Positions 1-64,000 of a stretch of 64,000 bases of DNA are shown one piece after another (within the stretch, counting starts at the first letter, position 1; each line of letters opens with the position of its first letter). The translations under genes and the position numbers were made by a program. This DNA is from Lutibacter sp. A80 (GTDB lineage Bacteria; Bacteroidota; Bacteroidia; Flavobacteriales; Flavobacteriaceae), in assembly GCF_022429645.1 (NCBI RefSeq), contig NZ_CP092480.1, positions 2,090,501 through 2,154,500 of the forward strand, written 5' to 3'. The notes under the pieces are model-generated. The model searched no databases, was not told where the DNA came from, and worked only from the letters and a program-made list of their open reading frames with translations.

Positions 1-48
1 TTAATTTTATTTAGAATTGTTAAACTTATTTAAACTTGCTCTTCAGAA

Positions 49-78
49 CTGGTAAACCAATCTGGGAAACCAAATATA
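49..78 (-). promoter_or_regulatory. Tandem operator pair with overlapping -7 box, upstream of a gene off the left edge
   Basis: Two TGGTAAACCA-like units start at 50 and 63, a 13-base step. They are followed by CAAATATA (71-78), which on the minus strand reads TATATTTG and fits the Bacteroidetes TAnnTTTG -7 element. The same arrangement recurs at 3049-3078 before the PL17 gene. The second unit here is imperfect (TGGGAAACCA). No good -33 TTG was found at the usual distance. The site lies downstream of kdgF, so by inference it controls a minus-strand gene beginning left of position 1. The core resembles GntR/UxuR-family operators. Confidence 0.55.
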
Positions 79-218
79 TGTTAATTTAAAGTTAAATAAA
101 AATATTAAACAATTTATTTTCAAGTTTTAACAGATTTACTATAACGTTTTAGTAAAAACCGTTAAAAAAAGCGTTTCACCTTATAAAATGTTACGCTTTT
201 TATTAAATTTTAGTCTAA

Positions 219-593
219 TTATTTTTTATCTCCAAAATAAGATACTCCATCTCCACTTAAGAAATCTTCTCTTACAGGACTAAAGGTATCTATTAATTGA
301 CCTTCTTCTAAACAAACTGCACTATGCCATAAATTAGGCTCAATATACACACCATCTCCTGCTTCTACTATTTGCTTTACTCCATCAATTTCAAATTCAA
401 ATTTACCTGAAACACAATACGTAGCTTGTGTATGGAAATGCTGGTGTGGTGCACCTAACGCTCCTTTGTCAAATTTTACGCTTACCATCATAATTTGGTT
501 ATCGTATCCTAAAAATTTTCTTGACACTCCTCCTCCAAGCTCTTCCCATTCCATATCTTTTGCAATAATGTACTTTTCGCTAAATCGCTTCAT
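219..593 (-). CDS. kdgF: KdgF-type cupin, unsaturated uronate linearisation
   Basis: This 124-residue single-domain cupin has no signal peptide, so it should be cytoplasmic. The metal-binding pattern is visible: H50-x-H52-xxx-Q56 in the first motif and H90 in the second (EPNLWH). Overall length and the EAGDGVYIEP segment match KdgF, which converts the 4,5-unsaturated uronates released by lyases into linear ketouronate (DEH). It starts 9 bases after the stop of the PL17 lyase gene and is clearly in the same operon. That context points to alginate rather than pectin, since the lyase is of the oligoalginate type. The product would feed a DehR/KdgK/KdgA pathway that is not in the window. Confidence 0.85.
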   Translation of the reverse strand: MKRFSEKYIIAKDMEWEELGGGVSRKFLGYDNQIMMVSVKFDKGALGAPHQHFHTQATYCVSGKFEFEIDGVKQIVEAGDGVYIEPNLWHSAVCLEEGQLIDTFSPVREDFLSGDGVSYFGDKK

Positions 594-602
594 AATTTTG
601 AT

Positions 603-2882
603 TTATTTATTTTCTGTTAATATATAAGGACCTTTCCAGGTATATTCTTTATTGTTAATTGTTAATTTATGCTTTATTTCTTTATCATTATTTTCATTTG
701 CTATAATAAAGAGTTTTGATGCTCCATTTTTTGTTTCAATTGATACAGCTGTATATTCTTTTGAATTGTGAACCACTGTTAATTGTTCTATATTACTATA
801 TGCATTAATTGCTAATTCTGAAACCGGATTATAAGTTCCATGTGATTCTATTGTTGAAACATATAACGCATCTTTTGCATTCTTTTTTCTTAAAATTAAT
901 GTTTGTTCATCACGTAAATTAAAATCGGGATCGTTTGCTCCTATTCTACCAATAATAACTTCGTCATTATTTTCAGTTACCGCCGAATAAGTATAAAATT
1001 TATTATTTAATAACCAATTTAGTTTAATATTACCTTCCTTTACACTTGCTTCAGCTTCTTTATATAAATGCTGATATCCATCTGACTTACCTAAAACTTC
1101 TGGAGTTGGCAATTTAAAGTACTCAAAATCTGCCTGCATAATTTGTCCTAAAAAATAAAATGGCAGATCATATTGATTTGTATTATCAGATGTTACGCGC
1201 ATAATATCTAACACATAAGGATTTTTATAAGCTTCATCCTTAATAGTTACCATAGTTCTATGTAGTTTTGTTCCAGGATATGCGTTTTCTTCTTTAGCAC
1301 TAGCTACCTGAACTTTTTTATCTACAACACTAAATATATATTTATTAGAATGGTAGTTACTTGCAATATCGTACTTTCCCTTAAATTGAGATTTTTCATT
1401 TTGTGTAATTGTATTATGTGCAATAGTTTGTTTTGCCCAAGTTGTATTTTCTTTTAAGTAATTACCACCACCTTTTTGTTCAATATTAACAAAACGACTC
1501 ATACCATAATCTTGTACCACTTCAACACCATCTTCAAACAAGGCAAAAGACAACTTATCATAATGTCCATGACTTAAACCGTGTGCTGTATATTTAAAAA
1601 CAACTTCTAAATCATCACTACGTAAAATTCCAACTGCGCCTTGGTCACCATCGGGACCATCAGATAATTGAATTGATTTTTTGATAAAAGGTTTTTCTTT
1701 ACCTTCTTTAATACCTAATGCCACTGCTAAACCAGCATCATCTAAAGTTACTTCATCTTGCATTTTAGCAATACTAAGTAATTCTGGATTATTTCCTCCA
1801 AAATGATACCCAATATCAACTGTAGATATCAAAGATGAATTAAAATAAGACATCCCTTTTTGTGCATCATTTAATAAAAAGAATTCTCCTTGTGCGTCTG
1901 ATAAATTTAATAAAGCTGTTACACTTTTTAAAAGCACTCCATCTTTATATTCAAATACCTTATGTGCTGGTTTTTTATTTTGAAGCGCTTGTGCAAAAAT
2001 TAAAAATGGATATGATGCGTAACGTTGATAATATGGACCTTCTGTAAAATATCCATCTGGAGAAAAAGGCTCGTTTAGATTTGCAAAAAAGCCAATTTTT
2101 TGACCATCTTTTCTAATATAACCACCATCATTATCTTTTTCTTCTGGATTAAAATCAACATTTTTAACACCATTTAAAGCTCTATCTAATAATTCATCAT
2201 CATCCATTGCTAAAGCAATCATTCCTACGGCAGCATTTCCCCATGTAGCATGGTTGTGAACTCTGTTAAAAAATTGTGGATTTTCTTTTGAAATAAAATC
2301 TGCAAAAGGTCTAAATAAATCTGTCTCTAAAACAGTACGTTCTTCTTCTGTTAAATAATTATAAATACAATCGTATGCTTGACTTGTATATACCAACCAA
2401 TTAGAATCGTTTAAACATTGCCAAAATAACTTACCTCTAGCATAAGATCTTGGTTTTGGATGAACAGGCCAGGTTGGATACTGTTTTGCATACTCAAATA
2501 ACATATCTTTTACATATTTAGCATACTTTTCATCGTTTAAGATTTGATAAAGTACACCCGCTTTTTGCATTAAAATGTAATTTTTTTTATGCGTTTCATG
2601 TGTATATCCTCCAGAATAATCTTTAGGAACTGGAACATCAAAACCTTTAACAATTTCAGCATCAATCTCTGCTTGAGCAATTGCCAATGTTTTATCAAAA
2701 ATAGGAATACTTCCTAAGTTAGCTCTAATATCTTTTACACCTTGTTTAGTTAAAATTAAACTTGGATGGTTAGTGTCTTCAGAAAGTAAATCTCCAGAAG
2801 TTTTAGAATCAGTTTGTTTACAAGAAATAAAACTTAACAATACTAACAACGAAATTATTTTTAGACTATTTTTCATTTTCAT
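603..2882 (-). CDS. PL17-type oligoalginate lyase lipoprotein
   Basis: A 759-residue exported lipoprotein (lipobox ending at C21) that should release unsaturated monouronates from alginate oligosaccharides. The N-terminal alpha-barrel carries RVHNHATW (N210, H211) and EGPYYQRY (Y284/Y285). The C-terminal half is a heparinase II/III-like beta-sandwich with AHGLSHGHYDKL (H434-H440). These motifs and the length match the PL17 family of exolytic alginate lyases; the exact mapping of catalytic residues is not verified. The gene leads a minus-strand operon with kdgF 9 bases downstream. An operator pair overlapping a promoter lies about 170 bases upstream. The start MKMKNSL gives a normal lipoprotein signal. 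Confidence 0.87.
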   Translation of the reverse strand: MKMKNSLKIISLLVLLSFISCKQTDSKTSGDLLSEDTNHPSLILTKQGVKDIRANLGSIPIFDKTLAIAQAEIDAEIVKGFDVPVPKDYSGGYTHETHKKNYILMQKAGVLYQILNDEKYAKYVKDMLFEYAKQYPTWPVHPKPRSYARGKLFWQCLNDSNWLVYTSQAYDCIYNYLTEEERTVLETDLFRPFADFISKENPQFFNRVHNHATWGNAAVGMIALAMDDDELLDRALNGVKNVDFNPEEKDNDGGYIRKDGQKIGFFANLNEPFSPDGYFTEGPYYQRYASYPFLIFAQALQNKKPAHKVFEYKDGVLLKSVTALLNLSDAQGEFFLLNDAQKGMSYFNSSLISTVDIGYHFGGNNPELLSIAKMQDEVTLDDAGLAVALGIKEGKEKPFIKKSIQLSDGPDGDQGAVGILRSDDLEVVFKYTAHGLSHGHYDKLSFALFEDGVEVVQDYGMSRFVNIEQKGGGNYLKENTTWAKQTIAHNTITQNEKSQFKGKYDIASNYHSNKYIFSVVDKKVQVASAKEENAYPGTKLHRTMVTIKDEAYKNPYVLDIMRVTSDNTNQYDLPFYFLGQIMQADFEYFKLPTPEVLGKSDGYQHLYKEAEASVKEGNIKLNWLLNNKFYTYSAVTENNDEVIIGRIGANDPDFNLRDEQTLILRKKNAKDALYVSTIESHGTYNPVSELAINAYSNIEQLTVVHNSKEYTAVSIETKNGASKLFIIANENNDKEIKHKLTINNKEYTWKGPYILTENK

Positions 2883-3048
2883 TTTTTTGATGTTACACCT
2901 AAGTATAGGTTTTGATTCTCTTAGTTTGAAATTTATATTTTCTTACAAATAATAATCAACACCTAGTTTTAAACTTAAAACAAACTAAAACAATTAAGTA
3001 AACAACAATAAAATGAACACTTTTTTACTTCATTTTTAACACCTTGCA

Positions 3049-3102
3049 TTGGTTTACCAAATTGGTTTACCAAATATATACATACTATTTTAGATTTACA
3101 AA
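3049..3102 (-). promoter_or_regulatory. Promoter with tandem UxuR-like operators upstream of the PL17-kdgF operon
   Basis: Two identical palindrome-like units TTGGTTTACCAA occupy 3049-3060 and 3062-3073. CAAATATA at 3071-3078 is TATATTTG on the minus strand and overlaps the second unit. CAAA at 3099-3102 gives TTTG as the -33 element, with a 20-base spacer. This is a near-ideal Bacteroidetes promoter with an operator on its -7 box, which suggests repression lifted by an alginate-derived inducer. The predicted transcript would have a leader of roughly 180 bases. The rest of the gap 2883-3318 shows no gene. Confidence 0.65.
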
Positions 3103-3318
3103 CATTTCTACTTAAAATTAACTGTTAACAGTTCTATTTTGACTTTTAAGAAAATTTTAAACCTTCTAAAAAGTAAAAAAAGTTTATTATTTATGAACAC
3201 AATTTGAATAAAAAAAAGTGAATTATAATTACAACCAAAAAGTAATTAGTTTAATATTATTCACCAACTAATTATGTATAAGCTAATAACAAAAACAACT
3301 TACTTTAGTTAAGCTATA

Positions 3319-6300
3319 CTAACTTTTATTATTTAGGTTTTCGGCTTTATATTTTGAAGGTGAAATGCCAAATTGTTTTTTAAAACTTACACTAAAATAC
3401 TTGACGTCATTAAAACCAGAATCAAAAGCAGCTTGTGAAACATTAAAATCACTTTCAACTAATAATTTTGCAGCCTTATTTAAACGAACTCTTTTAATAT
3501 AATCGCTTACCGAAGATCCGGTTACGGCTTTAACTTTTCTATAAAGAGATGACCTACTATACCCTAACTCTTTTGCAAGTTCAGGTATTAATATATCTCC
3601 ATTATATTTCTCAAAAACCAGCTGTTCTAATTTAGCTAGAAATTTATCTTCAATATTCTTTAATGGATCTATTAATTTTGGATTAGTTATTTCTGAATCA
3701 CTATAAAAATTAATTAGTTTTTTTCTATTGCTAAATATATTTTCAATTTTAGCCAATAAAAAGTTTGAATCAAATGGTTTAGTTATATAATCATCCGCAC
3801 CTATTTCTACACCTTCTAAACGGTCACTATCACCTAGTTTTGCGGTTAATAAAATAATTGGTACATGACTTGTTTTTTCAGAGTTTTTTAATTCTTTACA
3901 TAAATCCATTCCAGATTTTTCTGGCATCATTATGTCTGAAATAATTAAATCAGGAATTATTTCAAAAGCTTTTTCAACTCCAATTTTTCCGTTTTTTGCA
4001 GATACTACTTTAAAACTTTCTGACAGTATTTCATTTAAATAATTAATTATATCTTGATTATCATCAACAATAAGAACAACTTTATCGTTTTTATTAAACT
4101 TGAATTGTATCGGCTCGTTATGTAATAACAAAGTTTCATCTATAAACGGTTTTTTTATAATAAAATCTTTCGAATCTATAAACTCAACATTTTTTATTTT
4201 AGAAAAATGATCTTTATTTTTAAATAATTCAATTTTAAAACAAGACCCCACTCCTATTTTACTCTCTACCAATATCTCTCCTTGGTGTAAATCCATTAAT
4301 TTTTTACACAAAGCCAATCCTATACCGGTACCTTCAATTGTATCTGCATTATCTTTATGGTAATATAAATTAAAAATAGAATCTAATGCTTCTTGTTTAA
4401 TTCCCGAACCTGTATCTGCAATTTTAAGTAAAATAGTATTTGAAACTTCTTGAACAGTAATTTTAATTTCACCACCTTTCGGTGTATATTTAAAGGCGTT
4501 TGACAGCAAATTAAAAATTACAAGTTGTATTTTTTTATAATCGAACCAAGCCTGATATTCGTTCTCAATTTCTACATTAAATTCAATTTCTTTTTGAGCT
4601 GCATAAAATTTAAAATTACTTGAAATTTCTTTTAAAAATTGAGTAAAATTATATTTGCCCACTTCTAAATGATTGTGTTCTGTCTCAGATTTTCTAAATT
4701 CGAGCATTTTATTAATTAGCTCTAATAAAATTTGAGAATTTCTTTTTATCAATTTTAACTTACTTGTATGTTTTCCTTTTTTTTCTTCCCTTAATATATC
4801 TGAAATAGGCCCTAAAATTAAAGTTAGAGGAGTTCTAAGTTCGTGAGAAAAATTTGTAAAAAACCGGAACCTTTCTTTATTTAAATCTTTCTCTTGCTCA
4901 CGCAAAATTTGAGTATAGAAAAGCGAATTTCTTAATTTAATTTGATTTGCATAATATTTTAAAACTATAACAATAATAAACGAAATACTAATTATATAAA
5001 TTAATACTGCTGGTAATGTTAACCAAAATGGTGGGTGAATAATTATTTTGATTTTAGATATTTGCTGGTTTTTATCTTCTAACTCATGTGCTAATTTTAC
5101 CTTAAAAACATACTCTCCAGGTGATAAATTTCTGTATGTTGCAGACGTATTAGCACCTACTTTATTCCAATGTGTATCGTAATTTTCTAAAATATATTCG
5201 TAATTTATTCCTTTTGAACTTGGAAAATTTAACGCTCCATATTCAATTGTTATAACATCTTGACTGTAATCTAATTCAATTTCAGTGGTTGTGGAAAGAC
5301 TTTGCTTTAAAGGCGTTTCATTAATTTCGTTGCTAACATCAATAGATTTATTAAATAGTTTAAAATCTGTAAACACTATTTTTAAAGGGTTATAATCTTT
5401 ATAAATTTCATCTGGATAAAAAATATTTAACCCGTTAAGAGCTCCAAAAACAGCATATCCATTTTTAGAAATAAATCCTGAATTACCATTAAAAGAACCT
5501 ACTCTAACTCCGTTTGCCGAAATAAAACTATCGAAAGTTTCATCTTCTACATTAAATAAATTTAAGCCATTATTAGTACTTATTAATAGTTTAGATTTAG
5601 ATTCTGCAACTATTGCGTTTACAGTATTATTTGAAATTCCCTTATCTTCTGTATATTGAGTTATTTTTTTTGTTTTTAAATTAAAATGTATCAGTCCTTC
5701 AAACCGTGTACCTATCCATAAATCTTCTTCAGAAACACATTCAACATCAAATACAATATGTGCTTTTAACTTATCATACTCTGGATATGTTTCCGTTTTA
5801 TTTTTTTCATAATTAAACGATAAAATTCCATTTCCAAAAGTCCCAATCCACAAATTGCCGTTTAAATCTTCTGTTAAAGACCTAATATCTAACCAACCAA
5901 CTTCAGTAATAAATTTAAAATCATCGGTTTCAGGTTTATACAAATGCAAACCTCCTCCATTTGTTCCAATCCAAATCCGTTGCTTACTATCTTCAAAAAT
6001 TACCCGAATATCATTACTATTCAAATTTTTATTTGAAAGTCCTTTTTTATAATGTTTAAATTTTTTTGAACCTGATTTTAATACGTTCAAACCACCAGCA
6101 TAAGTACCAATCCATAAATTACCTTTACTATCAAAGTAAGAACTTAAAATAGCATTATCGCTAATAGAATTATTATCTAAAGGATCTGCTACAAATTTTT
6201 CAATATTATTGTTAAAAGGATTAAACTTATACAAACCTCCTCCATCAGTTCCTACCCAAATATTATCGTTATTATCTTCACTAATCCCCCAAGTACTTTT

Positions 6301-7443
6301 ATAACTTGATTTACTATTATCTTTAGCTAAATTGTTGTAGAATCTAAAACTTTCACCATTTGGATTTACTATATTTACACCCAATAAATGTGTTCCTATC
6401 CAAATATTATTTTGATTGTCTTGATAAAAAGAACTTATAGATCTATAATTTACACTATCATCAAAATCATTAGGTAAATAATTGACAAAAGTATTTTTTT
6501 GTTTTTTTGAAAGAATTTCTTTTCTATTCCCTTTAATAATTCCCGAATTTCGAGTCCCTAACCAAATAACGCCTTCATTGTCTTCAAATATGCTTAAAAT
6601 ATCGTTATCTGAAAATGAACTACAATTTTCTACATTAATTTTAAAAAATGAATCGCTTTTAGTATTATAAATTGTTAAACCTGCATTTGTACCAATCCAC
6701 AAATAATTTTCTGCATCTAAATACAAGGTGTTAATTTCACCAGAAGAAGTAATTTCATTAAAACCGTAAGTAAATTTTGTTACTTTTTTTGATTCTAAAT
6801 TAATTTTATTTAGACCATTTTTCCAGTTTCCAACCCAAAGAATACTATCGTTTTGAATTTGAAGTGATGAAATTAAGTTTGAAGATATACTAAAATTATT
6901 TTCTTGTTTATAATTATAAATAAATTGTCCGTCTTTTAAAATATCAATTCCTCCTCCATAAGTACCAATAATGTATTCTCCATTACTTCTTTCAACCATA
7001 GAAGTAGGACTGTTATGACTTAGGCCTCCATTTCCATTGGCATAATAAATTTCAAACACTTCTTTTTTAATATCAAACCTATTCAACCCTTGATCTGTCA
7101 TAATCCACAAATCACCTTTACTATCAACAAATAAAGATTGAATAAAATTATTAGAAATGGAATTTTTATTCTCTATTGAATGCCTAAATGTTTTATAATT
7201 TTTACCATCAAACCTACACAAGCCATCGTTAGTTGCAATCCAAACATATCCAACAGAGTCTTGAATAATAGAATTTACAATATTATTAGGCAAGCCATTT
7301 TCTACTGTAATAGAATTAAATTTTAATTTAGGCGGTAGCTTTTTTTGAGCAAATAAATTTGTCCCATTAGTTAAAAATAGAAATAGTACTATTCCTTTAC
7401 TAATTACAATAAAAAAATTATTTATAAATTTTAAATTATTCAA
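3319..7443 (-). CDS. Hybrid two-component system sensor/regulator (HTCS)
   Basis: A 1374-residue one-protein sensor and transcription factor of the kind that controls PULs in Bacteroidetes. Order of parts: signal sequence; repeated two-component-regulator propeller blades (DSVGYVWIATNDGLCRF-type repeats) over roughly residues 40-730; Y_Y_Y domain about 740-800; one membrane helix about 804-828; HisKA with the phosphorylatable H867 (FSHELRTP); HATPase with GTGIGLAL; receiver with D1170 (IISDIMMP); C-terminal AraC-type helix-turn-helix to the end. The periplasmic propellers would bind oligosaccharide directly. It is divergent from the SusE-like/SusCD/GH30/GH2 operon, its likely target. It starts 173 bases from that operon. 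Confidence 0.95.
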   Translation of the reverse strand: MNNLKFINNFFIVISKGIVLFLFLTNGTNLFAQKKLPPKLKFNSITVENGLPNNIVNSIIQDSVGYVWIATNDGLCRFDGKNYKTFRHSIENKNSISNNFIQSLFVDSKGDLWIMTDQGLNRFDIKKEVFEIYYANGNGGLSHNSPTSMVERSNGEYIIGTYGGGIDILKDGQFIYNYKQENNFSISSNLISSLQIQNDSILWVGNWKNGLNKINLESKKVTKFTYGFNEITSSGEINTLYLDAENYLWIGTNAGLTIYNTKSDSFFKINVENCSSFSDNDILSIFEDNEGVIWLGTRNSGIIKGNRKEILSKKQKNTFVNYLPNDFDDSVNYRSISSFYQDNQNNIWIGTHLLGVNIVNPNGESFRFYNNLAKDNSKSSYKSTWGISEDNNDNIWVGTDGGGLYKFNPFNNNIEKFVADPLDNNSISDNAILSSYFDSKGNLWIGTYAGGLNVLKSGSKKFKHYKKGLSNKNLNSNDIRVIFEDSKQRIWIGTNGGGLHLYKPETDDFKFITEVGWLDIRSLTEDLNGNLWIGTFGNGILSFNYEKNKTETYPEYDKLKAHIVFDVECVSEEDLWIGTRFEGLIHFNLKTKKITQYTEDKGISNNTVNAIVAESKSKLLISTNNGLNLFNVEDETFDSFISANGVRVGSFNGNSGFISKNGYAVFGALNGLNIFYPDEIYKDYNPLKIVFTDFKLFNKSIDVSNEINETPLKQSLSTTTEIELDYSQDVITIEYGALNFPSSKGINYEYILENYDTHWNKVGANTSATYRNLSPGEYVFKVKLAHELEDKNQQISKIKIIIHPPFWLTLPAVLIYIISISFIIVIVLKYYANQIKLRNSLFYTQILREQEKDLNKERFRFFTNFSHELRTPLTLILGPISDILREEKKGKHTSKLKLIKRNSQILLELINKMLEFRKSETEHNHLEVGKYNFTQFLKEISSNFKFYAAQKEIEFNVEIENEYQAWFDYKKIQLVIFNLLSNAFKYTPKGGEIKITVQEVSNTILLKIADTGSGIKQEALDSIFNLYYHKDNADTIEGTGIGLALCKKLMDLHQGEILVESKIGVGSCFKIELFKNKDHFSKIKNVEFIDSKDFIIKKPFIDETLLLHNEPIQFKFNKNDKVVLIVDDNQDIINYLNEILSESFKVVSAKNGKIGVEKAFEIIPDLIISDIMMPEKSGMDLCKELKNSEKTSHVPIILLTAKLGDSDRLEGVEIGADDYITKPFDSNFLLAKIENIFSNRKKLINFYSDSEITNPKLIDPLKNIEDKFLAKLEQLVFEKYNGDILIPELAKELGYSRSSLYRKVKAVTGSSVSDYIKRVRLNKAAKLLVESDFNVSQAAFDSGFNDVKYFSVSFKKQFGISPSKYKAENLNNKS

Positions 7444-7468
7444 TACTTCTATTTTTTGTTAAAAAAAA

Positions 7469-7497
7469 CAAATCTAATTCAATAATAACAATTTCAA
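7469..7497 (-). promoter_or_regulatory. Probable promoter of the HTCS gene
   Basis: CAAATCTA at 7469-7476 reads TAGATTTG on the minus strand, matching TAnnTTTG. CAA at 7495-7497 gives TTG as the -33 element with an 18-base spacer. The HTCS start codon at 7443 would follow a short leader of about 20 bases. Assigned by motif only. Confidence 0.5.
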
Positions 7498-7530
7498 CTA
7501 AATAATTAATAGTTTGAACAAATTGCACCT

Positions 7531-7538
7531 TATATTTG
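7531..7538 (+). promoter_or_regulatory. Probable -7 element for the SusE-like/SusCD operon
   Basis: TATATTTG matches the TAnnTTTG element and lies about 80 bases before the start of the lipoprotein gene at 7617. A TTTG at 7513-7516 is closer than the usual -33 spacing, as expected for a promoter that needs an activator such as the HTCS. Motif evidence only. Confidence 0.45.
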
Positions 7539-7616
7539 AGCAAATTTTATACTACGCACACAGCACAATCTGTCTAATTTTATCCTATTAAATTTCTAAA
7601 CCAAAATTATTTAAAA

Positions 7617-8996
7617 ATGATAAGTAAACTATTTTTTCGGATATTTTTATCCACAGTATTATTTTCACTTTTTATTTTTTCATCATGTGATGATGATAAC
7701 GAAATAAACGATGCATCCGACCCTAATATTTCAAATTTAACAACAACTATTAGCTCTGCACCTGGGCTAGAATTTGTTTTTGAAGGCTCCATTACAGATG
7801 ATAATGGTATTGAAAGTATAAACATTAATTACGACAAATGGTATTTGGATAAGTATATTACTTTAGATGACCATTTAAAAGAGTACAACTTAAATTATAA
7901 ATTTTTAGTCCCTGCAGATGAAGAACCAAATAGTTCACATACTTTAAAAGTATCAGCTATGGACATTGCAGGAAACATTACAACGTATGATGTTGTTGTA
8001 ACCTTAGATTACGACACTACTAAACCGCAAGTAACATTTACTTCTCCTATTAGTGGTAGCTCTAGTACAGTTGGAGATTCAGTTGAATTAAACATCGATT
8101 TTTCTGATAATAAAATGCTTGATTCTGTTATTGTAATAAATGAAATTTTAGGCTATGAAGTTAAGCTAAAAATGCCTGATAACACTTTAAACTACAACTT
8201 TACAGACTCAATTGAAATACCTTTAACAGGAATTTCTGGCGCAGTAGAATTTACTGCAATTGGTATTGATAAAACAGGAAATGAAACCACAACATATACA
8301 ACAGTTCTTATTGGAGAAAAAGATGAAATATACAATATGTATGCTGTAGGAAGTTCTACTTGGTACGACTGGGATCCTAGCAAAGCAACTGAAATGTGGA
8401 AAAACCCAGAAAATGAAGACTGGTTTGTTGTAGAGTTTTATTATACAGTAGGTAACGGAATAAAATTTATAGGCCAATTAGATTGGGAACCTAACAATTG
8501 GGGAACAGATCCTAATGACAGCTCTAGAATTATAAACTCACAAAGTAGTGGCACCATTGAATTTGATGAAGATGGCTATTACCATGTAGAGTTTAATCCA
8601 TATACATTAGAATACACCTATGAAAAAATGGAAATAGATGTTGAAATTAAAGAAAACATGTATTTAATGGGTAATGGATTTGCTGGCTACGATTTAGATT
8701 GGAACCCTGCAGATGCTATTCCAATGGAAAAAGATAGCAACGGAAATCCTTATGTTTTTACCATTAATATTGAAATTACTGAAGACACTTCTTTAAAATT
8801 TATTGGACAAACAGATGGTTGGGAACCATTTGATTGTGGTTTTGAAGTTGGCGGAGAAACAATATTGCCAGTAAATTATGTAAAATGTAAAGCTGGAGAT
8901 GGATCACAAGATCTAAAATTTAAAGATCAAGCTGGTACATACACAATTACATTCGATTACTTTTTACTAAGAGCAACTATTCACGAATATAATTAA
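7617..8996 (+). CDS. SusE/SusF-like surface glycan-binding lipoprotein
   Basis: A 459-residue lipoprotein (FIFSSCDDDN, lipobox cysteine near residue 24) preceding susC. After the signal come Ig-like modules (about 35-220, with a TKPQVTFTSP strand). Two similar C-terminal modules follow, each opening with a MYAVGSSTWYDWDP / MYLMGNGFAGYDLDWNP-type motif and containing a KFIGQLDWEP / KFIGQTDGWEP motif. This repeated 'DWxP ... KFIGQxxxWEP' pattern is typical of SusE/SusF starch-binding-like modules. It probably sits on the outer membrane face and captures glycan for the SusC/D pair. It is the first gene of the operon, whereas SusE/F usually follow SusD. The ligand cannot be read from sequence. 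Confidence 0.75.
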   Translation: MISKLFFRIFLSTVLFSLFIFSSCDDDNEINDASDPNISNLTTTISSAPGLEFVFEGSITDDNGIESININYDKWYLDKYITLDDHLKEYNLNYKFLVPADEEPNSSHTLKVSAMDIAGNITTYDVVVTLDYDTTKPQVTFTSPISGSSSTVGDSVELNIDFSDNKMLDSVIVINEILGYEVKLKMPDNTLNYNFTDSIEIPLTGISGAVEFTAIGIDKTGNETTTYTTVLIGEKDEIYNMYAVGSSTWYDWDPSKATEMWKNPENEDWFVVEFYYTVGNGIKFIGQLDWEPNNWGTDPNDSSRIINSQSSGTIEFDEDGYYHVEFNPYTLEYTYEKMEIDVEIKENMYLMGNGFAGYDLDWNPADAIPMEKDSNGNPYVFTINIEITEDTSLKFIGQTDGWEPFDCGFEVGGETILPVNYVKCKAGDGSQDLKFKDQAGTYTITFDYFLLRATIHEYN

Positions 8997-9008
8997 GTTT
9001 TAGTATTT

Positions 9009-9043
9009 ATACCACAAAACGCACCTAGTGTTTTTTGTGGTAT
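9009..9043 (+). other. Stem-loop between the SusE-like gene and susC
   Basis: ATACCACAAAA (9009-9019) pairs perfectly with TTTTGTGGTAT (9033-9043) around a 13-base loop. No T-run follows the stem on the plus strand, so it may be an attenuator or an mRNA-stabilising hairpin rather than a simple terminator. It sits immediately before the susC start. Confidence 0.45.
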
Positions 9044-9091
9044 TTAAAAAAACAAAAAAACATTAAACTAAACCATAAATTTACGAAGCTA

Positions 9092-12000
9092 ATGAGAACA
9101 TTCACTTCTTTAATTTTGGGCATATTTTTACTTTTAGGAAGTACAATATTTGCTCAACAAAAACAAATAACAGGAACAGTAACTGCAAGTGGAATGCCAA
9201 TGCCTGGCGTATCCATTTTAATAAAAGGAACTTCCAATGGGGTTTCAACTGATTTTGACGGAAATTATAGTATTTCAGCAAATAGTACAGACACCTTAAT
9301 ATTTTCTTACATCGGTTTTTTACCACAAGAAATTGTTGTTGGAAACACATCAACTATAGATGTTTCTTTAGTTGCAAGTACCGAACAATTAGACGAGGTT
9401 GTATTAATTGGATATGGATCTGTAAAAAAGAAAGATTTAACAAGTGCCATTTCAACCGTAAAAGGTGAAGAACTTTCAAAAAGGGTTGTTTCTAACATAC
9501 AAGATGCCTTAGCTGGTCAATTACCAGGTGTTCAGGTTTCTTCAAGTGGTGGTAAACCAGGAGCTTCTTCATCAATAACAATTCGTGGTATTTCAACACT
9601 AGGAGACAATACGCCATTATATGTTGTAGATGATGTACCTTTAGATGACATTAACTTTTTATCACCTCAAGACATTGAAAGTGTTCAAGTTTTAAAAGAT
9701 GCATCTGCATCAGCTATTTTTGGTTCTAGAGCTTCAAATGGAGTTATAATAATTAGAACAAAACAAGCTAAAACAAATAAAGTAATTGTTTCTTTTGATG
9801 CTTACACAGGTATACAATCTGTGGCAAAAGACCCTAGCTTAGCTAACGCTACTGAATATGCAAATATTTTAAATGCTGCAAGTTTAAATGATGGTGGTAG
9901 CTTAATTTATTCTGACCCAGAATCTTTAGGGAACGGAACTAATTGGTGGAATGAAATTACACAAAACACACCAATCTATAACGCTAACTTATCAATTGCA
10001 AAAGCTACTGAAGATATTAAAATATCATCAAGTATTTCTTACCAAGACCAAGAAGGAATTATAAAAGGAAGTGATTTTAATAGAGTAACAGCACGTTTAA
10101 ATACAGAATATAAATTAAACGATCAAGTTACTATTGGAGAAAACTTTACGTTTGCAAACTCAAAAACTAAAAATGGTCCAGATTTAGTTTGGAATGCTCA
10201 TAGATTAGAACCTGTTACAAACCCATACTTAGCAGATTATGAAATTGATGGATTAAACGAATACAGCATTTTTTCACCAACTATTACAGATGTTCCAAAT
10301 GCATTAGGACAATTAGCAAGATCTTATAACGATACTGAATACTCTAGAGCCGTTGGTAACTTCTATGTAAATTGGGAAGCAATTGAAGGCCTTACTTTCA
10401 AATCGCAATTTAGCGTTTATTACAGCTCTTGGGAAAACAACTGGTTTTCACCAGATTATTATATTGAAGAAAACGACAAATTAGAAGTAAATTCTGTAGG
10501 AAGAACACACAATAACAAGCTAAATACAACTTGGAATAACACCGTAAATTACCAAAAAGAAATAAATGACCATAGTATTAACCTTTTAGGTGGTGTAATT
10601 TTAGAATCTCAAACAGAAAAAACATTAAGTGGCACTGGAGAAAATATTCCTAGTAACCATGAGGATTTAAGATATCTTGATGCAGCAACTGAAGGATTTT
10701 ATACCACTGGAAATAACGAAAAGTACAGCTTAATATCGTACATAGGACGTGGAAATTATTCTTACAAAAGTAAATATCTATTAACTGCAACTGTAAGAGC
10801 TGATGGATCAAGCCTTTTCCCTGACGGTAACAAATGGGGTGTATTCCCTTCTGTGTCTGCTGCCTGGGTTACATCTGATGAAGATTTTATGGAAGATATA
10901 TCTTGGATAAGTTCATTAAAAACCCGTGTAGGATGGGGACAAATTGGAAATGACAACAGAAATTCTATTCCAGTAAACGCAAGGTTAACTACTATTGGTA
11001 ATGAATACTATACTTTAGGAGATGACCAACAAGTTATATTAGGAACAGCACCTGCAAACGTAGGGAATCCATCTATTGAATGGGAAACTGTTGAAGATAT
11101 GAACTTTGGTATTGACTTAGGTTTATTTAATAGTAGTTTAAATATAAATTTTGATATTTATAAAAGAACTACACACGATATGTTAATGGCAAAAAGTATT
11201 CCTGCTTACCTAGGTTCTGGTTACGATGCGCAATGGGCTAATGTTGGTAGTTTCGAAACAAAAGGTGTTGATTTAGGTATTACTTATAAAAAACAAATCA
11301 ATGAACTAAAAACTGCATTTACGCTAAACTTATCAAGTTATGATGCAACTGTAGTTGAACTAGCTGATGGAGAAGCTATTTGGGATGGAAATCACCAACG
11401 TTTAAACAGTTTAACATATACTGCAGAAGGTCAAACTCCTGGGTTATTTTATGGATTTGTAACTGATGGAATATTCCAAAATCAAACTGAAATTAATAGT
11501 CATTCAGATAACACTGGAAATATTATTCAACCATTTGCACAACCAGGTGACTTTAGATTTAAAGATTTAAATGGTGATGGAACATTAGACGATGATGATA
11601 GACAAGTTATTGGAGATCCTACTCCAGACTTTTCATTTGGATTTAATATGCAATTTAACTACAACAATTTTGATTTAAACATTTTATTTACTGGTAAATA
11701 CGGAAATGACATGTTAAACGCTTTAAACCCATACTTAATGAGTGGTAGCGGTACTTATAACTCATATGCTGGCTTATTAGATAAAGCTTGGAGTGGTGAA
11801 GGATCAACAAATTCTCAGCCTCGTTTATCAAATGATGATCCAAATCAAAACTTTAGATACTCTGACTATTACATCGAAGATGGTTCATTTATTAGATTAA
11901 CAAATTTACAGTTAGGTTATAATTTAGATAACAGCATTCTTGATAATCTAGGACTTGCAAGAGCTAGAGTTTATATGAGTGGTGAAAATTTATTTACTGC

Positions 12001-12118
12001 AACTTCATTTAGTGGTTTAGATCCAGATATTAGTGGTTCGGCTACACAAAGTGGTATAGACTGGGGACACTATCCTTTACCAAGAACTATAAATGTTGGT
12101 GTTAACTTATCGTTTTAA
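9092..12118 (+). CDS. SusC-like TonB-dependent outer-membrane transporter
   Basis: About 1008 residues, taking the start at 9092 (MRTFTSLILG...), which gives a clean signal peptide ending at IFAQQ. The longer frame from 9035 adds 19 residues ahead of it and is unlikely. Parts: carboxypeptidase-D-like N-terminal extension (ITGTVTASGMPMPGVSI), plug domain (LDEVVLIGYGSVKKKDLTSA), then the beta-barrel ending in aromatic LSF. It imports oligosaccharides in complex with the SusD protein encoded 8 bases downstream. Gene order and the divergent HTCS make this a canonical PUL core. The substrate is inferred from the downstream GH30 and GH2. Confidence 0.95.
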   Translation: MRTFTSLILGIFLLLGSTIFAQQKQITGTVTASGMPMPGVSILIKGTSNGVSTDFDGNYSISANSTDTLIFSYIGFLPQEIVVGNTSTIDVSLVASTEQLDEVVLIGYGSVKKKDLTSAISTVKGEELSKRVVSNIQDALAGQLPGVQVSSSGGKPGASSSITIRGISTLGDNTPLYVVDDVPLDDINFLSPQDIESVQVLKDASASAIFGSRASNGVIIIRTKQAKTNKVIVSFDAYTGIQSVAKDPSLANATEYANILNAASLNDGGSLIYSDPESLGNGTNWWNEITQNTPIYNANLSIAKATEDIKISSSISYQDQEGIIKGSDFNRVTARLNTEYKLNDQVTIGENFTFANSKTKNGPDLVWNAHRLEPVTNPYLADYEIDGLNEYSIFSPTITDVPNALGQLARSYNDTEYSRAVGNFYVNWEAIEGLTFKSQFSVYYSSWENNWFSPDYYIEENDKLEVNSVGRTHNNKLNTTWNNTVNYQKEINDHSINLLGGVILESQTEKTLSGTGENIPSNHEDLRYLDAATEGFYTTGNNEKYSLISYIGRGNYSYKSKYLLTATVRADGSSLFPDGNKWGVFPSVSAAWVTSDEDFMEDISWISSLKTRVGWGQIGNDNRNSIPVNARLTTIGNEYYTLGDDQQVILGTAPANVGNPSIEWETVEDMNFGIDLGLFNSSLNINFDIYKRTTHDMLMAKSIPAYLGSGYDAQWANVGSFETKGVDLGITYKKQINELKTAFTLNLSSYDATVVELADGEAIWDGNHQRLNSLTYTAEGQTPGLFYGFVTDGIFQNQTEINSHSDNTGNIIQPFAQPGDFRFKDLNGDGTLDDDDRQVIGDPTPDFSFGFNMQFNYNNFDLNILFTGKYGNDMLNALNPYLMSGSGTYNSYAGLLDKAWSGEGSTNSQPRLSNDDPNQNFRYSDYYIEDGSFIRLTNLQLGYNLDNSILDNLGLARARVYMSGENLFTATSFSGLDPDISGSATQSGIDWGHYPLPRTINVGVNLSF

Positions 12119-12126
12119 TTTTAAAA

Positions 12127-13644
12127 ATGTACACAATGAAAATTATTAAATACATATTATTTATTTTTATCGGTTTGAACGTAGTTTCTTGCTCAGACTA
12201 TATTGATAACGAAATAACAGGAGAACAAAATTTAGACACTTACTACTCTAATTATACCGAAAGTAACAAAGCTGTATTAGGTTGTTATGCTTCACTTAGT
12301 CCACAAGACTGGTGGCAAACAGATTTCTTTTGGATGGTTGGTGATATTTGTTCCGATGATGCCTTTAAAGGAAATTCAAACGAAGGAGACCAAAGAGATT
12401 TTGGGAATTTAGCTGATTTTAACATTACATCATCAAACGAGTGGTTAGACAGTAAATGGAGATATACCTACCAAGGTATTTTTAGAACAAACTTAGCCAT
12501 TACAAGAATTCCAGAAGCACCAATTGCAGAGGAAGAAATTAATGAACTTGTAGCTGAAGCTAAATTTTTACGTGCTGTATTTTATTTTGAATTGGTGAAA
12601 AACTGGGGTGGAGTTCCTTTATTAACAGAACCAATATCTGTTAGCGATGCCAACTTAGAAAGAGCTACTGAAGAAGAAATTTGGGCACAAATTGAAAGTG
12701 ATTTAAATGATGCTTTAGAATATTTACCATTAAAATCGCAACAAGCTTCTGCAGATAAAGGAAGAGCTACTAAAGGAGCTGCAATTGCTTACTTAGCAAA
12801 AGCTGCTTTATACCAAAAAAATTACACAGAAGCACAAAGTTTAGCCAATGAAGTAATCACTTCTGGTGAATACAACTTAAACGATGATTTTAAAGACGTT
12901 TGGAGTGTTTCAAATCCAAATGGAAGTGGTTCTATTTTTGAAATCCAAAATTCTTACAACGAACTTTATGATACAGGAAGTGCTTTACCTGTACTATCTC
13001 GTAGTAGAGCCGATGGTGGTTGGGGATTCTGTACGCCAAGTAGTAATTTAGATAATTTTATGGCAGACGATCCAAGACGTGAATTCACAATAATTAAACA
13101 AGGTGATTATGTAAATGAAGAATACCCTTCTTACGATACTAAACCTTCTGAAAATATGTCTGGAAGAATTAACAAAAAATACTTTTTAACTTCTGAAGAT
13201 CGCCCTGAGAAATCAGAGCATAAAAGATCTCCTCTAAATCATATTTTATTAAGATATGCCGATTTATTATTAATGCACGCTGAAGCTGCTTATTTTAATG
13301 GAGACGAAAATTCAGCTTTAACTTCTTTAAATAAAGTGAGAGCTAGAGTAGATTTAAACGAGATCTCTGCTACAGGACAAGGTTTACTAACTGCAATCTA
13401 TAATGAAAGAAGAATGGAATTAGCAATGGAAGGAAACCGTTACTACGATTTAAAAAGAACAGACAGGTTAACACAAGCTATGGCTGCCTTTTCAAATTAT
13501 AACCTAAACGAAAGTACAGATGAATATGATGCTGGAAATGACGAAGGAAAATATTATAAAGCTGAAGTTCATTCTTTATTTCCAATTCCAATATCAGAAA
13601 TTAATTTATCTCAAGGTCGAATTACACAAAACCCTGGATACTAA
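12127..13644 (+). CDS. SusD/RagB-family glycan-binding lipoprotein
   Basis: 505 residues from 12127. An internal ATG at 12136 (MKIIKYILFI) gives an equally good lipoprotein signal, with the lipobox in NVVSC. The helical TPR-like SusD fold is indicated by EAKFLRAVFYFELVKNWGGVPL, the KGAAIAYLAKAALY helix, the YADLLLMHAEAAY segment and the C-terminal RRMELAMEGNRYYDLKR motif ending in LFPIPISEI. It should cap the SusC barrel and bind the incoming glycan. It is followed by a strong hairpin terminator before the enzyme genes. Confidence 0.95.
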   Translation: MYTMKIIKYILFIFIGLNVVSCSDYIDNEITGEQNLDTYYSNYTESNKAVLGCYASLSPQDWWQTDFFWMVGDICSDDAFKGNSNEGDQRDFGNLADFNITSSNEWLDSKWRYTYQGIFRTNLAITRIPEAPIAEEEINELVAEAKFLRAVFYFELVKNWGGVPLLTEPISVSDANLERATEEEIWAQIESDLNDALEYLPLKSQQASADKGRATKGAAIAYLAKAALYQKNYTEAQSLANEVITSGEYNLNDDFKDVWSVSNPNGSGSIFEIQNSYNELYDTGSALPVLSRSRADGGWGFCTPSSNLDNFMADDPRREFTIIKQGDYVNEEYPSYDTKPSENMSGRINKKYFLTSEDRPEKSEHKRSPLNHILLRYADLLLMHAEAAYFNGDENSALTSLNKVRARVDLNEISATGQGLLTAIYNERRMELAMEGNRYYDLKRTDRLTQAMAAFSNYNLNESTDEYDAGNDEGKYYKAEVHSLFPIPISEINLSQGRITQNPGY

Positions 13645-13654
13645 ATCTTAATAT

Positions 13655-13694
13655 AAAAAGATGCTTATAGTAATAGTACTTTAAGCATCTTTTT
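13655..13694 (+). terminator. Intergenic terminator/attenuator after susD
   Basis: AAAAAGATGCTTA (13655-13667) pairs with TAAGCATCTTTTT (13682-13694), a 13-base-pair stem with a 14-base loop ending in five T. It lies between susD and the GH30 gene and probably lowers enzyme expression relative to SusC/D. Confidence 0.75.
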
Positions 13695-13741
13695 CAACAA
13701 ATAATCATACTAATTATTTGAAAACCCAATAACTAAAAAAA

Positions 13742-15340
13742 ATGAAGCATAAGAAACTTTATAAAATACTAGCAATTTCATTATCACTTGTATTAACTAT
13801 AGCGGCCTGTTCCAATTCAAATGACGATGAAACATCTGATAATGGTGGAGGAACAACAGCATCAGATTATTTAACCATTACCTTACAACCATCAACAACT
13901 TATCAAACAATACATAGCTTTGGTGCTTCAGATGCTTGGAGTACACAATTTGTTGGTAAAAACTGGCCATTAGCAAAAAGAAATCAAATTGCTGATTATT
14001 TATTTAGTTCTGAAACTGACAATACGGGACAGCCTAAAGGAATTGGTTTAAGTACTTGGCGTTTTAATATTGGTGGAGGTAGCGATGTACAAGGAAGCGA
14101 CAGCGGTATAAGTGATGAATGGCGAAGAGCAGAATCTTTTTTAACTTCAAATGGTTATAATTGGGATGCACAACAAGGGCAACGTTGGTTTTTACAAGCT
14201 GCAAAAGAAAGAGGTGTAAATGAATTTACTGCATTTTCTAACAGTCCTCCAATTACCCTTACTAAAAATGGAAAAGCACATTCTTCAGGTGGCTCTTCTG
14301 CAAATCTTGATGCTACAAATTACAATAATTATGCTGATTTTTTAGCTAATGTTATTGAAAATATCAGCGCTAATGATGGTATTACTTTTAACTATATTTC
14401 TCCTTTTAATGAGCCACAATGGGATTGGACAGGCGGACAAGAAGGTTCTCCTTGGTTAAATTCTGAAATAGCGGCAATAACTAGAATTCTAGACACAAAA
14501 ATTGAAAGTAAAAATTTAAACACTAAAATTGAAATTGCTGAATCTGCTCAATTAAATTATTTATACGAAGATTCTAACAAAAGCGGAAGAGGTTCTCATA
14601 TACAAGAATTTTTTGATAGCAGTTCTGATAACTATGTTGGAAACTTAAGCAATATTGCTCAGAAAATTTGTGGACATAGTTATTATACAACTTCAGGAAA
14701 CACCACTTTAATAAATACCCGCCAAAATGTTAAAGATCAAATTGAGCAAACAGATAATGCTCTTGAATTTTGGATGTCGGAATATTGTCTTCTTGAAAAC
14801 AATTCAGAAATAGAAGGTAATGGTAGAGATTTAGGTATTGATCCTGCACTTTATTTAAGCAAAGTAATCCATACCGATTTAGCTGTTGCAAATGCAAGTT
14901 CTTGGCAATGGTGGTTGGCTTTAAGCCCTTACGACTATAAAGATGGATTGGTATATATAGACAACGATAAATTTGATGGAGAAGTGTATGATTCTAAACT
15001 ACTTTGGGCTTTAGGAAATTATTCATTTTTCATAAAAGAAGGATACCAAAGAATTAGTTTAAACAGATCTGATAATAAATCTATAGAACAATCTATTGAT
15101 GGATTATTAGTATCAGCTTATAAAAAGCCAGACGATTCAAAATATATTGTAGTACTTGTAAATCAACGAACCATTGATATTCCAATTAATGTAAAAGTTG
15201 ATGGTAAATCTCAATATTCAGGTAAATTATACCAAACTTCAGCAGAAACATCAGATAATTTATCACCAAAAGAAAGTATTGATAATTCAACCGTATGGTC
15301 TATACCGTCAAGAAGTATTGTAACTGTTGTTGTTGAATAA
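13742..15340 (+). CDS. GH30-family glycoside hydrolase lipoprotein
   Basis: 532-residue lipoprotein (lipobox cysteine C23). After a Ser/Thr/Gly linker comes a (beta/alpha)8 barrel opening with TIHSFGASDAWS, typical of GH30. Likely acid/base E224 sits in SPFNEPQWDW and likely nucleophile E347 in FWMSEYC. A C-terminal beta-sandwich (about 440-532) completes the GH30 layout. The family includes endo-beta-1,6-glucanases and endo-beta-1,6-galactanases; the subfamily could not be assigned by eye. With a LacZ-type GH2 downstream, a beta-galactan is favoured. The gene is 52 bases ahead of the GH2 gene and shares its transcript. The surface lipoprotein signal fits an endo-acting enzyme that feeds SusC/D. 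Confidence 0.8.
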   Translation: MKHKKLYKILAISLSLVLTIAACSNSNDDETSDNGGGTTASDYLTITLQPSTTYQTIHSFGASDAWSTQFVGKNWPLAKRNQIADYLFSSETDNTGQPKGIGLSTWRFNIGGGSDVQGSDSGISDEWRRAESFLTSNGYNWDAQQGQRWFLQAAKERGVNEFTAFSNSPPITLTKNGKAHSSGGSSANLDATNYNNYADFLANVIENISANDGITFNYISPFNEPQWDWTGGQEGSPWLNSEIAAITRILDTKIESKNLNTKIEIAESAQLNYLYEDSNKSGRGSHIQEFFDSSSDNYVGNLSNIAQKICGHSYYTTSGNTTLINTRQNVKDQIEQTDNALEFWMSEYCLLENNSEIEGNGRDLGIDPALYLSKVIHTDLAVANASSWQWWLALSPYDYKDGLVYIDNDKFDGEVYDSKLLWALGNYSFFIKEGYQRISLNRSDNKSIEQSIDGLLVSAYKKPDDSKYIVVLVNQRTIDIPINVKVDGKSQYSGKLYQTSAETSDNLSPKESIDNSTVWSIPSRSIVTVVVE

Positions 15341-15389
15341 TTAAAACGCAACCTTTAATCTAAAAAAATTAATGAATTATATATTATAA

Positions 15390-18575
<3,186 letters not shown>

Positions 18576-18601
18576 TAAAATTTTTACATCCCTACTCAAT
18601 T

Positions 18602-18643
18602 AATTATTGCTGTTTGTTAACGTTTCAAACAGCAATAATTTTT
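18602..18643 (+). terminator. Terminator of the GH30/GH2 PUL operon
   Basis: A perfect 15-base-pair stem (18602-18616 with 18626-18640, core ATTGCTGTTTG/CAAACAGCAAT) with a 9-base loop, followed by TTT. It lies just after the GH2 stop codon. Confidence 0.85.
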
Positions 18644-18680
18644 ATAAATACTATCAAAAAAATTATCCCAATAGAAACTC

Positions 18681-18710
18681 AAAAACCGATAAATAAGTTT
18701 ATCGGTTTTT
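18681..18710. terminator. Bidirectional terminator between converging operons
   Basis: AAAAACCGATAAA (18681-18693) pairs with TTTATCGGTTTTT (18698-18710) around a TAAG loop. A-runs and T-runs flank both sides, so it can work for the plus-strand PUL and for the minus-strand fucose operon ending at 18793. Confidence 0.8.
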
Positions 18711-18792
18711 TTATTATAATAATTCTAATTATACATTAGAAAACTTATCCTACTTTAGTATTGGCCTAAATTTCAACCAATAATTTTTTCGG

Positions 18793-20097
18793 TTATAAGT
18801 AATTTTTCATCATTAAAGCTGCTCCTAAAGCACTTTCATTTTTACAGTCTGAAATTTTAAATTCGATATTATCTTTTAAAAGCCTTAAAAATTTGATAAA
18901 GATTTCATTTTTATTAAATCCCCCAGAAATAAACACATTTGAAATGTTTGCATTTTTATCTGAAATTAAATCAATACCAACTATAACTTTTTTTGCTATT
19001 TCATAAATTAATTGATAATACGCTGTTTCGTATGATGTAAAAGCATTTAAGTTCTCTTTGTAAGCTTCAAAATCAGTATCTATCCCTTCAGATAAAAATA
19101 TTCTAGCATTTTTCTGGTGTATTTCTTCACAAAGCATTGCGTTTAAAGAAAGGTCTAAATGCGTATTTATATTAACATTATAGTGTTCACTTAATGCTTT
19201 TAAATACACTTCATGAATTCTTCCCAAAAACTGCATAGAAGATTTTATTTGTTGTTTTTCTGGTGTCATAAAACACAAGCAATTATTATTAAGTTGATGC
19301 TGCGTTAACACTTCCTTACTAAACGGATTCATAGCAATAATCCACGTTCCAGTTGATAATAATACAAAATCTTTTTCTTTGTCTAATAATGGAATTATAG
19401 ATGATGAACTATCATGCATACCCATACCTACAGCTATTTTTTCTCCATTAATTTCAGCAATTGTTGCTTTGTTTCCTTTGCAAGGTTCTGGTAAAGTTAT
19501 ATTTTCATCTTTTAACCAACTATGATACTGCATAGTATCAAAATCCCAAGTGGCTGTATGGGCACCTACTGAAGTATAATCAGCTGTAATTTTACCAGTA
19601 AATAAATAACTTAAATACTGTGGATAGTGTAAAACAGCATTAACTTGTTTCCAGATTTCTGGCTTATACTTTTTAATCCAAAGTATTTGCAACCCCGTAT
19701 TTAACATTCCATAAACTGGAGAAGCAGTTTTTCTTGAAAACTCTTCTACTCCCCCATTTTTTCTGTATAGATTTTCGTAATCTTTTAAATCTAATTTTTT
19801 TAGATAATTATATAAAGGCGTAAGACGTTTTCCAGCTTTATCTAAATACATTAAAGAAGCTCCATGTGTTGTAAAATTAATGGCTTGTATTTTAAAATCA
19901 CCTTTTTTTTGAATGCTTAAAATTTGATTTTTAATCCAGTTTTCAATAGCTACAATGTCATCACAAGGAAAACCATCATCATCAATTATTTCATCAAATT
20001 GAGTTGAATTTTGAAATACTACTTCAAAATTCTCATCAAATAAAAATACTTTTTTATTTGTTTTTCCTATATCAATTACTGCTATAACTTTTTTCAT
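18793..20097 (-). CDS. FGGY-family sugar kinase, probable L-fuculokinase
   Basis: A 434-residue cytoplasmic kinase. The N-terminal phosphate-binding strand AVIDIGKTNKKVFLF and the second-domain VLLSTGTWIIAMNPF and NVFISGGFNKNE segments show the FGGY fold. It is somewhat shorter than E. coli FucK or RhaB (about 470-490). It is last of three minus-strand genes after an aldolase and L-fucose isomerase, so the expected reaction is phosphorylation of L-fuculose to L-fuculose-1-phosphate. Rhamnulose kinase activity cannot be excluded because FGGY kinases are hard to separate by eye and the aldolase is RhaD-like. Kinase function is secure; the substrate is inferred from context. Confidence 0.8.
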   Translation of the reverse strand: MKKVIAVIDIGKTNKKVFLFDENFEVVFQNSTQFDEIIDDDGFPCDDIVAIENWIKNQILSIQKKGDFKIQAINFTTHGASLMYLDKAGKRLTPLYNYLKKLDLKDYENLYRKNGGVEEFSRKTASPVYGMLNTGLQILWIKKYKPEIWKQVNAVLHYPQYLSYLFTGKITADYTSVGAHTATWDFDTMQYHSWLKDENITLPEPCKGNKATIAEINGEKIAVGMGMHDSSSSIIPLLDKEKDFVLLSTGTWIIAMNPFSKEVLTQHQLNNNCLCFMTPEKQQIKSSMQFLGRIHEVYLKALSEHYNVNINTHLDLSLNAMLCEEIHQKNARIFLSEGIDTDFEAYKENLNAFTSYETAYYQLIYEIAKKVIVGIDLISDKNANISNVFISGGFNKNEIFIKFLRLLKDNIEFKISDCKNESALGAALMMKNYL

Positions 20098-20120
20098 TTT
20101 TATTGAAAATTAAGGTATTA

Positions 20121-20167
20121 AAAGCCATCCTTATAATTCCATTTCTAAAATTATAAGGAAAAGCTTT
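20121..20167 (-). other. Stem-loop between fucI and the kinase gene
   Basis: CCTTATAATT (20129-20138) pairs with AATTATAAGG (20149-20158) around a 10-base loop, and an outer AAAGC/GCTTT pair (20121-20125, 20163-20167) extends it. No T-run follows on the minus strand. It may tune kinase expression or stabilise the mRNA; function unproven. Confidence 0.4.
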
Positions 20168-20244
20168 AACAATATTATAAAAAGAAGCCGGTACCTATAT
20201 TAAACGGTTATAATTGAACCAATTCTTTTTATCAGTTTAATTAT

Positions 20245-22032
20245 TTATTCTTTAAAACCATATAGAGGTCCGTAGTTATTGCAGGCTCTATAATCTGCTC
20301 CTTCTAAGTTTTCACCAAAAGCCGACCATGAACTAGGTCTAAATATATCATTTTCATCTACATTATGCATATTTACAGGAATGCGTAACATGGCTGCTAA
20401 TGAAATTAAATCGGCTCCAATATGCCCATGAGAAATAGCACCATGGTTAGCGCCCCATTTAGCCATTACGGTGTAAACATCTTTAAAAAAGCCTTTACCT
20501 GTTGTTCTAGGTACAAACCAAGTTGTTGGCCAAGTAGGATCGGTTCTTTCATTTAAAATGGTATGAATATCTTCTGGTAATTCTACGCTCCAACCTTCAA
20601 CAATTTGTAAAACAGGTCCAATTCCTTTAATTAAATTGACTCTACACATGGTTAATGGCATTTGTCCTTTAGTTAAGAAATTAGATGAAAATCCTCCACC
20701 TCTAAAATATTCAGTTGTAGCTGGTGGCCATTTGGTATTATCTAAACATCTTTTAACATCTTCTTCTGTAATATCCCAAAATGGTTTCATAGTTGGGTTT
20801 CCTTCAGCATCTAGTTGTTGTGCAGTTGCATCTAAGGTTGTAGAACCTGAATTTATTAAGTGAATAATCCCGTTTTCAGCAATACCTGTTAATTTTTTAC
20901 CAGTTACACGCTCTACAGATTCTGGACTCCAATAAGTTCTTACATCAGAGAATAACTGTGCTTTATTAGTTAATAAATGACCAAATAACATAGAAATTGC
21001 ATTTAAACAATCGTTTTCTGTAGCAAATACATAGGCTTGACGAATACCATTCCAGTCAAATGATGAATTTAAAATAGATTCTGTAAAATCTGCATTTGGC
21101 TGGTAATCTGTCCATTGTCGTTGTCCTTGAAAACCTCCCATAATAGCATTTCTACCTTTAGATTCTTCACCAAAGCCCATTTCTTTTAATTTTGGGTTTC
21201 CGTTCATTAAATCTTTGCAGATTAGAGTCATTTTCACAACTTTTTCCCACTCTTCATCTTTTTCTTCTCGAGATTTTTGCGATTCAGGGTTATTTCTATC
21301 CGCTCCTTCTTCACAATTCGCTTTTGTCCAAGCTAGCGCTTTTTCGTATTCATCTTGATCAAAAATATTGTTTTCAATTCGCCTTAAAAGCTCAACAGAT
21401 TCAACAAATTCAGCTCTTACGCCTAAATAATCTTGTAAAAAGTTTACATCAACCATAGATCCAGCAATACCCATAGAGCTATATCCTATAGATAAATAAG
21501 ATTTCCCTTTCATTTGGGCAACTGCTAAAGCACCTTTAACAAAACGTATAATTTTTTCAGAAACATCTTGAGGAATGGATTTATCATCACCATCTTGTAC
21601 TTCTTTACCATAAATACCAAAAGCTGGTAATCCTTTTTGAGCATAACCTGCTAATGCTGCTGCTAAATATACTGCTCCTGGTCTTTCTGTTCCATTAAAT
21701 CCCCAAACTGCTTTTGGCGTTAACGGATCGGTATCCATTACTTCGGTTCCATAACACCAACAAGGTGTTACTGTTAAAGAAACTTCTACACCTTCTCTTT
21801 TAAATTTATCGGCACAAGCAGCAGCATCTGCAACACCGCCAATTGTGGTATCTGCAATAACACATTCTACTTTTTCTCCACTTGGAAAACGCAACGTATC
21901 TTCAATTAATTTTGCTGCAGCTTTGGCCATATCCATACATTGAACCTCTAAAGATTCTCTAACGCCTAATTCACGTCCATCAATTACAGGACGAATTCCT
22001 ACTTTTGGTAATCTACCTATTAGTCTATTCAT
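20245..22032 (-). CDS. fucI: L-fucose isomerase
   Basis: 595 residues, the usual FucI length, cytoplasmic, converting L-fucose to L-fuculose with a divalent metal. The N-terminus ([14 protein letters not shown]), the [14 protein letters not shown] region, [13 protein letters not shown] and the C-terminal [19 protein letters not shown] are characteristic FucI blocks. Its start lies 19 bases after the stop of the aldolase gene, and the kinase follows 147 bases downstream, forming one catabolic unit. FucI also acts on D-arabinose, but the neighbouring fucP and the fucosidase-rich region make L-fucose the natural substrate. Confidence 0.96.
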
Positions 22033-22051
22033 TATGTTTAGTTTTAGTATT

Positions 22052-22846
22052 CTATGTAAATTGTTCTAATTCTGTCAATTGTTCGTTTGAAAGCCCTGCT
22101 GGTTTAAAACCTGCTGCCCAACACATCATCAATAATTTAGCACCTTTGTTTGCTACATCTAAAAAATCCCAGGCTTTTTCTACATCTGGTGCGGTTGCAG
22201 TTGCACCATGTTTTTCCCATAAAGAGATATTTCTTGTTTTAAAAGCTTCTATAGTTACTTTTGCCAATGGCTCTGTACTAGACAATGCATATGGTGTACA
22301 GTGAATTCCTTTAGGTACAAATACTTTAATTTCAGGACACATCATCCATAATTGTCTATTCAATTCTTCCTCATCATTAAATAATTCATGATGACTCATA
22401 CAAATTAATTCTAACGGATGTGTATGTACAACTGCTAAATTTTCTGGATGATTAATTGAATTAAACAAATGTATACTTGCATGTGAAATTAATTCACAAG
22501 TAGGACCAAAACCTTCTCTTTTACCTCCCCAAATAATTGAATAAGCAGTTGCATCTTCATTGATATAAAGTATACAAGAAGCTTCTTCAATTTTATCTAT
22601 TAAATCTCTTAGATAACAGCCTGTACCAGTAATATAAATTACAAAGCCAGCAGCTCCTTTAGGAAAATCAAATGGCACTTCTGTACCAATACCTTTCACT
22701 TCTTCTTTAGAAAAAAAAGATGTTAAATTAATTGAAATATTTCCTGCATTTCTTTCAGCCCATTCTCTTTGCCATAAATAACCGGCTACTTTAGAGACAT
22801 TATTTAATTCTTTTTGTACTTCATTAGGAAGTTTAATTGTACCCAT
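22052..22846 (-). CDS. rhaD: Class II aldolase, RhaD-type (6-deoxy-ketohexose-1-phosphate to DHAP plus L-lactaldehyde)
   Basis: 264 residues of the class II aldolase/adducin fold. The N-terminus ([17 protein letters not shown]) and length match rhamnulose-1-phosphate aldolase (RhaD, about 274) better than FucA (about 215). Zinc-ligand candidates are visible in VVHTHPLEL, with a later histidine in [11 protein letters not shown]. No rhamnose isomerase or rhamnulokinase pair is visible, and the gene is first in an operon with fucI, so it probably cleaves L-fuculose-1-phosphate. The symbol reflects sequence type, not proven substrate. Transcription starts in the short intergenic region shared with the AraC regulator. 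Confidence 0.83.
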
Positions 22847-22876
22847 ATCTATTATTTTATAACATAATTAATACTA

Positions 22877-22928
22877 CAAATTTACTGATTAACAAGTGTT
22901 AAATAAATATTTAAAATTTGTATTTTTG
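22877..22928. promoter_or_regulatory. Divergent promoters of the aldolase-fucI-kinase operon and the AraC gene
   Basis: CAAATTTA at 22877-22884 reads TAAATTTG on the minus strand, and TATTTTTG lies at 22921-22928 on the plus strand. Both match TAnnTTTG and stand about 25-30 bases from their start codons (22846 and 22954). Good -33 elements were not evident, which would suit activator-dependent expression. The AraC protein may bind here. Confidence 0.55.
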
Positions 22929-22953
22929 TATCTAATTCAAACATTTTGAGTTT

Positions 22954-23853
22954 ATGAAGTTCGTAAAAGATATTGAATTAGGAGATCCTTCGTCAAATAA
23001 TCAAAATTTTATCGACCTTAAATTAAGGTTGTTATGTTGCAGATATTGGTTGTTAGATTTGTGGGATTGCCATGATATGGTGTTTCCTTTTTGGAGGCTG
23101 TATTGGAATAAAAATGAAGGAGGCGAATTAATTCATCAAGAAAACATTTATAAAATGGACCCTAAATTTCTTTATATTATTCCACCTTTTACATCATTTT
23201 CTACACAGTTTACAAAAAATCATAAATTTAATAATGGTATTCATGTAAATGGAAAACAATTGACAAGTTTTTATGATGAAAATGAGTATTACGATAAACA
23301 TTTAATTCATTTTTTTGTGCATTTTAACTTAGGAATTCCTTTTGATAACGTGTATCCAGGGATTTTTAAAATTGAATTAACCGATTACCTTAAAGATAAA
23401 TTACACTATTTAACAAATAGATTAAAAATTGAAAACAGCGATTTTAAATTAACGTTTAACTTAAAATTACAAGCTTTTATAAAAGAGGCTCTTACTAATA
23501 TTGGTCCAGAATTGTGGAAAGCTATAGATATTGACGATCGTGTTTTAAAAGTAATTAGATTTATTGAAATTAATATTGGCAAAAAAATGAGCAATTCAGA
23601 TTTAGCTGAAATTGTAAATATGGCTCCAAATTCATTTTCAAGATTATTTAAAGAAGAAATAAATATTACACTACATAATTTTATTCAAAACAGAAAAATT
23701 GCCAAAGCTTGTCATTTGTTTGAACATACCAATAAAACCATTGAAGACGTTGCCTTTAATTTAGGATTTTCAGACCGCTACCATTTTTCTAGAGTGTTTA
23801 AATCTGTTACTAGATTAACACCTGCAAGTTACAAATCGGGAAGATATACATAA
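22954..23853 (+). CDS. AraC-family transcriptional regulator of L-fucose catabolism
   Basis: 299 residues with an N-terminal sugar-sensing cupin-like region (roughly 20-180) and two helix-turn-helix units at the C-terminus (about 200-295; NSDLAEIVNMAPNSFSRLFK and DVAFNLGFSDRYHFSRVFK). It is divergent from the aldolase-fucI-kinase operon and just upstream of aldA and fucP, so it most likely activates these genes in response to L-fucose or L-fuculose. Effector and sites are inferred. It is a cytoplasmic classical AraC protein, unlike the HTCS used by the neighbouring PUL. Confidence 0.88.
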   Translation: MKFVKDIELGDPSSNNQNFIDLKLRLLCCRYWLLDLWDCHDMVFPFWRLYWNKNEGGELIHQENIYKMDPKFLYIIPPFTSFSTQFTKNHKFNNGIHVNGKQLTSFYDENEYYDKHLIHFFVHFNLGIPFDNVYPGIFKIELTDYLKDKLHYLTNRLKIENSDFKLTFNLKLQAFIKEALTNIGPELWKAIDIDDRVLKVIRFIEINIGKKMSNSDLAEIVNMAPNSFSRLFKEEINITLHNFIQNRKIAKACHLFEHTNKTIEDVAFNLGFSDRYHFSRVFKSVTRLTPASYKSGRYT

Positions 23854-24198
23854 ACCTTTCTTTCATTATATATTTTACATTAAACACCACCTATTCCAAA
23901 TACAGTACAGCTTAAATTACTCTATTCTTACAACTGGTTAAGGTTGCATTATGCATAAAACAAGATTTTAAAGTTTTATAGCATATTCACTTTCAACCCC
24001 TCAAGTACAATTTTTTTTAACACCATGTTTAAATTCTTCATACTATTGATTGTAATAGATAATAATTTTAAGTAAATCTTGTGCTATATTTGTTGTATAT
24101 GCATACTTTTTTAATATAAAAAAAGCGTGTTCTTATAATAGAAAATAAACTTTTCTATTTTTTCTATAGAAACCAAATACTAATTAAAATATATAAAT
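23854..24198 (+). promoter_or_regulatory. Gap with the aldA promoter and a structured leader
   Basis: No gene seen in these 345 bases. TATATTTG at 24085-24092 is a -7 candidate. The predicted leader of about 100 bases contains a hairpin ATAGAAAA/TTTTCTAT (24138-24145 with 24151-24158) and the palindrome TTTCTATAGAAA (24161-24172) close to the aldA start. A role in regulation is possible but untested. Confidence 0.45.
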
Positions 24199-25644
24199 AT
24201 GAAACAGTTTAAACAATTTATTAATGGTAAATTTATTGACTCGACCTCTACTAAAATTAAAGAAATTTTAAACCCGTGTACTGAAGAAGTTATATCAACA
24301 ATTCCAGCGGGATCTGTTGAAGATGCAAACTTAGCCCTAGAAGCTGCTAAAAATGCACAACCTGCATGGGAAGCACTTCCTGCCATACAAAGAGCTAGTT
24401 TTTTACATAAAATGGCTGATATTATAAGAACAAATAGAATATTTTTAGCAGAAACCTTAGCCAAAGAACAAGCAAAAGTAATTGGATTGGCTCAGGTAGA
24501 AATTGATGTGACTGCAGATTATTTTGATTATAATGCTGGATGGGCAAGAAGAATTGAGGGAGAAATAATTCAAAGTGATAGAGAAAACGAACATATTTAT
24601 TTACACAAAGTTCCAATTGGAGTTGCCGTTGGAATTTGCCCTTGGAATTTTCCTTTTTTTGTAATGGCACGTAAAGTTGCTTCATCTTTAATAACAGGAA
24701 ATACTTGTGTTATTAAACCAAGTTGTGAAGCTCCTAATACAATAATGCAATGGGCAGAATTAATTGAAAATATTGGATTGCCTGCAGGTGTATTAAATAT
24801 TGTGTGCGGATCTGGTAGTACTGTTGGTAACGCGCTTACTAAAAGTCCAATTACAGGAATAGTTAGTTTAACTGGTAGTGTATTTGCTGGACAAAAAATT
24901 ATTGAAGCTGCAGCAGAGAATATTACAAAAGTATCTTTAGAGCTTGGAGGTAAAGCTCCTGCCATTGTTTGTTCTGATGCTAATTTAGAGTTGGCGGTAA
25001 ATTCAATTGTTACATCAAGAGTTATTTTTAGTGGACAAGTTTGTAACTGTGCTGAAAGAGTCTATGTTCAAGATAATATCTACGACAAGTTTATGGAAAT
25101 GATTACCAAAAAAATGAATGAAGTTAAAGTTGAAGATGCTTTAACTGGAGTAAATGCCGACATGAGCGCTTTGGTTTCTAAAGACCAATTAGATAAGGTT
25201 TCTGAAATGGTTGAATTTGCTAAAAAAGAAGGAGCTGAAGTTGTTGTAGGAGGTAAACGTTCCGAACAATTTGATAAAGGATATTTCTACCAACCTACCT
25301 TATTAACAAACTGTAGACAAGATATGGAAATTATTCAAGAAGAAGTTTTTGGTCCTGTATTACCCGTTATGAAATTTGGAACTTTAGAAGAAGCTGTAGC
25401 ATTATCTAACGACAGTAAATTTGGACTAACATCTTCTATTTTCTCTGAGAATTTCAATAATATTATGTATGCAACAACTAAATTACAATATGGAGAAACT
25501 TATGTAAATAGAGAGCATTTTGAAGCAATGCAAGGTTTTCATGCTGGTTGGAAAAAATCAGGTGTAGGTGGAGCAGATGGAAAACATGGAATGGAAGAGT
25601 ATTTACAAACAAAAGTTGTTTACGCACAATACTATAACAAATAA
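24199..25644 (+). CDS. aldA: Lactaldehyde dehydrogenase (aldehyde dehydrogenase superfamily)
   Basis: 481 residues, the usual length for NAD-dependent lactaldehyde/glycolaldehyde dehydrogenase. The catalytic pair is visible: E248 in SLELGGKAPAIV and C282 in SGQVCNCAERVYV, with IGICPWNFPF-type cofactor residues upstream (GVAVGICPWNFPFF). In this setting it oxidises the L-lactaldehyde released by the aldolase to L-lactate, which the lutABC products downstream then convert to pyruvate. It is separated from fucP by a 110-base gap holding a long inverted repeat. The match to AldA is good, and substrate assignment rests on the operon. Confidence 0.9.
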   Translation: MKQFKQFINGKFIDSTSTKIKEILNPCTEEVISTIPAGSVEDANLALEAAKNAQPAWEALPAIQRASFLHKMADIIRTNRIFLAETLAKEQAKVIGLAQVEIDVTADYFDYNAGWARRIEGEIIQSDRENEHIYLHKVPIGVAVGICPWNFPFFVMARKVASSLITGNTCVIKPSCEAPNTIMQWAELIENIGLPAGVLNIVCGSGSTVGNALTKSPITGIVSLTGSVFAGQKIIEAAAENITKVSLELGGKAPAIVCSDANLELAVNSIVTSRVIFSGQVCNCAERVYVQDNIYDKFMEMITKKMNEVKVEDALTGVNADMSALVSKDQLDKVSEMVEFAKKEGAEVVVGGKRSEQFDKGYFYQPTLLTNCRQDMEIIQEEVFGPVLPVMKFGTLEEAVALSNDSKFGLTSSIFSENFNNIMYATTKLQYGETYVNREHFEAMQGFHAGWKKSGVGGADGKHGMEEYLQTKVVYAQYYNK

Positions 25645-25653
25645 TAAACTCTT

Positions 25654-25735
25654 AAAAACTGTCTAAAAAATAAAAAATTCGTCACCTATAAAAAGTTTAA
25701 GTTGTCGATTCTAAAAAATTATTTAGACAGTTTTT
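25654..25735. repeat. 82-base inverted-repeat element between aldA and fucP
   Basis: AAAAACTGTCTAAA (25654-25667) is perfectly repeated in inverse as TTTAGACAGTTTTT (25722-25735), bracketing 54 bases of AT-rich DNA. It ends in a T-run, so it may simply be a terminator of aldA. The long loop and symmetric ends would also suit a tiny non-autonomous mobile element (MITE). No flanking target duplication could be confirmed by eye. Confidence 0.55.
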
Positions 25736-25754
25736 CAATACTCAACTTTCATAA

Positions 25755-27047
25755 ATGAAAAAAAATAACACACCTATAGTTCCTAAAGAATATTTAATTC
25801 CATTTATTTTAATAACATCGCTATTTGCGTTGTGGGGATTTGCCAATGATATTACAAACCCAATGGTAGCGGCTTTTGGAACAGTTATGGAAATTTCAAC
25901 GGCAAAAGCTGCATTAGTTCAATTTGCTTTTTATGGTGGCTATGCAACAATGGCTATACCAGCTGCATTATTTGTACAAAAGTACAGCTATAAAAAAGGA
26001 ATTATATTCGGACTAATTTTATACGCCATTGGCGCTTTATTGTTTTACCCTGCAGCTCAGTTCGAGGTGTTTGGATTCTTTTTAGTCTCTTTATATATTT
26101 TAACTTTTGGATTGGCCTTTTTAGAAACTACTGCAAACCCATTTATTTTATCTATGGGAGACGAAAAAACAGCTACTAGACGTTTAAATTTAGCACAATC
26201 TTTTAACCCTATTGGGTCTTTATTAGGTATGTTTGTTGCTTCAAAATTTATTCTTGCAGCATTAGACTCAGATAAAAGAACTGCAACAGGCGAATTAATT
26301 TTTACCACGTTAGATGAAGTTCAAAAAGCAGCTATACGTACACATGATTTATTAATAATTAGAAATCCTTATATAATTTTAGGATTTGTAGTAATTGCAA
26401 TGTTGGTAATTATTAGTGTTTATAAAATGCCTGAAGAAGAAAAAAAAGATGAAAATTTTAATGCCTTAGCATCGTTTAAAAGACTGCTTAAAAATGAAAA
26501 ATATAGAGAAGGTGTAATTGCTCAAATGTTTTATGTTGCTGCTCAAATTATGTGTTGGACTTTTATTATTCAATATGCAGATAATTTAGGTATAGTAAAA
26601 TCAACTGCTCAAAATTATAATATAGTTGCTATGGGTATTTTCCTTTCAAGCAGATTTATTAGCACCATGTTAATGAAATATATAAACGCTAAAAAACTAT
26701 TACTGTTTTTTGCAATAGGTGCAATGTTTAGCGTAACAGGAGTTATACTTATTGAAGGTCAATTAGGATTGTATTTACTAGTTGCAACATCGGCATTTAT
26801 GTCGCTAATGTTTCCAACAATTTATGGAATAGCATTATATAAATTAGGTAAAGATACCACTTTAGGAGCCGCAGGATTGGTAATGGCAATTGTTGGTGGA
26901 GCATTAATGCCTCCTTTACAAGGTGCAATTATAGATTTAGGTACAGTTGGTTGGCTTCCTGCCGTAAATGTTTCATTTATATTGCCTTTAATTAGCTTTT
27001 TAGTGATTGCAATTTACAGTTATAGAACTTTAAAAGTTCATGAATAG
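25755..27047 (+). CDS. fucP: L-fucose:H+ symporter (MFS)
   Basis: 430 residues and about 12 membrane helices. The first loop and helix (FALWGFANDITNPMVAAF) and the FLETTANPFILSMGDEKTA block with the following NLAQSFNPIGSLLGM are hallmarks of the FucP branch of the major facilitator superfamily. It imports free L-fucose across the inner membrane after periplasmic fucosidases release it. The gene begins a plus-strand run with the mutarotase (32-base gap) and lutABC. Related transporters carry other sugars, but context strongly favours L-fucose. Confidence 0.93.
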   Translation: MKKNNTPIVPKEYLIPFILITSLFALWGFANDITNPMVAAFGTVMEISTAKAALVQFAFYGGYATMAIPAALFVQKYSYKKGIIFGLILYAIGALLFYPAAQFEVFGFFLVSLYILTFGLAFLETTANPFILSMGDEKTATRRLNLAQSFNPIGSLLGMFVASKFILAALDSDKRTATGELIFTTLDEVQKAAIRTHDLLIIRNPYIILGFVVIAMLVIISVYKMPEEEKKDENFNALASFKRLLKNEKYREGVIAQMFYVAAQIMCWTFIIQYADNLGIVKSTAQNYNIVAMGIFLSSRFISTMLMKYINAKKLLLFFAIGAMFSVTGVILIEGQLGLYLLVATSAFMSLMFPTIYGIALYKLGKDTTLGAAGLVMAIVGGALMPPLQGAIIDLGTVGWLPAVNVSFILPLISFLVIAIYSYRTLKVHE

Positions 27048-27079
27048 TTTTTGGATGTTAATTTTTAAGTAAATATTAA

Positions 27080-27409
27080 ATGAAAAAATACTGCCTAACA
27101 CTCGATTTAAAAAACGATAAAACCTTAATTGCTGAATATAAAAAATACCATAAAAAGATTTGGCCAGAAATTACAGAAAGCCTTATTAATTCAGGAATTA
27201 AAAATGCTGAAATCTATTGTGTAGAAAATCGACTTTTTATGATTTTAGAAGTTGATGAGGACTTTTCTTTTGAAAAAAAGGACAAAATGGATTTAGAAAA
27301 TCCTAAAGTACAAGAATGGGAAAATTTGATGTGGAAATATCAAAAAAAATTACCTTTTGCTAAAGAAGGAGAAAAATGGATACTTATGGAAAAAATTTAC
27401 CAATTATAA
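27080..27409 (+). CDS. L-rhamnose/L-fucose mutarotase (RhaM-type)
   Basis: 109-residue small alpha/beta-barrel protein. The N-terminal LDLKNDKTLIAEYKKYHKKI with WPEI and the C-terminal segment ending KWILMEKIYQL match the RhaM/DUF718 mutarotase family, with H24-region histidine as the likely catalytic residue. It interconverts anomers so that FucI and the transporter see the right form. It lies between fucP and lutA. The family was first described for rhamnose, and members in fucose clusters act on fucose, which is the likely role here. Confidence 0.85.
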   Translation: MKKYCLTLDLKNDKTLIAEYKKYHKKIWPEITESLINSGIKNAEIYCVENRLFMILEVDEDFSFEKKDKMDLENPKVQEWENLMWKYQKKLPFAKEGEKWILMEKIYQL

Positions 27410-27421
27410 ATCTAAAAAACA

Positions 27422-28159
27422 ATGAGAGTAGGCTTATTCATACCTTGCTATATCAATCAATTGTATCCTCAAGTTGCCATTGCAACACTAGAACTACTAG
27501 AAAAGTTAAATGTAGATGTTTATTATCCATCAACTCAAACTTGCTGTGGACAACCGTTAGGGAATTCAGGTTATGAAGAAGATTCTAAAGGAGCCTGCCA
27601 ATTATTTGTTGAAAATTTTGCAGCATACGATTATATTGTTGGACCTTCAGGAAGCTGTATTTATCACGTAAAAAAACATTTCGATATTATAGAACAAACA
27701 CCAGATGTTGTTAAAGTTAGAAACAATGCTTTTGAATTATGTGAATTCATAGTAAAAGTACTAGGAAAAACAGATTTAGGTGCTTCATTTCCCCATAAAG
27801 TTGGACTACATAAAAGCTGCCATGGATTAAGAGGATTGCATCTGGGCTCTTGTTCCGAAAGAATGGATCCATATTATTCTACAGAAGAAGATTTATTAAA
27901 CAATGTGAAAGGATTGGAATTAATGCAATTAAATAGAGCGGATGAATGTTGTGGTTTTGGCGGTACATTTTCTGTATTTGAAGAAGCCGTTTCAGTAAAA
28001 ATGGGTAAAGATAAAATTCAAGATCATTTAGATAATGGTGTTGAAGTTATTACGGGTGCAGATCATTCTTGTTTAATGCATTTAGAAGGTTTAATAAATA
28101 GAGATAATAAACCGTTAAAAGTGATGCATATTGCCGAAATTTTAAATAGTACTATTTAG
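27422..28159 (+). CDS. lutA: L-lactate utilisation protein LutA
   Basis: 245 residues with two cysteine-rich CCG domains: CCGQPLGNSGYEED near residue 40 and ECCGFGGTFSVFEE near 180, with a CHGLRGLHLGSCSE segment between. This is the LutA/YkgE family, the (Fe-S)-binding subunit of the LutABC complex that oxidises L-lactate to pyruvate. It starts 12 bases after the mutarotase gene and ends 2 bases before lutB. Its placement in a fucose operon fits disposal of lactate made by aldA. Confidence 0.93.
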   Translation: MRVGLFIPCYINQLYPQVAIATLELLEKLNVDVYYPSTQTCCGQPLGNSGYEEDSKGACQLFVENFAAYDYIVGPSGSCIYHVKKHFDIIEQTPDVVKVRNNAFELCEFIVKVLGKTDLGASFPHKVGLHKSCHGLRGLHLGSCSERMDPYYSTEEDLLNNVKGLELMQLNRADECCGFGGTFSVFEEAVSVKMGKDKIQDHLDNGVEVITGADHSCLMHLEGLINRDNKPLKVMHIAEILNSTI

Positions 28160-28161
28160 TT

Positions 28162-29532
28162 ATGAGCCATTCAGAAAAAGCAGCAATATTTAATAAAAAT
28201 GAAGCCAAAGTAAACTGGCACGATAAAGCTTTATGGTATGTTCGAGAAAAAAGAGATAATGCTGCACACGGAGTAAAAGGTTGGGAATATTTAAGAGATA
28301 CTGCTTCTAAAATAAAAGGAAATGTACTTTCTAATTTAGATAATTATTTAATAGAATTTGAAGCCAATGCTCTAAAAAACGGCATTAAAGTACATTGGGC
28401 ATCCGATGCAAAAGAACACAATTCAATTGTTCACAAAATTGTAAAAGAACATAATGCAAAAAAAGTGGTAAAAAGTAAGTCTATGCTTACCGAAGAATGC
28501 CATTTAAATCCTTATTTAGAATCTAAAAACATAGAGGTTGTTGACACCGATTTAGGTGAATATATTGTTCAAATTGCAAAAGAAACTCCTAGCCATATTG
28601 TATTGCCAGCAATTCATAAAACAAAAGAAGAAGTTGATGAATTGTTTCAAGAACATTTAGGTACAAAACCCAGTAATGGAAACCCTGAATATTTAACCAA
28701 CGAAGCAAGAAAACACCTTAGAAACAAGTTTTTACAAGCAGATGTTGCAATTACAGGTGTAAATTTTGCAATTGCTGAAACAGGTGGTTTTGTTGTTTGT
28801 ACCAATGAAGGAAATGCCGATATGGGAGCGCATCTAGCGCCCGTTCATATTGCTTGTATGGGAATTGAAAAAATTATTCCAAAAGAAGAACACTTAGGTG
28901 TATTTTTAAGATTGTTGGCTAGAAGTGCAACAGGACAACCAATTACAACTTATTCATCGCATTTTAATAAGCCTGCTAAAGGAAAAGAATTACATATTGT
29001 AATTGTTGATAATGGACGTACGGAACAATTAAGTCGTGAAGATTTTAGATCTTCGTTACATTGTATTCGTTGTGGTGCTTGTATGAATACTTGCCCTATA
29101 TACAGAAGAAGTGGTGGACATAGTTACGACGCCACAATTCCAGGTCCAATTGGCTCTATTCTATCACCAGGAAAAGATTTAACAAAACACAGTTCACTCC
29201 CATTTGCATCTACGCTTTGTGGCTCATGCTCTAATGTTTGCCCGGTTAAAATTAACATCCACGAGCAATTATATAAATGGCGACAGCTAATTGTAAAAGA
29301 TGTTAAACAACCAGTTGTTAAAAAAACTATTTTAAAAATTACGGGTAAAATATTAAAAAACAGAACATCCTATAATTTGGTAGGAAAATCAGCGCGATTT
29401 ATGCTAAAATACGCTCCTAGGTTTATGGTATATTCCAAATTAAATGCTTGGGGAAAAGCACGTGAACTTCCTAAAGTTAAAACACAAAATTTTGACGATT
29501 GGTATAAAGCAAAAAGAAAGAATAATGAGTAG
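28162..29532 (+). CDS. lutB: L-lactate utilisation iron-sulfur protein LutB
   Basis: 456 residues. The N-terminal LUD domain is followed by two 4Fe-4S motifs: CIRCGACMNTCPIYRR around residue 308 and CGSCSNVCPVKINIHEQ around 353. This matches LutB/YkgF. The stop codon overlaps the start of lutC by 8 bases, indicating translational coupling. It works with LutA and LutC as the cytoplasmic lactate oxidase that passes electrons to the respiratory chain. Confidence 0.94.
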   Translation: MSHSEKAAIFNKNEAKVNWHDKALWYVREKRDNAAHGVKGWEYLRDTASKIKGNVLSNLDNYLIEFEANALKNGIKVHWASDAKEHNSIVHKIVKEHNAKKVVKSKSMLTEECHLNPYLESKNIEVVDTDLGEYIVQIAKETPSHIVLPAIHKTKEEVDELFQEHLGTKPSNGNPEYLTNEARKHLRNKFLQADVAITGVNFAIAETGGFVVCTNEGNADMGAHLAPVHIACMGIEKIIPKEEHLGVFLRLLARSATGQPITTYSSHFNKPAKGKELHIVIVDNGRTEQLSREDFRSSLHCIRCGACMNTCPIYRRSGGHSYDATIPGPIGSILSPGKDLTKHSSLPFASTLCGSCSNVCPVKINIHEQLYKWRQLIVKDVKQPVVKKTILKITGKILKNRTSYNLVGKSARFMLKYAPRFMVYSKLNAWGKARELPKVKTQNFDDWYKAKRKNNE

Positions 29533-30106
29533 AGAAACAATTTTAAAATCCATAAAACAGAATAAACCTAATTTACTTCCATTACCTGAAATAGATTTAG
29601 ATAAATTTCAGGAGGACTTAAATTTATTAGCTTCATTTAAAGAAAAAGTTGCACTTGTAGGTGGAAATATTATTGAATTAGATAGTGCGAAAGAAATTGA
29701 TACTGAAATTCAAAAAAGGTATCCTAAAGCTAAAGACATTGTTACTTGTACCCAAAAATCGTCTTTAGAAACGGTTTCAATTTCAGAAAAAACAAATCCC
29801 CATACTATGGCTTCAATTGATTTGGCAATAATAGAAGGAGATTTTGGTGTAGTAGAAAATGGCGCTATTTGGATTACAGAAAATGAGTTTCCAATACGCG
29901 TTTTACCATTTATTACAAACGATTTAGTAATTGTTTTAGACAAAGAAAAATTGTGTACTAATTTACACGAAGCCTACAAGTTAATTGCAAATAGAGATCG
30001 AAATTTTGGTCTTTTTATCGCTGGGCCTTCAAAAACAGCAGATATTGAACAATGTTTGGTAATTGGCGCACAAGGAGCTATGAGTTTAACAATTCTACTA
30101 ATATAA
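29525..30106 (+). CDS. lutC: L-lactate utilisation protein LutC
   Basis: 193 residues when started at 29525 (MSRETILKSIKQN), which overlaps the end of lutB by 8 bases; the longer frame from 29444 would sit mostly inside lutB. It is a LUD-domain protein, with the conserved ASIDLAIIEGDFGVVENGAI and FGLFIAGPSKTADIEQ blocks. It completes the LutABC complex. The gene converges with the minus-strand polysaccharide cluster, with only 21 bases between the two stop codons. Confidence 0.93.
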   Translation: MSRETILKSIKQNKPNLLPLPEIDLDKFQEDLNLLASFKEKVALVGGNIIELDSAKEIDTEIQKRYPKAKDIVTCTQKSSLETVSISEKTNPHTMASIDLAIIEGDFGVVENGAIWITENEFPIRVLPFITNDLVIVLDKEKLCTNLHEAYKLIANRDRNFGLFIAGPSKTADIEQCLVIGAQGAMSLTILLI

Positions 30107-30127
30107 TTAAATGGTTTTTTTAAACTC

Positions 30128-31210
30128 TTAAAAACTATTCTTTTTTTCTAATGGTATAAAAATAGTATAAGAATCATCTTCTTTTTTTATTGCAAGACAT
30201 AGCGCAATAGGAATATTATTCTCCACATAAATAAATGGACGTTCCATACGATTTGGAATTAAGAAAGATCCATTATCAAGTGCTATTTTTTTATTAGTTA
30301 TATTGTAATAATGTGCTTTATTCCAATTTAAACCATCTAATGAAGTCATTAATCCTATAAATTTATGGGCGTGAAAAACAGCATAAAATACAGCTTCATT
30401 TTCATCATACCACATTGAAACATCTTCAGTGTCTAAATTTCCTATAACGGGATTTGGCTGCATTTTAAAAGGTCCTACAGGCGATTTAGAAGTCGCTATT
30501 GCTTGGTTTCTAATAAATCTTTTTTCATTGGGTTTATCTCCTTTCACTATCAAATAATAATTCCCATCACTATCTTTATCAATAGCTGGATTTACAGTTA
30601 TTGTTGCTATTGGTCCAGATGGTTCTATCAATGCATTATCCATTCTTTGCCAAGGTCCATTAATCGAAGTTGAAACGGCAACACCAGTTCTTTGGTTTTT
30701 ACGAAGCGTTCCCCTGTCTTTGGTTTTTAAAGATTTTGTACTTAAATCAATTAAATCTTTATGCGTAAATTCTTTATCTCCTAAATTTGTAGCAATATAG
30801 TATAGATAATATTTACCTTCAAAAAATTTTATTTTAGGATTATGTGCTGTAATTGCATCCCAATTTCCATGACCTCTTCCTTTTAAAACCGTTTCTTTAT
30901 AATTCCAAGGTCCTGTAGGTGTTTTTGAAACAGCATGTGCAATTTCAGAAAATGTTAACCAACCATTAAAAGTATATTCTCGCTTCCATCGTGAATAAAA
31001 CAAATGATAATTTTCATCTTCTCCTTTTATAATTGAACCTCCCCAATTGTAATAAGCAGTATCTCTAAATATGCCATCTTGCTTCAAAGGCTCCATCATT
31101 TCATTAATATTCAGGTTCTTTTTATTCTCTTGTGATACAGCACACACAGAATAAAAGAACAATAAACTAACTAAAGATTTTGAAATAATTTTAATAATAT
31201 TATACTTCAT
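30128..31210 (-). CDS. Five-bladed beta-propeller glycoside hydrolase-like protein (GH43/GH117-like)
   Basis: 360 residues with a classical signal peptide (FFYSVCAVSQ). Repeated propeller strands such as KFFEGKYYLYYIATN and DGNYYLIVKGD and the 'xTGPWNY' and 'PVGPFKM' turns mark a GH43/32/117-type five-bladed propeller. A conserved histidine sits in ITAHNPKIKF and an acidic pair in NLDTEDVSMW. It is most similar in layout to the proteins at 32164 and 37811. No exact family or substrate can be named. It ends the long minus-strand battery, so it probably cleaves a side chain or terminal residue of the target glycan. Confidence 0.65.
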   Translation of the reverse strand: MKYNIIKIISKSLVSLLFFYSVCAVSQENKKNLNINEMMEPLKQDGIFRDTAYYNWGGSIIKGEDENYHLFYSRWKREYTFNGWLTFSEIAHAVSKTPTGPWNYKETVLKGRGHGNWDAITAHNPKIKFFEGKYYLYYIATNLGDKEFTHKDLIDLSTKSLKTKDRGTLRKNQRTGVAVSTSINGPWQRMDNALIEPSGPIATITVNPAIDKDSDGNYYLIVKGDKPNEKRFIRNQAIATSKSPVGPFKMQPNPVIGNLDTEDVSMWYDENEAVFYAVFHAHKFIGLMTSLDGLNWNKAHYYNITNKKIALDNGSFLIPNRMERPFIYVENNIPIALCLAIKKEDDSYTIFIPLEKKNSF

Positions 31211-31258
31211 AATTAATAATATTTTAATAGTACAGCTGGTTTCTTTTTTACAATTAGC

Positions 31259-32089
31259 TTATTTTTTTTGACTAAAAACCCATTCTATTAATTCAGGTTC
31301 TTTCCAAGCATACTCATAAGAATTATGCCCAATACCTTTATAAATTGTTAAGCGTGCTTTATTCTTTTTATGTTTATATAACGCTTCAATCATTTCAATT
31401 GAACCAGAAATTGGAACCGTAGGATCTTTATCTCCATGAAAAGCCCAAATTGGAATTCTGTTTATATTTTTAGCCTCCAACGGATCAGCTGCACCACAAA
31501 TTGGAACTGCTGCTGCAATAAGTTTATGATAACGCATTACAAAATTCCATGCACCATAACCTCCCATTGAAACACCCATTACGTATATACGCTTTTTATC
31601 TACCGAATATTCTCTAACAACTTTATCAAAAATTTCTTTTGCAAGCTCCATGGGTTTACTTAATGGACTATCTTTTAAAAAGTAAGAACCATTTTTCCAG
31701 GGTACATTTACCCATTGTTGTTTTTTAGGACACTGAGGCATTAAAATTATACACGGATGTTCTTTTTGCACCTTGGCATCCATCCATCCGGCAACCCAGG
31801 GACGCATTTGTTTTAAATTATCGTTTCCTCTTGAGCCAGCCCCATGAAAAGAAAGCAACAATGGATACTTTTTTTTAGGGTTATATGCTGGAGGTAAAAA
31901 CACCCTATATGCCATTTCTAAACCATTTTCATCTATATAAATATAAGGTTTCGAATTTTCTACATAGTAACCATTTTCTTGCTCGTTAACACCACAACTA
32001 TCACTAGAAGATTTAGCCTCCGAATATAATGTTTGAGCAAATGCAAACTGTGAAAGCACACTAAAAATTAATACAATAACTATTCTCAT
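31259..32089 (-). CDS. Secreted alpha/beta-hydrolase esterase (CE1/PHB-depolymerase-like)
   Basis: 276 residues with signal peptide (VLSQFAFAQ). Catalytic triad candidates are S174 in VMGVSMGGYGA, D222 in HGDKDPTVP and H255 in KGIGHNSYE. LLLSFHGAGSRG supplies the oxyanion region. The fold and order match carbohydrate esterases related to feruloyl/acetyl esterases and dienelactone-hydrolase-like proteins. In this cluster it most likely removes an acyl group, perhaps acetyl, from the polysaccharide. The substrate is not shown by sequence. Confidence 0.8.
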   Translation of the reverse strand: MRIVIVLIFSVLSQFAFAQTLYSEAKSSSDSCGVNEQENGYYVENSKPYIYIDENGLEMAYRVFLPPAYNPKKKYPLLLSFHGAGSRGNDNLKQMRPWVAGWMDAKVQKEHPCIILMPQCPKKQQWVNVPWKNGSYFLKDSPLSKPMELAKEIFDKVVREYSVDKKRIYVMGVSMGGYGAWNFVMRYHKLIAAAVPICGAADPLEAKNINRIPIWAFHGDKDPTVPISGSIEMIEALYKHKKNKARLTIYKGIGHNSYEYAWKEPELIEWVFSQKK

Positions 32090-32163
32090 CTCTAAATTGA
32101 TTATTGAAATACTAAATTAAATATGATTAAAATTAAAACAACTTTCTTCATTTGTTTTACACT

Positions 32164-33297
32164 TTATTTTTCATATTTCAACACATAACTGTTCGTTCCA
32201 TCACTTCCATCTAAGGCTACTCCACTTGGACAAAAAAGGTATTCAGGCTCACCATTAGCATCCATTAATAATTGAGGTCTTTCAAATTTCACCTTTTTAC
32301 CACCATAACGGATATTAACCCCATCAGGAAAAACTCCTTTAAGGTAAAAATCTTGATAATTATGAAAGCCAGATAATGGTTTAGCCTCGAATTGAAGTCC
32401 GTCATCAGATACCCAAAGTAAACCTCCACCTTTCTCTAAAATTCCATGATTATCGGTGGTTAACAAACAAACTTTCTTTTTCCACATAAAAGCATATCCA
32501 TCTTCAATTCTAACCTTATTTGTTGTAATTGGATTTGGTTGAATAACATACGGCCCTTCTAATTTTTCTGAAATAGCAACTCCCATACTCACTTTTCCAC
32601 CTTCTCCTTTAGGTCCTGCCATAGCTTTAAAGTACAAGTAGTATTTACCATTAGGATGTTTTATAAGCGCAGGGTTATTTACTCCAAGTCCACTATTATA
32701 ACACCAAACAGATGAATCTTTAGGTGGACTTAATAAGGGTTGGTTCTTATTTGGTTTTTCTACCCAAGGACCATTTAGGCTATCACTTATAAGCATTCCA
32801 ATTCTTTGACTTGGACCATGGTTTTTTGCGCCATCATTTGCTATAAATATTAGTACATATTTGTTATCTATTTTTTTTATACTTGGATTATGAAAACCAG
32901 CAGCATCCCAACTTCCATCTTTATTCCCTTTTCTAATAGTTTCAACAAATTTAAAAGGTCCTTCAGGTTGTTTAGCTATATAATGTGCTATTTCACTATT
33001 ATACCTCCACGCTTTTTTAAAAGGGGTATCTGAAGACCATCTTGCAGAAAAAAGATGCACATTACCATCTTTATCTCTTATTGGAGAACTTCCCCAAACA
33101 TCATACCCTGGTTCATTTATTGCTTCACCAATAAATTTCCAATGATTTGACATTGCTGTAGGTGTCTGTATCTGTTTTTCATTGTTTTTATGATTCGTAG
33201 TTTCTGCTTTCTTTGTTTTTGTGCTATCACATGAAATAAAGACAATAGAAAAAATTGTAATTCCTAAAAATATTTTTGTTATACGTTTCATAACCAA
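32164..33297 (-). CDS. Five-bladed beta-propeller glycoside hydrolase-like lipoprotein (GH43/GH117-like)
   Basis: 377 residues with lipobox C23 (IVFISCDS). It is clearly paralogous to the protein at 37811: both open with a VWGSSPxxDKDGxxHLF block and share HNPxI, DSxVWxY, a VNNPALIK/VSNPSLIK strand, a xxEDxYAF acidic motif and GGGLLW. The strands fit a five-bladed propeller. The conserved histidine (GFHNP) and the RIEDGYAF acid are the likely catalytic centre. Family number and substrate unknown; an exo-acting role on an algal sulfated glycan is inferred from the neighbours. Confidence 0.68.
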   Translation of the reverse strand: MVMKRITKIFLGITIFSIVFISCDSTKTKKAETTNHKNNEKQIQTPTAMSNHWKFIGEAINEPGYDVWGSSPIRDKDGNVHLFSARWSSDTPFKKAWRYNSEIAHYIAKQPEGPFKFVETIRKGNKDGSWDAAGFHNPSIKKIDNKYVLIFIANDGAKNHGPSQRIGMLISDSLNGPWVEKPNKNQPLLSPPKDSSVWCYNSGLGVNNPALIKHPNGKYYLYFKAMAGPKGEGGKVSMGVAISEKLEGPYVIQPNPITTNKVRIEDGYAFMWKKKVCLLTTDNHGILEKGGGLLWVSDDGLQFEAKPLSGFHNYQDFYLKGVFPDGVNIRYGGKKVKFERPQLLMDANGEPEYLFCPSGVALDGSDGTNSYVLKYEK

Positions 33298-33397
33298 TTT
33301 AGCTTCTTATTTAAGTCATCCTCTTTTTTAGCGATTAACCTTTATTATCTATTATTTTCATTTTATTAGATTCCCTATTATTTACTAGGTTTACTGT

Positions 33398-34408
33398 TTA
33401 CTTCATTTCAAAACGCACCAAATACGCTAATCCTTTCTTTTGAATCATTGAAATTCCCCACCCAGGAATTTCAGTCGTTAAGTTTCCATTTTCTAAATGG
33501 GGACGATACAATCCTGGCGCCTTTGGTATCTTTTTTAAACTGTCTTGTAAAACGGAAAAATGTTCTCCATCCGCAGAAAAGTTTAATGTTTTATTAAGTG
33601 ATGCTAACGAAGCAATACCTCTCTTTTTATTCCAAATTAATACTTCATGACTTTTATCTAACAAGTAGCCTTTATGTTTTTTAAAATAACCATCAGGTTT
33701 GTCAGCATACGCCACACTCATTTTGGTACGTCCTGGCCCTTTCTTTCCATCGACAAGAGATCTTCCTTTATAAAATAACCATATTTTTTCATCTCTAACC
33801 AATAAGCTGGCATCGTCAATTCTAAAACTATCAAAGTCTGAATCTACAGTACTTATCTCTAAAATCGGATTATTCTCCACCCTTACAAAAGGACCATCTG
33901 GGCTATCTGAAACGGCAAGTCCTATAGCTGTAATATCTGTTTCTGAATTATTTTCAAATTCCTTATTTTTATTACCTGGTGTTGGTTTTACTCCTGTATA
34001 ATATAAATAATACTTATTGTTATACACTAGAATATTGGGTGTAAAAACAGCATGACTGTCAAATGCATCTTCTTTTCCTAAACCAAGTGCCATACCCTGT
34101 TCTTTCCAAGTATATCCATCATCTTGTGAGGTTGCATACCAAATTGTACCCCAATAACCAGATGTTGTAGGACTATTCATACGTGTGTACCACATATAAT
34201 AAGTATCATTTACTTTTATAATATCACTATTATCTCTTCTATTATATACCGAATCTACACCAACTCCCGTAATATTTTGATATGTAAATTTTACGTCATT
34301 TATTTCCGTTGTTAATTCCTTTGCTTTTTTATTTTCCTTTTTTGTAGTGTTACAAGAAGTTATTAAACTTACAAATATGATTGTAATTACTAATTTTAGT
34401 TGTCTCAT
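33398..34408 (-). CDS. GH117-like propeller hydrolase, lipoprotein
   Basis: 336 residues with lipobox C19 (LITSCNTT). Diagnostic GH117-type segments: RRDNSDIIKVNDTYYMWYTR, AFDSHAVFTPNILVYNNKY, FDSFRIDDASLLVRDEK with IWLFYKGR, and HEVLIWNKKRGIASLA. GH117 enzymes are known as alpha-1,3-L-neoagarooligosaccharide hydrolases, but family members are also common in fucan loci. Here the absence of recognised agarases and the presence of fucosidases suggest an L-fucose or L-galactose configured alpha-linkage. It resembles the protein at 41495. The conserved HE of HEVLIW marks the probable acid. Confidence 0.75.
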   Translation of the reverse strand: MRQLKLVITIIFVSLITSCNTTKKENKKAKELTTEINDVKFTYQNITGVGVDSVYNRRDNSDIIKVNDTYYMWYTRMNSPTTSGYWGTIWYATSQDDGYTWKEQGMALGLGKEDAFDSHAVFTPNILVYNNKYYLYYTGVKPTPGNKNKEFENNSETDITAIGLAVSDSPDGPFVRVENNPILEISTVDSDFDSFRIDDASLLVRDEKIWLFYKGRSLVDGKKGPGRTKMSVAYADKPDGYFKKHKGYLLDKSHEVLIWNKKRGIASLASLNKTLNFSADGEHFSVLQDSLKKIPKAPGLYRPHLENGNLTTEIPGWGISMIQKKGLAYLVRFEMK

Positions 34409-34460
34409 CTAACTTTTATATAAAGGTTGGTTATTGGTACTTTATTTTTAAATAAATAAA

Positions 34461-35927
34461 CTATTGGATTTTCTTAGCTATCTTATTTGCTAATATTTTA
34501 TATCCTTTATTATTTAAATGAACACCATCAACAGTGTATTTATAAGCTTTTCTCATTAATGTATTTACATCTATTAATGTAACATTTTCTTCTTCTGAAA
34601 TTTCTCTAATAATAGGGATTACCCATTCTTTCAAATGCACAATACGTTGTTGTATTTCTGGGTCTCTACTGTTTTCATGTTTATAAATTGGTAATGGTGT
34701 TAATACATATATCTCCGCTTTTGCATTCTTGCTTCTATAAGCATTTATCAATTTTTTATATTGACTCTTAAACTCTTCTTGTGGTGTACCTTTAAAATCC
34801 GTTTTTCTTGTTTTGTCTAGACACCACTTAACATTTGCATCGTTTGTACCAAACATAATTAAAACAATATCTGGTGTAAACTTTAAAGAATTTTGATAAA
34901 CAGTCTTTTCAAAATATGGATGATTTGTTCCTTCTAATAAAGTTGCTCCACCTTTTCCAAAATTTTTAACTTGGTATTTTTTACCCAATTTTTCTTGTAA
35001 AAACGTTGGATATGTAGCTTCAGTATTACTATCTCCAACACAAGACACCTGCTTTATATTTCTAGAAAGTGTTGGTTTTTTTTTCAAATAACCTAATTTT
35101 CTTAAAAAAACATCTGTTTCGTATACGGTTAAATTAAAATACTTATCTCCAGAACCTTTTCTGAAAAAATCTCCATTAAAAAAACCATGACCAACATTAT
35201 CAACTGCAATTAATTCACATTCATTTCCTGCTTCCTTCATTAATTTTGTAAAACGTTTTGCATTTTCAAAAGGCACTGTTTTATCATTTGTACCATGAAA
35301 TATTAGCATAGGCGGCATTCCTTTTTTAACCTGATGCGCTGGAGATATTTCTGTTTCTCGGCCTGCTACTTTTTTATAACCATACCCTTTTTTAGTAGTA
35401 TCTAAAACTGGATTATATCCAACAACAGCGTTAGGAATTGAACTAACAGACAAGTTCTCGTTAGCATTTTCAAAACCATCTATTAATGCAGTGGTTAATG
35501 CAACATGTCCTCCTGCAGAACCTCCACTGGCAACAATTTTATTTGGATCTATGTTTAATTTTTTTGCATTTTCACGAACCCAACGAATAGCTGATTTCCC
35601 ATCTTCAACGCACTCAAACGGAGAAGTACCGTGGGTATTTTTCACCCTATATTCTGCTGAAATTGCTAAAATTCCTCTCGATGCAAAATATCTACTTTGC
35701 TGATAAAATTGTTTTGGGGTACCACCTGTCCAACCACCTCCAAAAAAGAATACAATGGCAGCAGTTGGTTTTTTAGATAATTTAGGTTTAAATACATGCA
35801 GGTATAAACTATCCCCTTGTACCTCTTTATATAAAATTTTACTATCAGGATTGAAGTTTTGAGCATCAACACTAAGAATGGTGCAAACCAAAATTAAAAA
35901 GGTTACAATTATATTTTTTGATCTCAT
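34461..35927 (-). CDS. Bifunctional esterase: alpha/beta hydrolase fused to SGNH hydrolase
   Basis: 488 residues with signal peptide (ILSVDAQ). Residues 30-280 form an alpha/beta hydrolase with HGGG-like FFGGGWTGG, S137 in ASGGSAGGH, D215 in HGTNDKTVP and H247 in NVGHGFFNG. Residues about 290-488 form an SGNH/GDSL hydrolase: S300 in CVGDSNTE, N362 in FGTNDANVKW, and D467/H470 in VDGVHLNNKG. Both active sites look complete. The fusion suggests removal of two different ester groups, or of acetyls at two positions, from one substrate. It is probably periplasmic. Both halves are well known separately. Confidence 0.82.
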   Translation of the reverse strand: MRSKNIIVTFLILVCTILSVDAQNFNPDSKILYKEVQGDSLYLHVFKPKLSKKPTAAIVFFFGGGWTGGTPKQFYQQSRYFASRGILAISAEYRVKNTHGTSPFECVEDGKSAIRWVRENAKKLNIDPNKIVASGGSAGGHVALTTALIDGFENANENLSVSSIPNAVVGYNPVLDTTKKGYGYKKVAGRETEISPAHQVKKGMPPMLIFHGTNDKTVPFENAKRFTKLMKEAGNECELIAVDNVGHGFFNGDFFRKGSGDKYFNLTVYETDVFLRKLGYLKKKPTLSRNIKQVSCVGDSNTEATYPTFLQEKLGKKYQVKNFGKGGATLLEGTNHPYFEKTVYQNSLKFTPDIVLIMFGTNDANVKWCLDKTRKTDFKGTPQEEFKSQYKKLINAYRSKNAKAEIYVLTPLPIYKHENSRDPEIQQRIVHLKEWVIPIIREISEEENVTLIDVNTLMRKAYKYTVDGVHLNNKGYKILANKIAKKIQ

Positions 35928-36004
35928 TTTATTTATTATTATTTTTTAATTGATTTTTTTAATCATAAATACACAGACTATTTCAACTACAGAAGCTTTA
36001 GAGT

Positions 36005-37585
36005 CTATGGTTTAAAGGTGTCTGTTCTAAATGGATAAGCGGGTAAATCAACTTCATTTACCAAGTTTACATTTGGTTTCCCTGTAAAAGCATAACGTAC
36101 AAATAAAGGTTTTTTTAAATCTGAAGACGTTAACACTATTTTTTTCCCTTTTATTTTCGCTTTTGCAGAAAACCATTTTCCTGATGCATCTGACAACCAA
36201 AAACTTGTAGGAGCTTTGCCATCTGTTGTTTTTAAGTGTTTAACATTATTAAAATAAACAACTATAGAATTAGCTTTTACTTTTACCTTTTTTAATGTTG
36301 GCCCCATAGCATCTACTTTTTTATTGAATACATTATGTAAGGCAAAAAGAGCTAAACGTTTACCAACTGGTAATTTATCTTTTGGATGAATATTTTTTTC
36401 ATCACCCAAATCAATAGTATTTATTACAGATGTATTTGGTAATTCTAATGCTTTTAATTGAGATTCACGCATCCAAGCCCATGAATGTGCATTTGGACTT
36501 TCAGGATTAATATCTTTTTCTGAATCCAACACCTTTCCAAATCCAGGAAGCATTACCACAAGAACATGCAACTCATCATTATTCCAAGCTTTTCGATAGC
36601 GTTTTATCCAACTTTTAAGCACATCTCCATACTTTAATATTCCTGAATTTCTAGAAAACCATGGTTCTTTAACCATGCCATACATAGATTGTGCATTGCG
36701 TTCTCCTTGATACCAAACCAAGCCTCTGCAAGCATAAGGAATTAACGGGTGCATCATTGCATTATATAAAATATTTGATTGTCTACGTAAAAAAATATCA
36801 TCTGCATTTTTCCAAGGTCTTGGTCCTTCTAAAATAGCGTTTATTTTATTTTTAGTTTTACTATCAGCATCAAATTCATCCATCATTATTTTAAAATGAG
36901 GCACTGTTTCCACCATATCTCTGGGCATCCAAGCCTCTAAAGAAGAACTACCCCAAGAAGTTAAAATAATACCCACAGGAACATTGGCAGATTTCTCTAA
37001 AAAATAAGCAAATGAAAATGCAACAGCACTATTTGGATGAACTACTTCCCACTCACCTTCACAAGTATCTTTAGGCTCTAGTGAAACCATTTGTTTAACT
37101 TTAAAACTTCTAATATTTTTTGCCGAAGGCACTAACTTTTTAACTTCTGGAGCACCATTTACAGAAAATTGCATATTAGATTGACCTGAACAAATCCAAA
37201 CCTCACCTACTAAAACATCTGAAATTTTAATTATCTTTTCATTTTGTGAAGAAGATACTACCATAGTTTTAGGCTCAAAACTTGCCTTTAAAGCACCCAA
37301 ATTTACGCGCCATTTACCATTAGCATCTGTAATCGTTTGTTCTTCTAAATCACCAAGTTGAACCTTAACAACTGCTCCTTTTTCTGCTGTTCCCCATACT
37401 GGAATTGAAACATCTTGTTGCAACACCATATGATCTTTAAAAAGAGAACCCAATTGAAATCCAGTTTTAGAAGTTTGCGATTTTACTGTACTGGTTTGTG
37501 CAAAACTAGCAACTCCATTAAATAATATAAATAGTAATGCTAAGCAATAAATAGCAGAATTCTTATATGTAAATTCTTTTTTCAT
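36005..37585 (-). CDS. SASA-family acetylesterase (sialate O-acetylesterase-like)
   Basis: 526 residues with signal peptide (NGVASFAQ). The family opening GSLFKDHMVLQQ, then an Ig-like insert, then nucleophile S136 in VWICSGQSNMQF, and ARGLVWYQGERNA-type block (CRGLVWYQGERN). A late DEKNIHPKDKLPVGKRLA motif supplies the Asp/His pair. Despite the historical name, members in marine loci act as acetylesterases on polysaccharides. There is a second copy at 49717. Acetylated fucoidan would be a fitting substrate. Confidence 0.85.
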   Translation of the reverse strand: MKKEFTYKNSAIYCLALLFILFNGVASFAQTSTVKSQTSKTGFQLGSLFKDHMVLQQDVSIPVWGTAEKGAVVKVQLGDLEEQTITDANGKWRVNLGALKASFEPKTMVVSSSQNEKIIKISDVLVGEVWICSGQSNMQFSVNGAPEVKKLVPSAKNIRSFKVKQMVSLEPKDTCEGEWEVVHPNSAVAFSFAYFLEKSANVPVGIILTSWGSSSLEAWMPRDMVETVPHFKIMMDEFDADSKTKNKINAILEGPRPWKNADDIFLRRQSNILYNAMMHPLIPYACRGLVWYQGERNAQSMYGMVKEPWFSRNSGILKYGDVLKSWIKRYRKAWNNDELHVLVVMLPGFGKVLDSEKDINPESPNAHSWAWMRESQLKALELPNTSVINTIDLGDEKNIHPKDKLPVGKRLALFALHNVFNKKVDAMGPTLKKVKVKANSIVVYFNNVKHLKTTDGKAPTSFWLSDASGKWFSAKAKIKGKKIVLTSSDLKKPLFVRYAFTGKPNVNLVNEVDLPAYPFRTDTFKP

Positions 37586-37810
37586 TTCTTTTAATTATTT
37601 AAACTTATCTTTTATTTTGATTCACTTTTTTAAAACAACACTTACACATAATTTATTTTAACAGAAATTACATTAAATGAAATCGATGCTAATTCTGCCT
37701 TCAAAATATTGTTATAAATCACCTCTTTAATATTGTTCTCATTTTAGCTGTTTTTACAAACTTTAAATTAGTAGTATCAACATTTTCTATAACAATTTAC
37801 CAAATTGAAT

Positions 37811-38863
37811 TTATTCAAAAGTAATTTTAAAAACGTGTGAACTACTACCATAACCCGGTTTCACTTGTACACCAGTTGCTAAGTATAAATAAGCAGGTTT
37901 ATCATCTATAAAAAGTATTTGAGCTCTCTCAAGATGTCCATCTTTTTTTCCTCTGTATGAAATAGCGTCTTTTAAATGTTCTTCACCAACATAATGTTGT
38001 AAATCTTCATAAGCACGTACTGTTTTTTCAGCAGGAAAAGTAAAACCATCTCCAGATTTCCACAGCAAACCTCCTCCTCTATTTCCTAGAGTTCCTCTAA
38101 AATCGCGACTCATAAGATAAACCGAATCTTTCATTGTAAAAGCATAAGCATCTTCAAGTGGCATTTTTTCTTCTGTAACTCTTGTAGGAGTGTGTACATA
38201 AGGACCTTCAACATTATCAGCAACAACAACACCGTAAGAAAACACATATCCTTTAGGTTCTTTTCTTACAACAGATTTATGATATAAAAAATACTTCCCT
38301 TTATATTTTATTAATGACGGATTTGAAACTCCTAACCGTGCTGTATAATTCCAAACAGTAGAATCTTTTGTTTGACGTAAAATTGTACCATCAGCTTCTC
38401 CACCTTTTGCAGGTCTCCAAGTATCATTCAAATCATCCGCAACATACATAACAATACGCTGTGTTTTTAAATCATTGTTTTCGTTTACAATAAAACAAAG
38501 TTGATATTGACCGTCAATATTACTTATAGTTGGATTGTGAGGTGAATTAAACAAACCATCTTTGTCTTCAACTGCTACACCTAAATACTCAAAAGGGCCT
38601 TCTGGGCTATCACCTACATAATGACCAATTTCACAATCTTTAAACCAACCACTAAAATTTCCAGGTTGTGTTTTTGTAGACCATTGCGCTGCAAATAAAT
38701 GTATTTTACCATCCTTATCCTGTACTGGTGAAGATCCCCATACATGCATTCCTTTATTTTCTGCTGCCCTTCCTACATAATCTATTTTCATTGTCTGAGG
38801 TTCTTTATTGCAACCCAGAAAAATAAATAGTAGTGTAAATATTATTATATGTTGTAATCTCAT
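37811..38863 (-). CDS. Five-bladed beta-propeller glycoside hydrolase-like lipoprotein, paralogue of 32164
   Basis: 350 residues with lipobox C18 (FIFLGCNK). Shares with the 32164 protein the VWGSSPVQDKDG start, SPHNPTIS histidine motif, DSTVWNYTARLGVSNPSLIK, PLEDAYAF acid and GGGLLWKSGDGF. There are about five propeller blades with 'xEGPF/VEGPY' turns. Family-level name and substrate unknown. It stands between a SASA esterase and the large unknown 852-residue lipoprotein, so both probably act on the same glycan. A 225-base gap precedes the esterase gene downstream; no gene seen in it. Confidence 0.67.
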   Translation of the reverse strand: MRLQHIIIFTLLFIFLGCNKEPQTMKIDYVGRAAENKGMHVWGSSPVQDKDGKIHLFAAQWSTKTQPGNFSGWFKDCEIGHYVGDSPEGPFEYLGVAVEDKDGLFNSPHNPTISNIDGQYQLCFIVNENNDLKTQRIVMYVADDLNDTWRPAKGGEADGTILRQTKDSTVWNYTARLGVSNPSLIKYKGKYFLYHKSVVRKEPKGYVFSYGVVVADNVEGPYVHTPTRVTEEKMPLEDAYAFTMKDSVYLMSRDFRGTLGNRGGGLLWKSGDGFTFPAEKTVRAYEDLQHYVGEEHLKDAISYRGKKDGHLERAQILFIDDKPAYLYLATGVQVKPGYGSSSHVFKITFE

Positions 38864-38913
38864 TCGTATTATATTTTAAGTTTATTTCTAATTAATTTTA
38901 TAACTTATTTCTT

Positions 38914-41472
38914 TTATTTATATACAAACCATGCAGTTGCATTACAATCTTTACTAGATTTTAATTGTGCCCAATGCGCACTAAATCCTTCAGGAAATTT
39001 ATAGGTTATTTTTTCTCCTGCTTTTAACTGAAATGTTTTAAATAAAACAGGCTCTTTTGAATAATGATTTATATGGATATATAATTCAAAATCTGTAGCA
39101 ACATCCGATTCTAAAATCACTGTTTTTTCATCATAGCCAGTCATTAAATACATATCTGATAATTGGTTGGCTTTTACTTGTGTATTTTTCCAAGGACCGC
39201 CTTCTCCCACAGGTTTTCCAAAACTCCATAAATCATCTATACCACCAAACCAAAGTGCCACATTACCATCATCAGATTTATAGACATGTTCTGATGGTTT
39301 TGCATTCATTTTCACACCACTTAAAACCAACAAACCATTCCAAGTATTAAATTCTGTAATTTGTTTATTATGTGTTGCAACCGGGCGCATCATTTTATAC
39401 AAAGGCTCTTTACCTACTTTATAAATTGGCAATTCATAAAATGTTCCAGAAATATTTGCTAACTCACGTTCAGATTCTACTTCTCTGGTAACTCGTGTTG
39501 CTTTTGCAGAAAACTTTTTTGAATAATTGGCATCTCCTTTTGGCAATCTTAATTGATACTCTTTAGCATGTAATATTATAGATGCAGCATCTTCTGTCCA
39601 AACCTCTTTTTCATTTTCTGTTGCTTTTAAAGATATGTTTGAGTTTTCAGTATAGAATTCAACTTCTTCTCCAATTTTTTTATTTTTTAAAGCCATTACA
39701 GATGAACTATCTTTTATACCTTCTACAAATTTAAAATCGTATTTTAAAAACTCATAAGACTGCGTAGTTTTAAAGATGTTATTTTCAATTTCACCTGCAT
39801 AAACACTTAAATTATAATTAATTTTATTACTATACAGTTTGGTATGAGATACTTTACCTGTCTCGTCAATATCAGCTAGACTTTTAAATAGTTCAGCTCC
39901 GTTAGCACTGTTTTTTAAATTTTTGTCAGTAAAATGGAATGCAGCTGTTAACTTACTTGTTTTATTAGTAACCAAACGTACCCATTCGGCTTTTAAATCA
40001 TTGTTAAAAATATAATAATTATAGCCTTCTTTTTCCAAGTCTATGGTTTGTAATTCTTTCCAATCTCCAGTTCCTTTTTCATCAATTTGAATACTAATAG
40101 TAACTGGAATTTCACCTAAATTATTTAAATGTAAAATTCTGTTATCAAAACCAGCTATTAAAAAAGGAAGCGATGGTGTTTCAGCAACTACTTCATCATT
40201 TAACCAAATAGCTCCATAGGCAGATTTTGGCCCCCAATTTGTGAGTTCTTCGCGTGTACCAAACCAAAGATTAGACTGTGGTTGACCTGCATAAGGATTT
40301 CCTTGTATACTTGTTTCATCTGTAGCTAAAACAACCATATTATTCCAGCTTAAAAAATCTGGGATATAACGTAAATGCGATCCCATAGGTTTAATACCAG
40401 CTGTATTATTATGAGAAAAAGTTTCAGGAAAATCATAAAACATACCATGCATATCCATCATCATTTTTCCGTTACCAATTTCTCTAATTCTTGGCCATTC
40501 GGTAAACCAACCATGAGAGGGATCGTTATTATAGGCTGCTTTAGGTAATAAAAATGTTTTCCAATCGCCATTCTCTAAGACTTTTAATCGTATTGATCTT
40601 TTATCCCAGCCCATAGACCAAAGAGGAGATTGCTCATTTGGCACTGCATTAATTCCATTTTTTGTTGTAACGTCTGTAAACTGTCTTCTTTCAATAACTT
40701 TAAAATTTTCACCGTCAAATTCAGCTAAAATTCCATTATCTTCTTCACTTTTTTGATTTTCTAAAGTTATTTTCCAGTTTTTACTACTTTCATGCCCATG
40801 CTCTCCATTATTTGCTAATACCAATTTATTTTGACTTGTATAAGCGCCTTTTCCATGCCAACCAGGTAAAGGATTATGATACAATTTTTTAACTTTTAAA
40901 GTATGTACATTTACTTCATACAACATGCCTTCCATATCGTAATAATACACAAGATTTTCTGGATCTTTTAAGTGACGTGCAATAGCTGTTAAACGACCTT
41001 TCATTTCTTTATTAGGAATCACACGCACTTCTCCAGAACTACTAATAACATAAGGACCAATAAGTAATTGGTTAGATTCTTTATGAATCATTCTAGCAGC
41101 TGGAGTACCTCCAATACTTCCCTGAAACACTTGCATATTTTTATCTTTATCTATAATATACAATTTGTGTTCACTTCCTTTTGGTTCGTGTGCAGCATAA
41201 TTAATCATATACAATTTTTCGTTCCATACTGCTAAAGCTCCAATACCACATTCGTTACCAAAACTATAAGTTCCATTTTCTCTAGCATGTGCATACGTAG
41301 TTAAATGCGGATAAATACCACTTATTTGTCTTGTTCCTGAAACCGAAATAATTTCTCCCTTTTCAGTTTTAATAGTGGTTGCTTGATCAATGCTCTTTTC
41401 TTCTGAAGAAGTACAACTCCAAAAAAATACTATTAATACTATCGATATTACTTTAAAAAAACTATTTACCAT
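38914..41472 (-). CDS. Large lipoprotein of unknown family with internal duplication
   Basis: 852 residues, lipobox C20 (IVFFWSCTS). I do not recognise a known catalytic family. Residues about 50-350 look propeller-like, with conspicuous motifs NECGIGALAVWNEKLY, PGWHGKGAY, NNGEHGHES, SMGWDKRS and MMMDMHGMF. Two regions (about 363-515 and 693-850) are copies of one module: each has a 'W N x x V V L/ L L V L' strand, a xLWFGxxxxL block, a 'GFDN/GYDE' step and a final aromatic-rich 'AWFVY/AAFHF' strand. It is exported, sits among sulfatases and hydrolases, and is transcribed with them. Could be a lyase, hydrolase or glycan-binding protein. Confidence 0.7.
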   Translation of the reverse strand: MVNSFFKVISIVLIVFFWSCTSSEEKSIDQATTIKTEKGEIISVSGTRQISGIYPHLTTYAHARENGTYSFGNECGIGALAVWNEKLYMINYAAHEPKGSEHKLYIIDKDKNMQVFQGSIGGTPAARMIHKESNQLLIGPYVISSSGEVRVIPNKEMKGRLTAIARHLKDPENLVYYYDMEGMLYEVNVHTLKVKKLYHNPLPGWHGKGAYTSQNKLVLANNGEHGHESSKNWKITLENQKSEEDNGILAEFDGENFKVIERRQFTDVTTKNGINAVPNEQSPLWSMGWDKRSIRLKVLENGDWKTFLLPKAAYNNDPSHGWFTEWPRIREIGNGKMMMDMHGMFYDFPETFSHNNTAGIKPMGSHLRYIPDFLSWNNMVVLATDETSIQGNPYAGQPQSNLWFGTREELTNWGPKSAYGAIWLNDEVVAETPSLPFLIAGFDNRILHLNNLGEIPVTISIQIDEKGTGDWKELQTIDLEKEGYNYYIFNNDLKAEWVRLVTNKTSKLTAAFHFTDKNLKNSANGAELFKSLADIDETGKVSHTKLYSNKINYNLSVYAGEIENNIFKTTQSYEFLKYDFKFVEGIKDSSSVMALKNKKIGEEVEFYTENSNISLKATENEKEVWTEDAASIILHAKEYQLRLPKGDANYSKKFSAKATRVTREVESERELANISGTFYELPIYKVGKEPLYKMMRPVATHNKQITEFNTWNGLLVLSGVKMNAKPSEHVYKSDDGNVALWFGGIDDLWSFGKPVGEGGPWKNTQVKANQLSDMYLMTGYDEKTVILESDVATDFELYIHINHYSKEPVLFKTFQLKAGEKITYKFPEGFSAHWAQLKSSKDCNATAWFVYK

Positions 41473-41494
41473 TGAAATTAATTATTTAATACGT

Positions 41495-42472
41495 TTATTG
41501 TTTTGTTTTATTTACTTCTTTTAAATCAAATCTTTCGAGATATTCTATGCCATCCTTTTTTACTCTTTGTATGCCCCACTCTATAAGTTTACCTTTTTTG
41601 CTATTGGTAAACGCTTCTGGTCGAAAAGCACCAGGAGCCCAAGGCACATTTTTATTTGTAAAATTATGCGTCTTTTTAAAATTTAACCCGTCTTTAGCAT
41701 ACATAATAGACTTTCGAACATCTTCTGTTCCTTCTTTACCAATCATTGTTGCTACTCCTTTTCCTTGAGGCCAAACAAGTACTTCATGCCCCCCTTTTAC
41801 AACAGGATTGTTTTTATATTTTATATACGGCCCTTCAGGTCTATTGGCTATGGCAACACCCATTTTAGTTTCTCTTGGTGATTTTCCCCACTGACGACCT
41901 TTATAGTACAACCAATATTTACCATCACGAACAATTATACTTGCATCATCTATTCGATGACTATCAAATTTGGTTTTATCAGTACTTGGAATCAAAATTG
42001 GATTGGTAGATAGCTTTACCCATGGGCCATCTGGTGAATTAGAAAAAGCAATTCCTATTCTAGTTTTTGATTTTTCAAGATCTTTAGTTTTATATGGATT
42101 ATTTACCCCCGAATAAAAAAGATAATACTTATCATTAGCTATTAAAATACCTGGTGTAAAACAACCTTCATCATCCCAACTTCCTTCTTTTCCAGGAGGT
42201 AAGGCCTCTCCTTTTTCTGTCCAAGTAAATCCATCTGGTGAAGTTGCATACCAAGTTGCCCACCTTACATTTTCCCCTACTTTCCAGTACCAAACATAAT
42301 ATAATGATCCTACCTTTATAATATCGCTTGGATCACCTCGTTTAATTCCTTCTTCAGGCCCTAATGCTTCAATAGGGGAATATGTTGCCTTTACCGATTT
42401 TAAATTTGATTGAGAAAAAGAACTATTTACCCCCACAAATAACATACTTATTATTACAACAAATATTTTCAT
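41495..42472 (-). CDS. GH117-like propeller hydrolase, secreted
   Basis: About 325 residues. The start at 42472 (MKIFVVIISMLFVGVN) gives a cleaner signal peptide than the frame start at 42505, which lies at the edge of a duplicated fragment. GH117 hallmarks: KRGDPSDIIKVGSLYYVWYW, DDEGCFTPGILIANDKYYLF, FDSHRIDDASIIVRDGKYWL and GHEVLVWPQGKGVA. It is the close relative of the protein at 33398. Expected exo-cleavage of alpha-linked anhydro-L-galactose, L-galactose or L-fucose; the latter is favoured by context. It ends 22 bases before the 852-residue unknown. Confidence 0.76.
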   Translation of the reverse strand: MKIFVVIISMLFVGVNSSFSQSNLKSVKATYSPIEALGPEEGIKRGDPSDIIKVGSLYYVWYWKVGENVRWATWYATSPDGFTWTEKGEALPPGKEGSWDDEGCFTPGILIANDKYYLFYSGVNNPYKTKDLEKSKTRIGIAFSNSPDGPWVKLSTNPILIPSTDKTKFDSHRIDDASIIVRDGKYWLYYKGRQWGKSPRETKMGVAIANRPEGPYIKYKNNPVVKGGHEVLVWPQGKGVATMIGKEGTEDVRKSIMYAKDGLNFKKTHNFTNKNVPWAPGAFRPEAFTNSKKGKLIEWGIQRVKKDGIEYLERFDLKEVNKTKQ

Positions 42473-42505
42473 TCTTACTAATTTTAATAATTTATAAAAA
42501 CGCAT

Positions 42506-42674
42506 TTTTTAATTTTAACGCCATTATTTTCCACGATTTCAATCTGAAGATTTGGAAATTCATATTGTTTTGCCATAACTTTCAATTCTGATTTTTGTAC
42601 ACCAAAACTATCCATTACAAAATTTTTAAAACCAATATTTAATGCTGGTGAGTTTTCTTTAACTCTAAAATTTC
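42506..42674 (-). pseudogene. Decayed copy of the 3' end of the GH141-like gene
   Basis: Positions 42521-42674 align without gaps to 44395-44548 (constant offset 1874) with 13 differences, about 92% identity. That segment encodes about residues 640-690 of the GH141-like protein. Weaker similarity continues to about 42506. No reading frame start exists here, so it is a remnant. It abuts the GH117-like gene on one side and overlaps the end of the SGNH gene on the other. Confidence 0.9.
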
Positions 42675-44066
42675 TCCCCTAATAAGTATTTTTCCCAAGT
42701 ACTCTACAGTTTTATTATATTTTTCGGGAAACTCATTAATATCTGTGAGTTTATTTTTACCTAGGATCTTAATTTTATTAGACTTTTCTTCGGAAATAGA
42801 TATTTTCACATTATGTTTACCTGGCTCAACTTTAATCATAAAATATTGACCTCTATAACGATTATTACAAAATTTATTAAAACGATTTATCAATCGTAAT
42901 TCAGTTACTTCTTTAGACTGTTTAAAAGTGGTAGACTTAAGCCTTTTTAAATAAAGTGGTTTCCCATCCAATTCTATTTTTAGTTGTCCTACCTCTGGCC
43001 CACCAATATCAAATAAACCAAACGAGTTTCCTTCAAAATTAAAAGAAAATGATGCTCCTGGTTTATCTGCTTTAAGTAGATGAGGAAACCAACCAGCAAA
43101 TTGGTTTAAATTGTGGTTACTAGAAGGATCTACGGTTTGCCATTCTCCTTCAAAATCACCAATTTCTTTAGGATCAAACATTTTAGCATCTTCCCAATTA
43201 TCCGAAAACAATGGCGTTGGTAAAAAGTACTCTTTTGTAGTAATATTCTTTTTAAACTGAAGAAAGGCTCTAGCAATGGCTTCTGCATAAAGATTTCCTC
43301 CTGCTTCTAAAGGATGGACTCCATCTTTTGAAAAAATAATCTTATCTTTTGTAAGATCTGGATCCCCTTTCCATATTAATTTCTCTTGTTTTTCTAGATA
43401 CGAAGCTTCTAACCCCATGTGAATGGAAGGAAGGTTATAATGATTAGCTAATAACTCTAACTTACTAATGTGCTTAGGAACCTCTCCTTTTGCATAAACT
43501 TTTGTTAGACCTGTAGATATCGTATAAATAAGACAAATATCTATTTTATCATTATATTTTTTTATTTGGCGTATAATACCTTCCATACCCTCTGCAAAAG
43601 CACCGTTTACAGCAAATTCTATAAAAACTAAATCGGGTTTATATTTTAACAGCTGTTCATATAAACGACACGCCCCTAAATCCGTTCCAGTACCAGAAAC
43701 ACCGGCATTTATTCCTCCTATTTTTACTTTAGGGTACATGCTCTGAATATAGTCTATAGACTGCACACGATATTGATTGTCTGCACGAGTTATACTTCCC
43801 CCAAGGTATCCGATGGTCACCTTTTTGTTCGCTTCTAATTTATTGAAAAAATAAGGCAATCCACCCCTTATCTTAAACTCTTCAGAATTGTCAAAGTTAG
43901 AGGGCTGAATAGGTGGTATGTTTAACTGATTTGGAAAAAAGTATAAAGGACTCGCTCCCGCCTGACTCTCTTCTATTAGGTTTTGTTCTTGCTTTGTTTG
44001 TGCTACTGAATGACCTATTACCAAACAGAGTAATACTACTAAATATTTTTTTATTAAATTTATCAT
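42639..44066 (-). CDS. Secreted SGNH/GDSL-family hydrolase
   Basis: 475 residues with signal peptide (GHSVAQTK). SGNH motifs: S91 in YLGGSITRADN, the block-II glycine around GVSGTGTDLG, N154 in FIEFAVNGA, and D248/H251 in KDGVHPLEAGG. Residues about 285-475 form a beta-rich C-terminal domain, perhaps carbohydrate-binding. Probable acetylesterase on the target glycan. The last dozen residues (KKTHQH end) are read out of frame from a copy of the GH141-like gene's tail, so the native C-terminus was probably altered. The gene lies between two direct repeats. Confidence 0.82.
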   Translation of the reverse strand: MINLIKKYLVVLLCLVIGHSVAQTKQEQNLIEESQAGASPLYFFPNQLNIPPIQPSNFDNSEEFKIRGGLPYFFNKLEANKKVTIGYLGGSITRADNQYRVQSIDYIQSMYPKVKIGGINAGVSGTGTDLGACRLYEQLLKYKPDLVFIEFAVNGAFAEGMEGIIRQIKKYNDKIDICLIYTISTGLTKVYAKGEVPKHISKLELLANHYNLPSIHMGLEASYLEKQEKLIWKGDPDLTKDKIIFSKDGVHPLEAGGNLYAEAIARAFLQFKKNITTKEYFLPTPLFSDNWEDAKMFDPKEIGDFEGEWQTVDPSSNHNLNQFAGWFPHLLKADKPGASFSFNFEGNSFGLFDIGGPEVGQLKIELDGKPLYLKRLKSTTFKQSKEVTELRLINRFNKFCNNRYRGQYFMIKVEPGKHNVKISISEEKSNKIKILGKNKLTDINEFPEKYNKTVEYLGKILIRGEILELKKTHQH

Positions 44067-44243
44067 ACTTATTTATGAACATTAAATTGTACGTGTAATC
44101 TGTACTCCTTTTTTTATACAACTCTATTTTTCTTGCTTCTATATTACCAAATTCATTAAATGAATAATAATACATGTACTCTTAAAACAGTAGAAGCAGT
44201 AATTTTATAATTAAAAATAGCAAACGATTAGATCATTCGTCAA

Positions 44244-46457
44244 TTAAACACTATTAAATAAGTCGATAACGCTACCGAAAACGTTTTTATTTATCGAGAG
44301 CGTTTTCGGTGTCTTTAAAACAATTACACCATCTAGACTATGTGTTCCATAAGACGATTGTTCTTCAACTGTTTCAATTTCTTTAAGTGTAACTCCATTA
44401 TTTTCCTCAGCTTCAATCTGAAGATTTGGAAATTCTGGTTGTTTTGCCATAGCTTTCAATTCTGGTTTTTGTACACCAAAACTATCCATTACAAAATTTT
44501 CAAAACCAATCTTTAATGCTGGTGAGTTCTCTTTAACTCTAAAATCTCCATTTACAGGATTTATAAACATAGGATTTCCATATACACTATGTACATCTGT
44601 TTTATTTCTTTGAGCTTTTAATAAAGCTATTTTACTAGGAAATAAATTATAATCTACCTCTTTTCCCCACCCTTTAAGTCGAATATCGGCATATTTCTTC
44701 ATTACAATATTATTGGTAAAAACATCTTCGCTATTCAAAAACCAAACATGAGGATGAAAAGTATTATTTACCATAATATTATTTTTAACGGATCTATAAT
44801 ATCCTTCACGTAATTTTATTCCCCTATTTAAACATAAATTATTATAAATTTCATAATTAGAAGAACCATCATCTAAGTCAATATCCCAACCATGGTCGCA
44901 TTTAAATCTATTATTTCTAATAATGGTAGTATGCATAGCGTCCCACAATGGCATTGTAGGGTTTTGTTTTACTAAATTAGCTGTTAGCTCTCTTTTATGA
45001 TACCAAAAACGATCTCGTCCCCAAGAATTAAAAGACCCGTGATCACTTGTTTCTAACACCGTATTAAATACATCGTTATATTCAATTAAATGTCCTCCCC
45101 AAGTACCCTCACTAATATTTATACCTGCGCGAGGCACATTGTAAATACTATTGTTTTTTACATGAATTTTCATTGCCATAGAAATTTGCACACCAGCCAC
45201 CTGTTTTTCTACACGACCAATTTTATGTATTAAATTATTTTCTACACTACAATTAGAAGGATATAATTCGTTTTTTGGACCTACAATTGTATCCATATCT
45301 TCTATAGCCACAGATTGAAAATATTGAAATGAAGGCGAACGAACTGCTGAAGAATCCCCTACAAATGATACTGCAGATGCTCCACAATTATAGATATGGT
45401 TCCCTGCAATTTTTGTATTTCTATTATACCCACTTACAAAAATAACATTACCTCCAAGATTTGTAAATTCACAATCTTTAATAGTTATATTTTTTGTTAC
45501 ATCCAATACTAATGCTCCTCCTCTATAAATAGTCCAATCACTTCGTAAAAGAGGTTCGTATGGTTCCATAAAAGTTCGTGAAGCGTGTTCAAATTTAACT
45601 CCTGATATATTTATATTTTTAACAGGATTTTCCAAACTACCTTTAATTTCTATTAAGTGTTTTAATACAGTTACCTCAATTTTTGCCTTATTAAAATCTA
45701 TATTATCATCTTTCCAAAGATATAGTTTATTGCTTTCTTTATCTAAATACCATTCTTTATCACTATCTAATTCCTCAAAAATATTTTCAACCATTCTATA
45801 CTTTGGATGCATTTCTGATGGACGATTATTTTGATGACCTCCTATTAAATTTAATTTACCATTCTTATTTACAGAAGTAATTTGGTAATGAAAACCTCCC
45901 CAACGCCCTTTATGTAAAGCATGCACAAAACCACCTTTAGGATTATGCCATTTAACAACACGTTCTTTATCAATTGCATCTACTGCTGAACCTTGCCAAT
46001 AACCTCCATTTTCTTTGTAATTTGGATACCTTGCTAAAATTTGCTTTTGGCCATTTATAAATAATTGATCAAATTTTAAAGTATCATTTACAGTAGTAAC
46101 CATTATGTTTTCTGTAAAAGGCTCCCATTTAGTATCAATAATTTTAGAACCCTTGATAGTTACTTTATCTACACCTTCACCTATAATTGAAATATTATTT
46201 AATTCTGGTGTTATAAGCAACGTTTCAGTTAAATGATAATCGCCCTCTAAAAGATGTACTCTAATATTCTGGTGCTCGCTTCTTTTAATTAATTGAGCAT
46301 TATTTAATGCTTTTTCTATAGTTTTAAAAGGGTTATTTTTCGTTCCATTATTCATATTATTTCCTTTCGGACTAACATAAATATCAATTGTCTCGTTTTT
46401 ACAGCTGTAACAAACAATAACAAATAAAAATATTAAGAGAACACCTACTTTTTTCAT
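44244..46457 (-). CDS. GH141-like right-handed beta-helix glycoside hydrolase, lipoprotein
   Basis: 737 residues, lipobox C19 (IVCYSCKN). N-terminal DIYVSPKGNNMNNGTKNNPF is the usual opening of parallel beta-helix enzymes. The helix coils show repeated NIxIxxCxF/NxI patterns. Asp-rich clefts TSDHGSFNSWGRDRFW (D472, D482) and CDHGWDIDLDDGSSNY (D521-D530) resemble the active-site region of GH141, whose known members include alpha-L-fucosidase and xylanase activities. Given GH95 and fucI nearby, fucosidase or fucanase activity is likely. The C-terminal 45 residues look like the first half of a PDZ domain that stops abruptly, suggesting truncation. Confidence 0.72.
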   Translation of the reverse strand: MKKVGVLLIFLFVIVCYSCKNETIDIYVSPKGNNMNNGTKNNPFKTIEKALNNAQLIKRSEHQNIRVHLLEGDYHLTETLLITPELNNISIIGEGVDKVTIKGSKIIDTKWEPFTENIMVTTVNDTLKFDQLFINGQKQILARYPNYKENGGYWQGSAVDAIDKERVVKWHNPKGGFVHALHKGRWGGFHYQITSVNKNGKLNLIGGHQNNRPSEMHPKYRMVENIFEELDSDKEWYLDKESNKLYLWKDDNIDFNKAKIEVTVLKHLIEIKGSLENPVKNINISGVKFEHASRTFMEPYEPLLRSDWTIYRGGALVLDVTKNITIKDCEFTNLGGNVIFVSGYNRNTKIAGNHIYNCGASAVSFVGDSSAVRSPSFQYFQSVAIEDMDTIVGPKNELYPSNCSVENNLIHKIGRVEKQVAGVQISMAMKIHVKNNSIYNVPRAGINISEGTWGGHLIEYNDVFNTVLETSDHGSFNSWGRDRFWYHKRELTANLVKQNPTMPLWDAMHTTIIRNNRFKCDHGWDIDLDDGSSNYEIYNNLCLNRGIKLREGYYRSVKNNIMVNNTFHPHVWFLNSEDVFTNNIVMKKYADIRLKGWGKEVDYNLFPSKIALLKAQRNKTDVHSVYGNPMFINPVNGDFRVKENSPALKIGFENFVMDSFGVQKPELKAMAKQPEFPNLQIEAEENNGVTLKEIETVEEQSSYGTHSLDGVIVLKTPKTLSINKNVFGSVIDLFNSV
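44274..44310. repeat. Perfect inverted repeat inside the 3' end of the GH141-like gene
   Basis: ACCGAAAACG (44274-44283) and CGTTTTCGGT (44301-44310) form a 10-base-pair stem with a 17-base loop. It lies within the last codons before the stop. No T-run follows on either strand, so it is not a typical terminator. It may mark a recombination junction. Confidence 0.6.
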
Positions 46458-46500
46458 TTTAACTTATTTAAAACCTAACAATATTTCAGTTACAATACTC

Positions 46501-47931
46501 CTACTCTTTCGACAATACTTCTTTCATTTTTACTGGGTTTGAATACAATACAGGTTTATTTTGCATTAATCTTTTATGAATATGAGAAGTTACATCCATC
46601 CAACTACGTTCTTCAACCCATAATGGATTCATCATTTTAGATTCCCAGTTTATTAATTCATTTTGCAATAACTCAAATTCTTTAGGATGTGAAACTTCAA
46701 GGTTTGTAGTTTCACCTATATCATCTTTTAAATTATACAATGTAGCTCCATAATTTTGTAGTCTAACCATTTTATAATCTCCTACTCTAGCCCCAGCTTC
46801 TTCTAATTTTCTCCAGAACAATTTACTATGTGGATTTCCTTTTTGTTCACCTTGCAAATAAGGTAATAAGTTAACGCCGTCTAAAACTAAATCATCTTCT
46901 TTTTTAATATTTGCTGCTGCTAAAGAAGTGGTAAAAATATCTAGTGATGAAGACAAACCGTTAAACTTTTGACCTCCTTTAATAACTTTTGGCCAGCTAA
47001 CAATAAAAGGCACTCGGTGTCCACCTTCAAATTTATTTCCTTTCCATCCTTTTAACACACCTCCACTTGAAGTATTATTAGCTGCACCTCCATTGTCACT
47101 TAAAAAGTAAACTAATGTGTTTTCTTCCAGATTTAAATCTTTTAATTTTTGTTGAAGTTTTCCAATGTTTTCATCCAAAGACCAGGTCATTGCTGCTAAC
47201 TTTTGTCTTGAATGATTTTTGTATTTTTCTAAATGTTCTTCCTTAGCCTCCATTGGTGTATGTACTGCATTATATGCTAAATACATAAAAAATGGTTGAT
47301 CTTTATTTTGTTCAATATATTTTACAGATTGATCTCCTAAAACATCAGTCATATACCCATCAAACTCAATACGCTCACCATTATGCTGTAGCATATTATA
47401 TTTTGAAGGATTTTCGAGTGGAAAATAAGATCTACTACCAGTTTCAAAGCCAAAAAACTCGTCAAAACCTCTTTGGTTTGGGTGATCGGTTTTATCTTTT
47501 CCTAAATGCCATTTACCCAAAGCAATTGTTTTATATCCATTAGCTTTAAATACATCAGCCATTGTTACAACATCGTCTGAAAGTCCTATATCACCTGACT
47601 CTCCATAACCTGTATTATTAGCCTCAAAACCAAAACGTTGTTGATATTTACCAGTAATTAAACCAGCCCTAGAAGGTGCACAAACCGTAGCACTTACATG
47701 TGCATCCGTAAAAACAACTCCATTTTTAGCCAATTTATCTATATTAGGAGTCTCTAAATCTTCACAACCCATAAATCCAAAATCTGCATAACCAGCATCA
47801 TCTAAAAGTATAACAATTACGTTTGGTTGCTCTAATTTATTTACAGAACTAACTTCATTATTCTTTTTACAAGAAAGCATTATAAAAAAGGTTAATATTA
47901 ACAAACTAAAAACCTTAATATTGCTTTTCAT
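46501..47931 (-). CDS. S1-family sulfatase, lipoprotein
   Basis: About 476 residues from MKSNIKVFSL (47931), which gives a good lipoprotein signal (FIMLSCKK); the longer start at 47958 adds nine residues. The formylglycine motif TVCAPSRAGLITG is intact (Cys at 93 counting from the longer start). Metal ligands appear in ILLDDAGYADFG and FLSDNGGAANN, and GKWHLGKDKTDHP is the usual lysine/histidine motif. It removes sulfate esters and needs a formylglycine-generating enzyme that is not in the window. The gene is 15 bases from the next sulfatase gene. Confidence 0.93.
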   Translation of the reverse strand: MKSNIKVFSLLILTFFIMLSCKKNNEVSSVNKLEQPNVIVILLDDAGYADFGFMGCEDLETPNIDKLAKNGVVFTDAHVSATVCAPSRAGLITGKYQQRFGFEANNTGYGESGDIGLSDDVVTMADVFKANGYKTIALGKWHLGKDKTDHPNQRGFDEFFGFETGSRSYFPLENPSKYNMLQHNGERIEFDGYMTDVLGDQSVKYIEQNKDQPFFMYLAYNAVHTPMEAKEEHLEKYKNHSRQKLAAMTWSLDENIGKLQQKLKDLNLEENTLVYFLSDNGGAANNTSSGGVLKGWKGNKFEGGHRVPFIVSWPKVIKGGQKFNGLSSSLDIFTTSLAAANIKKEDDLVLDGVNLLPYLQGEQKGNPHSKLFWRKLEEAGARVGDYKMVRLQNYGATLYNLKDDIGETTNLEVSHPKEFELLQNELINWESKMMNPLWVEERSWMDVTSHIHKRLMQNKPVLYSNPVKMKEVLSKE

Positions 47932-47973
47932 TTTCTTGAATATTAAATTATTTATCAAAACTTAATTTTTATA

Positions 47974-49614
47974 TTATTCGCTTTTATTTAATTCACTACC
48001 CCACCAATCTTTATTAGGCTTCCAATCTGGTGAAAGCATTTTTTTACGTTGTTTTTCTTGTCTAGGTAATGTTACATTTTTTTGTTTATCTAACCATTTT
48101 TCACGAGCTGCTTTATCCCATTCAGGATCTACCTCAGCATAATGCGTGTCCATAGTTTCTAACCAATCTAAAAGTTGTGTTTTCATTTGGTTTGCAATTT
48201 CTGGGTTACTTTCGGCAAGGTTATTACGCTCTCCTAGGTCAGTTTCTAAATTGTATAATTCAGCATGAAGGTCTTCCCAATAATAAATAAGTTTCCATTT
48301 CCCTTTTCTAATAATAGAACTTGGTTCTCCACCTTGATTTCCATAATGAGGGTAATGCCAATACAATGGTCTCTCATCAATTTCTTCTCCTAATAAAAGA
48401 GGTTTTAAACTTACTCCATCTTTATGAGCTTCTGGTTTTAAAGGCAAGCCAGACAAGTCTAATAATGTTGGAAATAAATCTACTCCTGAAACAGGAACAT
48501 TAATACTTGCTCCATCTTGCTTTATCCAAGGAATATCAATAAAATAAGGAATTCTGATACCACCTTCCCATTGGTAACCTTTTCCGCCTCTTAAAGTAAG
48601 TTGGTTTGTAGAAAAGTTATCTCCAGAAGTTACACCGCCATTGTCTGAAGTAAAAACAATAATGGTATTTTTATCTAAACCTAAATCTTTTAAAGTTTTC
48701 ATTACAGTTCCAATAGCATCATCTACATGCTCAATTAAACCAGCATATACCGGATTGTCTTGATATTTTCTAGCAGGAAGCACACGTTCCATCTCAAACC
48801 CTTCCTCTTGAATTCCCATCTTTTCTGCTTTATCTCTATACTTTGTCCATTTTTCTTTAGTAGTTTGTATTCCACTATGAACGGCATAAAAAGAAAGGTA
48901 TGCAAGAAAATGATTATCCTTGTTTTCTTTTATAAACTTACTAGTTTCTTGAGCTAATTTCATTGATAAATTCAACCCTTTTTCTTCTGGTAAATTTGGT
49001 AAATATGGGTTTTTAAAAGGTGAAAAATATCCTCCATTTGGACCACCAGCGTTGTATCCTCCAATATTAACATCAAAACCATGGTCTGTTGGTAATGATC
49101 TTTGTTCTTTACCCCCTAAATGCCACTTACCTGCAAAAAAAGTTGCATAGCCTTGTTCTTTAAAAGCTTCTGGTAGTGTAATAGAACTAGAGTCTAAATG
49201 ATGTTTATATTCTGGTGGTAATAATTTGGTATAACGTTTACGTTGTTTCCACGATTGCCCACTATTTCTTTTTCCTTCAAATTGAGTAATCCCATGTCTG
49301 GCTGGGTATTGACCTGTCATTAAACTTGCTCTTGATGGACTACAAACCGTACAAGCTGCATATCCATCTGTAAAAATTGTTCCAGATTCTGCAATTTTAT
49401 CGATGTTTGGTGTTTCGTAATACGAGCTTCCCATTATACTCAAATCTGCATAGCCTAAATCATCTACCAAAATAAATAAGATATTAGGTTTTTCAGGTAT
49501 TTTAGTTTCCGATACATCAACAGCTTTAGAGTTAGAATTACAAGCCATTAAAGAGCTTATTAGTAACAATAAAATTGTTTTTTGAAATATGAAATTAATA
49601 TTAAGGTATTTCAT
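47974..49614 (-). CDS. S1-family sulfatase, lipoprotein
   Basis: 546 residues, lipobox C25 (SSLMACNS). Formylglycine cysteine C91 in CTVCSPSRASLMTGQYPARHG. Metal/active-site motifs FILVDDLGYADL, FFAGKWHLGGKEQ and VFTSDNGGVTSG. The C-terminal tail (WDKAAREKWLDKQ, KPNKDWWGSELNK) is longer than in the other four copies, hinting at a different subfamily and sulfate position. It pairs with the 46501 gene in a tight tandem (15 bases). Confidence 0.93.
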   Translation of the reverse strand: MKYLNINFIFQKTILLLLISSLMACNSNSKAVDVSETKIPEKPNILFILVDDLGYADLSIMGSSYYETPNIDKIAESGTIFTDGYAACTVCSPSRASLMTGQYPARHGITQFEGKRNSGQSWKQRKRYTKLLPPEYKHHLDSSSITLPEAFKEQGYATFFAGKWHLGGKEQRSLPTDHGFDVNIGGYNAGGPNGGYFSPFKNPYLPNLPEEKGLNLSMKLAQETSKFIKENKDNHFLAYLSFYAVHSGIQTTKEKWTKYRDKAEKMGIQEEGFEMERVLPARKYQDNPVYAGLIEHVDDAIGTVMKTLKDLGLDKNTIIVFTSDNGGVTSGDNFSTNQLTLRGGKGYQWEGGIRIPYFIDIPWIKQDGASINVPVSGVDLFPTLLDLSGLPLKPEAHKDGVSLKPLLLGEEIDERPLYWHYPHYGNQGGEPSSIIRKGKWKLIYYWEDLHAELYNLETDLGERNNLAESNPEIANQMKTQLLDWLETMDTHYAEVDPEWDKAAREKWLDKQKNVTLPRQEKQRKKMLSPDWKPNKDWWGSELNKSE

Positions 49615-49716
49615 TTATTAAAAGTTTAAAATATTGTTTTCTATTTAGTAGACTATTTATATACAGACTTTATTGCCATTGCATAACAACTTACAAATGC
49701 ATAAATCTTTATTAAT

Positions 49717-51123
49717 TTACTGAGCATAAAGCACTTCATCCCAATTATCTGTTCTAAAAGGTAATGCTGGCAAGCCTTGTTTGTTGTACAATGTTCCGTT
49801 GGCATTATTAGCCCAAATATATCTTGCTGCAACCGGTTTTTTTACTTTAGAAGAACTTAAAATAATTGTATTTCCGTCTTGTTTTACTTGTGCCTTGTGA
49901 AATGTTTTATTTTCTCCAGCAATATAAAATGAAGGTATTCCACCCATATTACCTCCTGCTGAATGTAATTTAGAACCTGGTGTTTCAAAATCAATAACTA
50001 AAGTTTCTCCTTCAGTTTTATAAGATTTTAAAGAAGGCCCTGCATACACAATATAACTTTTACCGTATGTTTTATTTAAAGCTATTAAACTTAATCTACG
50101 ACTAACTTCTTTTTTTTGAGGTGGATGAATGTCATAAATAGCACCAATATCTTGAGTCCCAGCAACACCAGTATTTGGTAGTTTTAAAGCTTCTAATTGT
50201 GCTTCTACTATTTGTGGCACAGCAAATTTATCTGAATAATTATAAGGTGCTATTTGTACAAAATAAAAAGGGAAATTACCAATATCCCATTGTGCTCTCC
50301 AACTAGATATCATATTTGGGAAAAGTGTTTTATACTCTTTCCAATTTTTAGCATTAGATTCTCCTTGATACCAAATTGCACCTTTAATTCTGTAATTGAT
50401 TAAGGGTGAAATCATACCGTTATACAGGTTGGAAAATTTATTTTGAGCAGCTTTTTCTAAAGTTGTTTTTTCAACACCTTCTTTAGGAGTCCAAGGTTCA
50501 ACTCTAGTTCCACCCCAGGCAGACTGGATTAAACCAACAGGGATTTTTAAATTATCCGACAACTGTTTTCCATAAAAATAACCAACCGCCGAAAAATTTA
50601 AAACTGTTTCTGGCGTACACTCAACCCATTCACCTTCACAATCTTCCAATGGAGTAGTTGATTTTTTCTTTTGAACCAAGAACATACGTATATTAGAATT
50701 ATTTGCTTTTTGTGATTCTTCCCAAAAATTTACAATCGGTTTTTGATTGTTACGAAAACCTAATTGCCTTTCCATGTTAGATTGCCCAGAACACAACCAA
50801 ACTTCTCCAAATAAAATATTATTTACAGTTAGCTTTGTTGAACCGCTTATTTTTAAATTACCCTTTTTTCCAGCTTTTGGTGTAGAGATTAACAACTGCC
50901 ATTTCCCAGATTCATTAGTAGTTGTTTTTACTGATTTTGTCCAAGAAGGATTCACAATTACACTTTGTCCTGGCGTATCCCAACCCCAAATTTTCACATC
51001 TGTAGCTTGTTGTAAAAGCATATTATCCGATAAAATTGATGGTAATTTAGTTTGAGCAATCAACGTTTGAAAACCAACAAATAAAGTGAAAAAAAATACA
51101 ATTTTAATTATTAAATGTTTCAT
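49717..51123 (-). CDS. SASA-family acetylesterase (second copy)
   Basis: 468 residues with signal peptide (FQTLIAQTK). Same plan as the 36005 protein: LPSILSDNMLLQQ opening, Ig-like insert, S115 in VWLCSGQSNMERQ, GAIWYQGESNAKNW, and DIHPPQKKEVSRRL. It is about 60 residues shorter and clearly divergent, so it may act on another position or residue. It lies between sulfatase genes, which fits stepwise removal of sulfate and acetyl groups. Confidence 0.86.
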   Translation of the reverse strand: MKHLIIKIVFFFTLFVGFQTLIAQTKLPSILSDNMLLQQATDVKIWGWDTPGQSVIVNPSWTKSVKTTTNESGKWQLLISTPKAGKKGNLKISGSTKLTVNNILFGEVWLCSGQSNMERQLGFRNNQKPIVNFWEESQKANNSNIRMFLVQKKKSTTPLEDCEGEWVECTPETVLNFSAVGYFYGKQLSDNLKIPVGLIQSAWGGTRVEPWTPKEGVEKTTLEKAAQNKFSNLYNGMISPLINYRIKGAIWYQGESNAKNWKEYKTLFPNMISSWRAQWDIGNFPFYFVQIAPYNYSDKFAVPQIVEAQLEALKLPNTGVAGTQDIGAIYDIHPPQKKEVSRRLSLIALNKTYGKSYIVYAGPSLKSYKTEGETLVIDFETPGSKLHSAGGNMGGIPSFYIAGENKTFHKAQVKQDGNTIILSSSKVKKPVAARYIWANNANGTLYNKQGLPALPFRTDNWDEVLYAQ

Positions 51124-51271
51124 TTTTATAATACATTTTATTAATATAATTCTAATTTACTAAGGTAATTTATTCTATAGCTAAACGCTATAATTTTAAC
51201 CTATATATGGATTCACAGTAGCTTTTTTATTAAAATAATATACGATATAATAATTTTTATGGTTCGTTTAA

Positions 51272-52780
51272 TTATAACTCTCTACTATACCCTTGTTTTT
51301 TATATAAGTCCAAAAGCTCATCTAATTCTTTAACTACTTCGGGATGTTGGCTGTACACATTATTTTTCTCTTCTGGATCCTTTTCAATATTATATAAGGT
51401 TCCTGGTACTTCACCATCTTTTGCTTGCATAGATTTTGGTTTTGTAAACCCTCCAGATCCTAAATTTGGAGTATATTTCCAAGCTCCTTTTCTAATTGAG
51501 AACATTCCACTGAATGAGTGATGAACAACGGCACCTCTTGTAGCTGGATTTTCAGTTGAAGTATAAGCCGACCACAAATTAAAACTGTCTTCAGCTCCTT
51601 CTTTAACCATTGGTTTATTTAAAATACCTGTTAAAGTTGCAAATAAATCCGTAGTACACATTGTTTGATTAGACTCAAAACCTGCAGGAATAACTCCATT
51701 CCATTTAGCTATATATGGTACTCTGTGTCCACCTTCATAAATATCTGCTTTTTGACCTCTATAAATATAATTAGCACGGTGCGCATACTTTTTCTTATCT
51801 GCCGGTTTCCAATGAGATCCATTATCTGAAGTTACAATTATTAATGTATTATCCATTTTACCCGCTTTTTCCAAAGCATCAACAACTGCACCAACAGCAT
51901 CATCTACCATTGTAACAAAATCTCCATAACGTCCTGCTTCAGATTTCCCAACAGCATCACCTGTTGGCAACCAAGGAGTATGAGGTGCTGTTAACGGAAA
52001 GTACAGAAAAAAAGGAGTATCAACTTCTTTTTGATCTGCAATAAACGAAACTGATTTTTTAGTAAAATTATCTAACACATTTTCAAACACAAAACTTGGC
52101 GCCTTTTCTCCAGCTCTCCAAAAAATACCACGTCCTTCTTTATTTTGATTTTTACCTTTTGTATATGCCGTAGGTAATTCTACAGCTTTTCCATTTTCAA
52201 CATACACGTAAGGAGGCATATCTAAAGAACCCGATATTACATATGAATAGTCGAATCCTAAATCGCTAGGACTTTTAATTTTTTTATTAAAATCTATATT
52301 ACTAACTCCATTTTTTTCAGTTATGGCTGCTTCACCATCTTTTGGCTGAAAACCTAAACCTAAATGCCATTTTCCAATACAAGCAGTTTTATAACCGTTG
52401 CTTTTAAGGTAAGAAGCAATAGTTGGCCTAGTTTCTTCTATTAAAGGTTCATCATAACCATTTAAAACTCCTTTTTTTAAACGACTTCTCCAAGCATAAC
52501 GTCCTGTTAAAATTCCATATCTAGTTGGCGTACATACTGAAGAATTTGTATGAACATCTGTAAAATGAACACCTTCTTCAACTATTTTATCCATATGAGG
52601 TGTTTGAATTCCTGATTTTTGATTTAAAGCTGAAAGGTCTCCATAACCCATATCATCCGCTAAAATATAAACGATATTAGGAGTTGCACTTTTAGTTGTA
52701 ATATTTTCTTTTTTATTATTTTTATTGGCTTCACAAGAAGTGATTAAAACCAATATTAAAAGAAACTTTATTGTTTTCAT
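51272..52780 (-). CDS. S1-family sulfatase, lipoprotein
   Basis: 502 residues, lipobox C16 (LVLITSCEAN). Formylglycine cysteine C83 in SSVCTPTRYGILTGRYAWRS, the CxPTR variant rather than CxPSR. Active-site motifs ILADDMGYGDLS, CIGKWHLGLGFQP and IVTSDNGSHWKP. Similar in layout to the sulfatase at 59724 (both have RYAW/MYPW after the motif and an 'LGLG' after GKWH), so these two may share a subfamily. Substrate position unknown. Confidence 0.93.
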   Translation of the reverse strand: MKTIKFLLILVLITSCEANKNNKKENITTKSATPNIVYILADDMGYGDLSALNQKSGIQTPHMDKIVEEGVHFTDVHTNSSVCTPTRYGILTGRYAWRSRLKKGVLNGYDEPLIEETRPTIASYLKSNGYKTACIGKWHLGLGFQPKDGEAAITEKNGVSNIDFNKKIKSPSDLGFDYSYVISGSLDMPPYVYVENGKAVELPTAYTKGKNQNKEGRGIFWRAGEKAPSFVFENVLDNFTKKSVSFIADQKEVDTPFFLYFPLTAPHTPWLPTGDAVGKSEAGRYGDFVTMVDDAVGAVVDALEKAGKMDNTLIIVTSDNGSHWKPADKKKYAHRANYIYRGQKADIYEGGHRVPYIAKWNGVIPAGFESNQTMCTTDLFATLTGILNKPMVKEGAEDSFNLWSAYTSTENPATRGAVVHHSFSGMFSIRKGAWKYTPNLGSGGFTKPKSMQAKDGEVPGTLYNIEKDPEEKNNVYSQHPEVVKELDELLDLYKKQGYSREL

Positions 52781-52818
52781 TATTCGGTATTTTTTTATGT
52801 ATTCAAGTGAAATAAAAT

Positions 52819-55425
52819 TTAATCTGTTTGAATATTTTTATCTGGCAAATTGCTAAAAAGATCTTTACCATTGGTATTAATAAATGCCTTAATTGAGTAT
52901 TTAGATTTTTTTACCAATTCAGAATTTGGAACAAATACCTCAAACGTTTTTGACTTAATTGACAATTTTTTGCCTTGCACAATTTGTTCTTCAACAGTTA
53001 AATAAGATATATTTTCTATTTTAAGACCGTAAGAATACTCACCGTCTAATAAAATATTTTTAAATGCTACTTTAAACAAATAACCATTGTCTTGTTTTTC
53101 AATATCGGTTATATTTATTAAGTACTTTTCATCTGTTCCAAACAAAGTGGCTGTATTAGGGTAAAAATTACTTTCTCCCGCAGATGTTTCAGCTTTAACA
53201 GTATAGAAATAAAGTTTATCTTTTTCAGCTGAAGTATCTTTATAAAAAGCACCTTTTATGCCACTTGCTATTTTATGATAATTATGCAGTTCCACTCCTC
53301 TATAAATGTTATACGTAGTTTCTGGAAGAATTGAATTTTGTTCAATCCATTTTACAGATACAGTTCCATCTTCAGCTCTAATTGCAGATACATTTCTTGG
53401 ACTTAACGGCACTTTTTCAGACAAAACAAGTGTTTCTCCTTTTGAAAACTCTCCAATACCAATACCATTATATGCTGCAACTGAAAACTTGTAAGGTACA
53501 TTATACTCTAAACCTTCTACTCTAAAACCAAATACATTATTGGCCTCTACTAAAGTTTCTTTGTTATTAGTTTGGTTTATATATTTAAGCTTATATCCAG
53601 AAGCATTTGACACACTTTTCCAAAAAATAGTGGCTGTATTATTTCTTCTCGATGTTTTAAATATTTCTGGTATAGTTGGAATACTATTTTTTATAACTAT
53701 TTGATTAGAAAATTCACTTGATCCTTGTTTATTTTCTGCATTCATTTTAAAATAATAAATAGCATCCTTTTTTAACTTGTCAATTTCTATTGAATTTACA
53801 GAAGGATCTTCAATCTTAATTTTCTGAATTAAGTTGTTAGAATCTTCACCATAAAAAATAGTATAGTTTTTTACATTTTCTATTTTTCCCCAAGTTAATT
53901 TAATACCTGAAGCCATTATTTCTCCCTTGTAAATTGTTGGATTTGCAGGCTTAGTTACTAATTTAGAACTCCATTTGGCAACAGAAACACTAAATGGTGG
54001 AATATTAATTTTTCCATTATTAAAAACCGCTTTTTGTATTTCGGTATTTTTAACATTAAGTGAGTCTGCAGTAATATAATTTACCTCAATTTGTTTATTT
54101 AGTTGATTTCCATCAATAATTATATCAAAATCTTTTGATTGCGCTGTTCTGTTGGTAAACACTAAATAATCGTAGCCATTTATACCGCGATATGCTTGTG
54201 TGTAAAACCCTGTTTCAACAGCGTTTTTTAGCCCAGGAGCTTCAAAACCATTTGTTACAGTTGAGTTAAATATAAAATTTGAATGATTAGTTACATTATG
54301 ATAAATTTCATACGCCTTACCTTCTAATGTTTTATTTACACCTGTTGAAATAAGATCTGTTTGAAGTTTAGTACCATTTTTATAAGCCTCTTCAATTTGA
54401 TTATTAATATTTATTTTAGGCCTATACTTACTACTTACTTCATGAGCACCAATATACCAAGAATTTGGGTGTTGTAACTGACGCATAACATATTCTATAT
54501 TATAAATACTGGAATAAATACCATTTAATGGTGGATTCCATACGCCAAATTCAGTAATAACCATAGGTACATTATCCCAAGTATAATCTTCTATCTCTTG
54601 CATTGCCTCCATAGAAGTTGCTTCTAAAAGCTTAGTATTTGCTCTTTTATAAGCGTTCTCTATTGTTTCTTTTTTACCAGTATGTGGAGCGTATGAATGT
54701 TTAGAAAACACATTCCAATAAGCACCTTGTTGCTTTTGGTAACTGTTAATTTCTTTCATAAAACCCCAAATACCATCCCAAGTATTATTTAAAGCTAAAA
54801 ATGCTTCAGGAAATACTTCTTTAATAGCATCTGCATGTGGTTTCATTTTAGCTGCATAATCGTAGCCATTATTCCACCAATAACGTTCCCTATGAGGGAC
54901 ATAAAAATAAGGTTCGTTACAAAATTGCCAAGTTGCGACTTCAATATTATTGTTTTTACAGAATCTTGCAAGCTCACGTGTCATTTCTGGAGTTTCAGAA
55001 AAGCCATTAATAGTTACAATTAACTTTCCATTTATTTCACTCAACAAATCATACAAATCTATAATACGATGTGGTCCTTTAATTTCTGTAAATCTATAAC
55101 CTTTTAAATATGACTTAGAATGATCGAACATCATAGCATAATCAATATCGTATTGACCTGTGGCGCTACTAAATGCATCTCCCATAGTTCCAGAAAAATA
55201 GCGTAACCATCCTGGATTTAACTCATGAACTGCTTTTCTAAAATCTGGATGTAAATAACTCCAACTTTTGTCTGCAATTCTAACATTAAACCCACTAGAA
55301 CCAATTTTTATAGCATGCCCTGTTTTTGTATCAATATTAATTACACCTTCTTTTTCTTGAGAATAAGACAGCTGAAAAAACAAGCAAATAATTACTAAAA
55401 TATGTTTGTTTTTAAACACCCTCAT
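52819..55425 (-). CDS. Clan GH-A-like glycoside hydrolase with fibronectin III domains
   Basis: 868 residues with signal peptide (FFQLSYSQ). Residues about 40-340 form a TIM barrel of retaining clan GH-A type: WQFCNEPYF with E171 as acid/base, SKHSY histidine near 243, and MVITEFGVWN with E292 as nucleophile. A beta-sandwich follows, then three FnIII-like domains (about 495-575, 580-665, 668-760) and a C-terminal beta domain. I could not assign a GH family. Its size, modules and place in the cluster make it a good candidate for the main endo-acting depolymerase. The stop overlaps nearly the next gene's end of control: the upstream sulfatase stop is 1 base away. Confidence 0.7.
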   Translation of the reverse strand: MRVFKNKHILVIICLFFQLSYSQEKEGVINIDTKTGHAIKIGSSGFNVRIADKSWSYLHPDFRKAVHELNPGWLRYFSGTMGDAFSSATGQYDIDYAMMFDHSKSYLKGYRFTEIKGPHRIIDLYDLLSEINGKLIVTINGFSETPEMTRELARFCKNNNIEVATWQFCNEPYFYVPHRERYWWNNGYDYAAKMKPHADAIKEVFPEAFLALNNTWDGIWGFMKEINSYQKQQGAYWNVFSKHSYAPHTGKKETIENAYKRANTKLLEATSMEAMQEIEDYTWDNVPMVITEFGVWNPPLNGIYSSIYNIEYVMRQLQHPNSWYIGAHEVSSKYRPKININNQIEEAYKNGTKLQTDLISTGVNKTLEGKAYEIYHNVTNHSNFIFNSTVTNGFEAPGLKNAVETGFYTQAYRGINGYDYLVFTNRTAQSKDFDIIIDGNQLNKQIEVNYITADSLNVKNTEIQKAVFNNGKINIPPFSVSVAKWSSKLVTKPANPTIYKGEIMASGIKLTWGKIENVKNYTIFYGEDSNNLIQKIKIEDPSVNSIEIDKLKKDAIYYFKMNAENKQGSSEFSNQIVIKNSIPTIPEIFKTSRRNNTATIFWKSVSNASGYKLKYINQTNNKETLVEANNVFGFRVEGLEYNVPYKFSVAAYNGIGIGEFSKGETLVLSEKVPLSPRNVSAIRAEDGTVSVKWIEQNSILPETTYNIYRGVELHNYHKIASGIKGAFYKDTSAEKDKLYFYTVKAETSAGESNFYPNTATLFGTDEKYLINITDIEKQDNGYLFKVAFKNILLDGEYSYGLKIENISYLTVEEQIVQGKKLSIKSKTFEVFVPNSELVKKSKYSIKAFINTNGKDLFSNLPDKNIQTD

Positions 55426-55426
55426 C

Positions 55427-56914
55427 TTAATCTACATTTAAAAAAGTTGTTTGACTAAATGTAAATACATCTGATGGTGTTCTCGCTTCTTTAATTATAG
55501 TTTCCATTTTTGAAACTATTTCAGGATTTTGAGCTGCCACATTATTTTTTTCACTTGGATCTTTAGATAAATCGTATAATTGAATTGGAGCATTAGGATT
55601 TTTAAGTACTTGATATTTTACAGCTTTCCAATCTCCCATTCTTACAGCCTGACGACCTCCTTTTTCATGAAACTCCCAATATAAATATTCATGTTCTTTT
55701 TGCGCTTCAGTATTACCTAAAATTTCTGGTAAAAATGAAATTCCATCTATATTATTTGGTTTGTCTACACCTATAATATCAGAAAATGTTGGAAAAACAT
55801 CCCAAAAAGCAGAAATATGGTTAGATGTACTATTCTCTTTAACTTTTCCTGGCCACTTAACAATCATTGGCACTCTAATTCCCCCTTCATATAAATCTCT
55901 TTTCGTTCCTTTAAAAACACCATTACTATTAAAATAATTTGGATCTGCACCACCTTCTTTATGTGGACCATTGTCTGATGTAAAAATAATAATTGTATTA
56001 TCAGCTATTCCAAGTTCTTCAACTTTAGTCATTATTTCACCAACTTGTTGATCTAATAAATCAATCATAGCGGCAAAAGCAGCATGAGATTCATTTTGAG
56101 ACTGGTATGCTCCATTTCTTAATTCTGCAGGAGTACTATTATCTGTAAATACTTTTTCTGGTAAAAATTTACCTCTGTACTTAGCCATAAGTTCTTCTGG
56201 GGCTGCTAATTCAGCATGCGGAATAATAGATGCTACATATGCAAAAAATGGTTTATCCTTATTATCTTCTATAAATTGGATGGTTTTTTCGTGAATTACA
56301 CTTGGTGCATAAATTTTATTTGCAAAGTTTTCGTTACCTTCTAAAACAATAGAATCTCTATTTGACCATAAATGATCTGGATAATACTTATGTCCTAATC
56401 GTTGACAATTATACCCGAAAAAAGTATCAAACCCTTGATTTACAGGATCTCCTTCTGAACCAGGAAAACCTAATCCCCATTTACCAAAAGCACCTGTTGT
56501 ATAACCTGCCTTTTTCATAACTTCAGCTAAAGTATATGTATCATCCGGTATTGGATATTGTCCTTCTGGTTGAATTTCTTTATTACCTCTAACAACCGTA
56601 TGACCAGTGTGCATACCAGTTAAAAGAGCAGAACGCGATGGCGCGCAAACAGTACTTCCTGAATAATGCTGTGTAAACATCATTCCTTTAGAAGCTAGTT
56701 TATCTATATTTGGTGTAGAAAATTTTTCTTGGCCATAACAGCTTAAATCTCCATAACCAAGATCATCTGCAAGGATATAAATTATGTTTGGTTTACTTGT
56801 GCTTCCTTCAACATTGGAAGCTACAGAATCTTGTGTCTTATTGCTAGACGAATTACATGACATTAACACTATTGAAAACAATAGAATTAAAATGGAAGTT
56901 GAAATTTTAGTCAT
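55427..56914 (-). CDS. S1-family sulfatase, lipoprotein
   Basis: 495 residues, lipobox C20 (IVLMSCNS). Formylglycine cysteine C90 in STVCAPSRSALLTGMHTGHT with the following VVRGNKEI, typical of the arylsulfatase A-like S1 branch. Other motifs: ILADDLGYGDLSCYG, GAFGKWGLGFPGSEG (tryptophan-glycine in place of the usual WHLG), and IIFTSDNGPHKEGG. The histidine of WHLG is replaced by G here, a variant known in part of the family. It ends 1 base before the start of the clan GH-A gene. Confidence 0.92.
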   Translation of the reverse strand: MTKISTSILILLFSIVLMSCNSSSNKTQDSVASNVEGSTSKPNIIYILADDLGYGDLSCYGQEKFSTPNIDKLASKGMMFTQHYSGSTVCAPSRSALLTGMHTGHTVVRGNKEIQPEGQYPIPDDTYTLAEVMKKAGYTTGAFGKWGLGFPGSEGDPVNQGFDTFFGYNCQRLGHKYYPDHLWSNRDSIVLEGNENFANKIYAPSVIHEKTIQFIEDNKDKPFFAYVASIIPHAELAAPEELMAKYRGKFLPEKVFTDNSTPAELRNGAYQSQNESHAAFAAMIDLLDQQVGEIMTKVEELGIADNTIIIFTSDNGPHKEGGADPNYFNSNGVFKGTKRDLYEGGIRVPMIVKWPGKVKENSTSNHISAFWDVFPTFSDIIGVDKPNNIDGISFLPEILGNTEAQKEHEYLYWEFHEKGGRQAVRMGDWKAVKYQVLKNPNAPIQLYDLSKDPSEKNNVAAQNPEIVSKMETIIKEARTPSDVFTFSQTTFLNVD

Positions 56915-57379
56915 TTTAAATTATGTAAATTGTGGAATTAAATTTTAAATCCGTTAATTATTTATTTGTTTTTACACACCTACTTTATAGGTATTTTCAA
57001 AGGTATTAACTTCCTTTGTTTTGTAATTCTCATTTGAGACCCACAAATGTTGCACATTTACATAATAGCTTTAAAAGACCCTAATTATCCAATGTAATTA
57101 GCGCCTTAAAGACAAAAAAACTACGTTAAAATCAAAAAAAGATGGCTATAAATTAACATTTGTATACTCCATATTACTAGTAGAATTTACCAGTTTACCA
57201 TACCATAGTCTATCCGACATTTTAGTAAATTCAAAATTATTTGATGATAGAACTTTTGTTTTGGAGCAACCATTTTTAATAGGACTTAATAAAATATACG
57301 TTCATTTTGTTACTCCAATTAAATAATCATTAACTAAAAAGTAAACGTATTTTAGCTCAGTAAACCTAACAATCGGAAA
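56915..57379 (-). other. 465-base gap with a possible gene remnant
   Basis: In frame after the GH95 stop (57380-57382) the minus strand stays open for 25 codons to a TGA (57302-57304), then for 51 codons to a TAG (57146-57148). The second stretch reads like protein (FEFTKMSDRLWYGKLVNSTS) but has no suitable start. It may be the decayed end of a gene. The rest (56915-57145) shows nothing I can name. Confidence 0.35.
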
Positions 57380-59689
57380 TTAAAGCTTTAATAACTGATT
57401 ATTAAACTTTAATACTTCACCTACTTTTGTATCAAAACTTTTTAGAGTTTTTCCATAACGAACTTGCAAGTTATTTCCAAGTTTAGATCGTACAACAAGC
57501 GTTTGAAGTTTTCCTTCTTTCCATTCTATGTCTACTTCAAAGCCTTTACGAGCCACAATACCTTTTATTGAACCATTTGCCCATTCTTTTGGTAAAGCAG
57601 GCAATACGTATATTTCTCCTTCATGGCTTTGCATTAACATTTCTGTGACACCAGAAACTAACCCAAAATTACCATCAATTTGAAATGGAGGATGTTTATC
57701 TAATAGGTTGGGTAAAGTAGATTTTTGTTGTAATGCTACAATATTTTCATGAGCTTTTTGAGGCTCTAATAAACGCGCCCAAAAGTTTATAATCCAAGCT
57801 CGACTCCAGCCTGTATGACCGCCTCCGTTAGCAAGTCGATGTTCTATGGTTTTTTTTGCAGCTTCAAATAACTCAGGTGTTTTTGTTTTTGAAATTTGAT
57901 TAGAAGGATGCAAAGCATATAAATGAGATATATGTCTATGCCCTTCATTTTCTTCTTTAAACTCTTCAACCCACTCCATTAAACGTCCATCACTTCCTAT
58001 TTTAAGTGGCGGCATTTGCTGTATTTTATTTTGTAGAGTATTTCTAAAATCAGTGTCTACACCCAAAATATCTGCCGCTGAAATACAATTTTGAAACAAT
58101 TCAAAAATTATTTCTCTATCCATTGTAGATCCCATACTAATGGTTGCCATTTCTCCATTTTTATCTAAAAAACTATTTTCAGGTGATACAGAAGGCCCTG
58201 AAAGTAACTGTCCTGTTTTAGGGTCGATTACCATAAAATCTACAAAAAACTGCGCAGCTTCTTTCATTACAAGATATGCATAATTTTTTAAGTATTCTTT
58301 ATCTTCTGTATATTCAAAATGTGTATACAAATGTTGGCAACACCAAGCTGCACCCATAGGCCACATACCATATCTTGCCCTTCCAAAACCAAAAGTATTG
58401 TGCCAAATATCACTAGTATGGTGTGCCACAAAACCGCTACAACCATAAGTTTCTTTTGCTGTAATTCGCCCCATTTCACGAAGGTTACCGATATATTCTA
58501 AAAACGGTTCATGGCATTCAGATAAATTTGTCATTTCTGACATCCAATAATTCATTTGAACATTGATATTGATATGATAATCGGAGTTCCAAGGAGGTGT
58601 TAAACCATTAACCCATATTCCTTGTAAATTGGCAGGTAATGTTCCTGATCTAGAACTACTAATTAATAAATACCTTCCAAACTGATATTGAAGCTGTGTA
58701 AGATAATTATCGAAGCTTCCATTTTTTACTTTTTTAAGTCGTTGATTTGTAGGTAAATCTAAACCATCATTATCTGAAATATGAAAATCTACTCGTTTAA
58801 ACAAAGAGCGATAATCAGCAATATGTTTTTCCTTTAATTCATTGTAATTTAAAGACAAAGCGTGGTCTAAATTCTGCTGACACAAGGTCTTTGGGCTATC
58901 AGTACGATAATCGCTAACTGCAGTTACACGGATAATTACCTCATCCGCTTCTGATATCACTAATTTTCCATCTTTAATTTCTGATTTTCCTCCTTTTGCT
59001 TCAAAATGAATAATAGCATAAAACTTAACACCTACTCCGCTCCCTACATGCTCAGAAAATTTTATAACATTCTCAGCCAATTCAATTTTAGTGTTTTCAG
59101 TACGTTTAACACCTGCAGAAAAACTAATAGCACTATCTTTATCTGCTGAGTATTTAAAAACCATCACTTTATCGGGAAAACTAGAAAAATATTCATTCTT
59201 ATAAGTAATCCCATTTTTTTGAAATGAAGTTGTTACAATAGAATGGTTTAGATCTAATTCACGTTTATAATTCAAAAGGCTATCTAAATCAGAATTTTCA
59301 ATAAATAAATTCCCCAACATCTGATTTGCATTGGTTCCTGAAGGTAAACGCTTTGCTAATAATTTTTCGGCAACTACATTTTCAGCTTCAATATATTCAC
59401 CATCAAACAATAATTGGCGAATCTCACCTAAAGCCTTATTCCCATCCTTTTTATCATTATACCATTTTTTCCCACTCCAAATAGTTTCTTCATTAAGGCA
59501 AATTATTTCTTTTGCTGGAGTTCCATAAATCATACTCCCTAAGCTACCATTACCAATAGGCAAACCTTCATCCCATTTTGTTGTAGGCTGATTAAACCAA
59601 ATTTTTAAGGGTGTTTCTTGCTCTATTTCAGTTGTTTTTGAACAACCAAAAAATATAAAAATCAGCAATATTGGAAGTATGTTTTTCAT
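57380..59689 (-). CDS. GH95-family alpha-L-fucosidase, lipoprotein
   Basis: 769 residues, lipobox C16 (FFGCSKTT). The opening WDEGLPIGNGSLGSMIYG and the (alpha/alpha)6 barrel are typical of GH95. Catalytic-site motifs: H372/N374/N376 in DYHININVQMNYW, E572 in GRLMEWVEEF, the HRHISHLYALHPSNQ block and D672 in FQIDGNFG. In GH95 a histidine two before the first Asn is associated with L-fucose rather than L-galactose specificity, and it is present here. The enzyme inverts and removes terminal alpha-L-fucose. Fucose released would enter through FucP. It follows the first sulfatase of the battery by 34 bases. Confidence 0.92.
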   Translation of the reverse strand: MKNILPILLIFIFFGCSKTTEIEQETPLKIWFNQPTTKWDEGLPIGNGSLGSMIYGTPAKEIICLNEETIWSGKKWYNDKKDGNKALGEIRQLLFDGEYIEAENVVAEKLLAKRLPSGTNANQMLGNLFIENSDLDSLLNYKRELDLNHSIVTTSFQKNGITYKNEYFSSFPDKVMVFKYSADKDSAISFSAGVKRTENTKIELAENVIKFSEHVGSGVGVKFYAIIHFEAKGGKSEIKDGKLVISEADEVIIRVTAVSDYRTDSPKTLCQQNLDHALSLNYNELKEKHIADYRSLFKRVDFHISDNDGLDLPTNQRLKKVKNGSFDNYLTQLQYQFGRYLLISSSRSGTLPANLQGIWVNGLTPPWNSDYHININVQMNYWMSEMTNLSECHEPFLEYIGNLREMGRITAKETYGCSGFVAHHTSDIWHNTFGFGRARYGMWPMGAAWCCQHLYTHFEYTEDKEYLKNYAYLVMKEAAQFFVDFMVIDPKTGQLLSGPSVSPENSFLDKNGEMATISMGSTMDREIIFELFQNCISAADILGVDTDFRNTLQNKIQQMPPLKIGSDGRLMEWVEEFKEENEGHRHISHLYALHPSNQISKTKTPELFEAAKKTIEHRLANGGGHTGWSRAWIINFWARLLEPQKAHENIVALQQKSTLPNLLDKHPPFQIDGNFGLVSGVTEMLMQSHEGEIYVLPALPKEWANGSIKGIVARKGFEVDIEWKEGKLQTLVVRSKLGNNLQVRYGKTLKSFDTKVGEVLKFNNQLLKL

Positions 59690-59723
59690 AATTTTAAAAT
59701 AAATGGAAATATATTCGGCTATT

Positions 59724-61244
59724 TTATTGTTTCAAGTTTTCAAATATTTGAATCAATTCTTTTAGCTTTTCAGGATTTTCTTTTGCCAAATTATTTTGTT
59801 GACCTATATCATTTTTAAGATTATAGAGTTTATATTCTAATGAATAACCTGTTTCTGTACCTACTTTTTTATTAATACTTTGCCCTTTATATGGTGGTAT
59901 CATAATCCAATCTCCACTTCTTAAAGCTGTATTAGATTTTGCTTCAATAATTAAATGATCACGACCTTTATCTGAAACCCCCATTAATGTATTTAAGAAG
60001 TTTTTACTATCAGTTGGTTTTTCATTTACCCCAACAAGATCTGCTAATGAAGCCAATAAATCCATTTGACAAATTATAGCATCTGACACGCCCGGATTAA
60101 TTTTACCTTTCCAATAAGTTATAAAAGGTATACGTGTTCCTGCTTCAAAAAGGCTGTATTTACCTCCGCGTAAACCTCCTTTAGGATCGTGATTACCTAA
60201 TTTTTCAACGGCATCATCAAAATAACCATCATTTAAAACAGGACCATTATCGCTAGAGAATACAATAAGAGTATTCTCTAAAATTCCTTCATCTTCAAGT
60301 GTTTTTATAAATTCTCCTATACACCAATCTGCCTCTAAAATTACATCGCCTCTTGGTCCCATTCCTGATTTACCAACAAATCTTGGATGTGGAGTTCTTG
60401 GAACATGTGGCTGTTGCATTGCATAATAAAGAAAAAATGGTTTTTCTTTATGTGTTTTTATATAATTTTGTGCTTTACTTAAAAAATGATCTGCCATATC
60501 AACATCGCTCCATTTTGCAGCATCTCCACCTTTCATATATCCAATTCTTGGAATGCCATTTACAATGCTATTATTATGACCATGGTGCCATTTCATTGTT
60601 AGCATTTCTGGATTTGATTTTGCTGTTGGTTCTCCTTCAAAATTCTTTTTATAATTAACCTCAATAGGATCGCTTTTATCTAAATTTACAACATTCCCAT
60701 TTTCAATATAAACTGTAGGTACTCGATCTTGTGTGGCGGCTAAGATATACGCTTCATCAAACCCCACTTCATTAGGTCCTGGTTTAATAGTCTCATTCCA
60801 ATTTACAAATCCCGATCCTAAACCTAAATGCCACTTTCCAATAATAGCAGTTTGATAACCTGCTTTTGATAGCATTTTAGGTAATGTTTGTTGCTTTGTG
60901 TCTATTAACAAAGGAGCATCTCCTGGTAATATTTTAGCATCTTTATTTCTCCAAGGATACATTCCGGTTAATAAAGCATAACGACTAGGTGTGCAAGTTG
61001 CAGAAGTAGCATAACCATTGGTAAATTTTACACCTCCCAATGCTAAATTATCGATATTTGGAGTTTTTATAGCTGTTGCTCCATAGCAACTTAAATCCCC
61101 ATATCCTAAATCATCAAGGTAAATAACTACAACATTAGGTTTAATTGTATCTTTATCTATAACCGTGGATGTATTGTTTTTACAACTTAAGTTTACGAGT
61201 AATATAAATGCACCTAAGAAGCTTTTGTATAATTTTAAATTCAT
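59724..61244 (-). CDS. S1-family sulfatase, lipoprotein; first gene of the minus-strand battery
   Basis: 506 residues, lipobox C21 (LLVNLSCKN). Formylglycine cysteine C84 in SATCTPSRYALLTGMYPWRN. Other motifs: IYLDDLGYGDLSCYG, IIGKWHLGLGSGF and VFSSDNGPVLNDG. Like the 51272 enzyme it has the 'GLG' form after GKWH. Its promoter region is shared with the susC gene on the right, so the enzyme battery and the transporter are probably co-induced. Confidence 0.93.
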   Translation of the reverse strand: MNLKLYKSFLGAFILLVNLSCKNNTSTVIDKDTIKPNVVVIYLDDLGYGDLSCYGATAIKTPNIDNLALGGVKFTNGYATSATCTPSRYALLTGMYPWRNKDAKILPGDAPLLIDTKQQTLPKMLSKAGYQTAIIGKWHLGLGSGFVNWNETIKPGPNEVGFDEAYILAATQDRVPTVYIENGNVVNLDKSDPIEVNYKKNFEGEPTAKSNPEMLTMKWHHGHNNSIVNGIPRIGYMKGGDAAKWSDVDMADHFLSKAQNYIKTHKEKPFFLYYAMQQPHVPRTPHPRFVGKSGMGPRGDVILEADWCIGEFIKTLEDEGILENTLIVFSSDNGPVLNDGYFDDAVEKLGNHDPKGGLRGGKYSLFEAGTRIPFITYWKGKINPGVSDAIICQMDLLASLADLVGVNEKPTDSKNFLNTLMGVSDKGRDHLIIEAKSNTALRSGDWIMIPPYKGQSINKKVGTETGYSLEYKLYNLKNDIGQQNNLAKENPEKLKELIQIFENLKQ

Positions 61245-61848
61245 TATTCTATTGCTTTAAATTTTATTCAACTTTAAAAACACTATTAAAAAATTATTTC
61301 ACAAATTTAAAATTTTTATACCCAAAAAACTTCTCAATTATGGGGTTTAAATGTTACTTTATTTGAATAGAAAAAACTTAAAATCATTTATATCAAGGTT
61401 TTGACAATTTTTAATACTGTTATTTCTTCACCTTACTAAAAATTGATTTAATGTTATACAGGTACCTAAATTTCCACAACAAACTATAATTATTCACTCA
61501 ACACCAATTAGAAATAAAGCCCTAATTACAATGTTAGACCACTGTTTAATACACTGCTAAACAAGTACTACAAAGTTTAAATTCCTAATAATAAAAAGAT
61601 TTTATTATTATTAAAATTAGCATTAAACAACCCCTATTTGCTTTATAAATTATTTTCCAAAACAATGGTAATATTTTGTTAAAAACCAAAAACAATGCTA
61701 TTTTAACAGGGTTATTTAACATTTTAGTAACATTTACCCCCCATAATTGAGAAAATCAAAACATTTAAACATCTTATTTTTGTATAACAATATTCTAGAA
61801 GAGAAATTTTCTAGAGCAAATAAAAACAAACTAAACAAATTTAACATT
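61245..61848. promoter_or_regulatory. 604-base divergent promoter region
   Basis: No gene seen. TATTTTTG at 61775-61782 is a -7 candidate for susC (about 65 bases before its start). CAAATTTA at 61302-61309 (TAAATTTG on the minus strand) is a candidate for the sulfatase gene at 61244. A perfect AT-only hairpin lies at 61586-61610 (11-base-pair stem, 3-base loop). Regulator sites were not recognised. Confidence 0.5.
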
Positions 61849-64000
61849 ATGAAATTGAAGATAATTACACTTTTTACATGCTGTTTTAGTCTTATTTCTG
61901 TATGGTCCCAATCCAACGTTTCAGGTACGGTGACTGACGAAACAGGAATGCCACTAATCGGCGTTAATGTTTTAATTAAAGACACCTCAAAAGGTGTCAC
62001 TACAGATTTTGACGGTAATTTTCAAATTAGCGTAAATCCAGGCGAAATTTTAAGTTTCTCGTATATTGGTTACAAGGAACAAACAGTATTAATCAACACC
62101 CAAAAAACCTTAACAATTGTAATGACTGAAAACGCTTCAAAATTAGATGAAGTTGTAATTGTTGGGTATGGTTCACAAAAAAAAGAGAGTGTTTTAGGTG
62201 CCATTAGCCAAGTAAAAGGTGCAGAAATATTAGAATCTGGTGCTTCTAATATTACCAATGCATTAAGTGGACTTTCACCAGGTTTAAATATTGTTCAAAC
62301 TTCTGGTCAACCAGGAGACGATGCGGGTGATATTTATATTCGTGGTAACTCAGACCCATTAATATTAGTAGATGGGGTTGAAGTTGTTGGAGGGTTTGCA
62401 AATATAGACCCTAGAGATGTAGCAAGTGTTAGTACACTTAAAGATGGTGCTGCTACTGCCGTTTACGGTATTAGAGGTGCAAACGGAGTTATTATAATTA
62501 CTACAAAAAGAGGGCAAATAGGAAAACCAGTAGTAAGTATAACTAGTGAAGTTACTATGAAATTTTATCCAGACAAATATGATTCTTTAGACGCATATGC
62601 TGCTGAGAGTTTACGAAATGTAGGTGTCTATAATGACGCTGCTTTTGATACTGGTTTCTCTACAGAAGCTGAATTAGAACACTGGAAAAATGGAGATTTA
62701 CCTTATATCTATCCAAATACAGATTGGGTTGACTTTACAACAAAAGACTTTGCAACAAGTTTTAATCAGTCGGTGTCTGTAAGAGGTGGTACAGATTTTG
62801 TTAAATATTATGCTTCTGCAGGATATTTACAAGAAGGTGACATTACAAATTCTGAACAATTTTACAACTACGATCCAGAATATAAATTTGAAAGATATTC
62901 ATTTAGAGGAAATTTAGACTTTACATTATCTAATACAACTCGCTTAAAAACAAGTGTTAGTAGCCGAATAGAAGATCAAAATAAAGCGCGTGGAACTGTC
63001 AGCAACGATTTTTTAAGGCTGTTTACAGTTGCTCCAGGAAGTAGTGTACCATATTACCCTGAAGAAGCTCTAGAACTTTATCCAGACCCTCTTTACCCTG
63101 GATTGGTAGAAAAAAGGTTCCCAATAAGTAGTACAATAGGTACTTTTCTTGAAGGATCAACTAATACTATAAAAACAATTTTCTCTATTGATTTTCAGTT
63201 AGAACAAGACTTAGACTTTATTACTGAAGGTTTAACATTTACGGGTAAATATAACTTTATTAGTAATTACCAAACACAAAGTGAAATAAAATTTGACTCA
63301 TCTTTAGAAACAAGACTAGATAGATACGATTTGTTACCTGATGGTACTTGGGATTCTTTTGAAGGTGCAGATTACGAACGTCCTTACGATTTTAATTTAG
63401 GAAGTGAAAGTATTAATAATACTCAAGAAATATCTTATACAAAAGCACAATTTGATTATAAACGTTCTTTTGATAGACATAACGTAACAGCTTTAGGTGC
63501 TTTTAGTCGTAATAAAAGAATTAACAACACAGATTTCCCATATTATGAAGAAGTTTGGGTTGGTAGAGCAACTTACAACTATGATACTCGTTATTTTTTC
63601 GAAATAAATGGTTCATACAACGGTGACGAAACTTTTGCTGAAGGACAACGTTTTAAGTTTTTCCCATCATATTCTGTAGGTATTAATTTAGCTAAAGAAA
63701 AATGGGTAGAAGAAGCCATACCAGCTCTTAACAATTTTAAAATTAGATATTCTAATGGTAAAACTGGAACAAAAAGTGGTTTAGGAACCAATCGTTGGCA
63801 ATATTTAAGTTTCTATGATAATATAAGTGGAACTGCATCAATAAGACCAACTTGGAGATATAACTTTGGAGAAGGTGATACAGGACGTTTATCTGTTATT
63901 AGAGAAACCCAACTTGGAAACGAAGAATTAACATGGTCTACAGTTACAAAACAAAACTTAGGTGTTGAATTTGGACTTTTTGACAATGAAATATCTGGAG
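61849..64000 (+). CDS. SusC-like TonB-dependent transporter, cut by the window edge
   Basis: Open from 61849 to the last base (at least 717 residues). Signal peptide (FSLISVWSQ), then carboxypeptidase-like extension SGTVTDETGMPLIGVNVLI, plug LDEVVIVGYGSQKKESVLGA and ANGVIIITTKRG, then beta-barrel strands. It should import oligosaccharides of the sulfated glycan, with a SusD partner expected just to the right of the window. It is divergent from the sulfatase/fucosidase battery and is clearly different from the SusC at 9092. Confidence 0.94.
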   Translation, partial: MKLKIITLFTCCFSLISVWSQSNVSGTVTDETGMPLIGVNVLIKDTSKGVTTDFDGNFQISVNPGEILSFSYIGYKEQTVLINTQKTLTIVMTENASKLDEVVIVGYGSQKKESVLGAISQVKGAEILESGASNITNALSGLSPGLNIVQTSGQPGDDAGDIYIRGNSDPLILVDGVEVVGGFANIDPRDVASVSTLKDGAATAVYGIRGANGVIIITTKRGQIGKPVVSITSEVTMKFYPDKYDSLDAYAAESLRNVGVYNDAAFDTGFSTEAELEHWKNGDLPYIYPNTDWVDFTTKDFATSFNQSVSVRGGTDFVKYYASAGYLQEGDITNSEQFYNYDPEYKFERYSFRGNLDFTLSNTTRLKTSVSSRIEDQNKARGTVSNDFLRLFTVAPGSSVPYYPEEALELYPDPLYPGLVEKRFPISSTIGTFLEGSTNTIKTIFSIDFQLEQDLDFITEGLTFTGKYNFISNYQTQSEIKFDSSLETRLDRYDLLPDGTWDSFEGADYERPYDFNLGSESINNTQEISYTKAQFDYKRSFDRHNVTALGAFSRNKRINNTDFPYYEEVWVGRATYNYDTRYFFEINGSYNGDETFAEGQRFKFFPSYSVGINLAKEKWVEEAIPALNNFKIRYSNGKTGTKSGLGTNRWQYLSFYDNISGTASIRPTWRYNFGEGDTGRLSVIRETQLGNEELTWSTVTKQNLGVEFGLFDNEISG

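Follow-up and report, generated by a model that had tools for sequence, protein, structure and literature searches.

Organization of the locus

The window analyzed here is the whole stretch of 64,000 nucleotides from Lutibacter sp. A80 (GCF_022429645.1, contig NZ_CP092480.1, positions 2,090,501-2,154,500, forward strand), of which 38 proteins were covered by our Pfam profile scan. To the right of a left block with HTCS, SusC/D, GH30 and GH2 genes (3319-18575) lies a set of catabolic genes at 18793-30106:

18793..20097, minus: FGGY sugar kinase, predicted L-fuculokinase (Pfam; nearest NCBIfam model rhamnulokinase, no equivalog cut-off reached)
20245..22032, minus: L-fucose isomerase FucI (three fucose-isomerase domains by Pfam; NCBIfam)
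22052..22846, minus: class II aldolase, RhaD-like, predicted to split L-fuculose-1-phosphate (Pfam, NCBIfam)
22954..23853, plus: AraC-type regulator, divergent from the aldolase (Pfam)
24199..25644, plus: AldA-type aldehyde (predicted lactaldehyde) dehydrogenase (Pfam, NCBIfam NF007497)
25755..27047, plus: L-fucose:H+ symporter FucP (Pfam MFS; NCBIfam TIGR00885)
27080..27409, plus: RhaM-type mutarotase, predicted L-fucose substrate (Pfam RhaM, NCBIfam)
27422..28159, plus: LutA-type lactate oxidation subunit (Pfam CCG, NCBIfam)
28162..29532, plus: LutB-type lactate oxidation subunit (Pfam LUD and Fer4, NCBIfam)
29525..30106, plus: LutC-type subunit (Pfam LUD; ATG start read at 29525)

The adjoining segment, 30128-61244, contains 19 genes in the same orientation, which encode five S1 sulfatases, a GH95 protein, a GH141-like protein, a weakly GH39-like protein, five GH117-fold proteins, five esterase-type proteins and a protein of 852 amino acids, here called P852. 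A SusC-type gene stands beyond them:

30128..31210, minus: GH117-fold protein, group 1, GH117 catalytic residues absent
31259..32089, minus: alpha/beta-hydrolase esterase (G-x-S-x-G; Pfam)
32164..33297, minus: GH117-fold protein, group 1, GH117 catalytic residues absent; solved GH117 matched at just 1e-10
33398..34408, minus: GH117, catalytic residues retained (alignment)
34461..35927, minus: two-domain esterase, BD-FAE and SGNH (Pfam)
36005..37585, minus: SASA-type acetylesterase (Pfam)
37811..38863, minus: GH117-fold protein, group 1, GH117 catalytic residues absent
38914..41472, minus: P852, predicted beta-propeller and beta-sandwich, partly duplicated
41495..42505, minus: GH117, catalytic residues retained; solved GH117 chains, best E 6.8e-51 to 5.8e-48
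42639..44066, minus: SGNH/GDSL-type esterase (Pfam 26.1 bits, under the 32.9 cut-off)
44244..46457, minus: GH141-like beta-helix protein, alpha-L-fucosidase or endo-fucanase (Pfam beta-helix; BT_1002 match)
46501..47958, minus: S1 sulfatase, nearest 4S-kappa-carrageenan sulfatase (389 bits), then S1-19 (295 bits)
47974..49614, minus: S1 sulfatase, nearest N-acetylgalactosamine 6-sulfate sulfatase (375 bits), then carrageenan S1_16 (349 bits)
49717..51123, minus: SASA-type acetylesterase (Pfam)
51272..52780, minus: S1 sulfatase, remotely S1_15-like (S1_15-named chains at 211-234 bits)
52819..55425, minus: putative GH39-like barrel with fn3 domains (GH39 xylosidase match just E 0.071)
55427..56914, minus: S1 sulfatase, nearest 7ana and 7an1
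57380..59689, minus: GH95, alpha-L-fucosidase or galactosidase (Pfam, 593 bits)
59724..61244, minus: S1 sulfatase, S1_15-like (S1_15-named chains at 484-520 bits)
61849..64000, plus: SusC-type importer, cut by the window edge, divergent from the enzyme genes

The presence, families and order of these genes agree with an earlier note on this DNA: the enzyme classes that it named were all found (Pfam, NCBIfam, the sulfatase motif and the BT_1002 match), as was the divergent SusC at the right edge. Outside the window, this gene is followed by the SusD that belongs to it and by another SusC/SusD pair. The enzyme genes are thus flanked by two divergent SusC/SusD pairs, most of which lies beyond the window edge. 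The same note described the catabolic and degradative modules as joined, which is correct in so far as they are adjacent. However, they converge at 30106/30128 and are therefore neighbours rather than one transcript or operon.

The fucose catabolic module and its place in the genome

The proposal of a full L-fucose pathway was borne out for FucI (1052 bits versus an NCBIfam cut-off of 850), FucP (TIGR00885, 590 versus 280) and the AldA-type dehydrogenase (NF007497, 718 versus 500). LutB scored slightly below its cut-off (439.6 versus 444.8 bits), and LutC, which has a LUD domain by Pfam, gave no NCBIfam match. The proposal was less secure for the kinase, aldolase and mutarotase, for which rhamnose-type models are nearest in Pfam and NCBIfam. 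The kinase remained below the fuculokinase cut-off (40.1 versus 470.9 bits) and the aldolase below that for fuculose-phosphate aldolase FucA (22.6 versus 400.25 bits), the latter exceeding the cut-off of the rhamnulose-1-phosphate aldolase model NF002963 (218 versus 170 bits). We infer the role of the kinase and the aldolase in the fucose route from their gene positions. These nearest models would suit catabolic genes that serve L-rhamnose and were placed here by chance, a reading that we consider highly improbable: FucI and FucP exceed their cut-offs, the order kinase-FucI-aldolase-AraC is repeated in related genomes, and a genome search limited to the RhaA type of isomerase gave no match, so that fucose still fits despite the rhamnose-type relatives.

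The AraC gene occupies the same position in several related genomes. To find a shared regulator site, we compared the aldolase-araC intergenic region of this genome with that of 8 related genomes. The conserved box in this region resembles an ordinary promoter, judged against what we take to be the Bacteroidota consensus, and therefore no conclusion on co-regulation of the modules was drawn.

FucI is the sole fucI match in the genome; the aldolase and the mutarotase are likewise single matches, and LutB has one good match, the other being a stretch of 23.6 bits. The genome holds 50 sulfatase matches, 45 of them outside the window, and 8 GH29 matches, all outside it; no GH29 match was obtained by Pfam among the 38 scanned window proteins, which was counted against a fucose-containing substrate of this locus. 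Based on this distribution, one fucose pathway probably serves several polysaccharide loci of the genome.

Degradative enzymes and P852

A sulfatase domain (Pfam) and an intact C-x-P-[ST]-R (formylglycine) motif were found in all five sulfatases. Two of these have relatives in S1_15 and a third has one in S1_16, subfamilies that are listed for fucoidan degraders in the available part of PMC12786026. The proposed fucoidan-type substrate gains from these relatives, but the sulfatases at 46501, 47974 and 55427 have their closest named structures among carrageenan or N-acetylgalactosamine enzymes. As the closest named structures are mostly of the galactose, GalNAc or carrageenan type, we give a galactofucan the same likelihood as a plain fucan. 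The GH141-like protein matches BT_1002 (GH141) with an E-value of 2e-13, and contains Asp residues in a seemingly similar stretch to that of the two catalytic Asp residues of BT_1002, which makes them candidate equivalents.

All five GH117-fold proteins are homologous to one another, but what had been termed GH117-like proteins applies unevenly. The catalytic Asp, Asp and His-Glu of GH117 are retained at the aligned positions in two of the five (33398 and 41495). In all three group 1 proteins (30128, 32164 and 37811) the first Asp column of the alignment holds Gly, and the second Asp and the His-Glu pair are missing from the aligned columns. Solved GH117 relatives act, by their names, on 3,6-anhydro-L-galactose, and this was counted against a fucose-containing sulfated substrate.

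Set against Pfam, NCBIfam and PDB sequences, P852 is the most novel part of the locus: neither Pfam nor NCBIfam gave a match, and the best E-value against PDB sequences was 0.072. The structure models had pLDDT values of 89.7 (full) and 89.2 (N-terminal part). Among the Foldseek matches listed were generic beta-propellers, with TM by query of at most 0.26 for the full model and 0.49 for the N-terminal part, and for the full model also some glycosidases (GH43, sialidase, arabinanase). An enzyme class could not be read from the matches listed, and assignment from the fold was rejected. Invariant His residues brought a metal-dependent lyase to mind, which we do not claim. Relatives of P852 occur in Bacteroidota, Verrucomicrobiota, Planctomycetota and other phyla. 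In a survey that kept 80 loci, 78 of them with a P852 ORF, neighbours detected by BLAST included an S1 relative in 18/78 loci and SusD at most 2 ORFs upstream in 14/78; fucI and GH95 were each detected in 1/78, and a fucan-specific role as a general rule was rejected. One metagenome-assembled genome (MAG) locus, L032, carries consecutively fucP, fucI, GH3, P852, S1, GH42M, an FAD oxidoreductase and GH95. We tentatively suggest, as a possibility rather than an expectation, that P852 founds an unclassified family of glycan-active beta-propellers, that the group 1 GH117-fold proteins form a second undescribed glycosidase group, and that together they may cut or debranch chains in sulfated fucan or galactofucan breakdown, steps uncovered by the named families of the window.

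Substrate of the locus and relation of the two modules

With a probability of roughly 0.8, we interpret the locus as a polysaccharide utilization locus (PUL) directed at a fucose-containing sulfated polysaccharide (FCSP), probably of algal origin and probably an O-acetylated and sulfated galactofucan or fucan, beside the only L-fucose isomerase pathway of the genome. This keeps the core of the earlier note, a fucose-rich sulfated glycan locus next to an L-fucose-to-pyruvate route, for which FucI and FucP, GH95, the sulfatases and the lack of a RhaA match speak. Three genomic traits of an FCSP-type PUL were found: SusC/SusD beside the enzymes, the GH95 fucosidase family and the formylglycine motif in 5/5 sulfatases. 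The SusC/SusD pairs would import oligosaccharides, and chains would be cut or trimmed by the GH141-like protein and possibly also by P852 and the GH39-like protein. The esterases would take off acetyl groups and the five sulfatases sulfate, while L-fucose would be freed by GH95, possibly also by GH141. After uptake by FucP, the mutarotase, FucI, the kinase and the RhaD-like aldolase are predicted to convert L-fucose to dihydroxyacetone phosphate and L-lactaldehyde, the latter of which AldA would oxidize to L-lactate and LutABC in turn to pyruvate.

It is a substantial possibility, if somewhat short of even odds, that galactose dominates the substrate, a sulfated galactan or galactofucan with fucose as a side branch, and that the left block belongs to the same system. 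Besides the three sulfatases nearest galactose-type structures, the GH30 and GH2 beta-galactosidase-type genes of the left block are in line with this, as is a genome stretch at 1.74-1.80 Mb that unites GH30-like (52%), GH141-like (60%), GH2-like, sulfatase and HTCS-like genes with two GH29 matches. However, the left block lies across the fucose operon and has its own regulator and SusC/D, and the nearest solved structure is an unsafe guide to sulfatase specificity. The porphyran-like alternative of the earlier note is not favoured. An L-galactose glycan of the porphyran or agar type, on which GH95 would be an alpha-L-galactosidase and GH117 an anhydro-galactosidase, would be in keeping with the two GH117 proteins that share their catalytic residues with solved 3,6-anhydro-L-galactosidases, and GH95 may include alpha-L-galactosidases according to the available part of PMC6298971. 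Nonetheless, GH16 was absent by Pfam among the 38 scanned window proteins, and FucI and FucP, like the lactaldehyde-lactate genes, suit a 6-deoxy sugar, which makes this reading improbable.

The adjacency of the two modules could also be incidental rather than selected, which is possible although we lean against it. Apart from their convergence, the related genome G002 has its fucose operon on a different contig from a degradative locus similar to this one, which was counted against the FCSP interpretation, as was the different fucI cluster of the same-genus genome G269. No GH95 or GH117-fold gene was detected in the stretches searched around the fucose modules of G121, G002, G207, G173 and G272. 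In favour of the FCSP interpretation, a single 60-kb stretch of G002 retains GH95, P852, the GH39-like gene, four GH117-fold genes, three of the sulfatases and one esterase at 65-87% identity. Against incidental adjacency, at distances of up to about 40 kb from fucI in 20 other fucI genomes, BLAST with the window's own proteins as queries (E 1e-10, a bias favouring the window) detected S1 in 6/20, GH141-like in 4/20, GH95 in 2/20 and GH117-fold genes in 1/20, and L032 has fucP, fucI, P852, S1 and GH95 among consecutive genes. The contigs of G225, G272 and G298 were shorter than this range, G207 and G129 start near a contig end, and at +-20 kb even the S1 and GH95 genes of the window fall out of range. 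Given the short contigs and the window-favouring BLAST, this comparison cannot prove the locus unique or rare.

Comparable loci are published, and the Lutibacter locus belongs to a known type, of which it is a richly equipped new member. In the available part of PMC6298971, FCSP loci of North Sea Flavobacteriia are large (mean 38 genes) and sulfatase-rich, with GH29/GH95 and GH117 as well as GH30 and GH39, whereas the Lutibacter locus has GH95 without GH29, five GH117-fold genes and an adjoining isomerase pathway. The ulvan/fucoidan locus of Maribacter dokdonensis 62-1, as far as the excerpt of PMC8072126 extends, shares GH95, GH117, GH141, a fucose importer and downstream fucose catabolism genes, but has fuconolactonase and fuconate dehydratase genes instead of the FucI-aldolase route with LutABC. 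Since such a linkage is published, the description of the Lutibacter set as unusually complete is a matter of degree. GH141, GH95 and S1 sulfatases are shared with the fucoidan cluster of Wenyingzhuangia fucanilytica (PMC12786026, in part), and the FucI, kinase and aldolase route with Flammeovirga pacifica WPAGA1, which grows on fucoidan (PMC5385347, in part) and for which this part mentions no linkage of the route with a degradation locus. The use of sulfated methyl pentoses via lactaldehyde is common to fucose/rhamnose microcompartment loci of Verrucomicrobiota (PMC8857213, in part), but Lutibacter has an AldA-type dehydrogenase and LutABC, and no shell-protein match was found among the scanned window proteins.

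Fucoidans are degraded slowly and contribute to long-term carbon storage, as stated in the available part of PMC12786026. P852 is a candidate for an undescribed enzyme family common to sea and land bacteria. A locus that unites sulfate and acetyl removal and fucose release with a single-copy fucose isomerase offers a clean genetic test, since a strain deprived of one gene should no longer grow on any of the fucose polymers that it uses.

Two convergent modules and the probable fucose route

Profile searches with Pfam and NCBIfam bore out the gene content reported in the earlier note, a fucoidan-type degradation region joined to a full L-fucose-to-pyruvate pathway, and both parts are present as separate modules at 18793-61244:

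18793-30106, minus strand: module 1 (catabolic), kinase, L-fucose isomerase (FucI), aldolase
18793-30106, plus strand: module 1, AraC, AldA-type dehydrogenase, L-fucose:H+ symporter (FucP), RhaM-type mutarotase, LutABC (LutC start read from the sequence)
30128-61244, minus strand: module 2 (degradative), 19 genes, namely five GH117-fold, five esterase-type, five S1 sulfatase, GH141-like, GH95, GH39-like and P852 (852 aa, 38914-41472)
61849 (start), divergent from module 2: SusC, truncated by the window edge

Beyond the edge follow the SusD partner of this SusC and a second SusC/SusD pair. The intergenic gaps in module 2 measure 1-225 bp, with a single exception of 465 bp. The two modules are convergent, 21 bp apart, and therefore do not form one operon.

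FucI, FucP and the AldA-type enzyme exceeded curated cut-offs, whereas the kinase and aldolase fell below the thresholds of the fucose-type models; the aldolase passed the rhamnulose-1-phosphate aldolase model, and the mutarotase is a RhaM family member. The genome, a single contig of 3.93 Mb, holds one match each for fucI, the aldolase model NF002963 and RhaM, and for LutB one near-full match plus a 23.6-bit stretch; aldehyde dehydrogenase relatives also occur elsewhere in it. RhaA had no match in this genome, while the same search was positive in three control genomes. The simplest reading of these profile matches is that module 1 represents an L-fucose route built with rhamnose-type paralogues.

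Enzymes of module 2 and the likely substrate

The GH95 protein is clear (593 bits, Pfam), whereas the GH39 likeness of the protein so named, which carries fn3 domains, is weak. The GH141-like protein matched BT_1002 (E 2e-13) and 9rx2 (E 5e-32) in PDB sequence comparison and is a candidate endo-fucanase or fucosidase; GH141 is reported to comprise endo-fucanases and also a fucosidase (PMC12786026). Among the sulfatases, named by window start, 59724 matched eight distinct chains at 484-717 bits (two of them named S1_15), and 51272 gave remoter matches, at 200-268 bits, to these same chains. Nearest to 47974 was an N-acetylgalactosamine 6-sulfate sulfatase, followed by a kappa-carrageenan S1_16 enzyme; 46501 was nearest to an exo-4S-kappa-carrageenan sulfatase, then S1-19, and 55427 to structures 7ana and 7an1. 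S1_15 and S1_16 are both listed for fucoidan degraders (PMC12786026), and these relatives, together with GH95, speak for the fucoidan-type substrate proposed earlier. However, most of the named structures closest to these sulfatases are enzymes for galactose, GalNAc or carrageenan, and a galactofucan is therefore as plausible as a pure fucan.

The five GH117-fold proteins are all homologous to one another. Protein 41495 matched solved 3,6-anhydro-alpha-L-galactosidases (E about 1e-50) and retains in that alignment the Asp, Asp and His-Glu positions, which we take to be the catalytic residues; 33398 shares them. In contrast, 30128, 32164 and 37811 (group 1) have Gly in the first Asp column, and neither the second Asp nor the His-Glu pair stands in its alignment column; these three thus fail a GH117 check by residues despite their kinship (hhalign probability 99.6) to 41495 and 33398. 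In another genome of the comparison (G212; L145, about 3093-5480), a 795-aa ORF joins a group-1 GH117 fold to ~400 more residues, a possible fusion.

The genome contains 50 sulfatase matches (5 inside the window), eight for GH29 (none inside), three for GH95 (one inside) and seven for the GH117-fold alignment (five inside; one of the other two weak). Since most sulfatase, all GH29 and two of the three GH95 matches lie elsewhere, the fucose pathway probably serves several loci. Sulfatases cluster at about 1.24-1.43 and 1.75-1.79 Mb; the first of these stretches (L173-L182), ~200 kb dense in sulfatase, SusC/D and glycosidase relatives, also contains three of the GH29 matches and one of the GH95 matches. 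On the left flank, a second locus at 3319-18575 carries genes for an HTCS regulator, a DUF4625 protein, SusC/D, and GH30 and GH2 beta-galactosidase-type enzymes, and may be part of the same galactofucan system. Further left, 219-2882 and L004 hold cupin and alginate-lyase/heparinase-domain (PL17-like) genes, with more SusD genes leftward; in G121, the surroundings of the fucose operon include relatives of the cupin (86%) and of the PL17-like lyase (63%).

How unusual the linkage is

In the family, fucI exceeded the cut-off in 21 of 299 genomes, own genome counted. We searched ±20 kb around fucI in the 20 others, extending to about 40 kb on contigs that were long enough, with the window's own proteins as queries, a bias that favours the window. 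S1 sulfatases were found in six (G014, G121, G212, G173, G272, G094), GH141-like proteins in four (G159, G269, G244, G212), GH95 in two (G159, G014), and a GH117-fold protein (G212) and LutB (G002) in one each; P852 was found in none within these distances, nor was the combination of S1, GH95, GH117-fold and LutB. The modules also occur apart: in G002, contig 12 carries a similar degradative locus (also with GH116, GH97, GH43 and GH39 domains) and contig 8 the fucose operon, and the fucI cluster of the same-genus G269 is of a different kind. The linkage, previously called unusually complete, is thus uncommon but not unique in kind. The other cluster type, seen in the same genus and family (G269, G244, G250; L127-L128, L131-L132, L139-L140), has FucP, and relatives of the window's kinase and aldolase were not detected in it.

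Two papers describe loci for fucose-containing sulfated polysaccharides (FCSP) with GH29/GH95 and GH117 in marine Flavobacteriia (PMC6298971) and predicted FCSP loci in Zobellia galactanivorans, one of which includes a GH117 gene inducible by fresh algae (PMC9296495). The window locus belongs to a kind already known. No description of the exact FucI-LutABC linkage in Flavobacteriia was found in the literature searched, which mostly excluded subscription papers. The earlier note was mostly right, and is corrected as regards the rhamnose-type paralogues, the GH117 residues, galactofucan and the convergent arrangement of the modules.

P852, a widespread and probable glycan-locus protein

P852 matched nothing in Pfam or NCBIfam, and its top PDB sequence match had an E of 0.072. 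A collection scan gave at least 592 stretches, and at least 550 of these code for a relative, although not every stretch need be a separate gene; judged by record titles, the 80 top-ranking distinct loci derive from Bacteroidota, Verrucomicrobiota, Planctomycetota, Armatimonadota, Clostridia and others. Six of 149 genomes of the own family had a match, one a weak fragment. An alignment of 46 sequences has many invariant residues, and several His, Arg, Glu and Trp are among them. AlphaFold modelled the protein with confidence (pLDDT 89.7, pTM 0.90); read from the strands of this model, the fold would be a propeller plus a sandwich, partly duplicated, and Foldseek returned generic propellers.

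The neighbours of P852 vary: in Pedobacter and Chitinophaga they are SusC/D and an MFS transporter, at other loci FAD oxidoreductases, GH92 or sulfatases; one MAG locus (L032) unites fucP, fucI, GH3, P852, sulfatase and GH95. In one Pedobacter and one Chitinophaga genome (L049, L052), the compact order SusC-SusD-P852-MFS transporter reads as if P852 alone produced the imported sugar. Given its varying context, P852 appears to belong to glycan loci in general, and it is on P852 that bench work would be most worthwhile.
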